Of a stretch of 64,000 bases of DNA, positions 1 through 64,000 are shown piece by piece. A program made the translations under genes and the position numbers. How positions within the stretch are numbered: the stretch's first letter is position 1; each line of letters opens with the position of its first letter. The stretch is from Diogma glabrata (lineage: Eukaryota; Arthropoda; Insecta; Diptera; Cylindrotomidae). The notes under the pieces are model-generated. The model had not been told where the DNA came from, searched no databases, and was given only the letters and a program-made list of their open reading frames with translations. The stretch covers positions 201,439,602 to 201,503,601 of the forward strand of contig OY856188.1 in assembly GCA_963693315.1 (NCBI GenBank), in the 5' to 3' direction.

Positions 1-456
1 ATTTAGAACGTATATGGAGCTCGCAGATCGCGTTGCCAACTGAGATTTGCACCCACAGTCCAAAATCAAAGTCATATACTTTTTTATTCGCCGCAAGCAA
101 AATATTTAAAAAAATTGTTTAATATAAATCAAAATTAAAAATTTGCATAAATTTTGAAATAAAAATATGTTGAACAAGTAACCATTGACCAAAATATTTG
201 TTATTTTTTTAAACAAATTATACAACCATGACAACAAAAAAAACAAATATTTTGATTAGATTATGAAATTTGGAATTGAAAGATTGCTTTGTTAAAAAAA
301 ATTTTATATAACTTATACAAATTTAAATGTTTTTTACTTATTTTGGACATAACTATGACAACAAAATCAGTTCTGATATTGGCGTTTTTAATTTATTTTA
401 AATAAAGGTTTTAAAAGTGACACTTTACAACCCCAAATTACAGTAATAAAGTAACA
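1..456. other. AT-rich non-coding stretch
   Basis: No open frame, RNA gene or recognisable repeat terminus is visible. The stretch is homopolymer-rich and ends at the target-site duplication of the LINE that follows. Confidence 0.6.
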
Positions 457-464
457 CTGTATTA

Positions 465-523
<59 letters not shown>

Positions 524-1605
524 GGCGTTCATGCTCCATGTAGGAGCGTTGCCAGGCTAATCAGCTTCGAATATTCACCACGGTCATTCGCAACAGCGAC
601 ATAATTACCATGGCAGCCGATTTTTTTAAGGTCGTTTATTACGTCAGTCTCCCATTGTAGTCGTGGTCTACCTCGCGGTCGCCCACTCCCTGGGGTACTA
701 ACGTACATTTTTTTAATCATTCCAGACTGTGAATCGGCTCGTAGAACATGCCCAAACCAAGCAATCCTATTAGAACGGATACAACCTATTATATCAGGAC
801 CCTCAAGAAGGTCTCTGATCTCAAAGTTATACCGGGTTCTATACTCTCCATCGTCTGTCTTAAGTGGACCAAAAATGTAGCGTAGGATCTTACGCTCAAA
901 TACAGATAAATGCGATTCGTCATTTTGTGTAAGGGTCCACGTTTGTGACCCATACATCACAACCGGTCTAATCAATGTCTTGTATAACTTGAGCTTGGTG
1001 TTAGTTGATACATACGGAGATCCAAGGAGAGGTTTGATTGAGTAGAAAGTTCGATTACCTCCAGCGATTCGAGCTTTTATATCTGTAAGTATGCTGTTGT
1101 TTGAGTCAAGCATTGATCCCAAATATTTAAAAGATTCAACTCCCTCAATTCGTTCATCGCCGCACATCAAATCTTTCTTCTCAGACTCTCTTGAAGCATT
1201 CATATGTTTGGTTTTATTGTAGTTAATTTGCAGACCAATTTTTCTAGCTCCACTCTCAAGCGACTTAAAAGTCTCACTCATAACAGCTTCACTTCGGCCG
1301 AGGATGACAACATCATCAGCGTATGCAATCATCTGTACTGAGTTTATTGACAAGATATTGTTGTTAGTCGGCAGTTTCTTTTGACGGCACGCATATTCCA
1401 AGGCTAAATTAAAAAGTATAGGAGAGATAGCATCACCTTGTCTTAAACCGGAGTGGACTTTAAAAAACCTTGATATTTCGTTCTCTACTCGTACACAGCA
1501 TTGAGACTTCTGTACTGTCATTTTGCATAGTGATACCAGTTTACCAGGAATTCCCATTGACACCAGAGCAGACACCAGAGCAGACCTAGAGTCTCTGTAT
1601 TATCT
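457..1605 (-). mobile_element. Young 5'-truncated non-LTR retrotransposon with poly(A) tail and 11-bp target-site duplication
   Basis: On the minus strand the element starts near 1594 and ends in an unbroken A-run of about 55 bases (a T-run at 467-521 on the plus strand). The identical 11-mer CTGTATTATCT flanks it at 457-467 and 1595-1605, the mark of target-primed reverse transcription. The copy is truncated at its 5' end: it enters the reverse transcriptase just before motif B, so the endonuclease and any first ORF are missing. A 12-bp unit is tandemly duplicated at 1559-1582, next to the truncation point. The perfect duplication, long pure tail and unbroken frame point to a recent insertion. 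Confidence 0.92.
529..1575 (-). pseudogene. C-terminal two-thirds of a LINE reverse transcriptase (5'-truncated)
   Basis: An open minus-strand frame of about 348 codons runs to a stop just before the poly(A) tail. Near its start it has the template-grip segment GLRQGDAISPILFNLALEY, then the catalytic YADD box (in MIAYADDVVILG). The thumb and a C-terminal tail follow, with a YGSQTWTL segment and WFGHVLR before a GRPRGRPRLQWE tail. Such C-termini are common in RTE-like and related insect LINEs, so the clade is an inference. There is no in-frame stop. The first codon of the open frame is GTG, not ATG, as expected for a truncated copy with no start of its own. Expression is unlikely. Confidence 0.85.
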
Positions 1606-1626
1606 AGGTGTATAAAAAATATATTA

Positions 1627-1763
1627 TTTATTGTTAAATATCTATATATATCGGGCTAGGGCCATCTTCAGGATAATAAAACAATAATAATTTTAATACT
1701 TTTGATAGTGTTATGATCCTGAAGTAGGGCCTAGCTTGAAATATATAGATATTTAATAATAAA
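1627..1763. repeat. Inverted repeat resembling two facing Penelope-like/hammerhead ends
   Basis: Arms at 1627-1674 and 1716-1763 are inverted copies of one 48-base sequence with about 80% or more identity, separated by an AT-rich 41-base spacer. Each arm, read inward to outward, carries CCTGAAG, a GGGCC/GGCCC stem-like block and a (C)GAAATATATAG-like run. This order resembles the better hammerhead core at 21526-21550, but CTGAAG replaces CTGATGA, so the core is degenerate. I infer decayed ends of Penelope-like elements. A simple hairpin of another origin is possible. Confidence 0.4.
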
Positions 1764-1876
1764 CAACGTATGTTAATTCAATTGAGGAAGAACAAACTAA
1801 AAAACAAAAATTATAAATGATACGCATCAAATTTTAAAATACGATAAGGTAAGCCACAACAATTTTGAGATAACTC

Positions 1877-2180
1877 TTAAGTCCTGGGGGCGCATTTCTC
1901 ATGTTTGAACAGAGCGCAAAAGAGTCTTGCACCGGCCCTGGGTATAAGTATTCGATTGCTTTTCAGAATAATTTCATCATTTGTGGTCAAATCCTCTTTA
2001 ACACTCCAATATTGTTTTAGATTTAGTGGAACCTTTTTGTAATCTCGAGGCCTTCCGTTCAAAATAAATGCTTTAACCTCTTGCATTTGCTGATCAGATT
2101 TCGTCGCATCTTGAATTTTGGAAAATGTCATATCACTTACTCTCTTGTTTTCGAATTCGACACTTTGGATTTCAAGAAAA
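1877..2180 (-). pseudogene. Gypsy-3 pol linker between RNase H and integrase
   Basis: The minus-strand frame holds the spacer typical of gypsy Pol after RNase H: a segment ending in ILNGRPRDY, a KQYWSVKEDL block and a DEIILKSNRILIPRA block. The same arrangement occurs in gypsy-1 at 24600-24760 (DGWPS, FWKIKSEL, VKVPRSL). The similarity stops near 1900, before the integrase zinc finger, which is lost. LINE-A inserted directly upstream at about 2185 and separates this piece from the RNase H at 6620. Confidence 0.7.
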
Positions 2181-2185
2181 CATTT

Positions 2186-2206
2186 TTATTTATTTATTTA
2201 TTTATT
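2186..2206. repeat. (TTTA)n tract, probable 3' tail of LINE-A
   Basis: About five TTTA units. On the minus strand they read (TAAA)n and lie exactly where LINE-A should end, next to the gypsy-3 pol fragment. A simple-repeat tail instead of poly(A) is usual in several LINE clades. Confidence 0.6.
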
Positions 2207-2622
2207 ATACAAGAAATACTTCCATCCAACCTCCATCTTTGTTTTAATTTGATTAACATTAATTTAATTATAACTAATATACATATAATTATCATGTATT
2301 AAAATAATTGTTGATTGAAATATTTAGTTAATGATAAAAATTTAAAGTATTATAGTTTTCTGTTAGAGAACTTAAATATGATAAATTGAAAGTGCCTAAG
2401 ATATTTTGTTTTTGTTAATTATTTTGTTTTTAACCAGAGGAGATCGAAAATTTCTGTTTATGTATAATTCTGTAGTTCGAATTCGAAAATCCGAGCTAGT
2501 GGCGAATTATACGCAACTCGCAAGTTAACATTAAACAATATCATCCCCATTAGTTCATACTCAGTTATTATACAACTGCATCAGAACAACTCAGCAGACA
2601 AAAAAAAAGAGATACAAGTGGG

Positions 2623-5531
2623 TTACGCCCTACCTATAAAAAATTGTTCCACATTATCAGTTGTAATAGGAAACTTTTTAAGAGATACTAAAAATATAGC
2701 TAGAGACGTTACTGCTCTTAACTCAGATGGCAAAGAGTTAAAAAGAAACGGCGCCATAGTTGTGAGGTATTTACTACATAGTTCTGAGTTCGCTCTAGGT
2801 ACTTCGGAGAAATTTCTTTGTCTCATACTGTATGCGGTAACCATTCTAAGGTTTCTGTTGTTACTGAATGTAAAAAATAATTTTAGCACCAAAAATATGT
2901 ACAAATGCCGAAAAGGCAAAATATTCGCTAATCGAAAAAGAGATAAAGACGGGTGTGTTTTGTTTTTGCCATATATGAGTCGGACTGCATGCTTTTGAGC
3001 TTTAATAATCGGAAAGAGATGATTAATATATGCTGAGCCCCATGCCGTTAGACAGTATTGCAGTTTTGAGCCTATTAGTGCATGGTATCACATTTTTAAA
3101 ATGGTGGATGAGCATACTGATTTTAAAAGGTATATCTTTCTAAATGCACAGAGCAGATAACCTTTAATGTGATCAATATGAAACTTCCACTTGAGCTGAT
3201 ATCAATCGTAATACCCACATATTTGAAGGTGTTAACCGCTTCAATAACTGTGCAAAGATCATTGCATGCCATCACATCACATAAGTTGTGATGGTAGACC
3301 ACGGTGTTAGCAATGTTACTACTTTTAAAAAACATGACTTTGGATTTGCTTTACTTAGTGACATGGAATGAAAATCAAACCAAGTTCTTATTTTTTTTAA
3401 GTCGCTGTTTATATTTATTTTTATAGGCTACGAGTATATCCTGGCTTGAACCTTCATATGTGTAGGCTGGATCGTCAGCAAAACCTGTAACTTTTTCATG
3501 GAGAACAATGTTGAAGATTGAGTTTATATATATTAAAAATAATATAAGCCCAAGTACTGAGCCTTGTGGAACTCCAGTTGATAGGTTTCCAAAGGAGCTA
3601 ACGCGTGATCCAATTCTTACAACTTTTTGTCTATTAGAGAGGTACAAACGAAACCAGGAATTGATGCATCCACGAAAGCCAATTCTATGGAGTTTATCAA
3701 GAAGAAGTTCATGGTCGACCATATCAAACGCCTTAGTGATATCTATAAACAGGCTAGCAGTGAACTTGTTCTTATTTATACTGGCAAAAATTCGATTTAG
3801 AAATGTTATCAGTGCATTTTATGCATCATAATTTTCCCTTAACCCAAACTGAGCCCCACTAAAGAAGCCTGACATATTTAGAAATGTTACTAGTCTTGAT
3901 TTAAGAGTTCTTTCAAAAATTTTACTAATAGAAGACAGCAATGAGATTGGACGATAATTTTCCACCAATGCCCTATCAACTTTCTTGTGAATTGGAACAA
4001 TTAAAGCCTTTTTTAAACTTTCTGGGGAAATACCGCATTCCATAATTGTGTTGAAAATATGCTTTAAAACATCCACAATCAAAGGCGCTATACACTTAAT
4101 AGTACATAATGTCATCATGTCCATCATATACACGTGAGGGTTTGTTTTTGAGCTGGGATATGCTTGAAAGCAATTCAGTTGATGTAGCGGGGGTGAAAAA
4201 GAAAGTTTTTGGGTTAAACATCTGCTGTTCAAAAAACTGTATACCTATGCGCCTATTGATTTTAGTTCTAAGATCATATGTCGCATTAAGAAAGAAACCA
4301 TTAAAGCATTGTGCAATTTCTGCGGGTTCTGTGATTAAGCCATTATTGCAATCTATCTTTGTGATTGGTTCCTTTTTAGTTTTGAAACTACCAAGGATGT
4401 TGTTGACCAATCTCCATTGAGCTGTGATATCTTTCCCACATTCAATGAATTTGTTTCGGTAATAATTATCTTTTTCAATTTTCACTAGTTTTTGAATTTC
4501 TTTCGTTAGAACCAAATATTCATTTTGTAAGCAAAGAGAACAGCCGGTTTTCTTAATTTTTTTTTTTGGAGAACATTTTTCTCTGAATTTTCGTGTATAA
4601 ATCATCAGGAAGCCAAGGCTGTAGTTTTTTAGTTTCTTGAAGTTTCTTACGACAATTTTTTATGTTCGCAGTTAGAATTTTCATGAACTCATCAAACGCA
4701 AATGAAGGATTACTCTCCGCAAAAACTATAGACCAATTTTCTTCAGCAAGCACCCTGTTTAGTTTATTATAATCAATTACCTCTTTGAAAGCACGACAAG
4801 ACAAGACATCCTTAGTATTCGAAACATTAGTATTATATTGGATGTTTAAGCAAAGACAAGCGTGATCTGTTACGTTTAAATTCAGGACTTCAGTAGTTAG
4901 GGTAAATCTACAGTCCAACGATTGACGATTAAAAATATGGTCGATGCAAGTACCACTTGCAAGTCTGGTGGTTTCATTAATCAACGAGTCGAGTCCAAAG
5001 GATGACATCATAAAAAGATACTCAGAGGATGATTCTGTCTGGTTTAGGATATTTATGTTTATGTCACCCAATACTATCAAGTTTTTGGATTTGATTCTAC
5101 TTAGGTATTGAGATAATTCATTAGTAAACATACCTTGACTGCGACCATGGAGCTTGTAGATGCATACAAAGGTTACCTTATCAGAATTCACCACAAGCTC
5201 GACTCTAATAACATCAGCGCTTTCCCTTTGGCCAACGATTACAGAATACTGTAAATCATTATTAACAAAAAAGCAACTCCCCTGCACTATAATTATTATT
5301 ACAGTTGGCGTATAACTTATAGATTATCGTATCGTATAACTTATAGATTTCAGATAGGAAAATTATATCTGGTAACTTACATGAGACAGAGAAATTGGTG
5401 ATAAAAAGATCAAAATTTTCCCGTATACTGCGTATGTTCTGATGCACAATACTGTTCTGATTAATAGTATTGATCAACACAGAATCATCACTATATACCT
5501 TCACGAAATTACCTGTTAAAAGACTAGACAT
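2623..5531 (-). pseudogene. LINE-A ORF2 (endonuclease + reverse transcriptase), frameshifted
   Basis: The N-terminal apurinic-like endonuclease is visible in pieces: HQNIRSIRENFDLF, VLGDININILN, TCIDHIFNRQ, then a DHACLCL segment. Reverse transcriptase follows: IVPIHKKVDRALVENYRPIS, LLSSISKIFERTL, ITKAFDMVDHELLLDKL, GVPQGSVLG and a GFADD catalytic box. The C-terminal FLFNSLPSEL block is at about 2700. Pieces lie in different frames with stops between them, so at least five frameshifts or nonsense changes have accumulated. Relatedness to the ORF2 at 49.6-52.7 kb is clear throughout. CR1/Jockey-like affiliation is inferred from the motif order. Confidence 0.8.
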
Positions 5532-5577
5532 TGTTGCTTATGAAATAAATTTAAAATTAAAATTAATAAACTAACTC

Positions 5578-6304
5578 TTAGGCAGGTTGACTATTAGGTT
5601 TTTTAACGGTTGGAGCCAGTTTGCTCGTTTGAGGTGTTCTTCTCGACGTTTTATCCAACTTAGCTGCTGTTTTCAACAGAACTGTTGTAAGAGATGGGAC
5701 CGGTGATTGAAATCCCAAAAAATCTTCCGTTTGAAGTAAGCTATCATTTTCAGGTGTTGATGTAACTATAGGCTGTACATTGGTCACCAACTCATTAGAC
5801 GTTGGGTTTGCGTTCGCTGAAATACGAAAAGCTGATCCAGAGTTGCAGGGCAGAACTACTGCTTCATTAACATTAGTGGCTCCTGTCTCATTTGTAGGCT
5901 TATTTAATGAGCTAGCAAATGGTTTGGTACTGAGAGTACGTAAGAGCTCCTCTTACTCCAGTAAAAACATCTAAACCCAAATTTATGGGATATTTTTCTC
6001 TGGTCAATGATTTAATTGTGCCGTATTTTTTTAGCACGTCACCAATATCCTTATCTTCAATTTTTGGAGGTAGATTAAATATACGAACGTAGAGGTACTC
6101 AACATTAGCATCGGTTATTATAACGCTGACATTTGTGTTATTGTAATACTTAAAGGTTACGTTTTCAGACGCTATTTTTGACAGGAATGCCGCCAAAAAA
6201 TATTCTGCATGAAACTTTATATAAACACAAAAGTCAGTTGTATTTTTGTATACAGAATGTATTTCCGTCCTGGTTAACTTATCTTGAATAACAAAATCGA
6301 TCAT
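5578..6304 (-). pseudogene. LINE-A ORF1 (RRM-like nucleic-acid-binding protein), internally deleted
   Basis: The frame at 6304-5990 contains VYIKFHAEYFLAAFL and YVRIFNLPPKIED followed by LKKYGTIKSLTREKYP and LGLDVFTGVRGAL. This is the RRM-like fold seen in ORF1 proteins of many insect LINEs. The CCHC knuckles expected next are absent: the frame breaks near 5950 and only a Pro/Thr/Ser-rich C-terminal tail remains (5790-5578). ORF2 starts about 45 bases downstream. This ORF1 type differs from the PHD-finger ORF1 of the related LINE at 52.7 kb. Confidence 0.65.
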
Positions 6305-6619
6305 CTCCTTGTCTGTTGGTTGGCTCGAACCTGCTGGAAATTGTATCTTTGCGGTATTTATCCTTGCGAATTTAGTGCACTCATTATTATAGCTTTAAAA
6401 ACACTGGTTCACAGATCTTAATTCCGGTTAAAACAATAGATAATACCACTCTTACAGTGTATTAAGAATTAAAAATGTATATTTAAAACTGAGAGAATAA
6501 AAAATTATTTTTCTGTATCGGACATAGCAAAAAAAAAAGAAACACAAATAAATAAAATAATGCACAGAATATATTAAAAATGTTTTATCTTGAAAAATAG
6601 CTTTTTATACTTTGACGTT

Positions 6620-8280
6620 TGAATTTCGAGTGAAATTCGATCTTCTCTTTGGTAAATGGCATGTACTTCAAATTTTTCTCTCTGTCCGTGCTGTTTTGGC
6701 TGGTGCTCTTGATAAAAAGTCTGCAATGTGCATTTCAGTACCTTTAACGTATTTCAATGTGATATTGTATCTTTGTAGGTACATCATGTCGGTACATTGC
6801 CGTATATATGTATTGATCAAATCGGGTACAGGCAAAGAGTATCACGAGCAGCTCTTTCTCGATTTGTGCTTAATTTCGTGTGAAGACGTTCAAGTTTTGG
6901 ATGCGAAAATTACTGGTAGACCATTTTGCATCAATGTTGCTCCCATTGCATAAGACGAATAGTCTGTTTGAAACGTTACCGGTTTGTTTATTTCGAAGTA
7001 CTTTGATGTTGGTACACATGAGATGTCGCTTTTGATTTCATTTAACGATTTTTCGTGATCCTCAGTACAAATAAAATCTGTATCTTGGTGCGTCAGTCTT
7101 CTCAGGATTTCTGCTTTCGATGACAGCTCTTTGATGAATTTGTTCAAGTATGTCACTATGGCCAAAAATCTCGTCAGTTCAGTTTTGTCCTTCAGTGTCG
7201 GAATGGGTTTTATGACAGCAATTTTTGAACCATCCGGCTTCAGGCCTGTTTGTGTAAGCACATGCCCATAAAATTTAACGTTGGGTACACATAAGCTGAC
7301 TTTATTTCGATTCTACTTCATATTTTTCTACTTTAGTCGAACCATGAGAGTTTCCAAATTTCGGTTGTGAACAAGTTCTGCTTCTTCAATAGTTTTTCCT
7401 TTTCCCAAAATCAACAAATCGTCGGCGATAGCAAGTTCTCCTTTCATGCCATTTATAATGTCTATTTGTTTTGTTTGATCGATTTCCATTGCAGGTTTCA
7501 GACCAAATTGTAGACGAAGGAATCTTTATTTCCCAAACGGAGTGTAGAAGGTGGTAAGCTTGCTGCTTTCATCATCGAGTTGGAGTTGCCAGAATCCTTT
7601 TTTCGCATCGAGTTTTCACAACATTCGCATTTTCCAACTCTGGCAATATTTCATCTAACGTTGGCATGTATTGTTTATGGCTTCAACAAAACATTGAGTT
7701 GGTTTGGATCGATACGAACTTGTAACTTGCCATTCGGTTTTCGTTTGACAAGGATATTGCTGACCTAGTCGGAATGACCCTCTTCTTTCACAATGATCCC
7801 ATCCTTTTCCATTTCTGTTAACTCAGCTTTAATGTCGTCTTTTAGCGCAGCCGCAATTCGTATCGGTTTTTGAATCACGGGTTTTATGCTGTGATCGATT
7901 TCCAATGAGATCTTATTTTCGAGACAACCAATTCCATCAAAAATATCTCGGTGTTTCTCCAAAATTTGTTTTGCTTGTTGAACACCCGAGATTGTATCGA
8001 GCTCGTAACAAATTTTGATTAATCCCAGCCGTTCACAAGTTTCGCCAGATAATAGCGGTATGTGATCGATTTCAACTATCTGGAACGATAAAGCAAACTT
8101 TTTATTCTTAAACAAACAATTTATACTTATCTCGCCCAGTGTGTCGATGTATCGGTTGTCAAAATTTTTCAGCTTGACATTCGATTTGCAGATAGCTTTT
8201 TATCATGCAAAATGGTACATATGTTGTTATAGCCCACAACAATGCAGGTCGCTCCTGTGTCCAGCATGCATTTTGTTGAT
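6620..8280 (-). pseudogene. Gypsy-3 pol: protease remnant, reverse transcriptase and RNase H
   Basis: Reading 8280 to 6620: a protease C-terminal region; a linker with PLLSGETCERLGLI; the RT entry (IDHSIKPVIQKPIR, then ELTEMEKDGIIV); a degraded palm between 7765 and 7262; the thumb/connection with LTRFLAIVTYLNKFI; and RNase H with FQTDYSSYAMGATLMQNGLP and AQIEKELLVILFACTRF. Stops and shifts occur at about 7765, 7560, 7265 and 6890. LINE-A interrupts the element right after RNase H. Confidence 0.75.
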
Positions 8281-8690
8281 TCAGTTTCTCTTCTCAGTTG
8301 GAAATCTAAATCTGCTGTGATCAGTTTGTCTCTTTTTGAAGCTCAGGGTCAATTCTTCGTTATCGTAGTCCGCTTTTTCTTCAATCGTTTTGACATATCG
8401 TTTCTGCTTTTGTGGTGTACGGCGTGTGTAACAAACTTGAGCAAAGTGATCGTACTTTCCACAGTTTCCACAAGTTTTCCCTTTCGCTGGGCACAGCTTG
8501 GCATCTTTCAAATGAGACTTCCCACAGCATTTGCAAATCGAAACTTTTCAACTTTTCTGTTCTTGTTTTTTTAATTTTTGCAGTAATCACTAAAATGGTT
8601 TCGACTTTTACTTCGGCTTTGTAGTTGCATTTTGTTTACTTCTTCGTATCCGGACGATTTAACAGCTGTCCTTGAAATGACTGATAACTT
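8281..8690 (-). pseudogene. Gypsy-3 gag nucleocapsid region
   Basis: The minus strand encodes two fused zinc knuckles, C-x2-C-x4-H-x5-CPAKG-x2-C then GNCGKYDHFAQVC, followed by a basic/acidic linker toward protease. The layout is the same as in gypsy-1 at 23076. A frameshift lies inside the region. Upstream, gag is cut by the 3.4-kb insertion and resumes at about 12060. Confidence 0.7.
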
Positions 8691-11600
8691 TTTATGTTTT
8701 TTAAAAATTAAGAAAACTTACAAGTTCATTTTCAAAATATCATGAGAACTATACGTTTTTGGGAAAAAATAGCGTTGACTTTTTTTGTAGAAAATTAAAT
8801 TTCCTACAAAAATGGTTATGTGATTTTTTTTGACATCTGCATATTTTATGAGATATTTGAAAAAATCTACGAATTTTTCAAAAAATCAACTTCGACGATT
8901 TTGCGGCACGTGTTCTTTTGATTTAAAAAAAAAAAAAATAATGCCGTTGTGGTTTTTTGACCACAAAGAATTTTTCTAGGGGGCGTCTCGGAAAATTTAG
9001 TTTTTAACGACCAGTCTAAATTGTATAATCAACAGCTCAATGCTACTAAAGATTGAATTACAAAGTGAACAGATATGCATTATATTACTAATTATTTAAA
9101 TATTGAGGTATGTTATTTAATAAAATTAATTCAATTATTTAAAACTGATATAAAGTTTAATATTTTGGAACTAGTTTCGTCAAAATCAGTTTTAATTTGG
9201 TAAAAATATTGCTGAATAAATAACCATACTAATTGTGATTGTTTTGGATACACTAAATGAAACGTATGAAAAATTTTAAAACAGAGGTCTAACGCCTTTA
9301 AAAAGTTGTCCACCTTATAAAAATGACTGTCGACATAAATGTAAAAATAAGAAAATGAGAAAAAAGTTTCTCCAACTACTATAATTAATGGTTGCAATTT
9401 TAACTTTAAACTACTATACTTAAGATTAAGATCTTCTATAGTGTTTTCCAAATCATTAATATGGCAAATATGGATAATTTGGCTTTGCTGAGAATCGGCT
9501 ATACTAGGTTTCCAAAATTTTGATTTATTTTTTATCCGTGTGGTTGGTTTTAGTACTCCATGCAATAACATTTATTGCAAGTAGCTATATAATAGCTTGG
9601 ACTTTTGTTGAATGTTTAATATATACATACTTCCATTTAATTTACAATTTCTATTATTTTATATTACACCGGGCTATACGAGAATACGTTTATTATACTA
9701 TAAATAACGGTATGTCATCAGATTAATCTTCCTTTGGGAATCTCTTACCACCTAATAATTTACAAATTCATGAGGTGAAATTGATATTCTCAAAAATAAA
9801 CTATCTTGTGTTCTAATATTAACAGTAAAAAAAAGAAACGACTTACAGCTATGACTTTATTTAACTCCTGGATTTGTTGAGAGACTTGATGGCCTTCCGA
9901 TGCGTTTTATTACCTGATACCCTCGTATTTTGTTGGTAACTTGATTAACTGTATGATTAAGATTGTTTTCAGCCGCTACACACCAGCCATACACAAAACC
10001 AGTATGACAACTCTTATTGTTGTAAATCACCACCTCTACAGGCAACATTAACAAAATTCCTATGTGGTTTATGTATGCTTCTATTTATTTTTCCAATTTT
10101 TGTTATTTCATCGGCTAGACATTTGATCGGTAATACAACAAGAAAAATGCCTGACATATTTTATTTAATTAATTCATCGGTTTTTTGTATTTATTATGTC
10201 ACATAAATACAACCAGCAACTTATAACGCGGCAGATGGTACATATAGTTTTTCAATCAATGCACAAAATAATTAATCTCAAGTTACTATTAATAAAACAG
10301 TTTTTTATTCTTAGAGAAATAATAAGAATTATTATTTTTATTATTAACAATTCACTTGTTATATTTTTTTTGGTTTATATACAAAACATAAGCCTTTTTT
10401 ATATCACTTAATAATCTTAATATTTATTGAGATCTGTTTTTGTTTATTTTTAGAATAACCTTCGATCGATTATGTTTAGAAGTTAAACATAGAATGAATA
10501 CTTAAGAAAAATTTACATTCAAAAAATAATGAATCAACCAAAAAAAATGTGATTTTTCTTTTACATCCTCGAATGAAAATCAAAATCGTGTAATACCAAA
10601 GATTCAACAAGGTTAGCAACGACATCTGTTCGTCAGAATTGGAAATAAAATTGAGTACGTTCGTTTGCTCTTTATAGTATAATCGAAATTTAGCTAGCAG
10701 TTAAGTTTTAGAAAATTTTAAAATTATTATTAATGTAAAAATGAACGGAAACTAATGAAATACATTTTTATTGAATTGAAAACGAAGATGAATTTGGTTT
10801 TATTATTGTTTTGCAAATATTGCGAACGTTACACATTAAATAAATGTAGTTTGTTGTATCTAAACAAATAATAAAATTTAATTAGTGTTATCTTAAAATT
10901 TTTAACCTTTATATCTATATGGGAGAATTTACCTTCGTTTTTACTCTGTTTTAGCTGATTAAGCAATCTTATGCTTGCCCCATCCTTTAGTTGATCTTTA
11001 TAGAACGATACAACTTGGGATTTAAAGTTTTCCCATTTTACATACAACTTATTCCCAGATTCTGGGTATAAATTTAAAAAATCAATTTCAATCTAAAATA
11101 CATAACGAGACAATATTTAATCTAAGAAAGTAAATGAATATTATATAAACTGTTGTTATATTGAATTATTTAGTTGATTCCTTCCCCTTATTCCACTATA
11201 ATATTTAATAATTGGAATAATAAACAAAGTTTATTATAATTTATTTTTTAATGACAAAATTCGATGCATCACGTCGTATAACCAATGAATCTGCATCAGC
11301 ATGTTTCAATAGTTTCCACTCTTTTAAAATCTCAGTAAAGCTTGAACTTCTGTATAAAACTTTTATTTGATCAGCTGTGGCCTTCAATTTTGAAATAATG
11401 TCACTCCATGGGGATTCTGTATTGAATTGTAGCCAACTTTTTATTTCTAAAAATTCTTCGGGATCTGTAAAGAAATTTTGTATTAAAAATTTATTAATAA
11501 ATTTTAATTAATATCTAAATAAATTACCTAAATGAGATTCACTTGTTTCGACGTGGTTTGTTCTGGGTAAAGATTTTGCAGTATTTTCTTTTTTTTTAAT

Positions 11601-12060
11601 AAATCCTTGTTTTTTAAGGCGATTGACAATGTTTCTATGTCTGTCATATAACTTACCCCGTGGATTGCCTCTTATTTTTCGTAAAATATAATAGGTTTCC
11701 TTTAAAGAATTTAGTTTGTATAGCTATCATTTTGGAAATATAAATTCATTGAAGTCTTACATTGATTTCAGTAGGAAAAGTTTCAATAATTACTTTTGTG
11801 CATATTTCTATTTGCTTGAGCGTCATACACTCCTGTCTTTTTAAAAATATCTCGACTATATTATTCACGATTGTTTTTCTGTGTACATCCGTTAGATGTG
11901 TGTTAGTTTCGTAATAACTTAATACAATTCTACCATCACTTGAAGATTGCAAATGTTTCTTTAAATCCTAAAATAATAAAACATGTATTTTAACTTAATA
12001 CATATGTTTTATTAAAAATATGTATTTACGTCGGTTGTAAAATTATTTTGCGTGAAATAA
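8690..12060. other. 3.4-kb block inserted in gypsy-3 gag, carrying a spliced gene
   Basis: Gag sequence runs up to about 12060 and resumes at about 8690, so what lies between is an insertion. At its right edge a 14-base unit (AAACAAACGTTGTC-like, minus strand) is tandemly duplicated at about 12060-12090. The left edge (8690-9010) is AT-rich, with a near-palindrome at 8789-8809 and a small hairpin at 8947-8968. No long terminal inverted repeats or poly(A) were found. Apart from the gene below, 9780-10900 has no convincing coding content. Confidence 0.5.
9131..12030 (-). pseudogene. Multi-exon gene of an uncharacterised insect family (at least five good exons, then broken)
   Basis: Five phase-compatible minus-strand exons are visible: one ending at 12030, then 11967-11761, 11699-11528, 11464-11283 and 11092-10933. 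All introns are GT-AG and 62-200 bases long (for example GTAAGAC...TTTAAAG and GTAATTT...TTTACAG). Blocks include GNPRGKLYDRHRNIVNRLKK, an ESPWSDIISKLKATADQI segment and IEIDFLNLYPESG. A separate open segment at 9571-9131 (GVLKPTTRIKNKSKFWKPSI..., then YKVDNFLKALDLCFKIFHTF and YPKQSQLVWLFIQQYFY) looks like the C-terminal domain of the same family, which I recall as dispersed uncharacterised insect proteins. An upstream in-frame stop and a missing exon around 10000-10900 suggest the copy is broken. The N-terminus is also absent. No function is claimed. Confidence 0.5.
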
Positions 12061-12688
12061 TTATCTGACACAACGTTTGTTTGACAACGTTTGTTTGTTT
12101 TTCAGCCAATTCCTTCGCTTTACATTTTGCGATGGCATCGTCTAATGTAATTTTCTGATCGAGCCATAGTTGTTCTCGAAGATGTACGTGTTTAATTGAA
12201 CAAATAATTTTGTCGAGAAGCAGATCATCCGCCATCGTTTTATACTAACAATTGTTTATCAGTCCTCTCAAACGATGAAAATACTCGTCGTACGTATCAT
12301 CATCGTTTTGCCTAGTAAGGTTAAACAACTGTCGATATCTGTTGTTGAATACTGGAGCCAAATTTTTTTCAGTTTCTGCGAGTAAAAGGGTGATGTTTTT
12401 CTTTTTTTCATCCGGAATTTTCCAATTCTGATAAAACTTCAAACATCCATCTCCAATAAACGTTAGCAACGTCGAAATCTGAATCTCACTTGACTGCGCA
12501 GTAAGATTAGTTGCAATGCAGTATTGCTGAAACTGCAATTTGAAAAAGTTGAAGTTTTCTAGAATACCACCAGTACGAATTTCAATCAGCTTTGGAACTG
12601 GGATGTTAACTGGATTTGCATTGTCTTTTCCGGTATTGAGAACTTTGGTCATTAAATCGATCAATTCTTGGATTGTCGCCATTCTCAA
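12060..12688 (-). pseudogene. Gypsy-3 gag, capsid-like N-terminal part
   Basis: Starts with ATG near 12682. The body has a PKLIEIRTGGILENFNFFK segment, a CLKFYQNWKIPDEKK segment, YRQLFNLTRQNDDDTYDEYF, and then LDDAIAKCKAKELAEKQ. This is the usual layout of gypsy Gag, with a capsid-like helical domain ending in an alpha-rich region before nucleocapsid. A stop near 12244 splits the frame. The similarity ends at the insertion at about 12060. Confidence 0.75.
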
Positions 12689-12807
12689 TTTTTTTTTCTT
12701 TTCACGTACGTAGAAAAAATTTCGAGTGTGGTTATGTCACTTTTTTTAAAATTTCTCGATTTTCTGCTATTTTTTTTTATAAAGCTTATTTTCTCGCGTG
12801 TTTTCAA

Positions 12808-12821
12808 CTACTCTGACACCA
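12808..12821 (-). other. Gypsy-3 primer-binding site
   Basis: TGGTGTCAGAGTAG on the minus strand lies immediately after the LTR end (ATAACA) and before gag. Position and the leading TGG fit a tRNA 3'-end complement. Confidence 0.6.
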
Positions 12822-12996
12822 TGTTATATTATGTTGCTTTTTTATCAGTAATATTATTATTGAAACAATTTTATTAAAACACTTCTAGTTTTGTTATATG
12901 CATGGATTTATTCTCTTGATATGAGATACAAGATATATGAAATGAAGTTGGTAATGATTGACATCATTATAAGTTTACATTTTTATAAGTAGAACA
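12822..12996 (-). repeat. Gypsy-3 5' LTR
   Basis: On the minus strand a segment starting TGTTCTAC and ending ATATAACA abuts the primer-binding site, giving an LTR of about 175 bp. The outer boundary is inferred from the TG start alone, because no matching 3' LTR survives in the window. Confidence 0.5.
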
Positions 12997-13009
12997 GTGT
13001 ACTAAACCC

Positions 13010-13546
13010 TGTAACAATGTTGTTGTTGTGTTCTTAGAACTTGGGACAACATAAACTAAAATATATCGAAATAATAACGTAGATTTCTATTCTAGACCTT
13101 TCTTACTTTTTCCTAGAATATGCGAGAAATTATTTAGAATTGTATATAAAAGGAGTTCCCTCTTGTAGATTAGTTTAAGTTTTATTTTAAGCCAGCGACG
13201 GTAAAGTTAAAATGATAAAAGTGATTTTTAAATTAGTTGTGTAAATAAAGTTCTAAGTGTTATTGAGTAGAAATATTTTGTAAAATATGTAATACATTTT
13301 GAACGTTGGAAATTTCTACAATAAACCGTTGGAATTTCGAAACTGTTGGAAGAATATTCTAGTTAGGAATATTGTTTGTTGTATTGTTTTCCTGTTGTTA
13401 TGGAACAATTAAGGTGTTGAATACTTAAAATAAAACTTGGTGTGTTTACTTACTAATCAGTGATCGAATCCAGAAAGTGATTTGGGAATTGCGTTTATCG
13501 AATTTTGAGTTAGGCCAATTCGAAGTAAGGTTGGAAAAACGTAACA
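13010..13546 (+). repeat. Diverged LTR copy 1
   Basis: Aligns collinearly with 15388-16090. Both copies contain a TATATAA-type box about 25 bases before a TCTTRTAGA block. They share AGAATATTC(T/C)AG and GTTTTCCTGTTGT blocks, a CAGTGATCGAATCCAG segment and the end GGTTGGAAAAACGTAACA. Its 5' start (TGTAACAATG) is shorter than copy 2, and no target-site duplication was found. The two copies differ by many substitutions and indels. Confidence 0.6.
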
Positions 13547-15387
13547 ATACATTATAGTAAAATTACAATTCTTACATTCTTTATTTTTAGCTTTATTTGA
13601 TATAAAAAATATTGTAAAAAAATTTGTTGCAATTGTTCATAATACTAATTTTATAACCTTTTGTGGTTTTTTTATTTCTTTTGACCAGATTCCATAAACT
13701 TAAAGCTATTTGTAAACAATTCATAATTAAATTTTTTTTTAATTTAAAGTTTAGAAACCAAAAAACGTAAAAGCTTTATTTCGATCTTAACTATTAATCC
13801 AATATCCATTTATTAAAAATTATATAAAAGTCTACAAAAAAGTAAAACCTAAAACCATTTACTTATATTTACATTAAGGTTTAATAAATAACTTTTGAAC
13901 TTTGTATAAATTAATAATATGAGTATAATATATTTTTTTAATTTTAGCTAAATTAATTAAATATTTCTATTAATTATAATAAAAAAGCTAATTTATCTTA
14001 ATTTAATATTAATTAGTGCTACAAAACAAATTGTAAATAGTTAAGTTTAGTTTTATTGTGATGTGTAAAATTGTTTATTAGTATAAATTTTGTTTAATTT
14101 TTTGTGTTAAGTTGCGGTTACATTGAGATTACTTTATTATACATTAACATTACTTTGTTTTTGAGATTGAGAACAGTTTTCAAAATATTACGAATAAATA
14201 TTTTTGAGACCCTTTATTTGCTCCCGAAATTATTTATACAAGCAAAAATTGCATTGAAACGAACTAAATTACATTATGATGCATATTCGTTACTAATCAA
14301 AACCTCTATAATTTTACAACTCATGATTAAACTTTGACATTTGTTATCAATAATAACTTATTTGCAACTGTAAATATTTACATAAACAACAAACTATTAG
14401 CTTACAAAAAACAAAATTCTAATCTTCATATGCATTTGATAAGTACAGTGACCGAGTGAAACACTGTATATTACATCAAAAACCTAGATAAAGTAACTGT
14501 AAACAAAAAATGTTTATAAGTTTTTTGTAATAACAAATAAATATACTACACTGCATACGATTACTTATTACTATATCGTGTTATAACTATTAATCATGAG
14601 AATAAAAATATTCAAAATATTCAGATTGGAGTTTGAGCTATCACGTAATTATTATATTTATTTTTAAGTTTCAATTAATTTACTTGTTTATAATAAGATT
14701 GATTTATTTTGCTATGATTAAATTTTTGTTGCCAATGGAGTTTCGATATAGCATTTCAATGTCGTCATAATTTTGAAAATAAATATTTATGGGAGAAAAA
14801 ATTAAAACCATCAAAAATTCCATGAGTATAAAGGTTGTTGATTTATTTGTGAACGGAAAAATACATTTATCAGAATGGCAATAAAAAGATTTAATGTTTC
14901 TTGACTTATTAGTAAAACTAGGCAATATAAGCTAGGCGGTTAGCTTATTGATTTGAAGAATATAACGAATCTCATTTTAGCTTTCCATCTAAAGTCATCC
15001 ACAACAATCAACGAAGCAACGTGAACTCATAAACTCGTGAACTCAACCACTGAAGTTAACTTAACAGCGAATCTATAAAACACCATAAAGCCATTGGCCT
15101 ACTTTTCGTAAACCGTCCTACAAACGCCTATTACCATAATATCTACTAAGGTACAGACCGAAGATAGAGCATCTGAATACTTGAAACAACTTTACTTGTC
15201 TCCATTCGTCATCACTATAGGATTCGTCACTATACACAACATTGGGTATGTCTGACGTGTGTCCAAAGTACAATTTAATTTGAAAGTTGAATTCTTTGAT
15301 CACCGACGACAAAATATCAAACATGAGCTAATGTTGGTTCACATTATTATGATTATAAAACGTTCAACATTCAGTTTATATTTATAC
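13547..15387. other. Intergenic, AT-rich
   Basis: Only short chance frames (77 codons or fewer) with no domain signal. No terminal repeats were recognised. If the two flanking LTR copies once bounded a single element, its coding interior has gone. Confidence 0.5.
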
Positions 15388-16090
15388 TGTTACGATTCTA
15401 CATAAACGCAATGAAACACAAAACATAAACTTCAATTTTCGATATACAATATTTCAAAAATAGTATCAAGGTCACATTCGTTTCTTAGAACAAGGGTCAA
15501 CATAAAATAAAATTGAATGATTTTATGAATCAAATCAACATATTAGGTAAAATAATGTTACCGAATATTCTTAGACTTTTCTCGAGGTTTCTTCGTAAAG
15601 AAAGTGACCTCCAACAATCGAGTAATTATGCAGAATTATATATAACGAATTCTCTCTTATAGAATTAGATTAGTTTTATTTTAGACCTGCGATGATGTAA
15701 ATTTAATTTAAATTAGATTGCAATACTTTAAGTGGAATTAATAAAACGATGTACTACGCATATAAAATCGTGTAAACAGAAGTTATTTTTAAATTTAATT
15801 GTGAATAAAGTTTAAAGTGTTATTAAGTAGAAATAATTTTTGTATTATTTTGGAAGTTGTAAACTGGAAATTTCTACAATAAACCGTTGAAGTTTCAAAG
15901 CTGTTGGCAGAATATTCCAGATAGGAATATTGTTTGCTGTATCGTTTTCCTGTTGTTGTAAAACAAGATGATACATACTTAATAAAACCTAATGTTTGTG
16001 CTTACTATCAGTGATCGAATCCAGGAAGAGATTATCGTTTATCGAATTGAAAGTTAGGCTAATTCGAAGCAAGGTTGGAAAAACGTAACA
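15388..16090 (+). repeat. Solo LTR (copy 2) with 4-bp target-site duplication
   Basis: Starts TGTTACGATT, ends CGTAACA, and is flanked by ATAC at 15384-15387 and 16091-16094. It has a TATATAA box near 15647 and AATAAA signals downstream. Termini TG...CA plus a 4-bp duplication define a solo LTR left by LTR-LTR recombination. No pol or gag sequence adjoins it. Confidence 0.7.
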
Positions 16091-16094
16091 ATAC

Positions 16095-16763
16095 GCTATG
16101 ATATTCGTGATATTGGTCATCAAACTTTGTTTAACGTTTCAAACCGACCAACAAATTTGACTAATTCGGACTGTAACGAATTCATGAATCCAACTACTAT
16201 GTACTAACTACAATATGAGTTTCGAAATACAATGCATGCGGTATAGATATAAAGTACAATATAATAATACAATGGCGACGAAGATTTAAATAAATAATTT
16301 GCCTTTATCAGAAACTAACAATTTTGATTTTTTTTGCATTCTGAGAACTAAATATAATCGGAATAAGTACACAATGAAATCATTTATTATGAGGTTTAAG
16401 AAAATATTCTCGATACCTCTGTTAAAATAATAAGAGGCCCTAAAAGCAACTGACAATGACGAGTCCTGAGACGTTTGACTCGGCACATAAATTATGTGAA
16501 ATCCACTATCTGGATTATAGTATGGGCCCGAAAGCTGTTCTCTGTATTTTTATTTTTTCTTCCATTTAATATAAATGAATTTAGCATACTATAGCAGATT
16601 TGGAATCTAACTTTAAATCTTGATAGTTATGCTTAATATCTATTTTGATTATTGATAACAAAAACTATTACAGTATAAAAATTTTAAATCTGATCCAGTA
16701 TTAGACAAAGAGATATATAAAAAAATAAACATAAATTTTACATATATTGTGGTTGTTAATTTT
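16095..16763. other. Intergenic region 3' of the transporter
   Basis: AT-rich. A 66-codon minus frame at 16286-16486 has no recognisable feature. The transporter's 3' untranslated region and poly(A) signals are expected in the last 100 bases. Confidence 0.5.
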
Positions 16764-18413
16764 TTAAAATTTACCATTTTCAGGTGAATTCAATTCATTA
16801 ATTTCATCCGCATCAAACACATCTTCATCATTTCTTTTTCCAAAATTTTCTGCATCCGCTATTGTTTCGGGTAATTTTTTATTATGTGTTTCAGGAAGTA
16901 ATAATGATAAAAATCCACCAATAAATGACAATGCTCCGAAGGTTATTAAAGGCAATGGCTGCCATATATCACCGAGTAAATTACAATACGGTGCTAAAAT
17001 ACTACCAACTCTTGCAGCTGTTGATGCAGCGCCCATTCCCACATTTCGTATAACCGTTGGGAATTGTTCCGCTGAGAAGACATAAATTGTTGCATAGCTA
17101 GCTGTAATCGCAAGTTTTCCTAACATTGCAAATGATACAATTAAAACATTCATATCTTTTGGTATAACAATTGTTAAAAGTAGAAACGTTCCAGCTGTTA
17201 ACATACAACCACATAGAATTTTTTTACGGCCCCAACGATTCAATGTTAAAAATAATAATAAATAAGCTGGAAACTCAACTAAACCAGAGATAAGATAATT
17301 TAAGAGATCATTTCCGCCGAGGTTATTCGTATTCCATGATAAACCATAATATGTTCCACTATTTACTGCCCAATCAAAAAATATTATTAGTGACTTTCTT
17401 CGTAGGTTTGATTGTTTAAACAAATCTAATACCGACGCTTCAGATGACGGATCCTTTATTTCTTTACTCCTATTTTCAGTTTCAATCAAATCATCAATAA
17501 CTTCCTGAGGGACAGTTACATTATTTTGTTTTGCTGCTCTGTTGATAAGTTTTATTGCTTCGTCATTTTTATTTTTTGAGATCAACCAACGTGTTGATTC
17601 AGGCATAAACCAATAATGGCCAAAAAATAAGATCCCAGGTAATGATATAGCAAGCTGAAACATACGCCAATCTGAATCGATGAAATAAGCAAAAACTGCT
17701 AATAAAATATATCCAAAGGAGAAAAACATTGTCATAACAACCCCTGCAACCATCCGATGTTTTGGTCCAACCATTTCCATTGCAATGACATACGCTACTA
17801 AAAATCCTCCCGATGTTGTAGATCCAATTATAATCCTTGATATCAAAAAATACATATACTCCGGTGCAAATGCTGCAGCTATTCCAAAAACTACTTGTAT
17901 TACCAAAGTTATAAGAAATATCGGCTTTCTTCCATAACGATCTGAGAGAGCTCCAAAAATTATACTACCAACCATTACACCAAACATAAATAACGAATCG
18001 GAAGATGCTCGAATCCATGCTCTTGAACACACTAAATCCCATTCACCAACAACATTACTTGGATATTTTGATTTATCATAAATAAATTTATCACATGAAA
18101 TTGATTTATTTGATAGATGTCCTTCGGCAAAATAGCTATTTGAATAATTTGAATCCAGATATTCACATTTTGAATATTCTTTTGTTAAACTATCAATTGG
18201 ATACGATGCGTAAAATATATTTTCAGGTAATATAAAACTTGAATTATTTGTTTCAAACGGCAGCTGACAACGATGATCCGGTTTTGCTAATAAAAACACA
18301 CCAGCTAACTTATGAAACGCACCTAATATTGATGGTAAACACACTAAAAAATATATCCTTTTTTGATATCGACCAAAACCGCCCATGTGTGGAATTATTT
18401 CATCATATCCCAT
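16764..18413 (-). CDS. Organic cation/carnitine-type transporter (SLC22 family, major facilitator superfamily)
   Basis: A single 549-codon open frame starts at an ATG preceded by a favourable A-rich context. Features: first membrane helix at about residues 18-40; a large extracellular loop (about 45-135) with several cysteines, typical of SLC22; helix 2 followed by the MFS signature GALSDRYGRKP (about 155); the PESTRWLISK block after helix 6; a long charged cytoplasmic loop; six C-terminal helices with FSAEQFPTVIRNVGMG before helix 11; and an acidic tail. Length fits the family (about 530-570). Plasma-membrane uptake of organic cations, carnitine-like or carcinine-like amines is known for the family, but the substrate here cannot be told. 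The lack of introns is notable. A retrocopy is possible, though the frame is intact. Confidence 0.93.
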   Translation of the reverse strand: MGYDEIIPHMGGFGRYQKRIYFLVCLPSILGAFHKLAGVFLLAKPDHRCQLPFETNNSSFILPENIFYASYPIDSLTKEYSKCEYLDSNYSNSYFAEGHLSNKSISCDKFIYDKSKYPSNVVGEWDLVCSRAWIRASSDSLFMFGVMVGSIIFGALSDRYGRKPIFLITLVIQVVFGIAAAFAPEYMYFLISRIIIGSTTSGGFLVAYVIAMEMVGPKHRMVAGVVMTMFFSFGYILLAVFAYFIDSDWRMFQLAISLPGILFFGHYWFMPESTRWLISKNKNDEAIKLINRAAKQNNVTVPQEVIDDLIETENRSKEIKDPSSEASVLDLFKQSNLRRKSLIIFFDWAVNSGTYYGLSWNTNNLGGNDLLNYLISGLVEFPAYLLLFLTLNRWGRKKILCGCMLTAGTFLLLTIVIPKDMNVLIVSFAMLGKLAITASYATIYVFSAEQFPTVIRNVGMGAASTAARVGSILAPYCNLLGDIWQPLPLITFGALSFIGGFLSLLLPETHNKKLPETIADAENFGKRNDEDVFDADEINELNSPENGKF

Positions 18414-19245
18414 TTTTTTAAATTAGTTATCACAAATTTTAGTTTTAAAAAAACAATAAAAATATTAAGAAATACAATTCATATCACAACACTATAAATA
18501 TTTAAATCTAACTGAGGTTGGCACAAAAAATAGTGTTTCTATTTTGTTTTGTATAATTTAAAAATACATTTTAATAACAGAGCAACACGAATATTACTAA
18601 AAATATATCAAAGTTTAAATCTTACTTTATTATTTTTTTTTTATTATTAATTAATTTGTTTGTCATTCGATTCTTACTATAAAAATTGTTCATTTTTTTT
18701 TATTAATCAATAGTAACATTTACAACACCAACACATTTAGCACGCGAGAGACACGTTAGTTTTTCTGAATACATTGAAATAAAAGATGTCAATGAAATGA
18801 AATGAATTAATCAGAGAAGTCGAACTATTTTTCTATTTTTACTTGTAGATATAACACAAATTTATTTTTAGGATTTTCTTCAAATAAATTTTTGTGTGAA
18901 AAAAAATGTATAAATAAAAATTACGTAAGACGATTTGTATAGAAAAAGAATGACTGAATCAAAACACATATACGATTAAGATTTACAATTTAGGCATTAA
19001 AGGTTACCGATGGAGGTAAAACCAGAATTTTAATGATGTTTCATTTAACCCTGTGCGGCACAAATTTTTGTATTTATTTTATTTCAATTTTATTGTTTAT
19101 ATATGTACATAATTATATTTTCTGATCTTAATTTTTAATGGTATGGTATGTCATACAGAACTCTTTTGTCAGTCCCTCTATACAAGAGAATTTTTCGTCC
19201 TCTTGATTTAGGATCGTTTTCTACTTCGTTAACATCTTAGTGATT
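18414..19245. other. Upstream region of the transporter and flank of the copia element
   Basis: No coding signal. The first 200-300 bases should contain the transporter promoter and 5' untranslated region, though no clear TATA box or initiator could be assigned. The rest runs to the copia target-site duplication. Confidence 0.45.
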
Positions 19246-19250
19246 ATAAC

Positions 19251-19365
19251 TGTTGAAGAGTCAATTAATAATAAATCCTAGTTGCATTGCTTTTTATGTT
19301 TATGTTATTTGTCTGAAGTTTTTTCATTAATAAAATATTCTTTAATTCAATCCGTTGTTCCAATA
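19251..19365 (+). repeat. Copia 5' LTR (115 bp)
   Basis: Starts TGTTGAAGAG and ends CAATA. It is nearly identical in reverse to the 115-bp LTR at 57858-57972. AATAAAATATTC near the end may serve as the polyadenylation signal. Confidence 0.85.
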
Positions 19366-19380
19366 GGTTATGGCTCAGTT
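19366..19380 (+). other. Copia primer-binding site
   Basis: GGTTATGGCTCAG directly follows the LTR. It resembles the copia-type site that pairs with an internal half of initiator methionine tRNA. Confidence 0.6.
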
Positions 19381-19429
19381 CCTGGAAATAATCTAATTTT
19401 TTGAAATTGCGCGACTAAACAGTAACTGA

Positions 19430-20385
19430 ATGTCCTCGTTATACGCTATTGAAAAGTTGGACGATGAAAATTTTCCATCTGGAAAATTCAGATGCGTTCG
19501 GTGCTCATCCACAACGACATGTGGAATTACACTAAAGATGCCGTCAATCCCAAGGAAAAAGATTGGGATACGAATGATGCTAAAGTGTTAGCCACCATCA
19601 CGCTTTGCTTGAAGCCGTCACAATTATGCAATATATCCGAATGCGAAACTATACAAAGGGAGCATGGGATAAGCGATCAAAGTATTTGAGCCTAAGGGTC
19701 CTGCAGGGGTGATGATGTTAAGAACTCAATTGTTGACCAATAAAATGGAAGATGGAACGAAAATGACAGAGTTCCTGAAGACAATTTTTGATCTTGTTGG
19801 ACGAATCAAGACTTTCGACGAACATCTTTCTGAGGGGCTCTAGCTAGTATTCTGTTGAAGGCTTTACGGAAAGCTACGAAAATTTCAAAGTTGCAATTAT
19901 AACGCAGGAGAATATTCAACCATTGGATTATTAAGAATAAGTTGGTTGAGGAATCAATAAGGAGGAACTCTGAGGTTTCGAAGGACGAAAGAGTTTTTTA
20001 CCAGAAACGTGAAAATTCTTCGAAAGAAAATTAGAAAAAGCCGCTGAAATGTTTCAAGTGTCAATAAACTTAACATTTTTTCAAAAATTGTCCGTCAAAT
20101 GAGAAGAAGAAAGCAACACAATCTGGAAACAAGACATCTTTCGGATTGTTCTGGGCATTCAAAGAGAATATGGACAAAATCTGGATATTCGATAGTGGCA
20201 CCATGTGCCATGTATGCTGCAAAAAGGAGATGTTTTCTGAAATTAATCCAATCTCGGACAAATTGACATTGACGGATGGCAGATCCATGAAAGCTTAAGG
20301 AATAGGAAGATTCATTCTTGAAACGGAATATAAAAGTATTGAGTTGAAGAATGTCCATTACATCCCAGATGCGAAGTTGAATAAC
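19430..20385 (+). pseudogene. Copia gag and protease, frameshifted
   Basis: Gag begins around YAIEKLDDENF, with a segment ending LLTNKMEDGTKMTEFL and a C-terminal CFKC...HFFKNCP zinc knuckle near 20050-20090. Protease follows with the catalytic WIFDSGTMCHV (D-S-G) near 20185 and a LKNVHYIPDAKLNNLS C-terminal block. At least three stops or shifts are present (about 19688, 19842 and 20296). The coding region is cut at 20390 by the gypsy-1 LTR. Confidence 0.8.
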
Positions 20386-20390
20386 CTATC

Positions 20391-20544
20391 TGTCATATAC
20401 ATGTATATATAGGAAATTATAAGCTATATGGCAACACTAGTTATAAGTTAATTATACAGGTAAATGTATGGGTAATGTAAAGAATGTAATATTATTTGAT
20501 AGAATAAACTAGCATTCGTTTAATAGCCAGGAAGGTAACACATT
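20391..20544 (+). repeat. Gypsy-1 5' LTR, proximal part
   Basis: Starts TGTCATATACATG and matches the inverse of 60998-60845 except for about five substitutions and one small indel. It is interrupted after GTAACACATT and resumes at 21087. Confidence 0.85.
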
Positions 20545-21086
20545 ACCCGTGTTCCTTTTAGGTAAACTTGCTACCCGAACCAAATTTTAAATGGAACGAC
20601 TTAAATGTGAGGTGTATTAGATTTTTGATCTACTACAACTCAAATTCTTTCTTACCACACGTTTCCGACATTTTTTTTTTGACAATAAATTGTTTTGACT
20701 TTTTTGAAAAACAATATTGCTAAACAACGTAAAAGAAAATTATTAGTTTGACAAAATTTTAAGTTTAAATTTTATTTTGAGTTTGTTAAATTTAAGAAAA
20801 TTAATTAAATATTAAAAAATTTCTGAAAATTAAAATTATGATTCATGCAAAATATAAACAATTAAAGAAAGCTGGACACAAATATGACATTTAGGCTAGA
20901 AATTCTAAATTTGTATAAGCATTTGGGCAAACATATTTGAAATTATTCTCTAAACTGACAAAAACTCTGGCGGTGAATAGAAACGTAAGTTTGTCACGTA
21001 GCTTTACCATCATTTGATATGGTTAACTTGAAAACGAAATTTAGTACAAAAGTAAAGGAAAATGTGGTAAATGGAACACACTTAGT
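20545..21086. mobile_element. Insertion (MITE-like) inside the gypsy-1 5' LTR
   Basis: Compared with the intact 3' LTR, about 540 bases are inserted after CACATT. The ends look weakly inverted: GTGTTCC near the left end and GGAACACAC near the right, with TTA next to each. The interior is AT-rich without coding potential. A small DNA transposon is the likeliest origin. Confidence 0.6.
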
Positions 21087-21124
21087 GTTTATTATTATTT
21101 AATATACATATGTCAAATATTACA
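21087..21124 (+). repeat. Gypsy-1 5' LTR, distal end
   Basis: GTTTATTATTATTTAATA...GTCAAATATTACA matches the terminal 35 bases of the 3' LTR (60806-60843, inverted) and abuts the primer-binding site. Confidence 0.8.
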
Positions 21125-21139
21125 TGGCGCTGAGTAAGA
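21125..21139 (+). other. Gypsy-1 primer-binding site
   Basis: TGGCGCTGAGTAAGA directly follows the LTR end TATTACA. The TGGCGC start is common in gypsy primer-binding sites. Confidence 0.65.
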
Positions 21140-21525
21140 AGGACCTCGTGTGGTTTTGAGTTTTTTTATTGTTTTTTCATCGAGTTTTCTTATTCAAAAT
21201 TTGATTTTCCGTCATTCAAAAAAATTTTCTTTTCATGGAATTGTTTTCTGTGTGATTGAAAGATATAAAATATTTTTTATTTTGAGTTAAAAAAATAGTT
21301 ATTCTATTAAAAGTTTTTATGAAATTTTGTGTGTTATTTGTTCTTTTAAACAATTAATGTTTATTATCTGTTTTTTTAAACTATTGTTAATTTTTTCAAG
21401 TATTTTTTTAAAATTTTTATATAAAAAATTTTTTTGATTATGTAAGTTTTTTGTTAATTTTTTGGTGTTGTTTCTAATTAATTGTTTTGTAGGTAATATT
21501 TAATATAATAAAATATATGTAACCC

Positions 21526-21550
21526 CTGATGATGACCCGCGAGGTCGAAA
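21526..21550 (+). ncRNA. Hammerhead-ribozyme-like motif (Penelope-like or retrozyme type)
   Basis: CTGATGA (21526-21532), then a four-pair stem GACC/GGTC closed by a CGCGA loop, then GAAA (21547-21550), reproduce the conserved hammerhead core order. A following TATT-GG-AATA can form a short stem III. Such minimal hammerheads are known from Penelope-like retroelements and insect retrozymes. It lies in the AT-rich leader between the gypsy-1 primer-binding site and gag, so a Penelope-like fragment may be inserted there. Activity is inferred, not shown. Confidence 0.5.
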
Positions 21551-21744
21551 TATTGGAATAAACATATTTTTTAAAAATAATAAATAGTCTATAAATAAGC
21601 TACGACTGAGAAATATCAAAAAAAAAATTAAAAATGTTAATTGTTTCAATGACTAGAATTTCACAAACAAGAAAAAAAAGTATATTAACATCTAAAGGGG
21701 AAAGGTCACGTGGTCGTCCGCTAAAAAAAAACAGCCGATGGTTA

Positions 21745-22390
21745 ATAAAGTAATGGATTGTACGAGAAAGCCAGATGTGTTATGTTTTGAGGGTAGTGTC
21801 GCCGAAAACTGGCGCATTTTTAAGAAAGAATTTAATTATTTTTCTGGTGCAATTGAATGGGAAAAAAATCCGAAAATCGGCATTAAGTATTGATGAGGAG
21901 AAAACTCACAAATTGGAAGATATTATCCAAGCATTTGAAGAGTTTTGCAACCCTAAAAAAAAGTGTATCAAAGCTTCATTTTTTCAGTAGATGTCAAGCT
22001 GTAGAGGAGCCTGTGGACAATTTTATTATGGATTTGCGTAAGCTAGTGAAATCGTGTGGGTTTAGTGATGAGGATCGCATGATTAGAGATAGGATTTTTC
22101 ATGGAACGTCAGATAAATCACTACAAAAACGGTTACTTGAAGTTCAAAACCTGGATTTAACGAAAGCTGTTGAGTTATGCCGTGCAAACGAGGTAGTTAA
22201 ATTACAAGCAAGTGAAATGAGTCGCCCAAGTACATCAGCAGTGGATGCAGTTACATCTAATATAGATAAGTCTAGAAATTCACATAGTTCTTTTTCAAAT
22301 GATCAAAATATGCATAAAGTAAATTCAAGTAATTATAAAAATAATAGCAAAGCAATAGCAATTATTCAAATTCGAAAAATAATTTTGTAA
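21745..22390 (+). pseudogene. Gypsy-1 gag, capsid-like part
   Basis: Begins in the RKPDVLCFEG-like region with MDCTRKPD near 21752, has one frameshift near 21870, and then runs open to 22390: LEDIIQAFEEFCNPKKK, EPVDNFIMDLRKLVKSCGF, RIFHGTSDKSLQKRLLE and LTKAVELCRANEVVKLQ. This is the usual helical Gag core ending in a region rich in Ser and Asn. Nucleocapsid is displaced to 23076 by inserted AT-rich DNA. Confidence 0.75.
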
Positions 22391-22497
22391 ATTTTAAAAA
22401 TAATTTTTCAAATCGCAGCAATATTTCTAGATTTCATAATGATAATTTTTCTAATAAAAATTTTCAATCCAATTATAGAAATAATTTTCGGTTGTAA

Positions 22498-22676
22498 TAC
22501 CACGAGCCATTGAAATTTTTTCGAAAATTTTTTGATTTTATGAATTAAATTATTTAGCAACACTGCGAATCAAAGCGCACAATAAACCACGAGTCCGAAG
22601 GACGAGTGGTTTGATTGAGCAGTGTTGCTTAAAACTAGTTTAATGAGTAAAATTGAAAAATTTCAATGAAGTGGTA
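22498..22676. repeat. Fold-back element within gypsy-1 gag
   Basis: Imperfect inverted arms run from TACCACGAGCCATTGAAATT to AAATTTCAATGAAGTGGTA. They enclose nested inverted blocks (TTTAGCAACACTG / CAGTGTTGCTTAAA and AAACCAC / GTGGTTT). The centre is a hairpin, CCAC-GA-GTCC-GAA-GGAC-GA-GTGG. It has no coding capacity and is probably a small MITE. Confidence 0.6.
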
Positions 22677-23060
22677 TTTAATGAGATAATTTTTTTTAAT
22701 TAGAATTTTGTTTAAAAGATAATTGTTAGTTTCTAAATAAAATTTTTCTACAAATTATTCAATAATACAAAATTATGTAAAAATGCAAATAATAAAAAGG
22801 TCCGTTTTCATTCATAAATGATTGCATGTTTGTTTATTTGTCAAAAATAAATTACAAATTTATGCGCCTACTAAGATGAAACTATATTTCATTTTGTTAG
22901 AAGAAAAAATGACAACAAAGAATTTTCATAACGACAAAGCAAAATTATCGACGGCAAGAAGAATTGCCGACAGTTAAAACAAAGCCAACTGTTTAAATAT
23001 CATAGTTTGTATGAATGAAAAATAAAATTTCTGACAGCAAAAAAAAATTATCAACCAAAC
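22677..23060. other. AT-rich spacer between gypsy-1 gag and nucleocapsid
   Basis: No domain signal. It separates two parts of Gag that are contiguous in related elements, so some of it is probably inserted. A short inverted motif (CGGCAA...TTGCCG) lies near 22955. Confidence 0.45.
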
Positions 23061-23075
23061 TCACGGACATCCAGT

Positions 23076-23760
23076 TGTAAGTTCTGTTCAAAGTTTCATG
23101 ATTACGGAAGTTGTCCAGCATACGGGAAAAGCTGTTCAAATTGTGGAAAACAAAATCATTTTGCGGTTTCTTGCAATACAAAGCGAATTCGTGAATTGAC
23201 AATGCCTCAGGAAGAGCTATTATTTGTGGACTCAATTGAAAGTGAACAGGATGCAGTAGAAAATAGAAATATGTGGTTTAAAAAAATCCGAGTTGAAGAT
23301 TGTATCATTAAATTTAAATTAGATAGTGGATCTCAGGTAAATATGTTACCTAAATGTTATTTCTACAAATTTAAAGATGTGAGTTTGAAAAAGTGTGAAA
23401 TAAGATTACTCGCGTACAATAATATCTCGGTTAGCATTTTTGGGTCCGCAGATTTAGTGGTAGTCTGTGATAGTAATAGTTCAGTGCAGAATTTTATAGT
23501 GGTAAATGATAAAACAATTCCTATCTTAGGACTGGCAGCATGTGTAGAGATAGGACTAATTACAAGATTCGATGTCATTTTAGAAAATTCAGAAATTTTT
23601 GAGGGGTTAGGTTGTTTTGTTGAAAACTATAACATTGAGTTAAAAGAAAATGCGCAAGGTGTTGTTAAAAGTCCGCGTAGAATTCCAGGTGTTCTCGTAA
23701 AATTATTACAAGTTGAATTAGAGTTTCTGACTAAACGCAATGTCATTGAGAAAATTAATT
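23076..23760 (+). pseudogene. Gypsy-1 nucleocapsid, protease and start of reverse transcriptase
   Basis: The nucleocapsid knuckles CKFCSKFHDYGSCPAYG and CSNCGKQNHFAVSC span 23076-23180, after which the frame shifts. From 23196 the frame encodes protease with the catalytic LDSGSQVNMLP (D-S-G near residue 44), then GLAACVEIGLI and the RT entry ending with a K-N-V-I-E-K-I segment. The RT palm is then missing (see the next entry). Confidence 0.8.
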
Positions 23761-24969
23761 CGTGAAGAACATGATCAAATTTTAAATAAAGTTATCAAAC
23801 GAGCAAAAGAGAAAAATGTGATATTAAGCAAGTCCAAACTACAATATAAAGTAGGTACTGTGCATTATCTGGGTCACATAATCTTAAAAGAGAGAGTTAG
23901 ATTTGATCCACAAAGAATACATGCAATTTCTGAAATTAGTACACCCAAAAACCGACTTACAAAAACTTCTGGGAGTTATAAATTATCTTCGGAATTTTAT
24001 AAAAAATTTAGCAGACATTTCTGCCCCATTGAGAGAATTATTAAAAAGAAATCGGGAATGTTTAGAACAATTAAAGTAGAAATCATTAATGCCCCATGCT
24101 TAAAAATTTTTGATTCCTCGAAAAATATAACGATTCAATGCGATGTTTCAAAGGAAGGTTTAGGAGCTTGCATGATGCAACAAGGTCGTCCTGTAAGTTT
24201 TGCTTCCCGTAGTCTGACTGACACGGAAAAGAACTATGTTCAGATAGAAAAGGAGCTGTTGGCAATGGTCTTCGCTTGTCATAAATTTCATTATTATATT
24301 TATGGTCGGAATATAACAGTTATTGCCGATCAAAAACCTTTGCTGGGTATTATGGCTAAGGACATTAATAGCATTGCATGTTCACGTCTTCAACGTATGA
24401 AGATCAGGTTGTTGAAATATAAATTTGATTTACAATATGCACCAGGGAAAACACTGCATATTGCGGATTTGCTATCGCAATATTATAGCGGTACAGAAAT
24501 TGGTGTTGAGATACCGGATATAAATGAAGTAGTTCATTCGTTACATATGAGTGATTCTGAAAAACAAGAATTTCAACATGAAACTGTGAAAGATTCAGTT
24601 TTGAGTGAGTTGAAAGATCTTTTAATTGACGGTTGGCCATCAAATAAAAATCTCCTAAATGATGATTTGAAATTCTTTTGGAAAATAAAGAGTGAGCTAG
24701 TAATGGAAGATGGAATAATTTTTTTAAATTATAGAGTAAAAGTCCCTCGATCACTCCAACATGGTGTTTTACAAATATTACACCAAGCTCATCTAGGAAT
24801 AGACAAAACAAAAAGTCGAGCTCGCAGTTTAATGTATTGGCCAGGAATGAATCTGGCCATTGGAAATATGATTGTTCAATGTAATATCTGCCAAAAAATG
24901 AGATACCAGAGTATCCGTTCTTTAAGATTGGAATGGACGTTATGGAGTTGTCGGAAACGAATTACCTAG
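23760..24969 (+). pseudogene. Gypsy-1 RT thumb, RNase H, linker and integrase zinc finger
   Basis: Joins directly at EEHDQILNKVIKRAKEKNV, which in related polymerases lies after the YLDD box. The fingers, palm and catalytic aspartates are therefore deleted (about 110 residues). RNase H is well kept: IQCDVSKEGLGACMMQQGRP, KNYVQIEKELLAMVFACHKF, VIADQKPL and PGKTLHIADLLSQ. The integrase finger follows: H near LHQAHLG, then C-N-I-C-Q. The frame shifts near 24900. Confidence 0.85.
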
Positions 24970-25623
24970 TAATTTCAGACTATACTACTCGAAATACCTT
25001 GAAATCTTACCACTGAAAAATAAAACTGCCACAGAAATAGTTAGTAAACTAAAATTGATATTTGCTGTTCAGGGAATTCCTAGAAGAATTATTGCGGATA
25101 ATATGCCTTTTAATTCCTTTCACTTCAAAAAATTTGGTAGCGATTATGACATTGATATAGTTACAAGTAACCCATTATATCCTAAATCTAATGGGGCGGC
25201 TGAACGTTTTGTACAAACTGCCAAGAGTTTGGTATTGAAATGCAGTAATAGTAAAATAGAATTGTGGCTAGGGCTACTTGAATATCGTAATAGTCCTATA
25301 AATGATTTAGGTGGGTTATCTCCAGTTGAGCTCTTGATGAGTAAAAAAACCAGAACTTTGCTTTCTGCAAAGGAAACATTATTTAAACAACAGTTTATTC
25401 CCAATTTAAAACATAATTTTAATAGAAGACCACAGAGATATAAACGTTATTATGATAGAGGTACAAATGTCAGGCCAGATTTTCGCAATGGTGATGAAGT
25501 GTGGGTGCAAGAACGAAAATTTTGGAGGAAAGCGAAAGTTAACAAATGCCACAATACTCTCCTTTCGAATTGGATTGAACTAGATGATGGTTCTGCGGAT
25601 ACGTACTTCGTTGAAGATAAGAA
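24930..25623 (+). pseudogene. Gypsy-1 integrase catalytic and C-terminal domain, ending at the inversion breakpoint
   Basis: Catalytic residues visible: D in LVISDYTT (about 24985), D in RIIADNMPF (about 25100), and E in GAAERFVQTAKSL (about 25200). The C-terminal chromo/SH3-like part follows (GDEVWVQERKFWRKAKV, then LDDGSADTYFVEDK). From 25624 the same open frame continues into the protease of gypsy-2, making a fused frame of about 363 codons (25055-26146). I explain this as a junction of the 35.7-kb inversion. Confidence 0.85.
25607..25623 (+). other. Left breakpoint of the proposed inversion (17-bp homology)
   Basis: TTCGTTGAAGATAAGAA occurs here and, inverted, at 61315-61331. Sequence to the left is gypsy-1 integrase and to the right gypsy-2 protease. 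Both elements read the 17-mer in the same codon phase (F-V-E-D-K). Confidence 0.85.
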
Positions 25624-26740
25624 TCGTTCTAAATTTTGGATTCTATTAAATGTAAATAACATAAAAATTAAATATGAAATTGATAGTGGGTCTGCTGTAA
25701 CCATAATTAACGATTACGATAGAACTAAATATTTCAATGAAATAATTTTAGAAAAACCAGATATCGATCTTGTTAGCTACTGCAATTTTAAAATTCCGGT
25801 TTTAGGTTACTTAAATGTTAATGTATATTACAAAAATGAAAATATAAATTTAAAATTATATGTCGTAAAATCGGACAGGCATCCTTTGCTCGGACGCGAG
25901 TGGCTTCGTAAATTAAATTTAAACTGGAATTCGGTTTTCGAAAATAAAGTTTTACAGAATTGTAATACAGTTAATACTATTTCTAATATTGGTCACGATA
26001 CCATGCTGGGAAATTTGATTATTCACTTTCCTAATGTTTTTGATAAAGATATTGGAAAAATTAAAACTATTCAAGTAAAGCTTACTATTAAACCCGATAC
26101 TATACACCGGTACTTATTAAAGCCAGATCCGCTCCTTTTTCTTTAAAATCCGGGGTTGAAAATGAATTAGATACGCTTGAAGCAAATGGAGTCATTAGTA
26201 AAGTAGATTATAGCAGATGGGCTACGCCTATTGTACCCGTTCGTAAAGCTTCAAACAAAATTCGTTTGTGTGGTGATTATAAAATCAGAATCAAACCAAA
26301 TTTTATTGTGGATGAACATCCACTTCCTACTATTGAAGAATTGTTTGAATCCATGGCGGGTGGCGATAAATTTACCAAGCTCGATCTAACTCAAGCCTAC
26401 TTACAACTAGAAGTTGCTCCAGAAGATCGTGAATTATTAACTTTGAGCAATCATAAAGGGCTTTACCGACCTAATCGCTTAATGTTTGGAGTAGCGTCTG
26501 CTCCAGCCATATGGCAAAGGCATATTGAAATCATTTTGCAAGATATTCCTGGAGTCAGTGTGTTCTTAGATGATATTAGATAAGTCACCGGCCCTGACGA
26601 TAAAGCACATTTTGATAGAGTCGAAGAAGTTTTTAAAAGACTCAGTGCATACAACATAAGAGTAAATCTCAATAAATGTGAATTCTTCGCAGAAAAAATA
26701 GAGTACTGCGGGTATATAATTGATAAGAATGGCACCCATA
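25624..26740 (+). pseudogene. Gypsy-2 protease and reverse transcriptase
   Basis: Protease has IKYEIDSGSAVTII (catalytic D-S-G) and HPLLGREWLRKL. A frameshift near 26143 precedes RT: NELDTLEANGVISKVDYS, WATPIVPVRKASNKIRLCGD, KFTKLDLTQAYLQLEV (first catalytic D), the NRLMFGVASAPAIWQR template grip, and the catalytic box VSVFLDDIR. A TAA stop lies two codons after the two catalytic aspartates (26581-26583). The frame then reads on through VNLNKCEFFAEKIEYCGYII. Confidence 0.87.
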
Positions 26741-27650
26741 AGAGTCAAAAGAAAATTGAGGCGATACAGAAGATGCCTGTGCCACAAAATAAAGAACAGG
26801 TGCGTGCTTTTGTTGGTTTCATCAATTTCTATGGGAGGTTTTTTGTAGCTTTAGCGACACTTATATACCCAATCAACAATCTATTAAAAAACAATGTTGA
26901 TTTCGTTTGGGACGAATCGTGTGATAAAGCATTTAACGCAGTCAAAACGGAAATACAATGCGATAAATACCTGGTAAACTATAATCCCAAACTCCCTCTT
27001 ATTCTCGCGACGGATGCTTCACCATACGGAGTCGGAGCTGTACTCAGTCATTTATATCCGGGCGGGTCAGAAAAGCCAATTCAATATGCCTCACAAACTT
27101 TTAATAGTACGCAGCAGCGCTATTCACAAATTGATAAGGAAGCCTATGCTATAATATATGGTATTCGAAAATTTTATCAATTTGTTTATGGAAGAAAATT
27201 TACTTTAATTTCGGATAATAAGCCAATTATCCAAATTTTTTCCCCTCAAAAAGGCCTGCCTACACTTTCAGCATCTCGTATGCACCATTATGCATTTTTT
27301 CTACAATCATTCGATTATGACATTCGTTATCGTGATACCAAAAAACATGCCAACGCTGACGCAATGTCAAGATTGCCTTCAGACGATTCTTCGTTTAGTA
27401 TTGAAGAAATTGATATTGTGGAAGTGAACATGATAAATACATTACCTGTAACAGTTGATGAATTATCTAAAGCTACATTAGCTGATAAAACTTTATCGAT
27501 TTTAATACAAGGGTTAAAAAACGGTCGAACCGTTAAACCAGAAAATCGTTTTGGAATCTCACAAGATGAATTCACCTTACAACAAGATTGCATTCTACGG
27601 GGTATAAGACTTTATATTCCAAACCAACTTTACGCAGTAAGATACTAAAT
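26740..27650 (+). pseudogene. Gypsy-2 RT thumb and RNase H
   Basis: An open frame covers the thumb (VRAFVGFINFYGRF), then RNase H: LILATDASPYGVGAVLSH (catalytic D), SQIDKEAYAIIYGIRKF (catalytic E region), FTLISDNKPI (catalytic D) and a KKHANADAMSRLP end. The linker toward integrase follows. The next domain is in another frame (shift at about 27590-27640). Confidence 0.87.
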
Positions 27651-28778
27651 GAGTTACATTCAGCCCATTTTGGCATAACAAGAATGAAATCGCTCGCTAG
27701 AGGTTACTGCTGGTGGGAAAATATCGATAGAGATATCGAGAATATGATTAAGGATTGTACAAACTGTCAACTAAGACAATCTAATCCTACTAAAACAACG
27801 ATTCATTGTTGGGAAACAGCTACAGAAGCATTTCAACGAGTGCACTGTGATTTCGCTGGTCCTTTTATGGGAAGTTATTTTTTCATACTTGTCGATGCTT
27901 TTTCTAAATGGCCAGAAGTTAAAATAATTAAAAATATAACTACTGAAACTACGATAAAAATTTGTCGTGAAATTTTTAGTTCCTTTGGAACACCTTCGGT
28001 GTTAGTTTCTGATAACGGAACTCATTTTGTATCAAATGAATTCCAAGAATTTCTAAAACAAAATGGCATTGAACGCTATGTGCAAACCATTAAAGATAAG
28101 CTTAATGCCCTAGATACGACCAATTCAAATTTACATTCTACATTATGTAACATTTTGCTAATGTACCGCAAAATGATCCATCCAGCTAATGGAAAATCTC
28201 CAGCAATGCTGAATATAAACAGACAAATTAGATCTCGGACCGATTTGATGATACCCGAAAATATTCTAAAATTACGGGAAGAGCCCTCACATTCTAAAAT
28301 CATTCGTCATTTAAAACTGGGAGATAGAGTGATTGTACGGGAATATATTTCAAAATATACCAAATGGAAATTCGGTAATATTATTGAGAAGTACGGTAAA
28401 TTACACTATTTGGTAGAATTAGATGATGGAAGACAATGGAGACGTCATATCGATCAAATTCGATGGGTTGGTCCTCATGCAGGATTTAGAAAAAAATCAA
28501 ATACAGCAGATTGCGATAATTCCGACTATTCATTCGGCAACCCTTCCGAATCACATGAAAATTCCTCGGACATTGAAAATACTGATTATACATTGCCCTT
28601 AATACTGTCCACTGCTGTTCCTGGTAATGACGCTCCTCCGATTTCGGTCAATATAAATAAATCAATTTCAAATGAAATACAATATCAGTCAAATTGCAAC
28701 GCTAAAGACCAAACCGTTGTTCAAACACCGAAAAGACCAAAAAGAAACATTAAAGTACCTCAAAAATTAAATTTATAA
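27588..28778 (+). pseudogene. Gypsy-2 integrase, with a small internal deletion
   Basis: The HHCC finger is present (ELHSAHFGITRMK, then CTNCQ). The catalytic core has D in HCDFAGPF and D in LVSDNGTHFVSNEF. The segment after EFLKQNGI jumps straight to ERYVQTIK, losing about 20 residues between the second Asp and the Glu, although the Glu itself remains. The C-terminal domain has LGDRVIVREY and YLVELDDGRQWRRHIDQIR. A low-complexity tail ends at 28778. Confidence 0.87.
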
Positions 28779-28857
28779 ATTTTATTTGGTTGAATTATAT
28801 AAATATTTAAAAAACAAATAATTTAATATTTGGAAATTAAATTGAAATTTGAATAAT

Positions 28858-28873
28858 TTAAGGGGGAAAGAAT
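28858..28873 (+). other. Gypsy-2 polypurine tract
   Basis: A purine-rich run (AAGGGGGAAAGAA) lies directly before the 3' LTR start TGTCATATC, the place where plus-strand priming occurs in LTR retrotransposons. Confidence 0.75.
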
Positions 28874-29643
28874 TGTCATATCTTTACAATAATTACCTAA
28901 ATTTAGGAAATTTAATTATATCAGGTAGCACCAATTTAGATATAAGGCCATGTATATTCTTGTGAAATTCATTATAATAAAAGAAATGTAATACATTACA
29001 CGTAGTGCGTTTTATTTAAATAATAGTAGTTTAATCAATGAGTGAATAATGAAGTAGTTTATTCTCAAGCAAAGGTTCAAAATTTGAGCGATGCACGAGC
29101 GAGAATTTTAATTTGCGAGAGAATAAAATTTATTATTCACGAATCGATTACAATACTTTATTCTCTGACAAAGAATTGTTTGTGTATTATAAAAAATAAA
29201 AACATTTTCTTCAATTAAAACAATAAATCTTTATTGTTTTAATTGATAAATCAAATTTCTTAATAAAAAAAACCCAGATGATAAAAAACGCCCTTCTCAT
29301 ACAATCAACCAAGTTCAACTAAACGAAATAAGAGAATTTAAATTAAAATTTGATTTTTGAACAAAACTTATCAAAGCAATTGTGATTAAAATTTGCAAAT
29401 AATTTTAATGAAATCAAAACAATTTGACCAATTGGAATCATACCAATTGAATAATGATAATTTTTTTATAGGAAAATTTTCATTAGACAATAGGTTAAGT
29501 TCATTAGGCTATAGGTTAGAAAACAATACAATAGTACATACTATTATTATCGAAAATACATACAAATAAAGCTGATATAATTAAATGGAAGAGAATAAAA
29601 TATTAATCACCATATCATTTCTAGATTGTTCCAAAATATAACA
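28874..29643 (+). repeat. Gypsy-2 3' LTR, split by a 580-bp insertion
   Basis: 28874-29013 and 29593-29643 together match the intact inverted LTR at 62407-62601 with about six differences. Starts TGTCATATC, ends ATATAACA, and is followed by duplicated target ATATT. Confidence 0.87.
29014..29592. mobile_element. Unidentified insertion in the gypsy-2 3' LTR
   Basis: This stretch is absent from the partner LTR. It begins with a nearly perfect hairpin (29042-29140) whose inner arms are rich in GAGCG/CGAGCG. The rest is AT-rich with no open frame. Terminal repeats are unclear, so the class is unknown. Confidence 0.6.
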
Positions 29644-29845
29644 ATATTAATAACGCTACTTAATTTCGATATTTCTTTTTTACGTTACGGTACGAATAAC
29701 GTTTTGCAACACTGCTTGTGATGCTAAAAATGATTTCCACGTGTTTAGTCAGCATCTATGACATGATCGTTACATTACGTTGCTGTGTTACTATATCCGA
29801 ATGCACTTGTTAATGAAAATTTCATTGTTTTAAAAAACAAAGAAA

Positions 29846-30043
29846 ATGAATCGGCATCACTTTCATCGAAGAAATTTGCCACTAAAATTTTCCACATTTG
29901 ATAAATTACGTACCGCATTAACTCTGTTTTGTGCAACATTTTTCATTATGGATTTTTGTGGAAAATTATCTGACGCTAAATGGGTGACCACTGCCCCTTC
30001 TTTAGATTCCAATTTATTTGGACTAAAAAGTGAAATAAAGTAA
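29846..30043 (+). CDS. Possible small single-membrane-span protein (65 aa)
   Basis: ATG in an A-rich context (AAAGAAAATG). The product has a basic, His/Arg-rich N-terminus (about residues 1-25), one hydrophobic helix (about 26-45, ALTLFCATFFIMDF) and a polar C-terminus. Codon choice looks ordinary for the host genes and there are no repeats in it. I do not recognise a family. Small mitochondrial or ER membrane proteins have this look, but a chance frame is possible. Confidence 0.35.
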   Translation: MNRHHFHRRNLPLKFSTFDKLRTALTLFCATFFIMDFCGKLSDAKWVTTAPSLDSNLFGLKSEIK

Positions 30044-30511
30044 TTTGTATTTTGAGATCAATCTTGTAAAAGATTGAATTCGTGAAACAGTAGAATTAAT
30101 TGTTTAATTGTTATTTATTTATTTGAAAAAAAAAATATAAATGCATAACAAATACTTTTTATGACACGTTTTTAAGAGGTTAAATTCGAGTGTCAAAAAG
30201 CTAAACCTTTAGACAGAGGCGTAGCTAGGGGGGCGGGGGGGCGGTCCTCCTCGGGTGTCACCCGTTTTGGGGTGACACCCGACCGTAAAAAACTTAAACA
30301 AACCATCACAATGTTTTCAACGATAAATCACTTAGAAACCATTTTAACCAGGTTATCCATATAATTTTGATTTATAAGTTGTAATAACTTATAAATGTGT
30401 CCTATTAATGTGTTATTGGTTCAAAAAGAATCTATTCTACTTTTTTAAATTTTTGAGTTATTACGTGAAATAAAATTTTAACAATATTAATCGAATCAAC
30501 ATGTTGAGCAT

Positions 30512-31073
30512 TGATAGACCGAGAGCCCGTGACGGCCAGACCTTCGTTATTTTATAAAAGCTGAAAGTTTCTTTGCGCATACCCCCTACTCAGGTAGGAA
30601 CGATTAGCGATATATGAAGTTTGGATCATAGTGGCTTTGGCAGGGAGCAGGTTCCAAAGGGACCTCCAAAGTTTCGTGAAAGTATAAAAGCTAATTTTTT
30701 TATATATTCTTCGGGATAGTATTAGAAGTCACGTCACCCATTGCCAGACACTTACTATCGTGGAAACCCCCTGCCAGACACCCTTAAACTTTAAAGTTTA
30801 AGGGTGTCTGGCAGGGGGTTTCCATGAAAGTAAGTGTCCGGCAATGGGTTACGTGACTTCTAATACTATTCCGAAGAATATATAAAAAAATTAGCTTTTA
30901 TACTTTCACCAAACTTTGGAGGTCCCTTTGGAACCTGCTCCCTGCCAAAGCCACTATGATCCAAACTTCATATGTCGCTAATGGTTCCTACCTAAGTAGG
31001 GGGTATGCGCAGAGAAACTTTCAGCTTTTATAAAATAACGAAGGTCTGGCCGTCGCGGGTTCTTAGTCTATGA
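30512..31073. repeat. 562-bp palindrome without spacer, nested in the hAT
   Basis: Two arms of about 281 bases meet at a perfect 24-base centre (30781-30804, CCCTTAAACTTTAAAGTTTAAGGG). Scattered differences between arms (for example near 30515/31070, 30598/30988 and 30690/30900) show that the arms have diverged after formation. There is no coding capacity. It could be a fold-back element or an old hairpin duplication. Confidence 0.9.
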
Positions 31074-32455
31074 ATACCATCACCACAATTACTCAATAGC
31101 TTTGAATATTCCTATAGATACCATATTGACTTTTTTTTTACGGTATATTATTTAGTATGCAAGAATGATTCTTTAACGACGAGGTCTGAAAACACATATA
31201 CTGAATAATGTAAAGGAAAAATGGTTTACGTCGATAATGTGGCACCCTTTGTCGATAGGGTGACACCCTTGAGTTACAATGTTTCTATTCCAAAATTATT
31301 TCTAAAATATCAGCTTAACTTTACTACCTAATATATGTTTTACATTTCAAACATATTAATTGCAAACACCTAAGGAAACTAATAAACAATCAAATCACCG
31401 TGTTTGTAAATGATCTCAAAATAATTTTTTTTCCTTTATCTTGGAACTCAAGGAATAAATTGGAATAGATCGTTTTTCAACACACAAACAAATTGTATAT
31501 GTTAACTATATTTTATGGTTGCTACGAACCATACTATGGTGATAGATAACCAAATTTTATGGTTGTTATTATAGATGCAGAACCATACTATGATTATAAT
31601 TGACCACATTTTATGGTTCTCTAAAATATGATCACTTTAACCATAATTTTTTTTTGTGTGAATGGACACAAAAATAATTACTGTGGAATAAAATGGCAGT
31701 TATGCAATTACTGCAGTTTTGCAAATTTGTATAGGAAGATACATACTCATACTGTTGCTTTTCAGTTTTATATATTTATATATTTGAATTAAATGAAAGT
31801 TTATCATTTAACATTACATTTTGTTAAGTTTTAAATCCCTTGTAAATTTCAAACTCATCAAGTGATTCTTTTAGAGATCCTTGGCTACATAAATGTAAAG
31901 TCTTCAAATTTTTTTAAAAGTGGTGTAGCTATTGTTATTAACTATGTAAATGGTTTGCAAAAATAGACTTTAAATTTTGTTTATTTTTCTTCATAGGAAG
32001 GTATTCCTTAAATCAGTCTTTAAAACATTTTCCGGTTTTCCCGATGTAAAATTTTTCACAAAAATTACATTTAATTTTGTAAAAAATTGTGCATGATTCT
32101 AATTGGATATTTAATTTTGGTTTCAATTTTTTATATAAAATATCTTTTAGGATGTTATATTATACCTATATTTTTTTAAATAGTTTCTCATAATATTAGG
32201 TATATGATTTGTATATTCCATTTTATCAAATATTATTTAATATAAGTTGTTACAAGGAAATTTAAATAAATTAATTTTCTTGGCGGTGTATTTAGTCGTT
32301 AACACAGTGTACTTATTATGGACTAAACATACATGTATCCTACAAATATATTTAGAATTAATGCTTTGCTGATATACTGATATGCTATAATGAAAAATAT
32401 TTTTTTAGATTTCGTTTAGCAAATATCCCAAAAAATACATATGCCACGAGGAGTT
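31074..32455. other. Non-coding interior of the hAT
   Basis: AT-rich, with short repeated ACCATA(C/A)TATGGT-like phrases at 31515-31650. No open frame. Probably leader or intron sequence of the transposase gene, or decayed insertions. Confidence 0.45.
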
Positions 32456-32459
32456 CATA

Positions 32460-35385
32460 CTTCTTAAAGAAAAAGTGGATTCCAGCAGAGAAAGACCAAA
32501 CAGGCTAAAATAGATGCAGTTCAGAGCATATCTGGATTCATCTATATATATGTTACAAAACCCGATGATATCCAAGATTCATCAAAAGAAACTGATTCTC
32601 ACGTTGATGCAACGAATGTTTCAGAGAATATTGGCTCATCTTCGGAAAGTAACAGCGACAATACAGAATTAATAATGAGAACCTATGATGAAGATGAATT
32701 AGAAAGAAATAATGAATAATGACAGTGATAATGCTGCTAATGCTTCTACTATTGGAGACAGTATTTGCATGGGTGAATCACTTCAGGACTTAAGAACATT
32801 GGAATATGCTCGTCTCTGATAATGTTCGCATTGAAATCATAAAAAAAGGAAGTGAACATTTTCAAAATAAAGAAGGGTCGTTTGTTACTGTATCTAGACA
32901 CGGGTTAGACTTAAAAGGTGATGTTCGTCATCTTTCTAAAGAATGATATTATAAAGTGATGCCTAGTGGTGAAAAAATTCTGCGGTCATGGATGGTTTAT
33001 TCTCCTTTAAATAATAACCTGTACTGCTTCTGCTAATATACGACAGCTGTCACCAATAGTAATAATACAAAATCTACGACTGGATTTCAGAGGTGGTGGA
33101 ATCTTAATCCCAAAGTAACCGACCATGAAACTTCAAATGAACATCTGGAGAATTTAGAAAAGTGGAAAACTTTGGAAATGAGGTTAAAATTTCATAAAAC
33201 GATAGGAGACTCAGCATTGCAATTATTAGATAATGAGGAAGTGGAAACATCTTTTATCCAGATTATTGGATATAATTTTGTTTTTATCTAAACAAACCCT
33301 AGCATTTCGTGAACATGATGAAGGATAAAGTTCTTCAAATAAAGGCAATTTTAAGAACTAGTCAATCTATTGTCAAAGCATGATGTAGTGTTAAAAGAAC
33401 ACATTTTGAATTTGAAGCATGGTAAATCACCAAAAGTATCATATTTGTCACCAGATATCCAAAATGAGTTCATAAATGTTTTAGCGAACCACGTAAAGTT
33501 TAAGCTTGTCAACGAAATTGAATCGGTTAACATATTGATCAAATGTCAGAAGTGATTCGTTATGTGAAAATTGATGGTAGAAAAGTGGAAATCAAGGAAG
33601 TATTCCTTGAATTTTTTCCTTTACATGGAAAAAAGCCGCTGATTTAAGCGATGGAATTCTTACACTGAAAAAAAAAATTGATGTAAGGACAACCTCAGCT
33701 CGAAGTTGGCAGTTTATTATTCATGCAAAGAAAAGATATTTACAAACAATTTCACCGTGATTGGGACAACTACTTAGTACTCACTAACATTTTTCTGACA
33801 ACAGAATGAGGTTTATTTAAAATATAAAGTGATACATCCAATATAACAGTAGTTGAATAAAGTTAATAACTATTTCCATGAAAACATATTTCTTTGGCCT
33901 TATATCATGAATTTTTCATTTTAAAATTTAAGAATTTGAGATTAATTGAACTATATTTTATTTTCACATAAATATGATTGATTATGATTTTTCACATAAA
34001 TATGATTTTTATGATTTTTCACATAAATATCATGTGATTGTCTCAACTACATCAGCTTAAATTGTACAGTTGTTGAATCAATCTCGTAGTTCGATACGCC
34101 ATATCTGCCCGCACGGTGAGGTTGAGACAACTGCATTTCGATTGGAAATAGGACATGCTTTTTTCAGTGTAAAAATCTTGAAAATGACGGTATAGATGTT
34201 ATGAATTGTCGTTCCCAAGGTTAGGATAATGCAGCTGTTATGAGTAGTATACATGGAGGAGTGCAAGCTATTATTAAAGCAAAAAATAAAAAAGCAATTT
34301 TTGTCGGCTGCATAGGTCATTCAACTAATTTATGTGGCCAGCATTCATTTGCACAAAATGTAGCTTGTGTAACATTTTTCGGAACAGCGGAAGCCATTTT
34401 TACATGTTTTTTTGCTTCGACTAGCCGCTGGGAAGTGCTTGTTAAATACAACAAAGCAACTGTTAAAAGACTCTTAACAACGCATTGGAGTGCTCATTAT
34501 GGTGCAGTAAAAGTATTGGCCGAAAATTTAATTCAATTGTGGCTGCAATTGAGAAATTAAGTGATCAACAAGAAAATGTAGACACTAGACTCTAGAAGCG
34601 CTGCACAGAACCTTATCCATGCAGCATGTAATTTTACGTTTTTTTGCTATCTTTTATTTTGGAATGATATTGTAATGGAAATAATATCTGTGCTCAGATT
34701 GGATTGCAAAGCAAAGGCTTGAATATTGAACAATTAGTTACAAAAATAGTCAATTCGTAACGAAGCCACATTGTAGAAGAGACAATAGATCTTGCTGCGA
34801 AAAAATCGGAGGACTATGACATTCCAATGGAAAGCCGAATTCGTCGTAAAAACGTACAAAACGAATGGCTAGTGAGTTTGCCCCTGATGTTGGACTGACA
34901 CTGAGAGCTCAACTTAAAAAGGACATGTTGGAATGTCTTGACCGATTCAGTGTTGAACTTCGAACTAGACTGAAGTCAGTTCAAGATTTAGCTTCATTGT
35001 TCGAGGTTGTTCAGACAAACACTTAGCTTTTGACGAACAGTGAAGAGCTGAAATTATCTGTATCAAAATTTACCGGTTTTTATGATGAGGTATCGGCAAC
35101 AGAACTCCTCATAGAGATACCAAGATTGAGGAGGCATGTAAGAGCGGCCAATGTACAGTTTCTAGCTGGGTGTATCTAGATTTTTTGAAATTCATCGTAG
35201 AATGTGATTTTTCAGAATTTCTTCCAAATCTTATGGTCGCACTAAAGTTATTTATGACTATTTGCGTATCAGTGGTTTCGTGTGAGAGGAGTTTCAGCAA
35301 ATTAAAATTAATTAAAAATTACTTGCGGGCAACAATGACCCAGTGTAGCTTATTAATGATAATGCTCATTTGTATTAATTAAAAA
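32460..35385 (+). pseudogene. hAT transposase remnant (TTF-finger, DUF4371 and dimerisation type)
   Basis: Pieces in order: a Ser/Asp/Glu-rich N-terminal region (about 32520-32720); a TTF-finger-like remnant near 32890-33110; ETSNEHLENLEKWKTLEMRL (33130); SPDIQNEFINVLANHVKFKL (33450); GGVQAIIKAKNKKAIFVGCI with GHSTN (34250-34325); ASTSRWEVL and TTHWSAHYGAVK (34420-34510); and the C-terminal dimerisation block with VVSCERSFSKLKLIKNYLRA (35275-35335). Many stops and shifts lie between. The order and motifs fit hAT transposases related to zinc-finger MYM-type proteins. Confidence 0.85.
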
Positions 35386-35676
35386 AGATTATAAATTACG
35401 TTTATCGGCTTTTTATTATTATTGACAGTTTTTATTTTTGGGGTGACACCACAATATCCGCCCCGGGTGCCACCCATGCTAGCTACGCCACTGCCTTTAG
35501 ATCTATACAAAAAGTAATAAAAGGCGTGTTTTATTTGCCAAATTACACTAACAATTACATGTATTCAATTCCGAAATGTCAAAACTCACAAATTGTTGGT
35601 TTTGAAAATCTGGAATAGCGGCTTAGTTCGCGTGTTCATCACCAACTGCGCACCGTTTCAGTTTTTTACATTTATA

Positions 35677-36216
35677 GGGCGATTTTTCTGTTCTGGTGTT
35701 TACCGCAATGGCGCTGCAAAAGGGGGATAAGAGAAAAAATTCAAAAACTTTTATATGGGATTTCATACAAAACACAACTTGAATAATTTTAAAAATTATC
35801 TATGAAATTTCTCATTTTACCACAATTGAACAATTTTAATTTGCTTATGGAGTATTATTGACTATATTTTAAACGTAATATATAAAACACTATCCGTAAG
35901 TCGCTCAAAAAAGAAACATAAAAATTGCCAAAATTACCCATACAAAGTTGTATGAAAAATTTAACCTATTTTAGTATTTGTTTTACGAACATAATAAATA
36001 AAATATTTTATATATTATGCTTAATATATAGTCAATAATAGTTCATAAACAAATTTAAATTATTTAATTGTAGTAAAATGAGAAATTTCATAGATAACTT
36101 TTAAAATTATTCAAATTGTGTTTTGTATGGAATTCCATATAAAATTTTTGTGATTTTTTCTCTTATCCCCTTTTTGCAGCGCCATTGCGGTAAACACAGG
36201 AACAGAAAAATCGCCC
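35677..36216. mobile_element. 540-bp MITE with long terminal inverted repeats and TATA flanks
   Basis: Inverted arms of roughly 215 bases (35677-35900 and 36000-36216) start GGGCGATTTTTCTGTTC and are highly similar. Each is flanked by TATA (35673-35676, 36217-36220). It has no coding capacity. A TA or TATA duplication suits a Tc1/mariner-related MITE. Further out, another inverted pair (GTGTTTTATTTGCC at 35526 and its inverse at 36517) suggests it sits inside an older element. Confidence 0.75.
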
Positions 36217-36599
36217 TATAGATTGTCATTAAATGGAGTTTTGTTTATATTTTTTCTAATTCGGCATTTGGTGTTTGACATTTGTTGATTGTTTTGATGC
36301 TAATATATATGCAAGTCCATATAGAAATCTCATGGATAAGGATTTTGATATTTACATATGATTTATTGACATTTACATTTGATTTATTGACATTTACATT
36401 TTATATTTTCTGTACAAATTCTACCAACCTCTAGAAAATAATATGTGTACAAATCCAATTCTCGGTTCGTTTTATTTGAAATCTTTTTTTTGACAGTTCA
36501 ATACGAATTCCGGTTGGGCAAATAAAACACAGCTAAAGCTAAACCTATAGATCTATTACAAATTATTTAAAGTTGTGTTTACATTAAGATTACTTTTAT

Positions 36600-36790
36600 A
36601 ACAAATATTTCAACAAATCTCACCGTCAGTAGGAATTGAGCGAGTCTTTTCTAAATTAGGCGTGGTACATAAGAAACTCCTAAGCCGATTTTATACAGAA
36701 AAAGCTAGGAAACTGGTTTTTAATTATCAACCATACAACAATAGATTGTTGAATTCTTTCTGCCAAAAAAGTGCTCTGACACGCCCCTTT
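36600..36790 (+). pseudogene. Fragment of a second hAT transposase (dimerisation domain)
   Basis: A short open stretch has SPSVGIERVFSKLGVVHKKL and then a basic KARKLVFNYQPYN end, the hallmark of the hAT C-terminal dimerisation region. It differs from the hAT at 30.2 kb, and no termini were found. Confidence 0.6.
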
Positions 36791-37041
36791 TGCTCTCAGA
36801 TCAATTTTTTTAACATTAGTTCAACCACTATTTGACCGAAAAAATTGATGTTTTTGGGCTCTATAATGATTTTTTTGAATCTAGATTTTTTCGTAAATCT
36901 GCATATGTAAAAATTAATAAACAAACAAGAAGCCATTTGTTTATTATTTTTTTTCTTCAAAGTGAAGTAGTTATTTTTTAAATCGTTTTTTAAATAAAAA
37001 ATTAATTACATAATTAAATTCAATTAATTACAAAAACATTA

Positions 37042-38637
37042 GGCCTGTATTTTTGAACGTCGATAGAGATAAATCGGCGGATTTATCTTCTCTTTCGTAT
37101 TTTTAAACGTAGATAAATCCATTGATTCAATCTTGGATTTAAAATGTATCCACAGATTTATACCTCAATATCGATGGTTAAATCCGCGGCTACATTATTT
37201 TCGAAAATTCGAAAATGTAAAACGTCATTACGTTGCGTCAAACAGTTTTCAAATATATTCAAGTATAGTAAAATTCCTAAGAAAAGCTATGCAAAATCTT
37301 GCTGATTCATCTTCTTCTTATGAGTCTAATGATTCAGATTATGAAATAATTGTTAGTCGACGAATAAAACAAACAAAAATATTTCAAGAAAGGATGGATA
37401 TGGAATATTATAATGCGGAAGAGTTTAGGAAGCGATTCAGGTTTTCTAAAGAAGGAGTTCATTATTTAGAAAGCATTATAAAAAATGACATTGAATCACT
37501 TTCGTGGGTATCCTTCGACCACGATACAACAAATATTGGTATGATTGAGGTATTATGCAACGGTATCGTTACAATTGGTAATCGGTGATTTAATAAGAAT
37601 GAGTCAGAGTACAGCGGGCAATATAATACATAGGTATCGAGAAGTATCGCCAGGAAAGCCAAAGATTTTATAAAAATGTCTGTAGACGAGGAAGTAAATA
37701 AAATCCAGGAAAAGCTTTGTAATAAAGCAGGAATACCTCGTTGTATTGACTGCATTCATGGTACTCAAATTCCAATAAAATCTCCTGGAGATGATGAGGC
37801 AGAACTGTATCGCAATCGTAAAGGATATTTTTCCATCAATACGCAAGCGATATGTGATGCTGATGGTAAATTTATCGACATTGTTGCAAGGTATAAAATA
37901 CTAAAATTAAGTGATAAAAATAACTTTGCCTTTCGCGGCTTAGGTGGTTTGGATCATCACATGATTAAACTATATTTAATTTTTCTCAAATTAAAGCTCG
38001 ATTCGAACAGAATAAATTTGAACAGCTCGACTGCCAGATCTTTACGAATTTTGCCTTTTATATTTTATAAGCAACTTTCAGTGGGTCTGTTGATTTTTCT
38101 CCACCAAAACGTCTTGCATTATATGCCAGGCGAATGCCATTCCAAGATTCAATTTTCTTTTTATTCGAAATAGAATCAGTCTTTTTGCATTCGATTATGT
38201 GGATATTTTTCTCCACCAACTCCACTAAAAGAACTATCAGTTTCATTCATGTTTTTTGTCCTGCAATAACAATAATATTTAAATAATGAAATAAGAAATA
38301 TAATTTAAACGTTCATCGTAAATAAAACTTACATGGTGTGGTTGTTGATCGAAACAAAATAAAAATTTTGATGAACAATCAAAAACAAATATTACTGGGA
38401 AAAAATTCAAAAAGCAATTACTGGGAAAATTTAAAAAAATGACAATTGTCCCAACAAGCAGTTTTAATGCAAAATTCGATATCGAAAATCGAAGATTTTA
38501 GCTCCGTTCAAAAATACCACAAAAAATCCATAGATTTATCCACCTTAATAATTACCAAAAATAGCCTTAGTTAAAACAGTGAATTTTCGAAAACACGGAT
38601 TAATCTGACGATTTATCCTCGTTTAAAAATATGGGCC
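37042..38637 (+). mobile_element. PIF/Harbinger transposon with TTA target duplication
   Basis: Termini GGCCTGTATTTTTGAACG and (inverted right end) GGCCCATATTTTTAAACG are flanked by TTA at 37039-37041 and 38638-38640. It contains a HARBI1-type nuclease remnant. The 3-bp TTA/TAA duplication and nuclease type fit PIF/Harbinger. A second, shorter copy in opposite orientation is at 62831. Confidence 0.87.
37289..38040 (+). pseudogene. HARBI1-like transposase, frameshifted and internally deleted
   Basis: ATG at 37289. A Ser/Asp-rich N-terminus leads to YNAEEFRKRFRFSKEGVHYL and a degraded helix-turn-helix-like stretch with a stop at 37588. The nuclease core has CIDCIHGTQIPIKSPGDDEA and YRNRKGYFSINTQAICDADG (first catalytic Asp region). 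Sequence after FIDIVARY departs from the family, so the remaining catalytic residues are lost. An opposite-strand frame at 38246-38058 could be a relic of the second (DNA-binding) Harbinger protein, but this is weak. Confidence 0.8.
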
Positions 38638-38910
38638 TTAATGACAGATAAGTCACAACTACAAAATTAGATCATTTTTTCCATGTTCTTTAATTGTGAT
38701 AAAAAAAATACCTTTGCTCTGGACAAAAAGAATTCGACATATGATTCGAAACAATGCTTCCTCGTGTAGTAAACTTATCTGTTTGCTTAAAACAGCTGAT
38801 ATTGACAATTCAACATGACATTTGTAAAAACACATTTTTGTTGAAGGCACACTTGTGTTGTTAATCGCTAAAATATACATCAACACTGAGTTAAAAATAA
38901 AAATTGTATT

Positions 38911-40751
38911 ATGTCTGTTATGCTTGGCAAACTATGCTCACTAATTTTGCAAGAGCATTTTGGAGAACCAGTGAATATTGTCGGAACCGAGTTATTTTCA
39001 ACTTACACTAAAACCTTGTCGATGATTATTAAATCAACAAAGCTAACTAAGTCACAGGTGACTTTTTCGTTGAATATACATAACACATATTTAATAAAAT
39101 TAATTACCACCGTAGGTTACACAATCGTTAGCAATTTTGGGTAAATTTCAACTTATAAAATTTGAACCAAATGTGGCAAATGATAATCTACCGGAATATT
39201 CATTATTGCCAGAGAAAGTTCTTCTTTTATTACGTTATTCAAGGTAGTTTTTTCTGCTATATAAATTAATAATATTAATATAGTTTTGCATGTTTTTACT
39301 AGATATGTTCACATGATTCAAACAAAATATGGTTTCGAGCATGCAGCGTTAACTGAAGAACTATTAAGAAGTGGAACTCAAACCGCAACCAATATTATTA
39401 CGAAAGTATTCGCAACAACTGAAAATAAAGAACAATCAACGTTAATCGAATATCGGGAACGTTTTTCAGATTTAGTTCAAACAAATTTTTTTATACGTAC
39501 CCCGAGCCTAGTAGAAAGTAATTCCAGCCCAACAATTATACCTAAATTTGAAATTGACGAAACAAATTTATTTAAATGTCCTGATATTGATATTCAGGAC
39601 TTAATTATTTTACTTAAAGGAAACATATCGAACCATAAAACAAAAGATTGCAATATATTTTGGAGCGTGAACTTCGAACGTTTTCATCAAGAATTTCGTG
39701 ATGGTATTATGATATCCGCCATTGAACGTAAAATTGATTCAAATGCAGGAGAATGTTTTAAGTTTATATTACATTCAATGTATAATCGAACGGATCCTTG
39801 GCAAGTTGTAAGAATGAATAAACAATTGGGTTTCTGTGGAATTACTTTAAACTAATTTTTTTCCACAGCAATCTAACCCAATTCCTTTTGTTGAAATTAA
39901 AAATATATGCGATAAGAGATCCACTAACACAGAAATGCTTAAATATTTAGATCAATATATATCTGTAATACGTAAGTTATATTTGGTTTAATTGAACGTA
40001 ATCGATTGAGTTCGTTATGTTATGTTTCAGTGGACGATCAATTGAAATTCCTATCAAAATATGGTGACAGTGGCGGTGGTCAATATGTTGTGGATATGAA
40101 ATCTGCTTTTGATCAACTAACATCGAATTGTATCGAAAATATAATAACGGAAAAGTTTGGATCTAAAGCAACAAGAATTTTTCGTGTTGTGAAATTACGC
40201 AAATATATCGAACAGGAAGAAATTCAAAAACAAGCGATGGTACCAGCAAAAGAAACAAAACAACTGACTTATAAATTATTGGAAGAACATTTTTTACAAG
40301 TAAGTCGACATATTTTTAGATAAAAATAGTAATTGTAATACACATTTTTTCCATGGAGATTCACACTGTCCGAAAACCCGGAGGGGGTGGTTCTGGTATG
40401 GCCAAATCATTTTTTCTGTTCTATGTTAATCAAAATCAAATCGTATCGATGCTATTGGAGACGTGCTATAAAGCTTTATTGAATACAATGACACGATTTA
40501 TTCATGATCGCGAAACTAATAAACGTTTGATAGATAAATCACAACGATTAGAACTTATTGTTGAAGCAATGAAGGTACGAGGAGAAACTGAAGAATATAT
40601 ATCAGAAATATTGGAAACACTGACACCACCAGAACGTGAAATATTAAAAAAATTTCGTTTGAGGGTGAAAAATTTATACAGCGCTGAAATTGGTTTAGAT
40701 GAAACGATATTTTTATTACAATTATGTCAATTTTATTCTACGGGTAAATAA
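38911..40751 (+). CDS. POLR3C: DNA-directed RNA polymerase III subunit RPC3 (six exons, 514 aa)
   Basis: Exons 38911-39057, 39116-39243, 39303-39807, 39869-39971, 40031-40299 and 40359-40751 join in frame with GT-AG introns of 49-59 bases. The product begins with a winged helix (LCSLILQEHFGEPVNIVG...). Next come the RYVHMIQTKYGFEHAALTEE block and the TDPWQVV region before intron 4. GDSGGGQYVVDM follows, and a coiled C-terminus contains GMAKSFFLFYVN, TNKRLIDKSQRLELIVEAM and LDETIFLLQLC. These match RPC3/RPC82, and the length is close to the human 534 aa. It works in the nucleus in the RPC3-RPC6-RPC7 subcomplex that helps Pol III initiate on tRNA and 5S genes. No truncation is seen. Upstream 38641-38910 should hold the promoter, next to the Harbinger. 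Confidence 0.95.
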
Positions 40752-40789
40752 ATAATTGTTGATATTTTTTTTTAGATAAACTTTTAGCT

Positions 40790-42170
40790 TACAGCTGCCT
40801 TCGTTCAATGTCCCATCAATGTTTTAAACATCTTCTCAGATAATATATCATCTCACAAATTACATCAAATTAACTTGCTCCAATTCAAACACAACACTGA
40901 TCAAGCAAACATCTTATGCGCTCTCTACATCCCTACTTCATCAACAACTCACCGACATTGTCACTTCGATCAAAACTCTTCGTGGTGAATTTTATTTTAC
41001 TAAAAAAAAGTTGTTTTCTCTTCGAGCTGACATGCTCAATTGTCCAAAAATCTTGCTAATCTCAAATCCAATAGTGGCCTTAGTTACACCTTTCATCGAC
41101 AAAAATCTGGAGCACGTAAATAAAAATCTTTGTCGCCTTAAATTGGAGAACACCAAACTTCTTAGGGAATTCAGGCGTCGTGTTATTCTTATCTCCGGCC
41201 TTTCCAACTCTATTAACCTTAATGATGCTACGGTTACCTATTACTGAAATTTAATCCCCCCCTTAAATATTTCAACCTTATCCTTATGACAATCTTCCTC
41301 CAGTTTTATCTTCTATGGCTATCGGTATCCTTACATTATTCTTCTAGGCGATTTCAACACCAATATTCTTAATCCTTATTCTTTATCCCATGCTTCTGAT
41401 GTCTGTCCCCGTCTTAACCTTCATATTGTTCACAATAATTCCCCCACTCATCATGCCTATAACTTTGTTTCTGGATCATGTATTGACTTCTTCCTTGTCA
41501 GTGATCCTTCTCTTCCTCTCCTTAGTGGCCGATTCTGGGTGCCTGGGATATCTGCTCATGCATTCATATTAATTTCTCTAAACCTAAGGTCTTTACACCT
41601 CCTCTTGTCCATGATCATGACTGCAAAAATGTTAATTCCTGAAATGCTTCACATCCGTAATCTTCGTGATTTGTCCTTTAAAGCCCACAAAAATAACTCA
41701 ACTGTTAGCTGGAAAGTTACCTGCCTCCATCGTAATCGTTTCAAATCATTGGTGCGGAAGGATAAATTAGATTTTAGCGTCAAAATGTTTTCTAATTTGC
41801 CCTCTTCTAAAGCTATATAGACTAAACTCTCTGTTATTGGTGCAATTATTCTGTCTTCGGAATCTCCTTCTCTTAACCTACATGAACTAAACTCACTTAA
41901 CCAATCCTTCGTTTCTGCTAACTCCTCACCATCGCCATGTCTCCTCTTTTCGTGAACATTATAATTCCTGCTCCTTTAGCTTTGTCTCATACTTCGAAAT
42001 TGAATCGGGCTTATACTCTATCTCTTCTAATGCTGTCGGAAATTCCTTAAAATTCTTTTTCCTTTTATCCTCGCCAATTTCCACCAACTTATAAACCATA
42101 TTATAATGACCTCTTGGTTCCTATCAACGTGGAAATTTGCTACAGCCCGCCCTATTACTAAGAACGGTAT
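40790..42170 (+). pseudogene. LINE fragment with an endonuclease domain
   Basis: Coding traces start about 40 bases after the RPC3 stop. A leucine/lysine-rich ORF1-like tail (LRGEFYFTKKKLFSLRADML, 40980-41040) is followed by endonuclease pieces: LLGDFNTNILNPYS (41345) and NFVSGSCIDFFLVSDPSLPL (41465-41520). The reverse transcriptase is absent. The fragment is more GC-rich than its surroundings and has several stops. It resembles the family of the older LINE at 49.0/55.8 kb. Confidence 0.7.
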
Positions 42171-42482
42171 CTCATGAAATTATTTAAAAATGAGTCAGAA
42201 GAGTTGTAATTTCAAAAATTTTTTAAGATAACAATCGTATGATTTTTCTTTATTATATGTATATAAATTCAAATAGATATAAAAAAATTAAAATGTAATG
42301 AAATTTGAATAATTTTAGCTGTAGTTGATGTCATGACGTTAATGTTGCATCATTGCGATAGAAACAGTCTCTTCTCTCTATTATCTATTTACGATTTTTT
42401 TATATCTTACATTATTTTGCGACAATTATATTTAAAATAAACAGAAAACCCGACATGACATCATTACGGTTGTGAAAAAAAT
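42171..42482. other. Intergenic region 3' of MEMO1
   Basis: AT-rich without coding signal. It includes the MEMO1 3' untranslated region (minus strand) and the end of the LINE fragment. Confidence 0.5.
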
Positions 42483-44018
42483 TTATTCAAATAACAAAGA
42501 CCCGGCAGCGTAACTAACACTGGAATCGTTCATATTACAACACTTACTACTTTGAGCATATTTTAAAAATTTAAAACTTATATTATATCCCCTGTTTTTT
42601 AATACCTGAACAATTTGTAACATTAATGCAATCGGATATCGTCCACAAATTGTATTACTATATTTTTTTAAGTAATCATTAAAACCTGGCGAATCTAAAC
42701 GTTCTATTAAATCCATTCCCTAAAATTATTTAAATAAAATTAATAATAAACAATTATGTGAGTACGTGATTCTCACAGTTTTATCCAATTTCTCAATTGA
42801 TTTATAAATTTGTCCACATGATTTTTCATAATACGTATAACGAAAACGTTGACCCCAGTGACAAAAATCAGAGGATATCACAAATAAATTTTGCGGATCT
42901 TCGAGATATGGTGCTAAAACTTGACCATATGTTTTTTCCCATTCAAACGATAAGGATCCAACTAAAATTGGAACAATAGTAAATTGATCTCTAAAACTAT
43001 AAAATATTTCTATTATCTCGTTGTTGAATTTCATAAATTTAGAGATATTACTCTTCCATAACCTTTGCTATGTACGGCAAATGCATTTCGATTGAATGTT
43101 CATCTTCATCAGTCTTCATATCCATCCACTGAAAATGTTGAGTTTCGTGCAATTCGGCGTTAACTGATAATATAAAAAGTTTGAGTAACGGATATTTAAT
43201 TTTCAAAAATAAGCCTTGCCTTTTGCATCAACTTTAAGATCGTATAAAGGTGTTTTGCATTTACTAGCAACTGATAGAGCACAACCACGTAATCGAACAT
43301 GATGGGATGGTCCAAGAATAAAAACTCGTTTCCTAAAATAAGGAGAGTTAGTAGAAAATTTCCATACATAACGAACTGACATTTTTTTCAAATGTCAGAT
43401 ATAGATACATGGATCTAGGTAGGTTATGAATACATATATATAAACACATCAAAATACATACACAACAGCTGGACTAATTTGTCGATAGGCAAATGCTGCA
43501 CATTCTCCGCAATATGTATACCCTGCATGACTAAAATTAAACAATATCAAAAATACTAAATGTGACCAGTTTCGAGGTACTCACGGTGCTATAATTGCAC
43601 GAGCAGGTGCAAAACTAAGTTCAGCAGATCCTAGCCAATCTCCCAATTGATTTGATAACTCATTTCCTGTAAAAAGATTGTATTGGTTGACAGACGGAAC
43701 CACAAAATAAAAAGAATTGACATTGGTAAAAAAACAAAGTTCATTGAACCCAATAAAAAAAAATTTAAAAATAAATAATTTGAATAAAATATGACAATCC
43801 ATTATGTAAAATGTAAACTATTCTTACGTAAATAATGCATACATAGTAAGTCAACATACGATTAATTTAGATGACTTAATCAATTTGATTTTTCACTGAT
43901 GATGAATTAATTGTTTACAAACACCTGACATCTATTCTTTAAATATAAATTTGTTGGAATAAATTACTTTACCTGAATCAGAGTACCAACTTCCAGCATG
44001 AGTTGCACGACGAGACAT
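42483..44018 (-). CDS. MEMO1: MEMO1 protein homologue (seven exons, 292 aa)
   Basis: Minus-strand exons 44018-43973, 43666-43585, 43530-43462, 43332-43220, 43163-43052, 42996-42777 and 42719-42483 join in frame. The product starts [16 protein letters not shown]. It contains [20 protein letters not shown], the [13 protein letters not shown] box, [35 protein letters not shown] and [13 protein letters not shown]. These histidines, aspartate and cysteine form the known metal/active-site pocket of MEMO1 (His49, His81, Asp189, His192, Cys244 in human). Length is near the human 297 aa. The family is structurally related to class III dioxygenases, binds iron or copper, and acts in receptor signalling, cytoskeleton control and redox. 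Intron 4 has an unusual GC donor (AAAG|GCAAGG); all others are GT-AG. Confidence 0.95.
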
Positions 44019-45024
44019 AATTTATCACTAAAATATAAATCTATTTTATGTCCTAAAGTAATAAACTGTAATTTATTGATGGAAATATGACGATAATATA
44101 TTTTTTTTGCTGTCTAGTTTTCAATGCCCAAAAAGCAAGATAATGAAATATGAGGTAAACAAATTTGTGTCAAAAATTTTAGTTGTAGGAAATACCGTAA
44201 AAATAAGCTCGCTGATGTTGGTAAAGTGAATTTCCAGTGTTTTTTTGTCGCTTCAAAAATTACCATTTAAAATGGACGTTTGGATTTTAGTATTTAAATA
44301 ATACATATTCATATAAACCCTAAATTTTAATTAAATAATAGTGTGAATTAAATTAATAAGGTAAGCATCTGTTTTTATTGTTGTCACCGTTTTAAAATGA
44401 CCAATTTCAGTTGTGTTTTATTAGTTTCACTTAATCTTGAAATGACATAAATGCGATGGAAATGTAATATTATAAACTATGAATATGCCCATGAAACGAA
44501 TTCACTCTTATGTTGAGGGTCAAAATGTATACTTACAAAATATAGAACTAGGTTTTTATATGCTTGAAGTAGTTATAGTTTAATTATTTCTATTAACGTC
44601 TTTTGTAAATTGGTGCAACAGACGCTAAAATATTTGCACTACATTCACGACTGTTTGGTTTATAGAATAAACCAAAATGGTTTTTAATGTGTTTTTGGCA
44701 TATTATAAATATTTTTTGCCAATCTCGGAATTGCAGCTGCCAGAGCGTAGCTATAATGAAATAGTCAATTTTGTCCATTCCCGCTATGTAAATTATCCAT
44801 GTGGTGGACGTTGAAATTGTAGATCCACTAATCTTTGCTTTAACCAAGAAGGCGGTTATTATTAAAACCACAAATTTAGTCAGTGTTTAAAACCAAAGAG
44901 CCGACTGCATTTCGAAATTCGAAGCTCAATAACATCAATGATTGATAAAATGTTAGATCAATAATAAATTTATTGCTACATATTTAACAAAAAATAACAT
45001 TTTACATAGAAATAATTTCCCTTT
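44019..45024. other. Intergenic region between MEMO1 and ferrochelatase
   Basis: Should hold the MEMO1 promoter and the ferrochelatase 3' untranslated region. A minus-strand frame at 44593-44871 (92 codons, no ATG start, hydrophobic N-terminus) has no recognised family and was not called. Confidence 0.5.
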
Positions 45025-46299
45025 TTACATCATAATTGATCTAAACCAATTTTTGCTTTCCAAACATCTTGGATTTGTACAATGTGGACATCGTGTTAAA
45101 AATTTAGGATTAACCTTTATATCCTTTTTTATGTGATTAGTAATAATATCCGCTAACGCATTTATAAAAATGGGATGATCATTAGGAGCAGCAGCCCGAA
45201 GTATTTTTTCAGCTCCAACTTCTTTTGCTAAATCGTGACAATATTCAATATCAAGTTCATGTAACGTTTCAATATGTTCATTGACAAATGCAATTGGAAT
45301 GAGAATAAAATTTTTCTTTCCTTGTTTTACATAACCTTTTATAGCATCATCGGTGAATGGTTCCAACCATGGTAATGGACCAACTTTTGATTGCCAAACC
45401 AATGCGTATGGATTGCAGTGATTTAACTCTTGCATGACAGCATTAACAGAAGCACCCACCTCTGATGGATATGCATCACCTCGATTTACCGCTTTTAACG
45501 GCAACGAATGTGCTGAGAATAATAGTATCACATCTTTTCGGACATCTTCGTCAAATTTATTCAATTCATCTTTAATTCGTTCTGAAAAAGTTTTTATTAA
45601 AAGTGGATGTGTTGGCCAACGATCAATTACACTCCATTTTATATCTTTTGATATTGTTTTGTTTTTGTAATGTTGAAAAATTGAATTGAAACTTGAACCG
45701 GATGTAGCACAACTATATTGTGGATACTGTGAAAAAATTATCACCCTTTCTGGACAATCTCTACAAACAAAGTTTTAGAAATTAGTTTAAAAATAAAATG
45801 ATATCACTCAAATTTACTTTTCTATTTGTTCTAATGTCTTTTCGGTTAATGGATTTACATAACGAAATCCAACGTAATGTTTATGAGGAGCAGTTTCTGG
45901 TGAAATTTTATCTAATTCTTTACATAAGAGATTCCCTTGAATATTTGTCCATTTTAGAATTGGAGATCCTCCTCCGATTTCTGTGTACTTTTTTTGAACT
46001 TCTGCTGTCCGTCGTTGTGCAATCCATGGTCCTAATTTACTTTGGAATGGAAGTTGGATCATATCCCTATCGGTCATTATTCTTAATAGATAATCATGAA
46101 CTTGTTCTATTCTTTCTGGACCACCCATATTTAACATTAATATCGCTGTTTTAGGCTTCACCTGCGTACTGAAGCTGACCGGCCTATGTGCATACGCTGG
46201 AAATATTTACAATAAAAGATTTTAACCACAATTACAATACACATATTTAATTATTCACTTACCATTTCTAGATAAAATATTGTTCAATATTGATTTCAT
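45025..46299 (-). CDS. FECH: Ferrochelatase, mitochondrial (three exons, 383 aa)
   Basis: Minus-strand exons 46299-46263, 46196-45818 and 45760-45025 join in frame with GT-AG introns. A basic N-terminal leader of about 35 residues fits mitochondrial import. The mature part has [11 protein letters not shown], a [16 protein letters not shown] region, [49 protein letters not shown] (catalytic His), [15 protein letters not shown], and [20 protein letters not shown] (metal-binding His/Glu). The C-terminus [17 protein letters not shown] supplies the cysteines of the [2Fe-2S] cluster found in animal ferrochelatases. The enzyme inserts ferrous iron into protoporphyrin IX on the matrix side of the inner membrane, the last step of haem synthesis. 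Length is slightly under the human precursor (423 aa). It appears intact. Confidence 0.96.
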
Positions 46300-47210
46300 T
46301 ATTAATTATCTATATAACCGTTCTCGTCAAAAATCTGAATGTGGTAAAAGATGACAAGCCAAATAATAAGATAAGCTTTACGGAGTTTGTTGATATGACA
46401 TTGCTCAATGAACTATAATTATATAGTTGATAACGAAGATATTATATTTTAAGTTTGGGTGGTTTGAAGCTTTGCTATACATATGCCGACATTCAAAATT
46501 CAAATATGATTTTTTCAGTACAATTGTACTTACTTTTAGAAACTGCGATATTATCAAACCGCACAATAATATTACGATTCCGGATAACGAGCATTTTTTT
46601 TAAAATTAAGTGCCATTTTAATTGAATGTGTAAATTTTACTTACGAACTGAAACATATTTAGAACTACTCTAGGTAGTTCTCACTGTAGGACTTGATTAA
46701 CTCGGTAGTAAAGTTATCTAACCGTATATTAATGAAACTACTTAAAACCATGTTATCTGAGCTAGGAATCGAATAGAAGCGTCTCGCGTTATCTCCAAGG
46801 ACTGAATTTTCAACGGAATTTGTTTTGTTTGTCATATCAGAGCGTTACATAAGATAGGATTTCCTCCTTTTCTAGGCCATCTTTCCTAGTCGGTTTGTTG
46901 ATAGAATAAAAATTACCGTCGATTCCCATTTTTCTGCATATGTGCAAATTAATCCAATGGTGTAGTTTTACTCTAACTTTAAGTTATCTATCACAGCAGT
47001 CTTGAGCTTGGTCATATTCCTACAAACGTTCTGAAGTAAACTAATTTTCAAACCTTAGATAAGGCAACATTCATTGCAATCTCAAGGATCTCAGATATAT
47101 TTGCCTATTTTATTATTTCATGCAGACGCTGGAGAGATAAATAGAAGAAAGACTTTGTTACTGCTGATAATAGTGTCACTTTTTCTAAAACAAACGCCAC
47201 TCACACACTG
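46300..47210. other. Upstream region of ferrochelatase and intergenic DNA
   Basis: No open frame with domain signal. The first few hundred bases should include the ferrochelatase promoter. The rest is unassigned. Confidence 0.45.
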
Positions 47211-47430
47211 GGGCCCTATTCCCGAACACATAAATGTGAATTTTGACAATATTGTGAAGTTTGTATTGCATAACATTAAACAATAACGGTAACGATTTTC
47301 TAAATTCAATTTAGACAACGTTGTGAAATTCGTTTTTCGAAAAATCGATACCGTTACCGTTTAATGTTACGCAATACAAACTTAACAATATTGTCGAAAT
47401 TCACATTTATGTGTTCGGGAATAGGGTTCC
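47211..47430. mobile_element. 220-bp MITE with approximately 80-bp terminal inverted repeats
   Basis: Left arm 47211-47293 (starts GGGCCCTATTCCCGAACAC) and right arm 47353-47430 (ends GTGTTCGGGAATAGGGTTCC) are inverted copies with few mismatches around a 60-base centre. It is non-coding. The target duplication could not be fixed. Confidence 0.75.
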
Positions 47431-48559
47431 TGACCATAATGTTTACGATAACTGATATCATAAAGATAATGGTCTTAATGGTCAATTCTTAGTCAAAATG
47501 TTATGTTATGGAAGTGATCTCCTACTGTTGGTGTTACGGTATTGCCCGGGCTATATGAGAACTCAGGCGGTTTAGTACATCCCCACGTTTGTTCAGGATG
47601 AAAAATAAAAGTGTTTGGGTCCCATTTCCCAATTCTATCTCAAATGGAAGCTTCTTTCTAAATTATAATTCACTTTTCCAAAATTTATTTCAAATTATGT
47701 TGCTATATAATGGTAATTATAATGGTGTGACATTCTCAAATGGTTTACAAGAAACTCTTCTTCTTCTTAGGAAACCAAGTCGTCACGATTCCAATCCTAA
47801 ACAGCAAGGTGTTGGATAAAGTTCAATCAGTAGATGAAACCAGCAAACATAATTGAAATACGGTAGGCGTTGTTGGCCCATATGAAAATAATACCTCACA
47901 TCTCTTTCTTTTCTACCTCAGAAGCATTCATAACTGAAATACCAATAGTTTCATAAAATTCAAAAATTCTATTTTTTTTTCAAAATTATAACAAAATCAA
48001 AAATTGAAACTTTTTCCAATATTCTAAAAATATTGCAAAAATTATTACACAAACTTTTTTATTAAATTATAAATTAAAAACAATTCTAAATGTAACATGC
48101 CAAAACAAATTCAATGTTTTCTTTATAGTTGTGCAAATTTTTATAAAATTAATGAAAATAATTACGAGAGTAATTTAAATTTATTGTGTTATTTCAAATT
48201 TATGTTACGAAAACTTGCGGTCATACTTTTTTCGTTATGGACAAATTAATTTTTAATTATAAAATATCAACAATTATATGTTTGATTATAATGAAAGCCG
48301 AAACGTCATTTAATTTTCATTTATTTTTATTTTTTATACAGTCGCAGGGAGGGAGAAACTATTAATTTTTTGTGGTAGGGGTTTTTTCTTATAGATTTTA
48401 AAAAACTCGCAATAATTGTACAATTTGGAATAATATTTAAAATTTACGCACGTTTATGGAAAGACATAACTGTTTCTCTCTGGGACAAAGAGAGTTGAGA
48501 CAAACAAACAAAAAAACGATTTGACATAAGTAGAGACATGCTAAATATTAGTTGTGGTG
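47431..48559. other. Intergenic, AT-rich
   Basis: A 76-codon plus frame at 47589-47819 has no recognisable features. No terminal repeats or RNA genes were seen. Confidence 0.45.
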
Positions 48560-49035
48560 ATCGGTTGATTGAAAGTTAGGCATGTTTAGTGTTAACAATA
48601 ATGAATCATAAATTAATGTCTCTGAATAGCCGAAGAGCATGGTTGGCATGGTCAACTAGGATCGTGATTCTAAATTATGTTTCCTTTAGGAATTTATAAA
48701 CGTTCATTTTAAAATTTAAGGATTAAAATTATCAGGAAAACCCCACGCCGGTAAGGAATTCCAAGAGTGCGAGACCCGATTAAAAAAATCACACTGAAAG
48801 GCTACATATCTACACTTTGTTATTTTACAGCTCTTGTATGACACAATAATAATGCAGACCGCGGTATAACCCTTTCATCCATAACGTATTTATAAAAAAT
48901 CGTTAAACAGCAACATTTCTCCTGTGCTGCAATGAATCAAGTTTCTTAGTCAAATGAGAGCTAATTTAGTAGCTCTTCGCTGTATAGCATCAACACCCCT
49001 CAAACTTCTTACGTACGCACCACACCGAACAGGAA
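48560..49035 (-). pseudogene. LINE 3'-end fragment (C-terminal RT region and 3' UTR), antisense
   Basis: The minus strand encodes degraded text of the LINE C-terminal domain (CSVWCV...., then LTKKLDSLQHRRNVAV). It then matches the 3' end of the plus-strand LINE at 56590-56650, sharing TTCGGCTATTCA(T/G)AGAC and a later AACACTAAAC. So a second copy of that family lies head-to-head with the RT piece at 49036. Confidence 0.6.
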
Positions 49036-49273
49036 ACAACAACCTTATTTACAAATTACGATGTTATGCTTTGGACGAACAACTTATTGCTTGGGTACAG
49101 AGTTATATTTCTGAGCGAAAATTTCATCGGATGTTTTTCAACTAATTCTGGAGTTTCTCAAGGTTCCGGTTTGTCTCCAACTCTCTTTCAAATTTATATT
49201 AATGATTTGTTGAATTCAATAATTAATCCTACCTATAGCTTTGCTGATGAAATAAGACATAAACTATCAAATC
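49036..49273 (+). pseudogene. Older LINE: reverse transcriptase fragment, 5' of the nested insertion
   Basis: Encodes LIYKLRCYALDEQLIAWVQS, then SGVSQGSGLSPTLFQIYIND and YSFADEIRHKLSN, with a frameshift between. The third residue of the catalytic FADD box is altered to Glu. The coding text stops at the T-run of the young LINE and resumes at 55846, so the young LINE interrupts this element. Confidence 0.75.
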
Positions 49274-49658
49274 TTTTTTTTTTTTTTTATTTAATATTCA
49301 TAACATTTTTATTTTAGTATAATTACAATAAGTTTAACACAATGTTTGTTACAAAATGTTGATGAAATAGGGAGACCATGTGCTTAATGCAGTGGTAGGT
49401 CTACCTTCAGATAATAAACAAACTTTTAAATATTGATTGGGGGGTGCGTTTAATTAGGTTGTTTGAAAAAAAAACAAGATAATAAATTCAAAACAATACA
49501 AAAGAAAGATTTGAGCTACAACAAAAACAAAAAATTAAACAAAATAATAAAACAAAATAAAATATGTCTTACATGTTGCTCTGCAAAATATCACAGCCAT
49601 CCACTTAAAAAATTTACACTATTATAGAATGAAAAAGCTTCAAATATTATAAATATGT

Positions 49659-52600
49659 TTACGATATAATAATACAACAAAGGCAATAAAGGAAAACAAA
49701 ATTGACCAATAAATAAATTCTCAATTTCTCAAACACGTAACCAAAACTTGAAAAGGTGACCTTCGATATCTTCAATAGAAAATAGCCATTTTTTAATACT
49801 TCAAGAAACGCTTTTAAAAGTTTCTCATTTTTTAATTTATCCGGCAAACTATTGAATAGGTATGGACCCATGTATAAATATGAGCGTCTAAAACCTTCTT
49901 TAAGGATCTTTGGTAAAATACACAGACTTCTATCCCTAATATTGTATCTAGTGTGTAGTTTTATATTTAGTTGACCACTACGCTTAAAGAAGGTTTTTAA
50001 GACCGTATAAACATACAAATATCGCAATGGTAATGAATTTGCCATAATGAATAGAGGTAAGCTAGTATGTGTGCGTTTTTTTCGATACAAAATTCGAATT
50101 GCATGCTTTTGGCCAGTAACTACGGGCTTTATATTTGTGTAATAAGCACTACCCCAACAAGATATACCATACTTCGCGATTTAATCATTGCATTCTAAAA
50201 GAGTAATAATGTGTTTTGTGGAACAAAAGGTCTAATTAGATACATTTTGCGGATAGCAACCATTATATTTTTTGCTAAAGCTTGAGTATGTGGTTTAAAT
50301 TTTAATTTCTCATCTAATATCAAACCTAAATACCTAAAACTTGTCACAGTCTCAATAGGGATACAAAGTTCATTGCATAAAGCTCTATTGCAAAAAACAC
50401 TATGATACATAATTTGTCTTGTAGGAGCAGGCCCATTTTCAAAAAACATGACTTTCGTTTTGGGGCTTAATAACATTAAATGATTGTCAAACCAAGCTCT
50501 TAAGATATATAGATCATGACGAATTAAGGAGTCTAACACATCTGAGCTTTTATATAGGTAAATAACAGCCAAATCATCTGCGAAAGCAACAGGTTTTCCC
50601 TTAAGACCAATAGAAAAAACAGAATTAAAATAAATAAGAAACAAAATAGGACCCAATACAGACCCTTGAGGTACTCCAATATTCAATATTATTGGATCGC
50701 TGAGCTCACCATTAACTTTTACTACCTGTGAACGATTTTTCAAATAAGAAGAAAACCATTCAAGTGCCACTCCTCGTATTCCAATGTGATTCAATTTAGT
50801 CAGCAATACCTTGTGATTCACCGTGTCAAAAGCTTTGCTGATATCAACAAACAAAGCCATAATATTATTATGATTATTTAAATTAGATTGTACGTAGTTT
50901 ATGAAAGAAATAAGGGCATCCTCAGTGCTTTTGTTTTTTTGGAAGCCGAATTGATTTTCGTTTACAAAGTTTATCTTTTCCAAATAACTAACTAATTGTG
51001 TCTTCACTATTTTTTCGAAAACCTTTGAAACCGCAGGGAGTAAAGATATGGGACGGTAATTGTTCAAGTCCAGTTTACTTCCTTTCTTATGAAGTGGTAT
51101 AACAACAGCTAATTTCATTTCGTCGGGGAAGGAACCAGACAAGAAACTACGATTGAATATGTACGCGAGAGCTTCCGAACAGCATGGAATAACTTTTTTC
51201 ATTAGAGAATTACTAATGTTATCAATTCCATGCGACTGCTTATTTTGTAACTCTGCAGTAGCTCTTAAAACATCAGATGAGATGACAGGCTTAAAGAAGA
51301 AACTATTTCCATTAGAGTTACAATTACCATAAATTGTGTCTGACCCCACAGAATGCTTTGGAATAGATTCTGATATCTTTAAAGGAGCACTTGCAAAAAA
51401 AGAATTAAACTCAGTTGCAATATCTTTGGAAACCATAATTTTTTGATCTGTATCAGCTTGGTTTATAGTATGTATAGTGTTCTCATTACATTGTTTAGTT
51501 AAAATGCTATCAATAAGTTTCCACTGCATTTTACTATTACTTGAACTAGCTCGAAATCTATCCTCATAATAGGAGATTTTAGTTGATTCGATGGAATCTC
51601 TTAATCTATCGCAAAATTTCGAGTAATATTTTGATAGTTTTTTATTTTGAGGGAACCGTAACGCTTTCTTATACAAAACCTTTTTCTTTTTGACTAAGCA
51701 TAATAATTTATCAGTTATCCAAGGCTGAAGTTTTTTATTTGATACCTTGTTAATGTTTTGAGTGCAATTTGTAACATGTGAATTAAAAATGTTAATATAG
51801 CTTTTATATGCTAGACTCGGATTCACATCCACAAATACTTCGTTCCAACTTTCGTTAGCCAGTGTCTCAACCAGTTTTCCTAAATTTATTTTAAAAGCTT
51901 TTTCAAAATTTGCTCTCAATGGTTGGTTTTTTTGCTTATAGTTAATATGAAGAATGATCATGTTATGGTCTGTTATCTTTAAATCAGCAGAAATGGCTTT
52001 GGCGACTACACGATTAGTTTCACATCGATGATAAACATGGTCTATACAAGTTCCAGACATTAATCTTGTGGGAACATCAACAAGAGACTCAAGACCAAAA
52101 GCAGATAACAGAAGTTGATACTGGAGAGAATTAACAGTATCACTCATGATATCAATGTTAAAATCACCCACTAGAAATAAATTTTTGCAATTCATTGAAC
52201 CGCATAAGATTTCTAATTCTGAAACAAAGAATTGCACAGAATGAAAGTGAAATCTATAAAAACACACAAAACATAAATCTATCGACGCATACATTAATTT
52301 GCAGACAATCAGCTGATCTGAGAGAATGCTTAGTAATATTATATTCATTAATAGAATTACTCACATATACCACAACTCTCCCAGCAGCATACTCATTATT
52401 GCAATTTGCATGCATTTTGTAATCTATTATGTTATAATTTTCGACTTCATTGTCACCTATCCAAATCTCGGTTAAAAAAATTAAAAGAGGTTGAAAACTA
52501 AGACTTTCCAAATTGAACGTAGATAAATCAAAATTTCTTCGTAAGCTTCTGATATTTTGCAAAACAACAGGAAAATTTGAATTGCCTAAAAAATAGAAAT

Positions 52601-52679
52601 TATTAGAATTGGAACTATTTGAATTAATTGACATATTACTGTCACTGTTTTCCGATAAAAGAGAATTATTATTACTCAT
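49659..52679 (-). pseudogene. LINE-B ORF2 (endonuclease + reverse transcriptase), two frameshifts
   Basis: ATG at 52679, 30 bases after the ORF1 stop. Endonuclease motifs: VVLQNIRSLRRNFDLS, LFLVGDFNIDIM, GTCIDHVYHR and KITDHNMIILHINY. Reverse transcriptase: LAVVIPLHKKGSKLDLNNYR, SKVFEKIVKTQL, NQFGFQKNKSTEDALI, ALFVDISKAFDTVNHKVLL, IGVPQGSVLGPILFLIYFNS and catalytic VAFADDLAVIY, then FRYLGLILDEKLKFKPH. The C-terminal GPYLFNSLPDKLKNE block lies near 49820. The middle frame is open for over 700 codons. The frame shifts near 52260 (in the endonuclease) and near 50150 are the only breaks seen. A CR1/Jockey-like affiliation is inferred. Confidence 0.88.
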
Positions 52680-52709
52680 GGTATACTATCTTTTGGTTTA
52701 AAAATAAAT

Positions 52710-53669
52710 TTAATTTATTTTATTTAAATCACTAACAACTTTGATCGGAATAACAGGACTACCATCTGCTTTGCGTAACAAAATTGTTCCATTTCTAATC
52801 CAGATGTATTTGTATGATTTCTCTCGCTTTAACCGGGATGCCTCTTTGAAAAGTTGATGCCTTAATGGTGTGAGATTTTCGTTGACAAAAATTTTTTTCT
52901 CTGAAGAATTCCCAAATATTTTTCTTACAGTGAGATGTTTAGCAAATTTACGCTTCTGCATGATAACGGTATTTTTAGTTTGCGTGGACGAAAAATTCAA
53001 CACCACACATGATGAGGTTTTTAATTTGTAACACTGTTTCACATCACTAGGGGAAATGTTTAGCTGCAAGCCAATATTACATACTGAAATCGCCATAGTT
53101 TTTATGTACATATTATCAATGTTTTCAGGCAGCCCATGAATTTCAACGTTATTGTTTCGATTATTCTGGTCAAGGTTATCCAGTTGTTGCTCAAGAGAAT
53201 CCATTTTCATTTTCAATACAGCATTTTCCTTTTTAAGGTCCTCTATAACACTCATTTTTCCAGTTAAAGTAATAACTTGCGATTTTATATCTTGTAAAGA
53301 TAATTCCAGATGCTGCCATTTATCATTAAAATCTTTAGTTAAATGCAATATTTGTTGAAAAATGAAGTTCAAATCTAGAGATGTGTTAACAATGTTATTC
53401 GAGTTTGGTTCTGGAGGTAGTACCTTTTTTTCATTCTGATTCAAATTTTTAGTTGAGCGGAGTGCTTTCGAGTCTAATCCACGTCGATTACATCTATTCA
53501 AGTTATCACAGTTATCACAATGCCATGAGTGATCAACTTCATTAAAATAGTCAATATCTTCTTGGTTTAAATTAACACATGCACTGTGCCAATATTTCTG
53601 ACATTTGCCACATATTACTTTGGGCTCATCACGATTTACTTTTTTTGTACACACTGCACACAACGACAT
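52710..53669 (-). CDS. LINE-B ORF1: PHD-finger, coiled-coil RNA-binding protein (319 aa)
   Basis: The first ATG (53669) gives MSLCAVC. A PHD-type zinc finger follows (residues about 4-53: C-x2-C, ICGKC, W-H-x2-C, and the W-H-C-x2-C end), then a linker and a coiled coil (about 115-165, with LKMKMDSLEQQLDNLDQN). After it comes an RRM-like region beginning NNVEIHGLPEN (about 170), and a basic C-terminal domain. PHD fingers in ORF1 are known from CR1-like LINEs and may guide chromatin association, while the rest acts as nucleic-acid chaperone. The frame is intact, unlike ORF2. Confidence 0.85.
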   Translation of the reverse strand: MSLCAVCTKKVNRDEPKVICGKCQKYWHSACVNLNQEDIDYFNEVDHSWHCDNCDNLNRCNRRGLDSKALRSTKNLNQNEKKVLPPEPNSNNIVNTSLDLNFIFQQILHLTKDFNDKWQHLELSLQDIKSQVITLTGKMSVIEDLKKENAVLKMKMDSLEQQLDNLDQNNRNNNVEIHGLPENIDNMYIKTMAISVCNIGLQLNISPSDVKQCYKLKTSSCVVLNFSSTQTKNTVIMQKRKFAKHLTVRKIFGNSSEKKIFVNENLTPLRHQLFKEASRLKREKSYKYIWIRNGTILLRKADGSPVIPIKVVSDLNKIN

Positions 53670-54086
53670 TTTTACTAAAACCAATCTTTTGCTTTAATAC
53701 AATTTTATGAAATAAATGATAGAATGTTGCTGTTTATAATTATGATTGAAAATTGAATTGAAAAAGTAAAACAAACAAGTTCACGTAGACGAGTTTATAT
53801 AACAAAGGAGCTAACTGCAAAACGTTTTTTTTTTTAATGAACTATGTTATTTTATTTGTTTTTATGGTATTGAAAAACAGCTTGGATTATTTATTTCTTA
53901 TTAATAATTTAACATGAATTTAACTTCTTAATAATTTAACAGTCGGTTAACATCGATTCAAAAACAAAATGATTTAAAAATTATTTAATCCTTTAATTAA
54001 TTATATTAAAATAAATAAATATCACCACAATCAATAAACAACTGCACCCCACAACAGTTGAATTATTAATGAAGTATTATCTACAT

Positions 54087-55825
54087 CAGTGATGCCAGAT
54101 TTTCAAAAATGAATTTCCCGTTGACGTATCGGAAATTCCCGATTTTTCCCGTTTTTTTAAGAAAAAATCCCTCAGAAATTCCCATCAAGTTTTCAATAAA
54201 AATATACATATAAATTCAATTATTTATTAAAAAATCTTCAAAAACCACCACAATTATAACAAAATTTATCCTTCCGACAACTATAAATATAGGTTTCTCT
54301 CTGTTTTTTACGACTTTATTTGTGTATGTTATTAGTCTTAATATATAGAATGAAACAAACAGCTGTTATTGTTATTCTGTACGGCGAATGTGGCGGAACA
54401 CAATATAACAATTTATTTGATTGTATTGAATGCTGAAATAAATTTTATTTTATTTTATGAAAATTTGATTGCATGTTATAAAAAATCAAACATTTTCAAC
54501 CAAAAAGCAAACATTTTCGACCTGTAGCCCTATTCCGGTACATCGTGAAATAGGAATTGGGAAATAAATTGTAGTCATTTTTCATAGCTAGTATATGTCC
54601 GTGCCGCGGGAAATAACAAATTCGTATTAGAAAATATTTCGTTATTTCATTTATTGCACTTTTTTCTCAATTCACAATTCCCAGAGAAATGCCGGAATAG
54701 ACGTACTGATTATATAAAAGACAGTCAATTCAAACTGAAGCGCATGTCCCTCTCTCGAATATTAAAAAAGGCAAAGACTACTATGATTAAATTGAATTAA
54801 ATTTCCAGATGATTGTTTTTTGGTTTCTCATTAGTATAAACTTTGATGTCTTTCATCAGGTAGGGCTTTCATTAGGCTTTTTATAGGCTTTTCATTTTCA
54901 AAATACCAAATAATTAAATAGATATCGAAATTAATTCAAATTTATTTAATTGTTTCGAATTAATTATTCAAAAAAATACAATAAAATTCATCGTTTTTCC
55001 TTACTCGTTTTACTTGTTTTATCAACAAATTTTAAAATAATTCAATTTAAATTAATAAATGTTACTCTATCGGAAGGATAAAACGTTGTATTGGGTTCGT
55101 TTTTAATGAATTTTATTCTCTCGAAAATTTGTAATGCTGCTTGTTTTCCTTGAAAAATAAAATATTGCATTAAACACTTACATAATATATTACTATTGTT
55201 TCCATTCTCCATACAACTTGTGGAATAAGAAGGAACTGCGATAAAATGGAGCATTAAATCTATTAAAATTGAGAAGGACATTTTTTAAAAGAAGTAAATA
55301 TGTCTTGATTTCATGATTTTCCAAAAATTTTTAAATTGTAATAGCTCTTTTTCGATACGTAAACAACTGCTCAGAAATAAAATAGTGATGCCAAACATCC
55401 CAATTTTTTTGTAGTTCCAACTTTTGTATAGCCAGCTTGTAGTTCCAGGTGATTTCATTTCTCGTTTCGCAGCATCAAAATATTCCTGAAATTCAGATAA
55501 CATGGTGGTCCGTTGGGGTTTTCAAAATGTACCTATCTCCCTAAGAAATATTTAAACAGCAGAAGGCTTAAATTCCATCGCGGATTCGACAATACTAAAC
55601 CCGATAGATGGCATATACATTTAAGTAAAATTATCGGGTGATCGACATCTTTCTGAAGCCTGGTACAAAAATTGGTTGGTGCAACCATTTCAAAATAAGT
55701 TTTAATTTAAAACGATTCTATTATTAAATGTGAAAAATCCCGCACTTTCCAAGTTTTTTCCCGCTTTCCCGTTTTATACGAAATATCCCGCAAACGGGAA
55801 AAAATCCCGCGATCTGGCAACACTG
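54087..55825. mobile_element. Non-autonomous hAT transposon (1.74 kb) with 8-bp target duplication
   Basis: Termini CAGTGATGCCAGAT and ATCTGGCAACACTG are flanked by ATCTACAT at 54079-54086 and 55826-55833. Subterminal TTCCCG/CGGGA repeats crowd both ends. No transposase is visible. Two minus-strand frames (55503-55285 and 55281-55042; one begins MLSEFQEYFDAAKREM) may be a decayed passenger gene. I do not recognise them. Confidence 0.9.
54526..54707. repeat. Small inverted repeat inside the hAT
   Basis: CCCTATTCCGG at the left and CCGGAATAG at the right enclose about 180 bases with further imperfect pairing (AATTGGGAAATAAA/ CAATTCCCAG). Probably a small MITE nested in the hAT. Confidence 0.5.
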
Positions 55826-55845
55826 ATCTACATTCACCATCAGCT

Positions 55846-56600
55846 CAAATTTGATAAATGATTTAAACGTTGATCTAACGACAATCATGGATTGGGATTT
55901 TGTTAACAGTTTTTCAATACGAGTAAATTTCAATACGAGTAAAACACAGGTTTGCAAATTTTCTAGATCATTCGCACCTAGTCTGTTTCCTCTAAAGTTT
56001 GACTCCAAAGATCTTGTGGAGAAAGAATCTGTAAGACTTCTAGGAGAAGAAGTTGAAAACAATATGAAATGAAATTCTCATATTTTCGGTCCAGCTAAGA
56101 ACACTGTTCAAACATTTGGCTTTTTGGGACAATGTCATACGTTTTTCAATGGCGAACAGCTTCTTTTAATATGCAAATCATTTATACGTCCCTGCATGAA
56201 ACACTGTTCTTATATATGGGGTATATGGTGTCTCGATTCTCTACAGTGCATAGCAAGATTGACAACTTAACTTTTACTAATGAGCCTGATTCCTTGCACA
56301 CAGAAAAAATTTTGTGATCTAACAATTTTCTATAAGTACATTAGGAATGAACGAACCTCCACAGCGATCAAATCTATTTTTCCTGAATCAGCAAACATAT
56401 CGCGTTACATCAGAGCAAATGTTGTGGCCAATCATTTTACGGTTCATATAAAAAAGTGCAGTTCACAGTGATTTTTTGAACAGAGCCTATCATGGATTTT
56501 TTCCAGATAGCTTTAATTCTCAGAGTTTTAAAGCAAGTGTTAATAAATTTCTCAAAGAAACTTAATTTCTTTAAACTTAATCCCAACTTCTAGTTGGTAT
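55846..56600 (+). pseudogene. Older LINE: C-terminal RT region, 3' of the nested insertion
   Basis: Continues the fragment at 49273: SNLINDLNVDL, VNFNTSKTQVCKFSRS, SVRLLGEEVENNMK, LLLICKSFIRPCM, CSYIWG, DLTIFYKYIRNERTS and a final SFKASVNKFLKET. Several frameshifts. The 3' untranslated part runs to about 56650 and matches, inverted, 48560-48640. Confidence 0.78.
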
Positions 56601-57852
56601 GGTATCTTCGGCTATTCATAGACGTTAATTTATAATTTATTATAATTAACACTAAACTTTAACTTAAAAAATACATCATTAACCCCAGTCTGCCGATTTA
56701 ACGCGTATAATTAAACGCGTATAATTAAATCTACAAGGTTTCCGACTCATTACAAATATTGGAAGAAAGACATTTATGAAAACCGATTTTCCTGTATGTG
56801 ACCAGCTGGATAATACTTTCACTGCTAGGAATTCAACCTCAGTCCTAATATTGATCAAATGTTCTAGAGGTGGATCATCGGAGCTATTCTTGGTGAATAC
56901 ACAGCTTGCAAGTTTGTAGGCAGACGCCTGGAGAAAAACGCTTTGAGCAAATAATATGCAGTGATGATGATGTTACTATATGTGCTAAAGTTTCACTGGT
57001 TTAGTCTTTTAGAAACAAAAAAGCATTTAATTTTCATATTTAATTTCGGTTGGATTAAATAGTCTGCCTACGTTGATTACAATTTATAACATTTTGTTTC
57101 ATAAATTACAGTGTTTTATTCATTGTGATAACACAGATAAGGCAACCTAAAATTTCAGTTCAGTTCAAATTAGTTTATTATCGAATTTGTTTTAAAATTA
57201 ACATTATATTTGCAATTATAAATGTGCGAGAATGAACGACAGTAATTTGACTGAGAATGGTACTCAGAAGCAAGAATAAATAAATTCGTCTGCTTAACCG
57301 TTATTATAATAAACAGGAATTAAAAAGAGCAAATCACTTTTAGAAAACAGAAAAATAACTATTCTACAGCCATCGTTTCTTTGCGAAACTTTGACAAAAG
57401 CCAAAAAGAAAACAGAAATTGCGCATAGGTTTAAGTGCCTAATGTCTTCAATGGAACGCTAAAAGTGGGTTTTCAAGTTTTACTAGAAATTTATGTTCTG
57501 TTCGTAAAAATGCCGAGTCTTCCAGCTACAAAAAGGCTCGAGTTTCTATGGTTTTCTTGAAATTATTACGAGCAATTAAAGAAGTCATCAAACGTTCTGG
57601 TGAAATCTAGAGAGAAATCTGATAGATTTACCTATGCCGACTGATGACAAAGCACCTCTAACTATCTTGCTAGGTCAGTACTGAATGATAATTACAACGA
57701 AGTTAGACTGGTCCACGGCTATTTTGCACATTTTCAGATAAGACGCTCACTGAACATTTTGAGTTGCACCCTATTTCGAAAATGAAGATCTCATTACTCA
57801 TACCGCAGTTTTCACTTCATGAAGATTATATAGTCTTGTCTATTGTATAGTC
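56601..57852. other. Intergenic, probably old repeat debris
   Basis: A 15-base unit (ACGCGTATAATTAA) is tandemly duplicated near 56699. Short degraded coding-like text occurs around 57360-57660, but no family could be assigned. The right end is the genomic flank of the copia element. Confidence 0.4.
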
Positions 57853-57857
57853 GTTAT

Positions 57858-57972
57858 TATTGAAACAACCGATTGAATTAAAGAATATTTTATTAATGAA
57901 AAAACTTCAGACAAAAACATAAACATAAAAAGCAATGCAACTAGGATTATATTATTAATTGACTCTCCAACA
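57858..57972 (-). repeat. Copia 3' LTR (115 bp)
   Basis: Inverse of TGTTGGAGAGTC ... TTTCAATA, matching the 5' LTR at 19251-19365 with few differences. The flanking ATAAC is identical to that at 19246-19250. Confidence 0.85.
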
Positions 57973-58189
57973 CGTCCCTTCAATTAATATTCATCTTCTT
58001 GACATGGAAGCTATGTTTGATTTTGTTGAGATTCTTGTCGAGATTTGTTGTCTTCTGATGAAACATTTTGAAGATCAATTAATTTTTTTCTCAAAAATCT
58101 CTCGTACATGTGTTTTGTTCTATATTGTGATATACTGGATTCTGAACAAGTTGGCTTGCTCCAAGATTATCTGCCAGAATTTTTTGTAG

Positions 58190-59640
58190 GTTGATCAATG
58201 AACTGTGTAAGTCCAATTTTGGTTAGCATATTTCGAAGATATATAGCTTCCTTCCCAGTAGAGCACAGGGCCATATATTCTGCTTCGGTACTACTCAAGG
58301 ATTGTTGGTTGTAATTTGCTCTCCCACGTAACTGGACCACCAGCTAAACAAGAAATGTAACCGGTGAAAGAATGCCTACTCTGTGGTTGACTAGCCCAAT
58401 CTGCATCGCAGAAAGCAAATAGTGATTTTTCTTATAGTCAATGGTGTTCAGCAAATACTTAGCAACGTGCTTTGCAGCAATTAAATGATCCTTGTGAGAA
58501 TTAGAATTCAACTGAGACAATTTAGAAATCGAGTGAAGAATATCCGGTCTTGCATACAGTCTAATGTATAGAAGAGATCCTATCAATGATTGATGAATAG
58601 TAAAATTTACCTTCTTACATTCTTCATCACACTGCACGTACTTTGTTGGGATTGTGCCAGAATTGATTGGTGCATTACATATTCTTAAATCTTCCAAGTT
58701 GAATTCCTCCAGTATTTTTGTGAGTAACTCTTAAAACTCCATTCTTCCCCTCTCTCAATACTTCCATGCCCAGAAAGTAATTGAGAGCACCTTTGTCCAC
58801 ACAATCTTGTTCACACAATTTGTTCTTGATGTCGTTCTTTACTGAGATAACAACTTCTAGAGACTTCGAAACTACCAATATGTCGTCGACATAAACTACC
58901 AAAATTGTGATGCCATTCTTCGAATCATTTCTTATATACAAATAATTCTTAGTTTTGAGTTTCTCGAACCCCATTCGAACGAACTCCTTATGTAGCGTTT
59001 CATTCCGCTCACGACCGAATTGTTTGAGTTCTCATAGCTACCTTTGAAGTTTGCACACCTTTTTGGGATATTCTCCATTCACAAAACGTTCGGGCTGTTG
59101 CATAAAGATCTCATGATGAAGTTGTCCATTCATATATGCCCCAACCACATCTACTAGGTGAACATACATCTACAACTCCACAGCTACTGCAATCAACAAA
59201 CGGATTGTGGAGTATCAGGCAACAGGCGCAAACGTCTCTTCAAAATCAAGTCTCTTCCTTCTGTTTGAAACCTTTGGCTACAAGTCTGGCCTTGTACTTT
59301 TCAATGCTACCATCCTTATGTCGCTTAATCGCAAAGACCCATTTACATTTGATAGCCTTCGTTTTTTTGGCTTATCGATCAAAACTCAGGTATCTTTCTC
59401 TTCCAACTGTGAAATTTTTTTAGCCATTGTCTTTCTCCATAGCTCACTGTCATCACGTTCTAGTGCTTCCATGAAATTTTGTGGTGTTGATAATTCAGAG
59501 TAAGCAAATGATTTATTTGCAGCAGCTACAAACTCTCCATATCTGTCCGGAACCTTCTTCGTTCGTACCGGTCTTTGACTAACCTCTGGAGTCGGAGAAT
59601 TTCGAATAACTTGTTGTAGACATTGCGCATTTTCTTCCGT
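58190..59640 (-). pseudogene. Copia reverse transcriptase and RNase H
   Basis: Reading down from 59640: a linker with PVRTKKVPDRYG, the RT entry MEALERDDSELWRKTMAKKI, a degraded palm (59380-58980), the catalytic ITILVVYVDDILVV box, KGALNYFLGMEVLRE, then SLIGSLLYIRLYARPDILHS and KHVAKYLLNTIDYKK. RNase H ends near 58200 with a degraded KLQPTILEQYRSRIYGPVL segment. Frameshifts near 59390, 58980 and 58690. Confidence 0.83.
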
Positions 59641-60800
59641 CATCGTCTACGCTCTCACACTCCTCTTCTCCATCCGAAGAAATTGTCTGCACCAACTCAG
59701 CATTTTGAACTTTAACTATCAATGGAAAAAATATTAGTTCAGATTCCTTCAATTTCTCACCCTTATGTTCTGAGAATGAATTTTCAATAAACTTCACATC
59801 GCGGCTGATGTTGATCGTCTTGTTCTGCAGATTAAAACATCTATAGCCCTTAGATTGCTGATCGTACCCAACAAAAATATTTTCAACACCTCTGGCTTCA
59901 AATTTTCCGTGAGCTGGCTTCTTGTCCAGTAAAACAACTCGTATACCAAACACCTTCAAATCCGTGACAACTGGCTTCACTCCAAACCATATTTCGTGAG
60001 GTGTCTTGTCTCCAAGAATCTTTGTTGGACTTCTTTTTCTTGGGTAGATTGCTGTGTTGATTGCTTCCGCCCACAGAAACATGGGTACACCGGACTGCGA
60101 CATCATGCATCGAGCAATACCTAATGCCGTCTATTCCCTCGCTCAGCAACTCCGTTCTGTTGTGAAGTATAGGGAATGGTAAGCTCTCGCCGGATGCCAC
60201 TATTTTCAAGATGCTTCGTGAAATCTTCATTCAATATCTCACCCCCATTGTTAGTTCTAATCGCTTTTACACGCTTGCCACAATGATTTTTGGCAAAAGA
60301 CTGGAAAACTTTGAACTTTTCGAGAGTTTGCGATTTCGTCTTCAAAAAATAAACGAACTTCATACGTGAGTAATCATCAGTTGTTTGAAGAAAGTACTTC
60401 CACCAGAAGACACTGTTCTCATCGGTCCACATAGATCTTCATAGACAATCTCCAACAACTTCGTACTTCTTGATTTACTTTCTTTTGGAAATGGTTTTTG
60501 AACAATCTTTCCCTTCATGCAAATTTCACACTGAAATCAGAACCGGGATCCGCAAAGTCCGAGCCATAGACCATATTTTTGTTCTTCAAATCTTTCAAGC
60601 CTCTAACATTTAGATGCCCGTACCTACCATGCCACTTTCGTAGATCAGATCCACCTCTGACAGCTGCCAAGTTTTGTTTCTTTACTTTGTATACGTACAA
60701 ATCATCTTCTCTAAAACCTCTGAGAATCATCATTTCTTCTCAAGCCCATTGTGTCAAAGGATGTCTGACCTTCAATCCACCTGCAGTCGCTTTAGGTATC
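59579..60800 (-). pseudogene. Copia pre-integrase domain and integrase
   Basis: The pre-integrase part has DLYVYKVKKQNL and RKWHGRYGHLNVRGLKDLKN (zinc-binding His pair). The integrase core holds KAIRTNNGGEILNEDFTKHL, where the usual Asp of the second catalytic motif is Asn, and IPYTSQQNGVAERGNRRH (Glu of the catalytic triad). MFLWAEAINTAIY, HEIWFGVKPVVTDLKVFG and a GYDQQSKGYRCFN C-terminal block follow. Several frame breaks at about 60515, 60430 and 60120. Confidence 0.83.
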
Positions 60801-60805
60801 GATAG

Positions 60806-60998
60806 TGTAATATTTGACATGTATTAAATAATAATAAACAATGTGTTACATTCCTGGCTATTAAACGAATGCTAGTTTATTCTATCAAATAATATTACAT
60901 TCTTTCACTAACATTACCCATACATTTACATGTATAATTGACTTATAATTAGTGTTGCCATATAGCTTATAATTTCCTATATATACATGTATATGACA
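60806..60998 (-). repeat. Gypsy-1 3' LTR (193 bp, intact)
   Basis: Minus-strand start TGTCATATACATG, end AATATTACA. It matches the split 5' LTR (20391-20544 + 21087-21124) with about five substitutions and a 5-base indel. It is followed by the duplicated CTATC in copia. Confidence 0.87.
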
Positions 60999-61009
60999 TC
61001 TCCCCCGTT
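60999..61009 (-). other. Gypsy-1 polypurine tract
   Basis: AACGGGGGAGA on the minus strand directly precedes the LTR start. This marks it as the 3' LTR of an element whose body lies at higher coordinates (before inversion, gypsy-1). Confidence 0.75.
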
Positions 61010-61314
61010 AACCTTAAGTAAATTCCATTATTATTATACATTTTTTTTTAAAATTACAAATACAGTTCATCAATATTTTATCCTATATGTCTCAACTAAT
61101 TATACAAAATAATATTTTCTTATTTACCTCCCCCCGTAAAGTTATTTCTAAATTATTTTTATTTATATATTATATACATACATATATACATATATATACT
61201 TAGATATTTCAAAAGGCTAATTTTTGTATCTACAATATAATAATAATTAGTTTTAATGATTAAAGAAAAAAAATTTTCTGCCAGATATTGAAATTTATCA
61301 ACAGAACTATGTAC
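61010..61314 (-). other. Gypsy-1 3' non-coding region and end of integrase
   Basis: Reading from the breakpoint, about 17 codons of hydrophobic tail end at a stop near 61260. The rest is AT-rich with an (AT/ATAC)n run at 61170-61200 and a second G-rich tract (GGGGGGAGG at about 61128-61137). Confidence 0.6.
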
Positions 61315-62231
61315 TTCTTATCTTCAACGAAATTTATTTTATCTATACGATTACTTGTGCTTGTTTTGGCCTTGAGACAAGCCGCAGCAATATGCCCCTT
61401 TTTCATACAAAATGTACAAGTTGAACTTATATGAGAACATTTATTTGCCAGGTGTGTCTCGAGCCCACAACGATAACACTTATTTTTCTTTTCAAAATGT
61501 ATATTTTTATTATTACTGTTACTCTGTTTACCTTTATTATATGATTTATGCTGATATGATTTGCCTTTATGTTGCATATGCTGAACTTGTAGATCAGCAG
61601 TTGCTTTGCTTTGTATTTCAGCACTCCCTTTTTGAGATAATTCCATCGCTATAGATGTATCAATTGCCTTTTCCAAGGTTAAATTTCTGCATTCCAATAA
61701 TATATTTCGAATTATTGTATTCTTTAGTCCGAATACCAGTTGATTACGAAGAGCAGTGTCGAGATATGGTCCGAAATTGCAATTAATTGCCAACCTTCTT
61801 AATTTTGTAATATATTCGTCCACGTTTTCATTATCCCCTTGTTTAGCCATGTGAAAACGGAAATTTTCCACAATTTCTAGCGGCGATGGATTGTAGTAAT
61901 TTTCCAGTATATCTACAATTTCCTGGAAAGTTTTTGTTTGTGGTTTTACAGGAGCTAATTTGTCGCAAATGACATCGTAAGAAGACTGCCCTATGTAGTG
62001 TAGTAACAGGTGAACTTGTGTAGTTTCATCGATAATATTAAAGATCGAGAAAGAACCACGTAATCGATCAACCCAACGCGTCCATTTTGTATTTGATTTG
62101 TTGAACATTTCAATCGTAAAAATACTTTGTATTGGTTGAGGTTGAAACATATTTGTATTTTGTGTATTTGTAGCACTTGTTGACGTATTATCATCTTCTG
62201 GATTGTTATTATTATTTTTTGGTTTACCCAT
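61260..62231 (-). pseudogene. Gypsy-2 gag fused at its 3' end to the gypsy-1 integrase tail
   Basis: ATG at 62231. An Asn/Thr-rich start leads to the capsid-like core with IFTIEMFNKSNTKWTRWVDR, VHLLLHYIGQSSYDVICDKL and MAKQGDNENVDEYITKLRRL. Two zinc knuckles CYRCGLETHLANKC and CTFCMKKGHIAAAC (CCHC each) occupy about residues 252-290. The frame then reaches the 17-bp breakpoint and ends in foreign sequence at 61260. Up to the breakpoint the frame is intact. Confidence 0.87.
61315..61331 (-). other. Right breakpoint of the proposed inversion (17-bp homology)
   Basis: Inverse of TTCGTTGAAGATAAGAA (25607-25623). To the right is gypsy-2 gag and to the left the gypsy-1 3' tail. Confidence 0.85.
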
Positions 62232-62387
62232 TTGAATTTGTTGTATTTTTCAAACACGTACTTTTGAAATTTTAATTTTGAAAAAAAAAATGGTGGATTA
62301 TGCACACAGCAGAAAAACTTTTTTTCTTCTTTTTTTTGTAAATTATTATTAATCGAATAATCAAATACGTACTTTTGAAGATTCGTA

Positions 62388-62404
62388 TCCCGTCTCGTCG
62401 CCAA
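62388..62404 (-). other. Gypsy-2 primer-binding site
   Basis: TGGCGACGAGACGGGA lies two to three bases after the LTR end on the minus strand, a typical insect gypsy primer-binding site. Confidence 0.7.
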
Positions 62405-62406
62405 TT

Positions 62407-62601
62407 TGTTATATTTTGGAACAATCTAGAAATTATATGGTGATTAATATTTTGTATAAATAAAACGCACTACGTGTAATGTATTATATTTCTTTTATTA
62501 TAATGAATTTGACAAGAATATACATGGCCTTATATCTAAATTGGAGTTACCTGATATAATTAAATTTCCTAAATTTATGTAATTATTGTAAAGATATGAC
62601 A
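62407..62601 (-). repeat. Gypsy-2 5' LTR (195 bp, intact)
   Basis: Minus-strand TGTCATATC...AAAATATAACA. It matches the interrupted LTR at 28874-29643 with about six differences, and is bordered by ATATT. Confidence 0.87.
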
Positions 62602-63051
62602 AATATTAATTACTTTCGTATCGTTTTAAAAATTCATTTGCGTGACAATAACGTAAAAGGTAACGATAACGTAAATATTTTATTTCGTTTTTTGGATGAT
62701 TTTGCAAAAATCGGTTGTATAAAATCCGACTTATCGGCTCTTTTTAAATTTATGTGCACGCTTTAACTAAAGATTTTGGTAGTTCTAAAATATTTTGATA
62801 TTTGTTACCAACGCTTCTGATCAACATTAAGGCCCATATTTTTAAACGAGGATAAATCGTCGGATTAATGCGTGGTTTTCGAAAATCCACTGCTTTAACT
62901 AAGGCTATTTTTAGTAATTATAAGGGTGGATAGATCTATGGATTTTTTGTGGTATTTTTGAATGGAGCTAAAATCTTCGATTTTCAATATCGGATTTTGC
63001 ATTAAAACTGCTTGTTGGGACACTTGTCATTTTTAAACATTTTCCCAGTAA

Positions 63052-63330
63052 AGCCGTGCATTCACATACAACAGAAACCGAAACTGAATTTCATACAAAT
63101 TTGACAGCAACTGAAACAGAAACCGAATTTAGAAACTGAAACAGAAACTGAAAATTCTTCTGTGTTGTCTGAAACAGAAACAATTAAAATTTAATTGTTT
63201 CTGTTTCAGAAACTGTCACATAACCAGAAACTGTCACATAATATTAATTATTATTTTAAATTTTGATAACAGAGTGTTGAATTTTGAATAGTTTTCAGTT
63301 TCTGTTTCTGTTGTATGTGAATGCCCGGCT
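63052..63330. mobile_element. 279-bp MITE nested in the Harbinger, TAA duplication and empty site available
   Basis: Terminal inverted repeats of about 37 bases begin AGCC(G)(T/G)GCATTCACATACAAC and are flanked by TAA at 63049-63051 and 63331-63333. The homologous place in the other Harbinger copy (about 38418) reads CCCAGTAATTG without the insert. Inside is a near-perfect palindrome of about 40 bases and many GAAACAGAAACTGAA-like repeats. Confidence 0.92.
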
Positions 63331-63379
63331 TAATATTGTTTTTTGAATTTTTTCCCAGTAATATTTGTTTTTGAATTAT

Positions 63380-63723
63380 ATTGCCCGTTGTATACTCTGA
63401 CTTATTACTATTAAATCACCGATTACCAATTGACACGACTCCGTTGCAGAATGCCTCAAACTTTCCAATATTTGTTGTATCGTGGTCAAAGGATACCCAC
63501 GAAAGTCTAGTGGTTCAATGTCATTATTTATAATGCTATCTAAATAATGAACTCCTTTAGAAAACCTGAATCACACCCTAAACTCTTCCGCATTATAATA
63601 TTCCATATCCATCCTTTCTTGAAATATTTTTGGTTCTGTGTTTCGTTGACTTGGTATGATTATTTCATAATCTGAATCATTAGACTCAGAAGAAGAAGAA
63701 GATGAATTAGCAAGATTTTGCAT
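63380..63723 (-). pseudogene. HARBI1-like transposase N-terminal fragment
   Basis: ATG at 63723 (same start context as 37289). The Ser-rich segment, ESNDSDYEII and FQERMDMEYYNAEEFR are kept. A stop follows, then FRFSKGVHYLDSIINNDIEP and a degraded stretch to the VIGDLI region. The catalytic core is absent. Confidence 0.75.
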
Positions 63724-64000
63724 AGCTTTTCTTGGAAATTTTACTATACTAGAATATATGTGTTATTAATACTAGAATATATTTAAAAACTGTTTGACGC
63801 CACGTAATGACGGTTTGTATTTTCGAATTTTCTAAAATAATGTGGCCGCGGTTTTAGCCATCGATATTGAGGTATAAATCTGAGGATACATTTTAAATCC
63901 AAGATTGAATCAATGGATTTATCTACGTTTAAAAATACGAAAGAGAAGATAAATCCGCCGATTTATCTCTATCGACGTCAAAAAATACGGGCAATACTAT

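What the first reader, a model, noticed from the sequence alone, without database searches (positions are those of the whole stretch)
25607..61331. A 35.7-kb inversion reconstructed from three split retrotransposons and a shared 17-bp sequence
Seen: copia halves at 19246-20390 (+) and 60805-57853 (-); gypsy-1 at 20391-25623 (+) and 61314-60806 (-); gypsy-2 at 61332-62606 (-) and 25624-29648 (+). Gypsy-1 and gypsy-2 both break at TTCGTTGAAGATAAGAA, present once at each site in inverse orientation. Undoing one inversion yields three complete nested elements whose target duplications all match: ATAAC (copia), CTATC (gypsy-1 in copia), ATATT (gypsy-2). Known: inverted dispersed repeats can recombine to invert the DNA between them. 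Inferred: exchange between head-to-head gypsy elements inverted the block carrying POLR3C, MEMO1 and FECH after all three insertions.
Basis: partly seen in the sequence, partly recalled or inferred. Interest (0 to 1): 0.92.

Follow-up and report, generated by a model that had tools for sequence, protein, structure and literature searches.

The report
Gene block flipped between two retrotransposons
A 35.7-kb piece of a eukaryotic chromosome carrying three ordinary genes was flipped after breaks inside two dissimilar retrotransposons, most likely by error-prone rejoining of broken ends rather than by recombination between matching sequences.

Summary
The inversion is well supported in this assembly. 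Three LTR retrotransposons (one copia, two gypsy) are split across the window with their LTRs inverted and matching 5-bp target duplications. Other copies in the same genome show that the halves belong side by side: copia with the exact 5-bp overlap in 9 of 11 other copies read, gypsy-2 in 13 of 13 read, apart from a missing spacer. Neither chimeric junction was found elsewhere.

The proposed cause is not supported. The two gypsy elements share no long DNA homology. The shared 17-mer is the scar of a ~96-bp deletion seen only in this gypsy-2 copy, and it occurs exactly twice in 1.33 Gb, once at each junction. The two gypsy-1 relatives that reach the break lack it. It was therefore probably copied from gypsy-2 to both junctions during break repair.

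Because the scar lies inside the 17 bp, I favour one end-joining event in which the gypsy-2 ends first tried to rejoin and copied each other, then joined gypsy-1 ends. An older deletion followed by a 17-nt staggered break is the main rival. Ordinary in kind, unusually well resolved; no reads or relatives could be checked.

The parts
25624..61314 (.). inverted block (35,691 bp; 35,725 bp with both 17-mers)
   Evidence: inverted LTR pairs, target duplications, halves adjacent in other copies
25607..25623 (+). 17-mer at junction A, from gypsy-2, holding the scar of a ~96-bp deletion
61315..61331 (-). 17-mer at junction B, inverse copy
25596..25606 (+). 11 bp at junction A without counterpart in the two gypsy-1 relatives; ends in GTAC
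61311..61314 (-). GTAC next to the 17-mer on the gypsy-1 side of junction B, matching GTAC at 25603-25606
19251..20390 (+). copia, left part (target duplication ATAAC at 19246-19250)
57858..60805 (-). copia, right part (target duplication at 57853-57857)
20391..25595 (+). gypsy-1, 5' part (target duplication CTATC at 20386-20390)
60806..61310 (-). gypsy-1, 3' part with 3' LTR (target duplication at 60801-60805); the stretch upstream of the LTR has no second copy in the assembly
61332..62601 (-). gypsy-2, 5' part with 5' LTR and gag-like ORF (target duplication ATATT at 62602-62606)
25624..29643 (+). gypsy-2, 3' part with RNase H, integrase and 3' LTR (target duplication at 29644-29648)
38890..40748 (+). 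POLR3C exons (approximate)
   Evidence: Pfam RNA_pol_Rpc82, POLR3C_WHD, RPC3_helical
42486..43227 (-). MEMO1 exons (approximate)
   Evidence: Pfam Memo on 42486-42719 and 42729-43067
45025..46206 (-). FECH exons (approximate)
   Evidence: Pfam Ferrochelatase

Best explanation
A balanced inversion of about 35.7 kb took place after copia, gypsy-1 (inside copia) and gypsy-2 had inserted. It began with double-strand breaks in two different gypsy elements lying in opposite orientation and was finished by end joining. Shown: the split elements, the polarity, the lack of long homology, and that the 17-mer is a gypsy-2 deletion scar now present at both junctions. Inferred: the repair pathway. Version favoured: the gypsy-2 break lost about 96 bp; its two ends paired at one shared T (two bases if the ancestor had the L002 form) and each was extended on the other, 5 nt onto the left end and 11 nt onto the right, so that both ends carried the same 17 bp. 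That pairing failed, and each end was joined instead to an end of the broken gypsy-1, flipping the block. This resembles polymerase theta alternative end joining.
For: Copia halves adjacent with a 5-bp overlap in 9 of 11 other copies read (7 directly, L071 and L076 by extending the alignment 1-2 bases). Gypsy-2 halves adjacent in 13 of 13 other copies read apart from the missing spacer, and over the length of the element in L062. Target duplications match. No long homology between gypsy-1 and gypsy-2. The 17-mer is only at the two junctions in 1.33 Gb; a 34-bp form allowing 3 mismatches is only at this locus. Its first 12 bases are the left edge and its last 6 the right edge of the missing spacer, sharing one T. 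The scar falls inside the 17 bp: chance about 0.3% for one independent scar, 0.7% for the two deletions of 10 bp or more seen in this copy, 3.4% if ten indels are counted. Passages of PMC5068794 describe single-base priming, interrupted extension and templated inserts averaging about 10 bp.
Against: Copying onto both ends is less usual: in the complex inserts of PMC5068794 only one flank was template in 16 of 17. No source found for 25596-25606 (only 7-9-base matches). GTAC beside the 17-mer on the gypsy-1 side of both junctions fits a staggered break as well. One gypsy-1 relative (L018) has TTCGTAGAA 3 bp past the divergence point, 8 of 9 matching the start of the 17-mer; the other (L019) does not. 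Simulated pairs reach a longest exact match of 17 bp or more in 4 of 200 trials, so length alone does not exclude chance sharing. The scar may predate the inversion. Gypsy-1 has only two relatives reaching the break, and its state before the inversion is unknown.
Confidence: 0.6

Rival explanations
1. Two steps: this gypsy-2 copy first suffered the ~96-bp deletion; later a staggered break with 17-nt overhangs at the scar, and one of perhaps 4 nt (GTAC) in gypsy-1, were filled in and joined the wrong way round.
For: Inverse duplication of single-copy sequence at both ends is the published sign of staggered breaks (passages); GTAC on the gypsy-1 side of both junctions; the 17-mer is gypsy-2 sequence.
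Against: The older scar would have to lie by chance inside the 17 bp (0.3-3.4% depending on how many indels count); the deleted form is seen nowhere else, though it need not be.
Confidence: 0.28
2. One reading: both elements already shared the 17-mer, or a short imperfect microhomology, and exchange there inverted the block.
For: An 8-of-9 match to the start of the 17-mer in one gypsy-1 relative; chance matches of 17 bp or more in 4 of 200 simulated pairs.
Against: No long homology; the whole 17-mer is absent from both gypsy-1 relatives and is a private scar in gypsy-2; gypsy-1 sequence missing or replaced at the break.
Confidence: 0.08
3. Assembly or library artefact.
For: No reads could be examined; no alternative haplotype found to compare (left flank only).
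Against: No N in the window; both junctions are reciprocal and carry the same sequence, unique in the genome, which a wrong scaffold join would not create.
Confidence: 0.04

Closest known systems
Staggered-break inversions with inverted duplications (Drosophila subobscura O4, O8; D. mojavensis 2h, 2q)
   Same: Formerly single-copy sequence in inverse orientation at both ends, attributed to end joining (passages of PMC5080602 and PMC3355041)
   Different: Where the passages seen give sizes (2h, 2q) the duplications are about 1 to 7 kb; here 17 bp and perhaps 4 bp. Here the duplicated stretch holds a deletion scar and both breaks are inside retrotransposons
Polymerase theta alternative end joining with templated inserts (PMC5068794, PMC2895639, PMC7407515: passages)
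   Same: Single-base microhomology at the scar, short copies of break flanks, loss of about 100 bp
   Different: Copies sit at two separate junctions of an inversion, not inside one deletion; no evidence on the enzyme
Retrotransposon recombination-mediated inversions of human and chimpanzee (PMC2603318: abstract, outline and section 7)
   Same: Both ends in retrotransposons of opposite orientation; size within the reported 166 bp to 81,189 bp; deletions accompany 12 of 49
   Different: Those rest on recombination between similar elements; here no long homology and non-equivalent break places
Ectopic recombination between transposon copies, e.g. Galileo (only a reference title seen; details recalled)
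   Same: Elements at both ends show exchanged target duplications
   Different: Needs homologous copies, not found here

Membership tests
Chromosomal inversion | Features cut by the breakpoints come together again when one segment is reversed | tested here: met
   LTR pairs and target duplications; adjacency in other copies of copia (9 of 11 read) and gypsy-2 (13 of 13 read, apart from the missing spacer). For gypsy-1 only LTRs and target duplication
Chromosomal inversion | Non-inverted order in a relative or another individual | not testable with these tools
   The genome has no relatives in the set (note); no second copy of the left flank
Homologous exchange between inverted repeats (NAHR) | Homologous elements exchanged at equivalent positions | tested here: not met
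   No long DNA homology; non-equivalent break places
Staggered-break inversion | Formerly single-copy sequence duplicated in inverse orientation at both ends | tested here: met
   17-mer of gypsy-2 origin at both junctions only
Staggered-break inversion | The duplicated stretch existed before the event | tested here: inconclusive
   Deleted form seen only at this locus; state on a non-inverted chromosome unknown
Polymerase theta end joining | One or a few bases of microhomology and short copies of the flanks | tested here: met
   One shared T; 5- and 11-nt stretches matching the opposite end
Polymerase theta end joining | Dependence on polymerase theta | not testable with these tools
   Needs genetics
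Ty3/gypsy LTR retrotransposon (gypsy-1, gypsy-2) | LTRs, target duplication, RNase H before integrase | tested here: met
   in gypsy-1 the integrase core itself was only weakly matched (rve_3, E 0.022, below cut-off) but relatives with PF00665 align
Ty1/copia LTR retrotransposon | LTRs, target duplication, copia-type order of polymerase domains | tested here: inconclusive
   LTRs and target duplication met; of the domains only SH3_retrovirus was looked at and found

The most novel reading that the evidence does not exclude
The two junctions of one natural inversion preserve a failed repair attempt: both ends of a single break copied each other across a one-base microhomology, separated, and were joined to the ends of a distant break. 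Identical short sequence at both ends of an inversion would then record an aborted synapsis rather than homology or overhang length, and could be looked for in other inversions.
Probability: 0.45. Interest if true: 0.5.

Novelty: new member of a known kind. Interest (0 to 1): 0.36.

Why it matters
Nested retrotransposons polarise and base-resolve an inversion from a single genome, without a second species. The case also warns that a short identical sequence at both ends of an inversion need not be the homology that caused it: comparison with other copies of the elements indicates that the repair made it. If the aborted-synapsis reading holds, the rule 'inverse duplication means staggered break' needs a check for scars inside the duplication.

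Tried and rejected
Exchange between homologous gypsy elements: disfavoured. Chance sharing of 17 bp: not excluded by length (4 of 200 simulated pairs reach 17 bp or more) but disfavoured because the 17-mer is a private scar. Assembly error: disfavoured, not tested with reads. A source for 25596-25606: only 7-9-base matches in the window. Relatives in viral contigs: 35 stretches matched a pattern, none encoded a relative. Rfam at gathering threshold: no match. The stretch of gypsy-1 upstream of its 3' LTR has no second full copy: the 47 other rows are partial, most at query 108-161, so how much gypsy-1 DNA was lost is unknown, and the two gypsy-1 relatives have nothing like it in the stretches fetched downstream. 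Reading-frame arguments were set aside because gypsy-1 is decayed.

Rows left out of counts: of 23 non-self rows one is gypsy-1 and 22 lie on the gypsy-2 side; 14 of the 22 (13 copies) were read and the 8 weakest (73-83% identity) were not. In one search, of 10 non-self rows two reach the break. In one search, 40 of 63 candidates were scored and 11 of the 39 other places were read. In one search, L066 and L069 aligned only partly at the junction and were not counted as exact. The organism was not identified. A copy check of FECH was asked for once, not answered and not repeated.
Full report
The window lies at G000:C4:201439602-201503601 of an unnamed 1.33-Gb assembly in 1788 contigs. It holds no N.

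Structure. A self-comparison shows three LTR pairs, each inverted across the same block. Target duplications are ATAAC for copia, CTATC for gypsy-1 inside copia and ATATT for gypsy-2. LTR divergences (K2P) are 0.027, 0.026 and 0.051 on 114, 154 and 162 sites; a second gypsy-2 LTR stretch of 51 sites gives 0.020. They are too short to date anything closely.

Do the halves belong together? I compared the pieces separately with other copies in the same genome. For copia, the piece ending at 20390 and the piece starting at 60805 overlap by exactly 5 bp in 9 of the 11 other copies read (7 directly, L071 and L076 by extending the alignment 1-2 bases); L066 and L069 align only partly there. One search listed 39 other places, of which these 11 were read. 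For gypsy-2, the pieces map to one element: in L062 they cover 141-1411 and 1519-4990, with similar divergence on both sides (26 of 1269 and 93 of 3408 sites, Fisher p = 0.21). For gypsy-1 only the LTR pair and the target duplication link the pieces, because the stretch upstream of its 3' LTR has no second full copy. Neither present-day chimera was found elsewhere: 0 of 23 other rows cover both sides of junction A and 0 of 25 cover both sides of junction B; these searches score only the best candidates.

Origin of the 17-mer. In 13 of 13 other gypsy-2 copies read, the left piece is followed by TTCGTTGAAGAT (one mismatch in L012), then a spacer (95 bp in 11 copies, longer in L011 and L012), then TAAGAA and the right piece. 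The 17-mer is thus the scar of a deletion of about 96 bp with one shared T, or two shared bases if the ancestor had the form seen in L002. It occurs in the assembly only at the two junctions; a 34-base form with up to 3 mismatches occurs only at junction A. The two gypsy-1 relatives that reach the site (92% and 78% identical) differ from the window from 25596 on and do not contain it. Of seven proteins related to gypsy-1 integrase, four (P0001, P0002, P0004, P0005) carry Arg-Arg-Asn at the place where the window copy diverges; the window lacks it. So the 17-mer belonged to gypsy-2 and, most simply, the rearrangement put it at both ends.

Why not homologous exchange? The gypsy elements share only short matches, the best 32 bp at 87.5% and away from the breaks. 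The breaks are at non-equivalent places: the end of integrase in gypsy-1, and just after two zinc-knuckle motifs in gypsy-2 (the Pfam match to zf-CCHC is below its cut-off, and the motifs and the protease-like Asp-Ser-Gly downstream are read by eye). Against my reading: a chance 17-bp match is not very rare between sequences of this composition (4 of 200 simulated pairs), and one gypsy-1 relative has an 8-of-9 match to the start of the 17-mer near the break, so imperfect microhomology may have helped.

Mechanism. Inverse duplication of single-copy sequence at both ends is the published sign of staggered breaks followed by end joining (passages of PMC3355041, and PMC5080602). GTAC beside the 17-mer on the gypsy-1 side of both junctions fits a second, 4-nt stagger. 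What that model leaves to coincidence is the scar inside the 17 bp: about 0.3% for one independent scar, 0.7% for the two deletions of 10 bp or more (the other is 48 bp, seen against L062 and L078 but not testable in L077), 3.4% if ten indels are counted. A single event explains both: the gypsy-2 ends, after loss of the spacer, paired at one T and each copied a few bases of the other before separating. Passages of PMC5068794 describe single-base priming, interrupted extension and inserts averaging about 10 bp for polymerase theta; the same passages say that in complex inserts one flank alone was template in 16 of 17, which counts against reciprocal copying. Templated inserts are described as frequent in Drosophila alternative end joining (passages of PMC2895639; see also PMC7407515). 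I rate the single-event reading above the two-step one, not far. Both are end joining.

Known kinds. Inversions tied to retrotransposons or transposons are well documented (PMC2603318: abstract, outline, section 7; PMC12368964: abstract and outline). My searches were not designed to show that a scar inside an inversion duplication is unreported, and I make no such claim.

Genes. POLR3C (+), MEMO1 (-) and FECH (-) lie inside the block. Neither break lies in a host gene that I recognised; the window was not fully annotated. The left flank 18300-19245 has no second copy beyond one 64-bp match, so no alternative haplotype was seen, and whether the inversion is fixed or polymorphic is open.

Noticed in passing
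37043-38643 and 62825-63992: A dispersed repeat in inverse orientation with a DDE_Tnp_4 transposase remnant (ORF 37676-38173), one copy just upstream of POLR3C. Before the inversion the two copies would have been direct repeats.
   Followed up: partly
30510-31075, 35670-36223, 47214-47426, 1616-1774: Long imperfect self-palindromes, 94.7%, 83.0%, 86.9% and 76.7%, perhaps foldback or miniature inverted-repeat elements.
   Followed up: no
29037-29597: Insert of about 560 bp in the gypsy-2 3' LTR, with TTAATCA on both sides.
   Followed up: no
50195-53684: Non-LTR retrotransposon: reverse transcriptase ORF (717 aa) and an upstream ORF with Baculo_FP_2nd and a weak PHD match.
   Followed up: partly
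25596-25606: Eleven bases at junction A without counterpart in the two gypsy-1 relatives and without a clear template in the window.
   Followed up: partly
20544 and 60806-60839: The gypsy-1 5' LTR lacks about 33 bp that end the 3' LTR; the related element in L018/L028 has a match to the longer form.
   Followed up: partly
35089-35379: hAT transposase C-terminal remnant, Dimer_Tnp_hAT.
   Followed up: no
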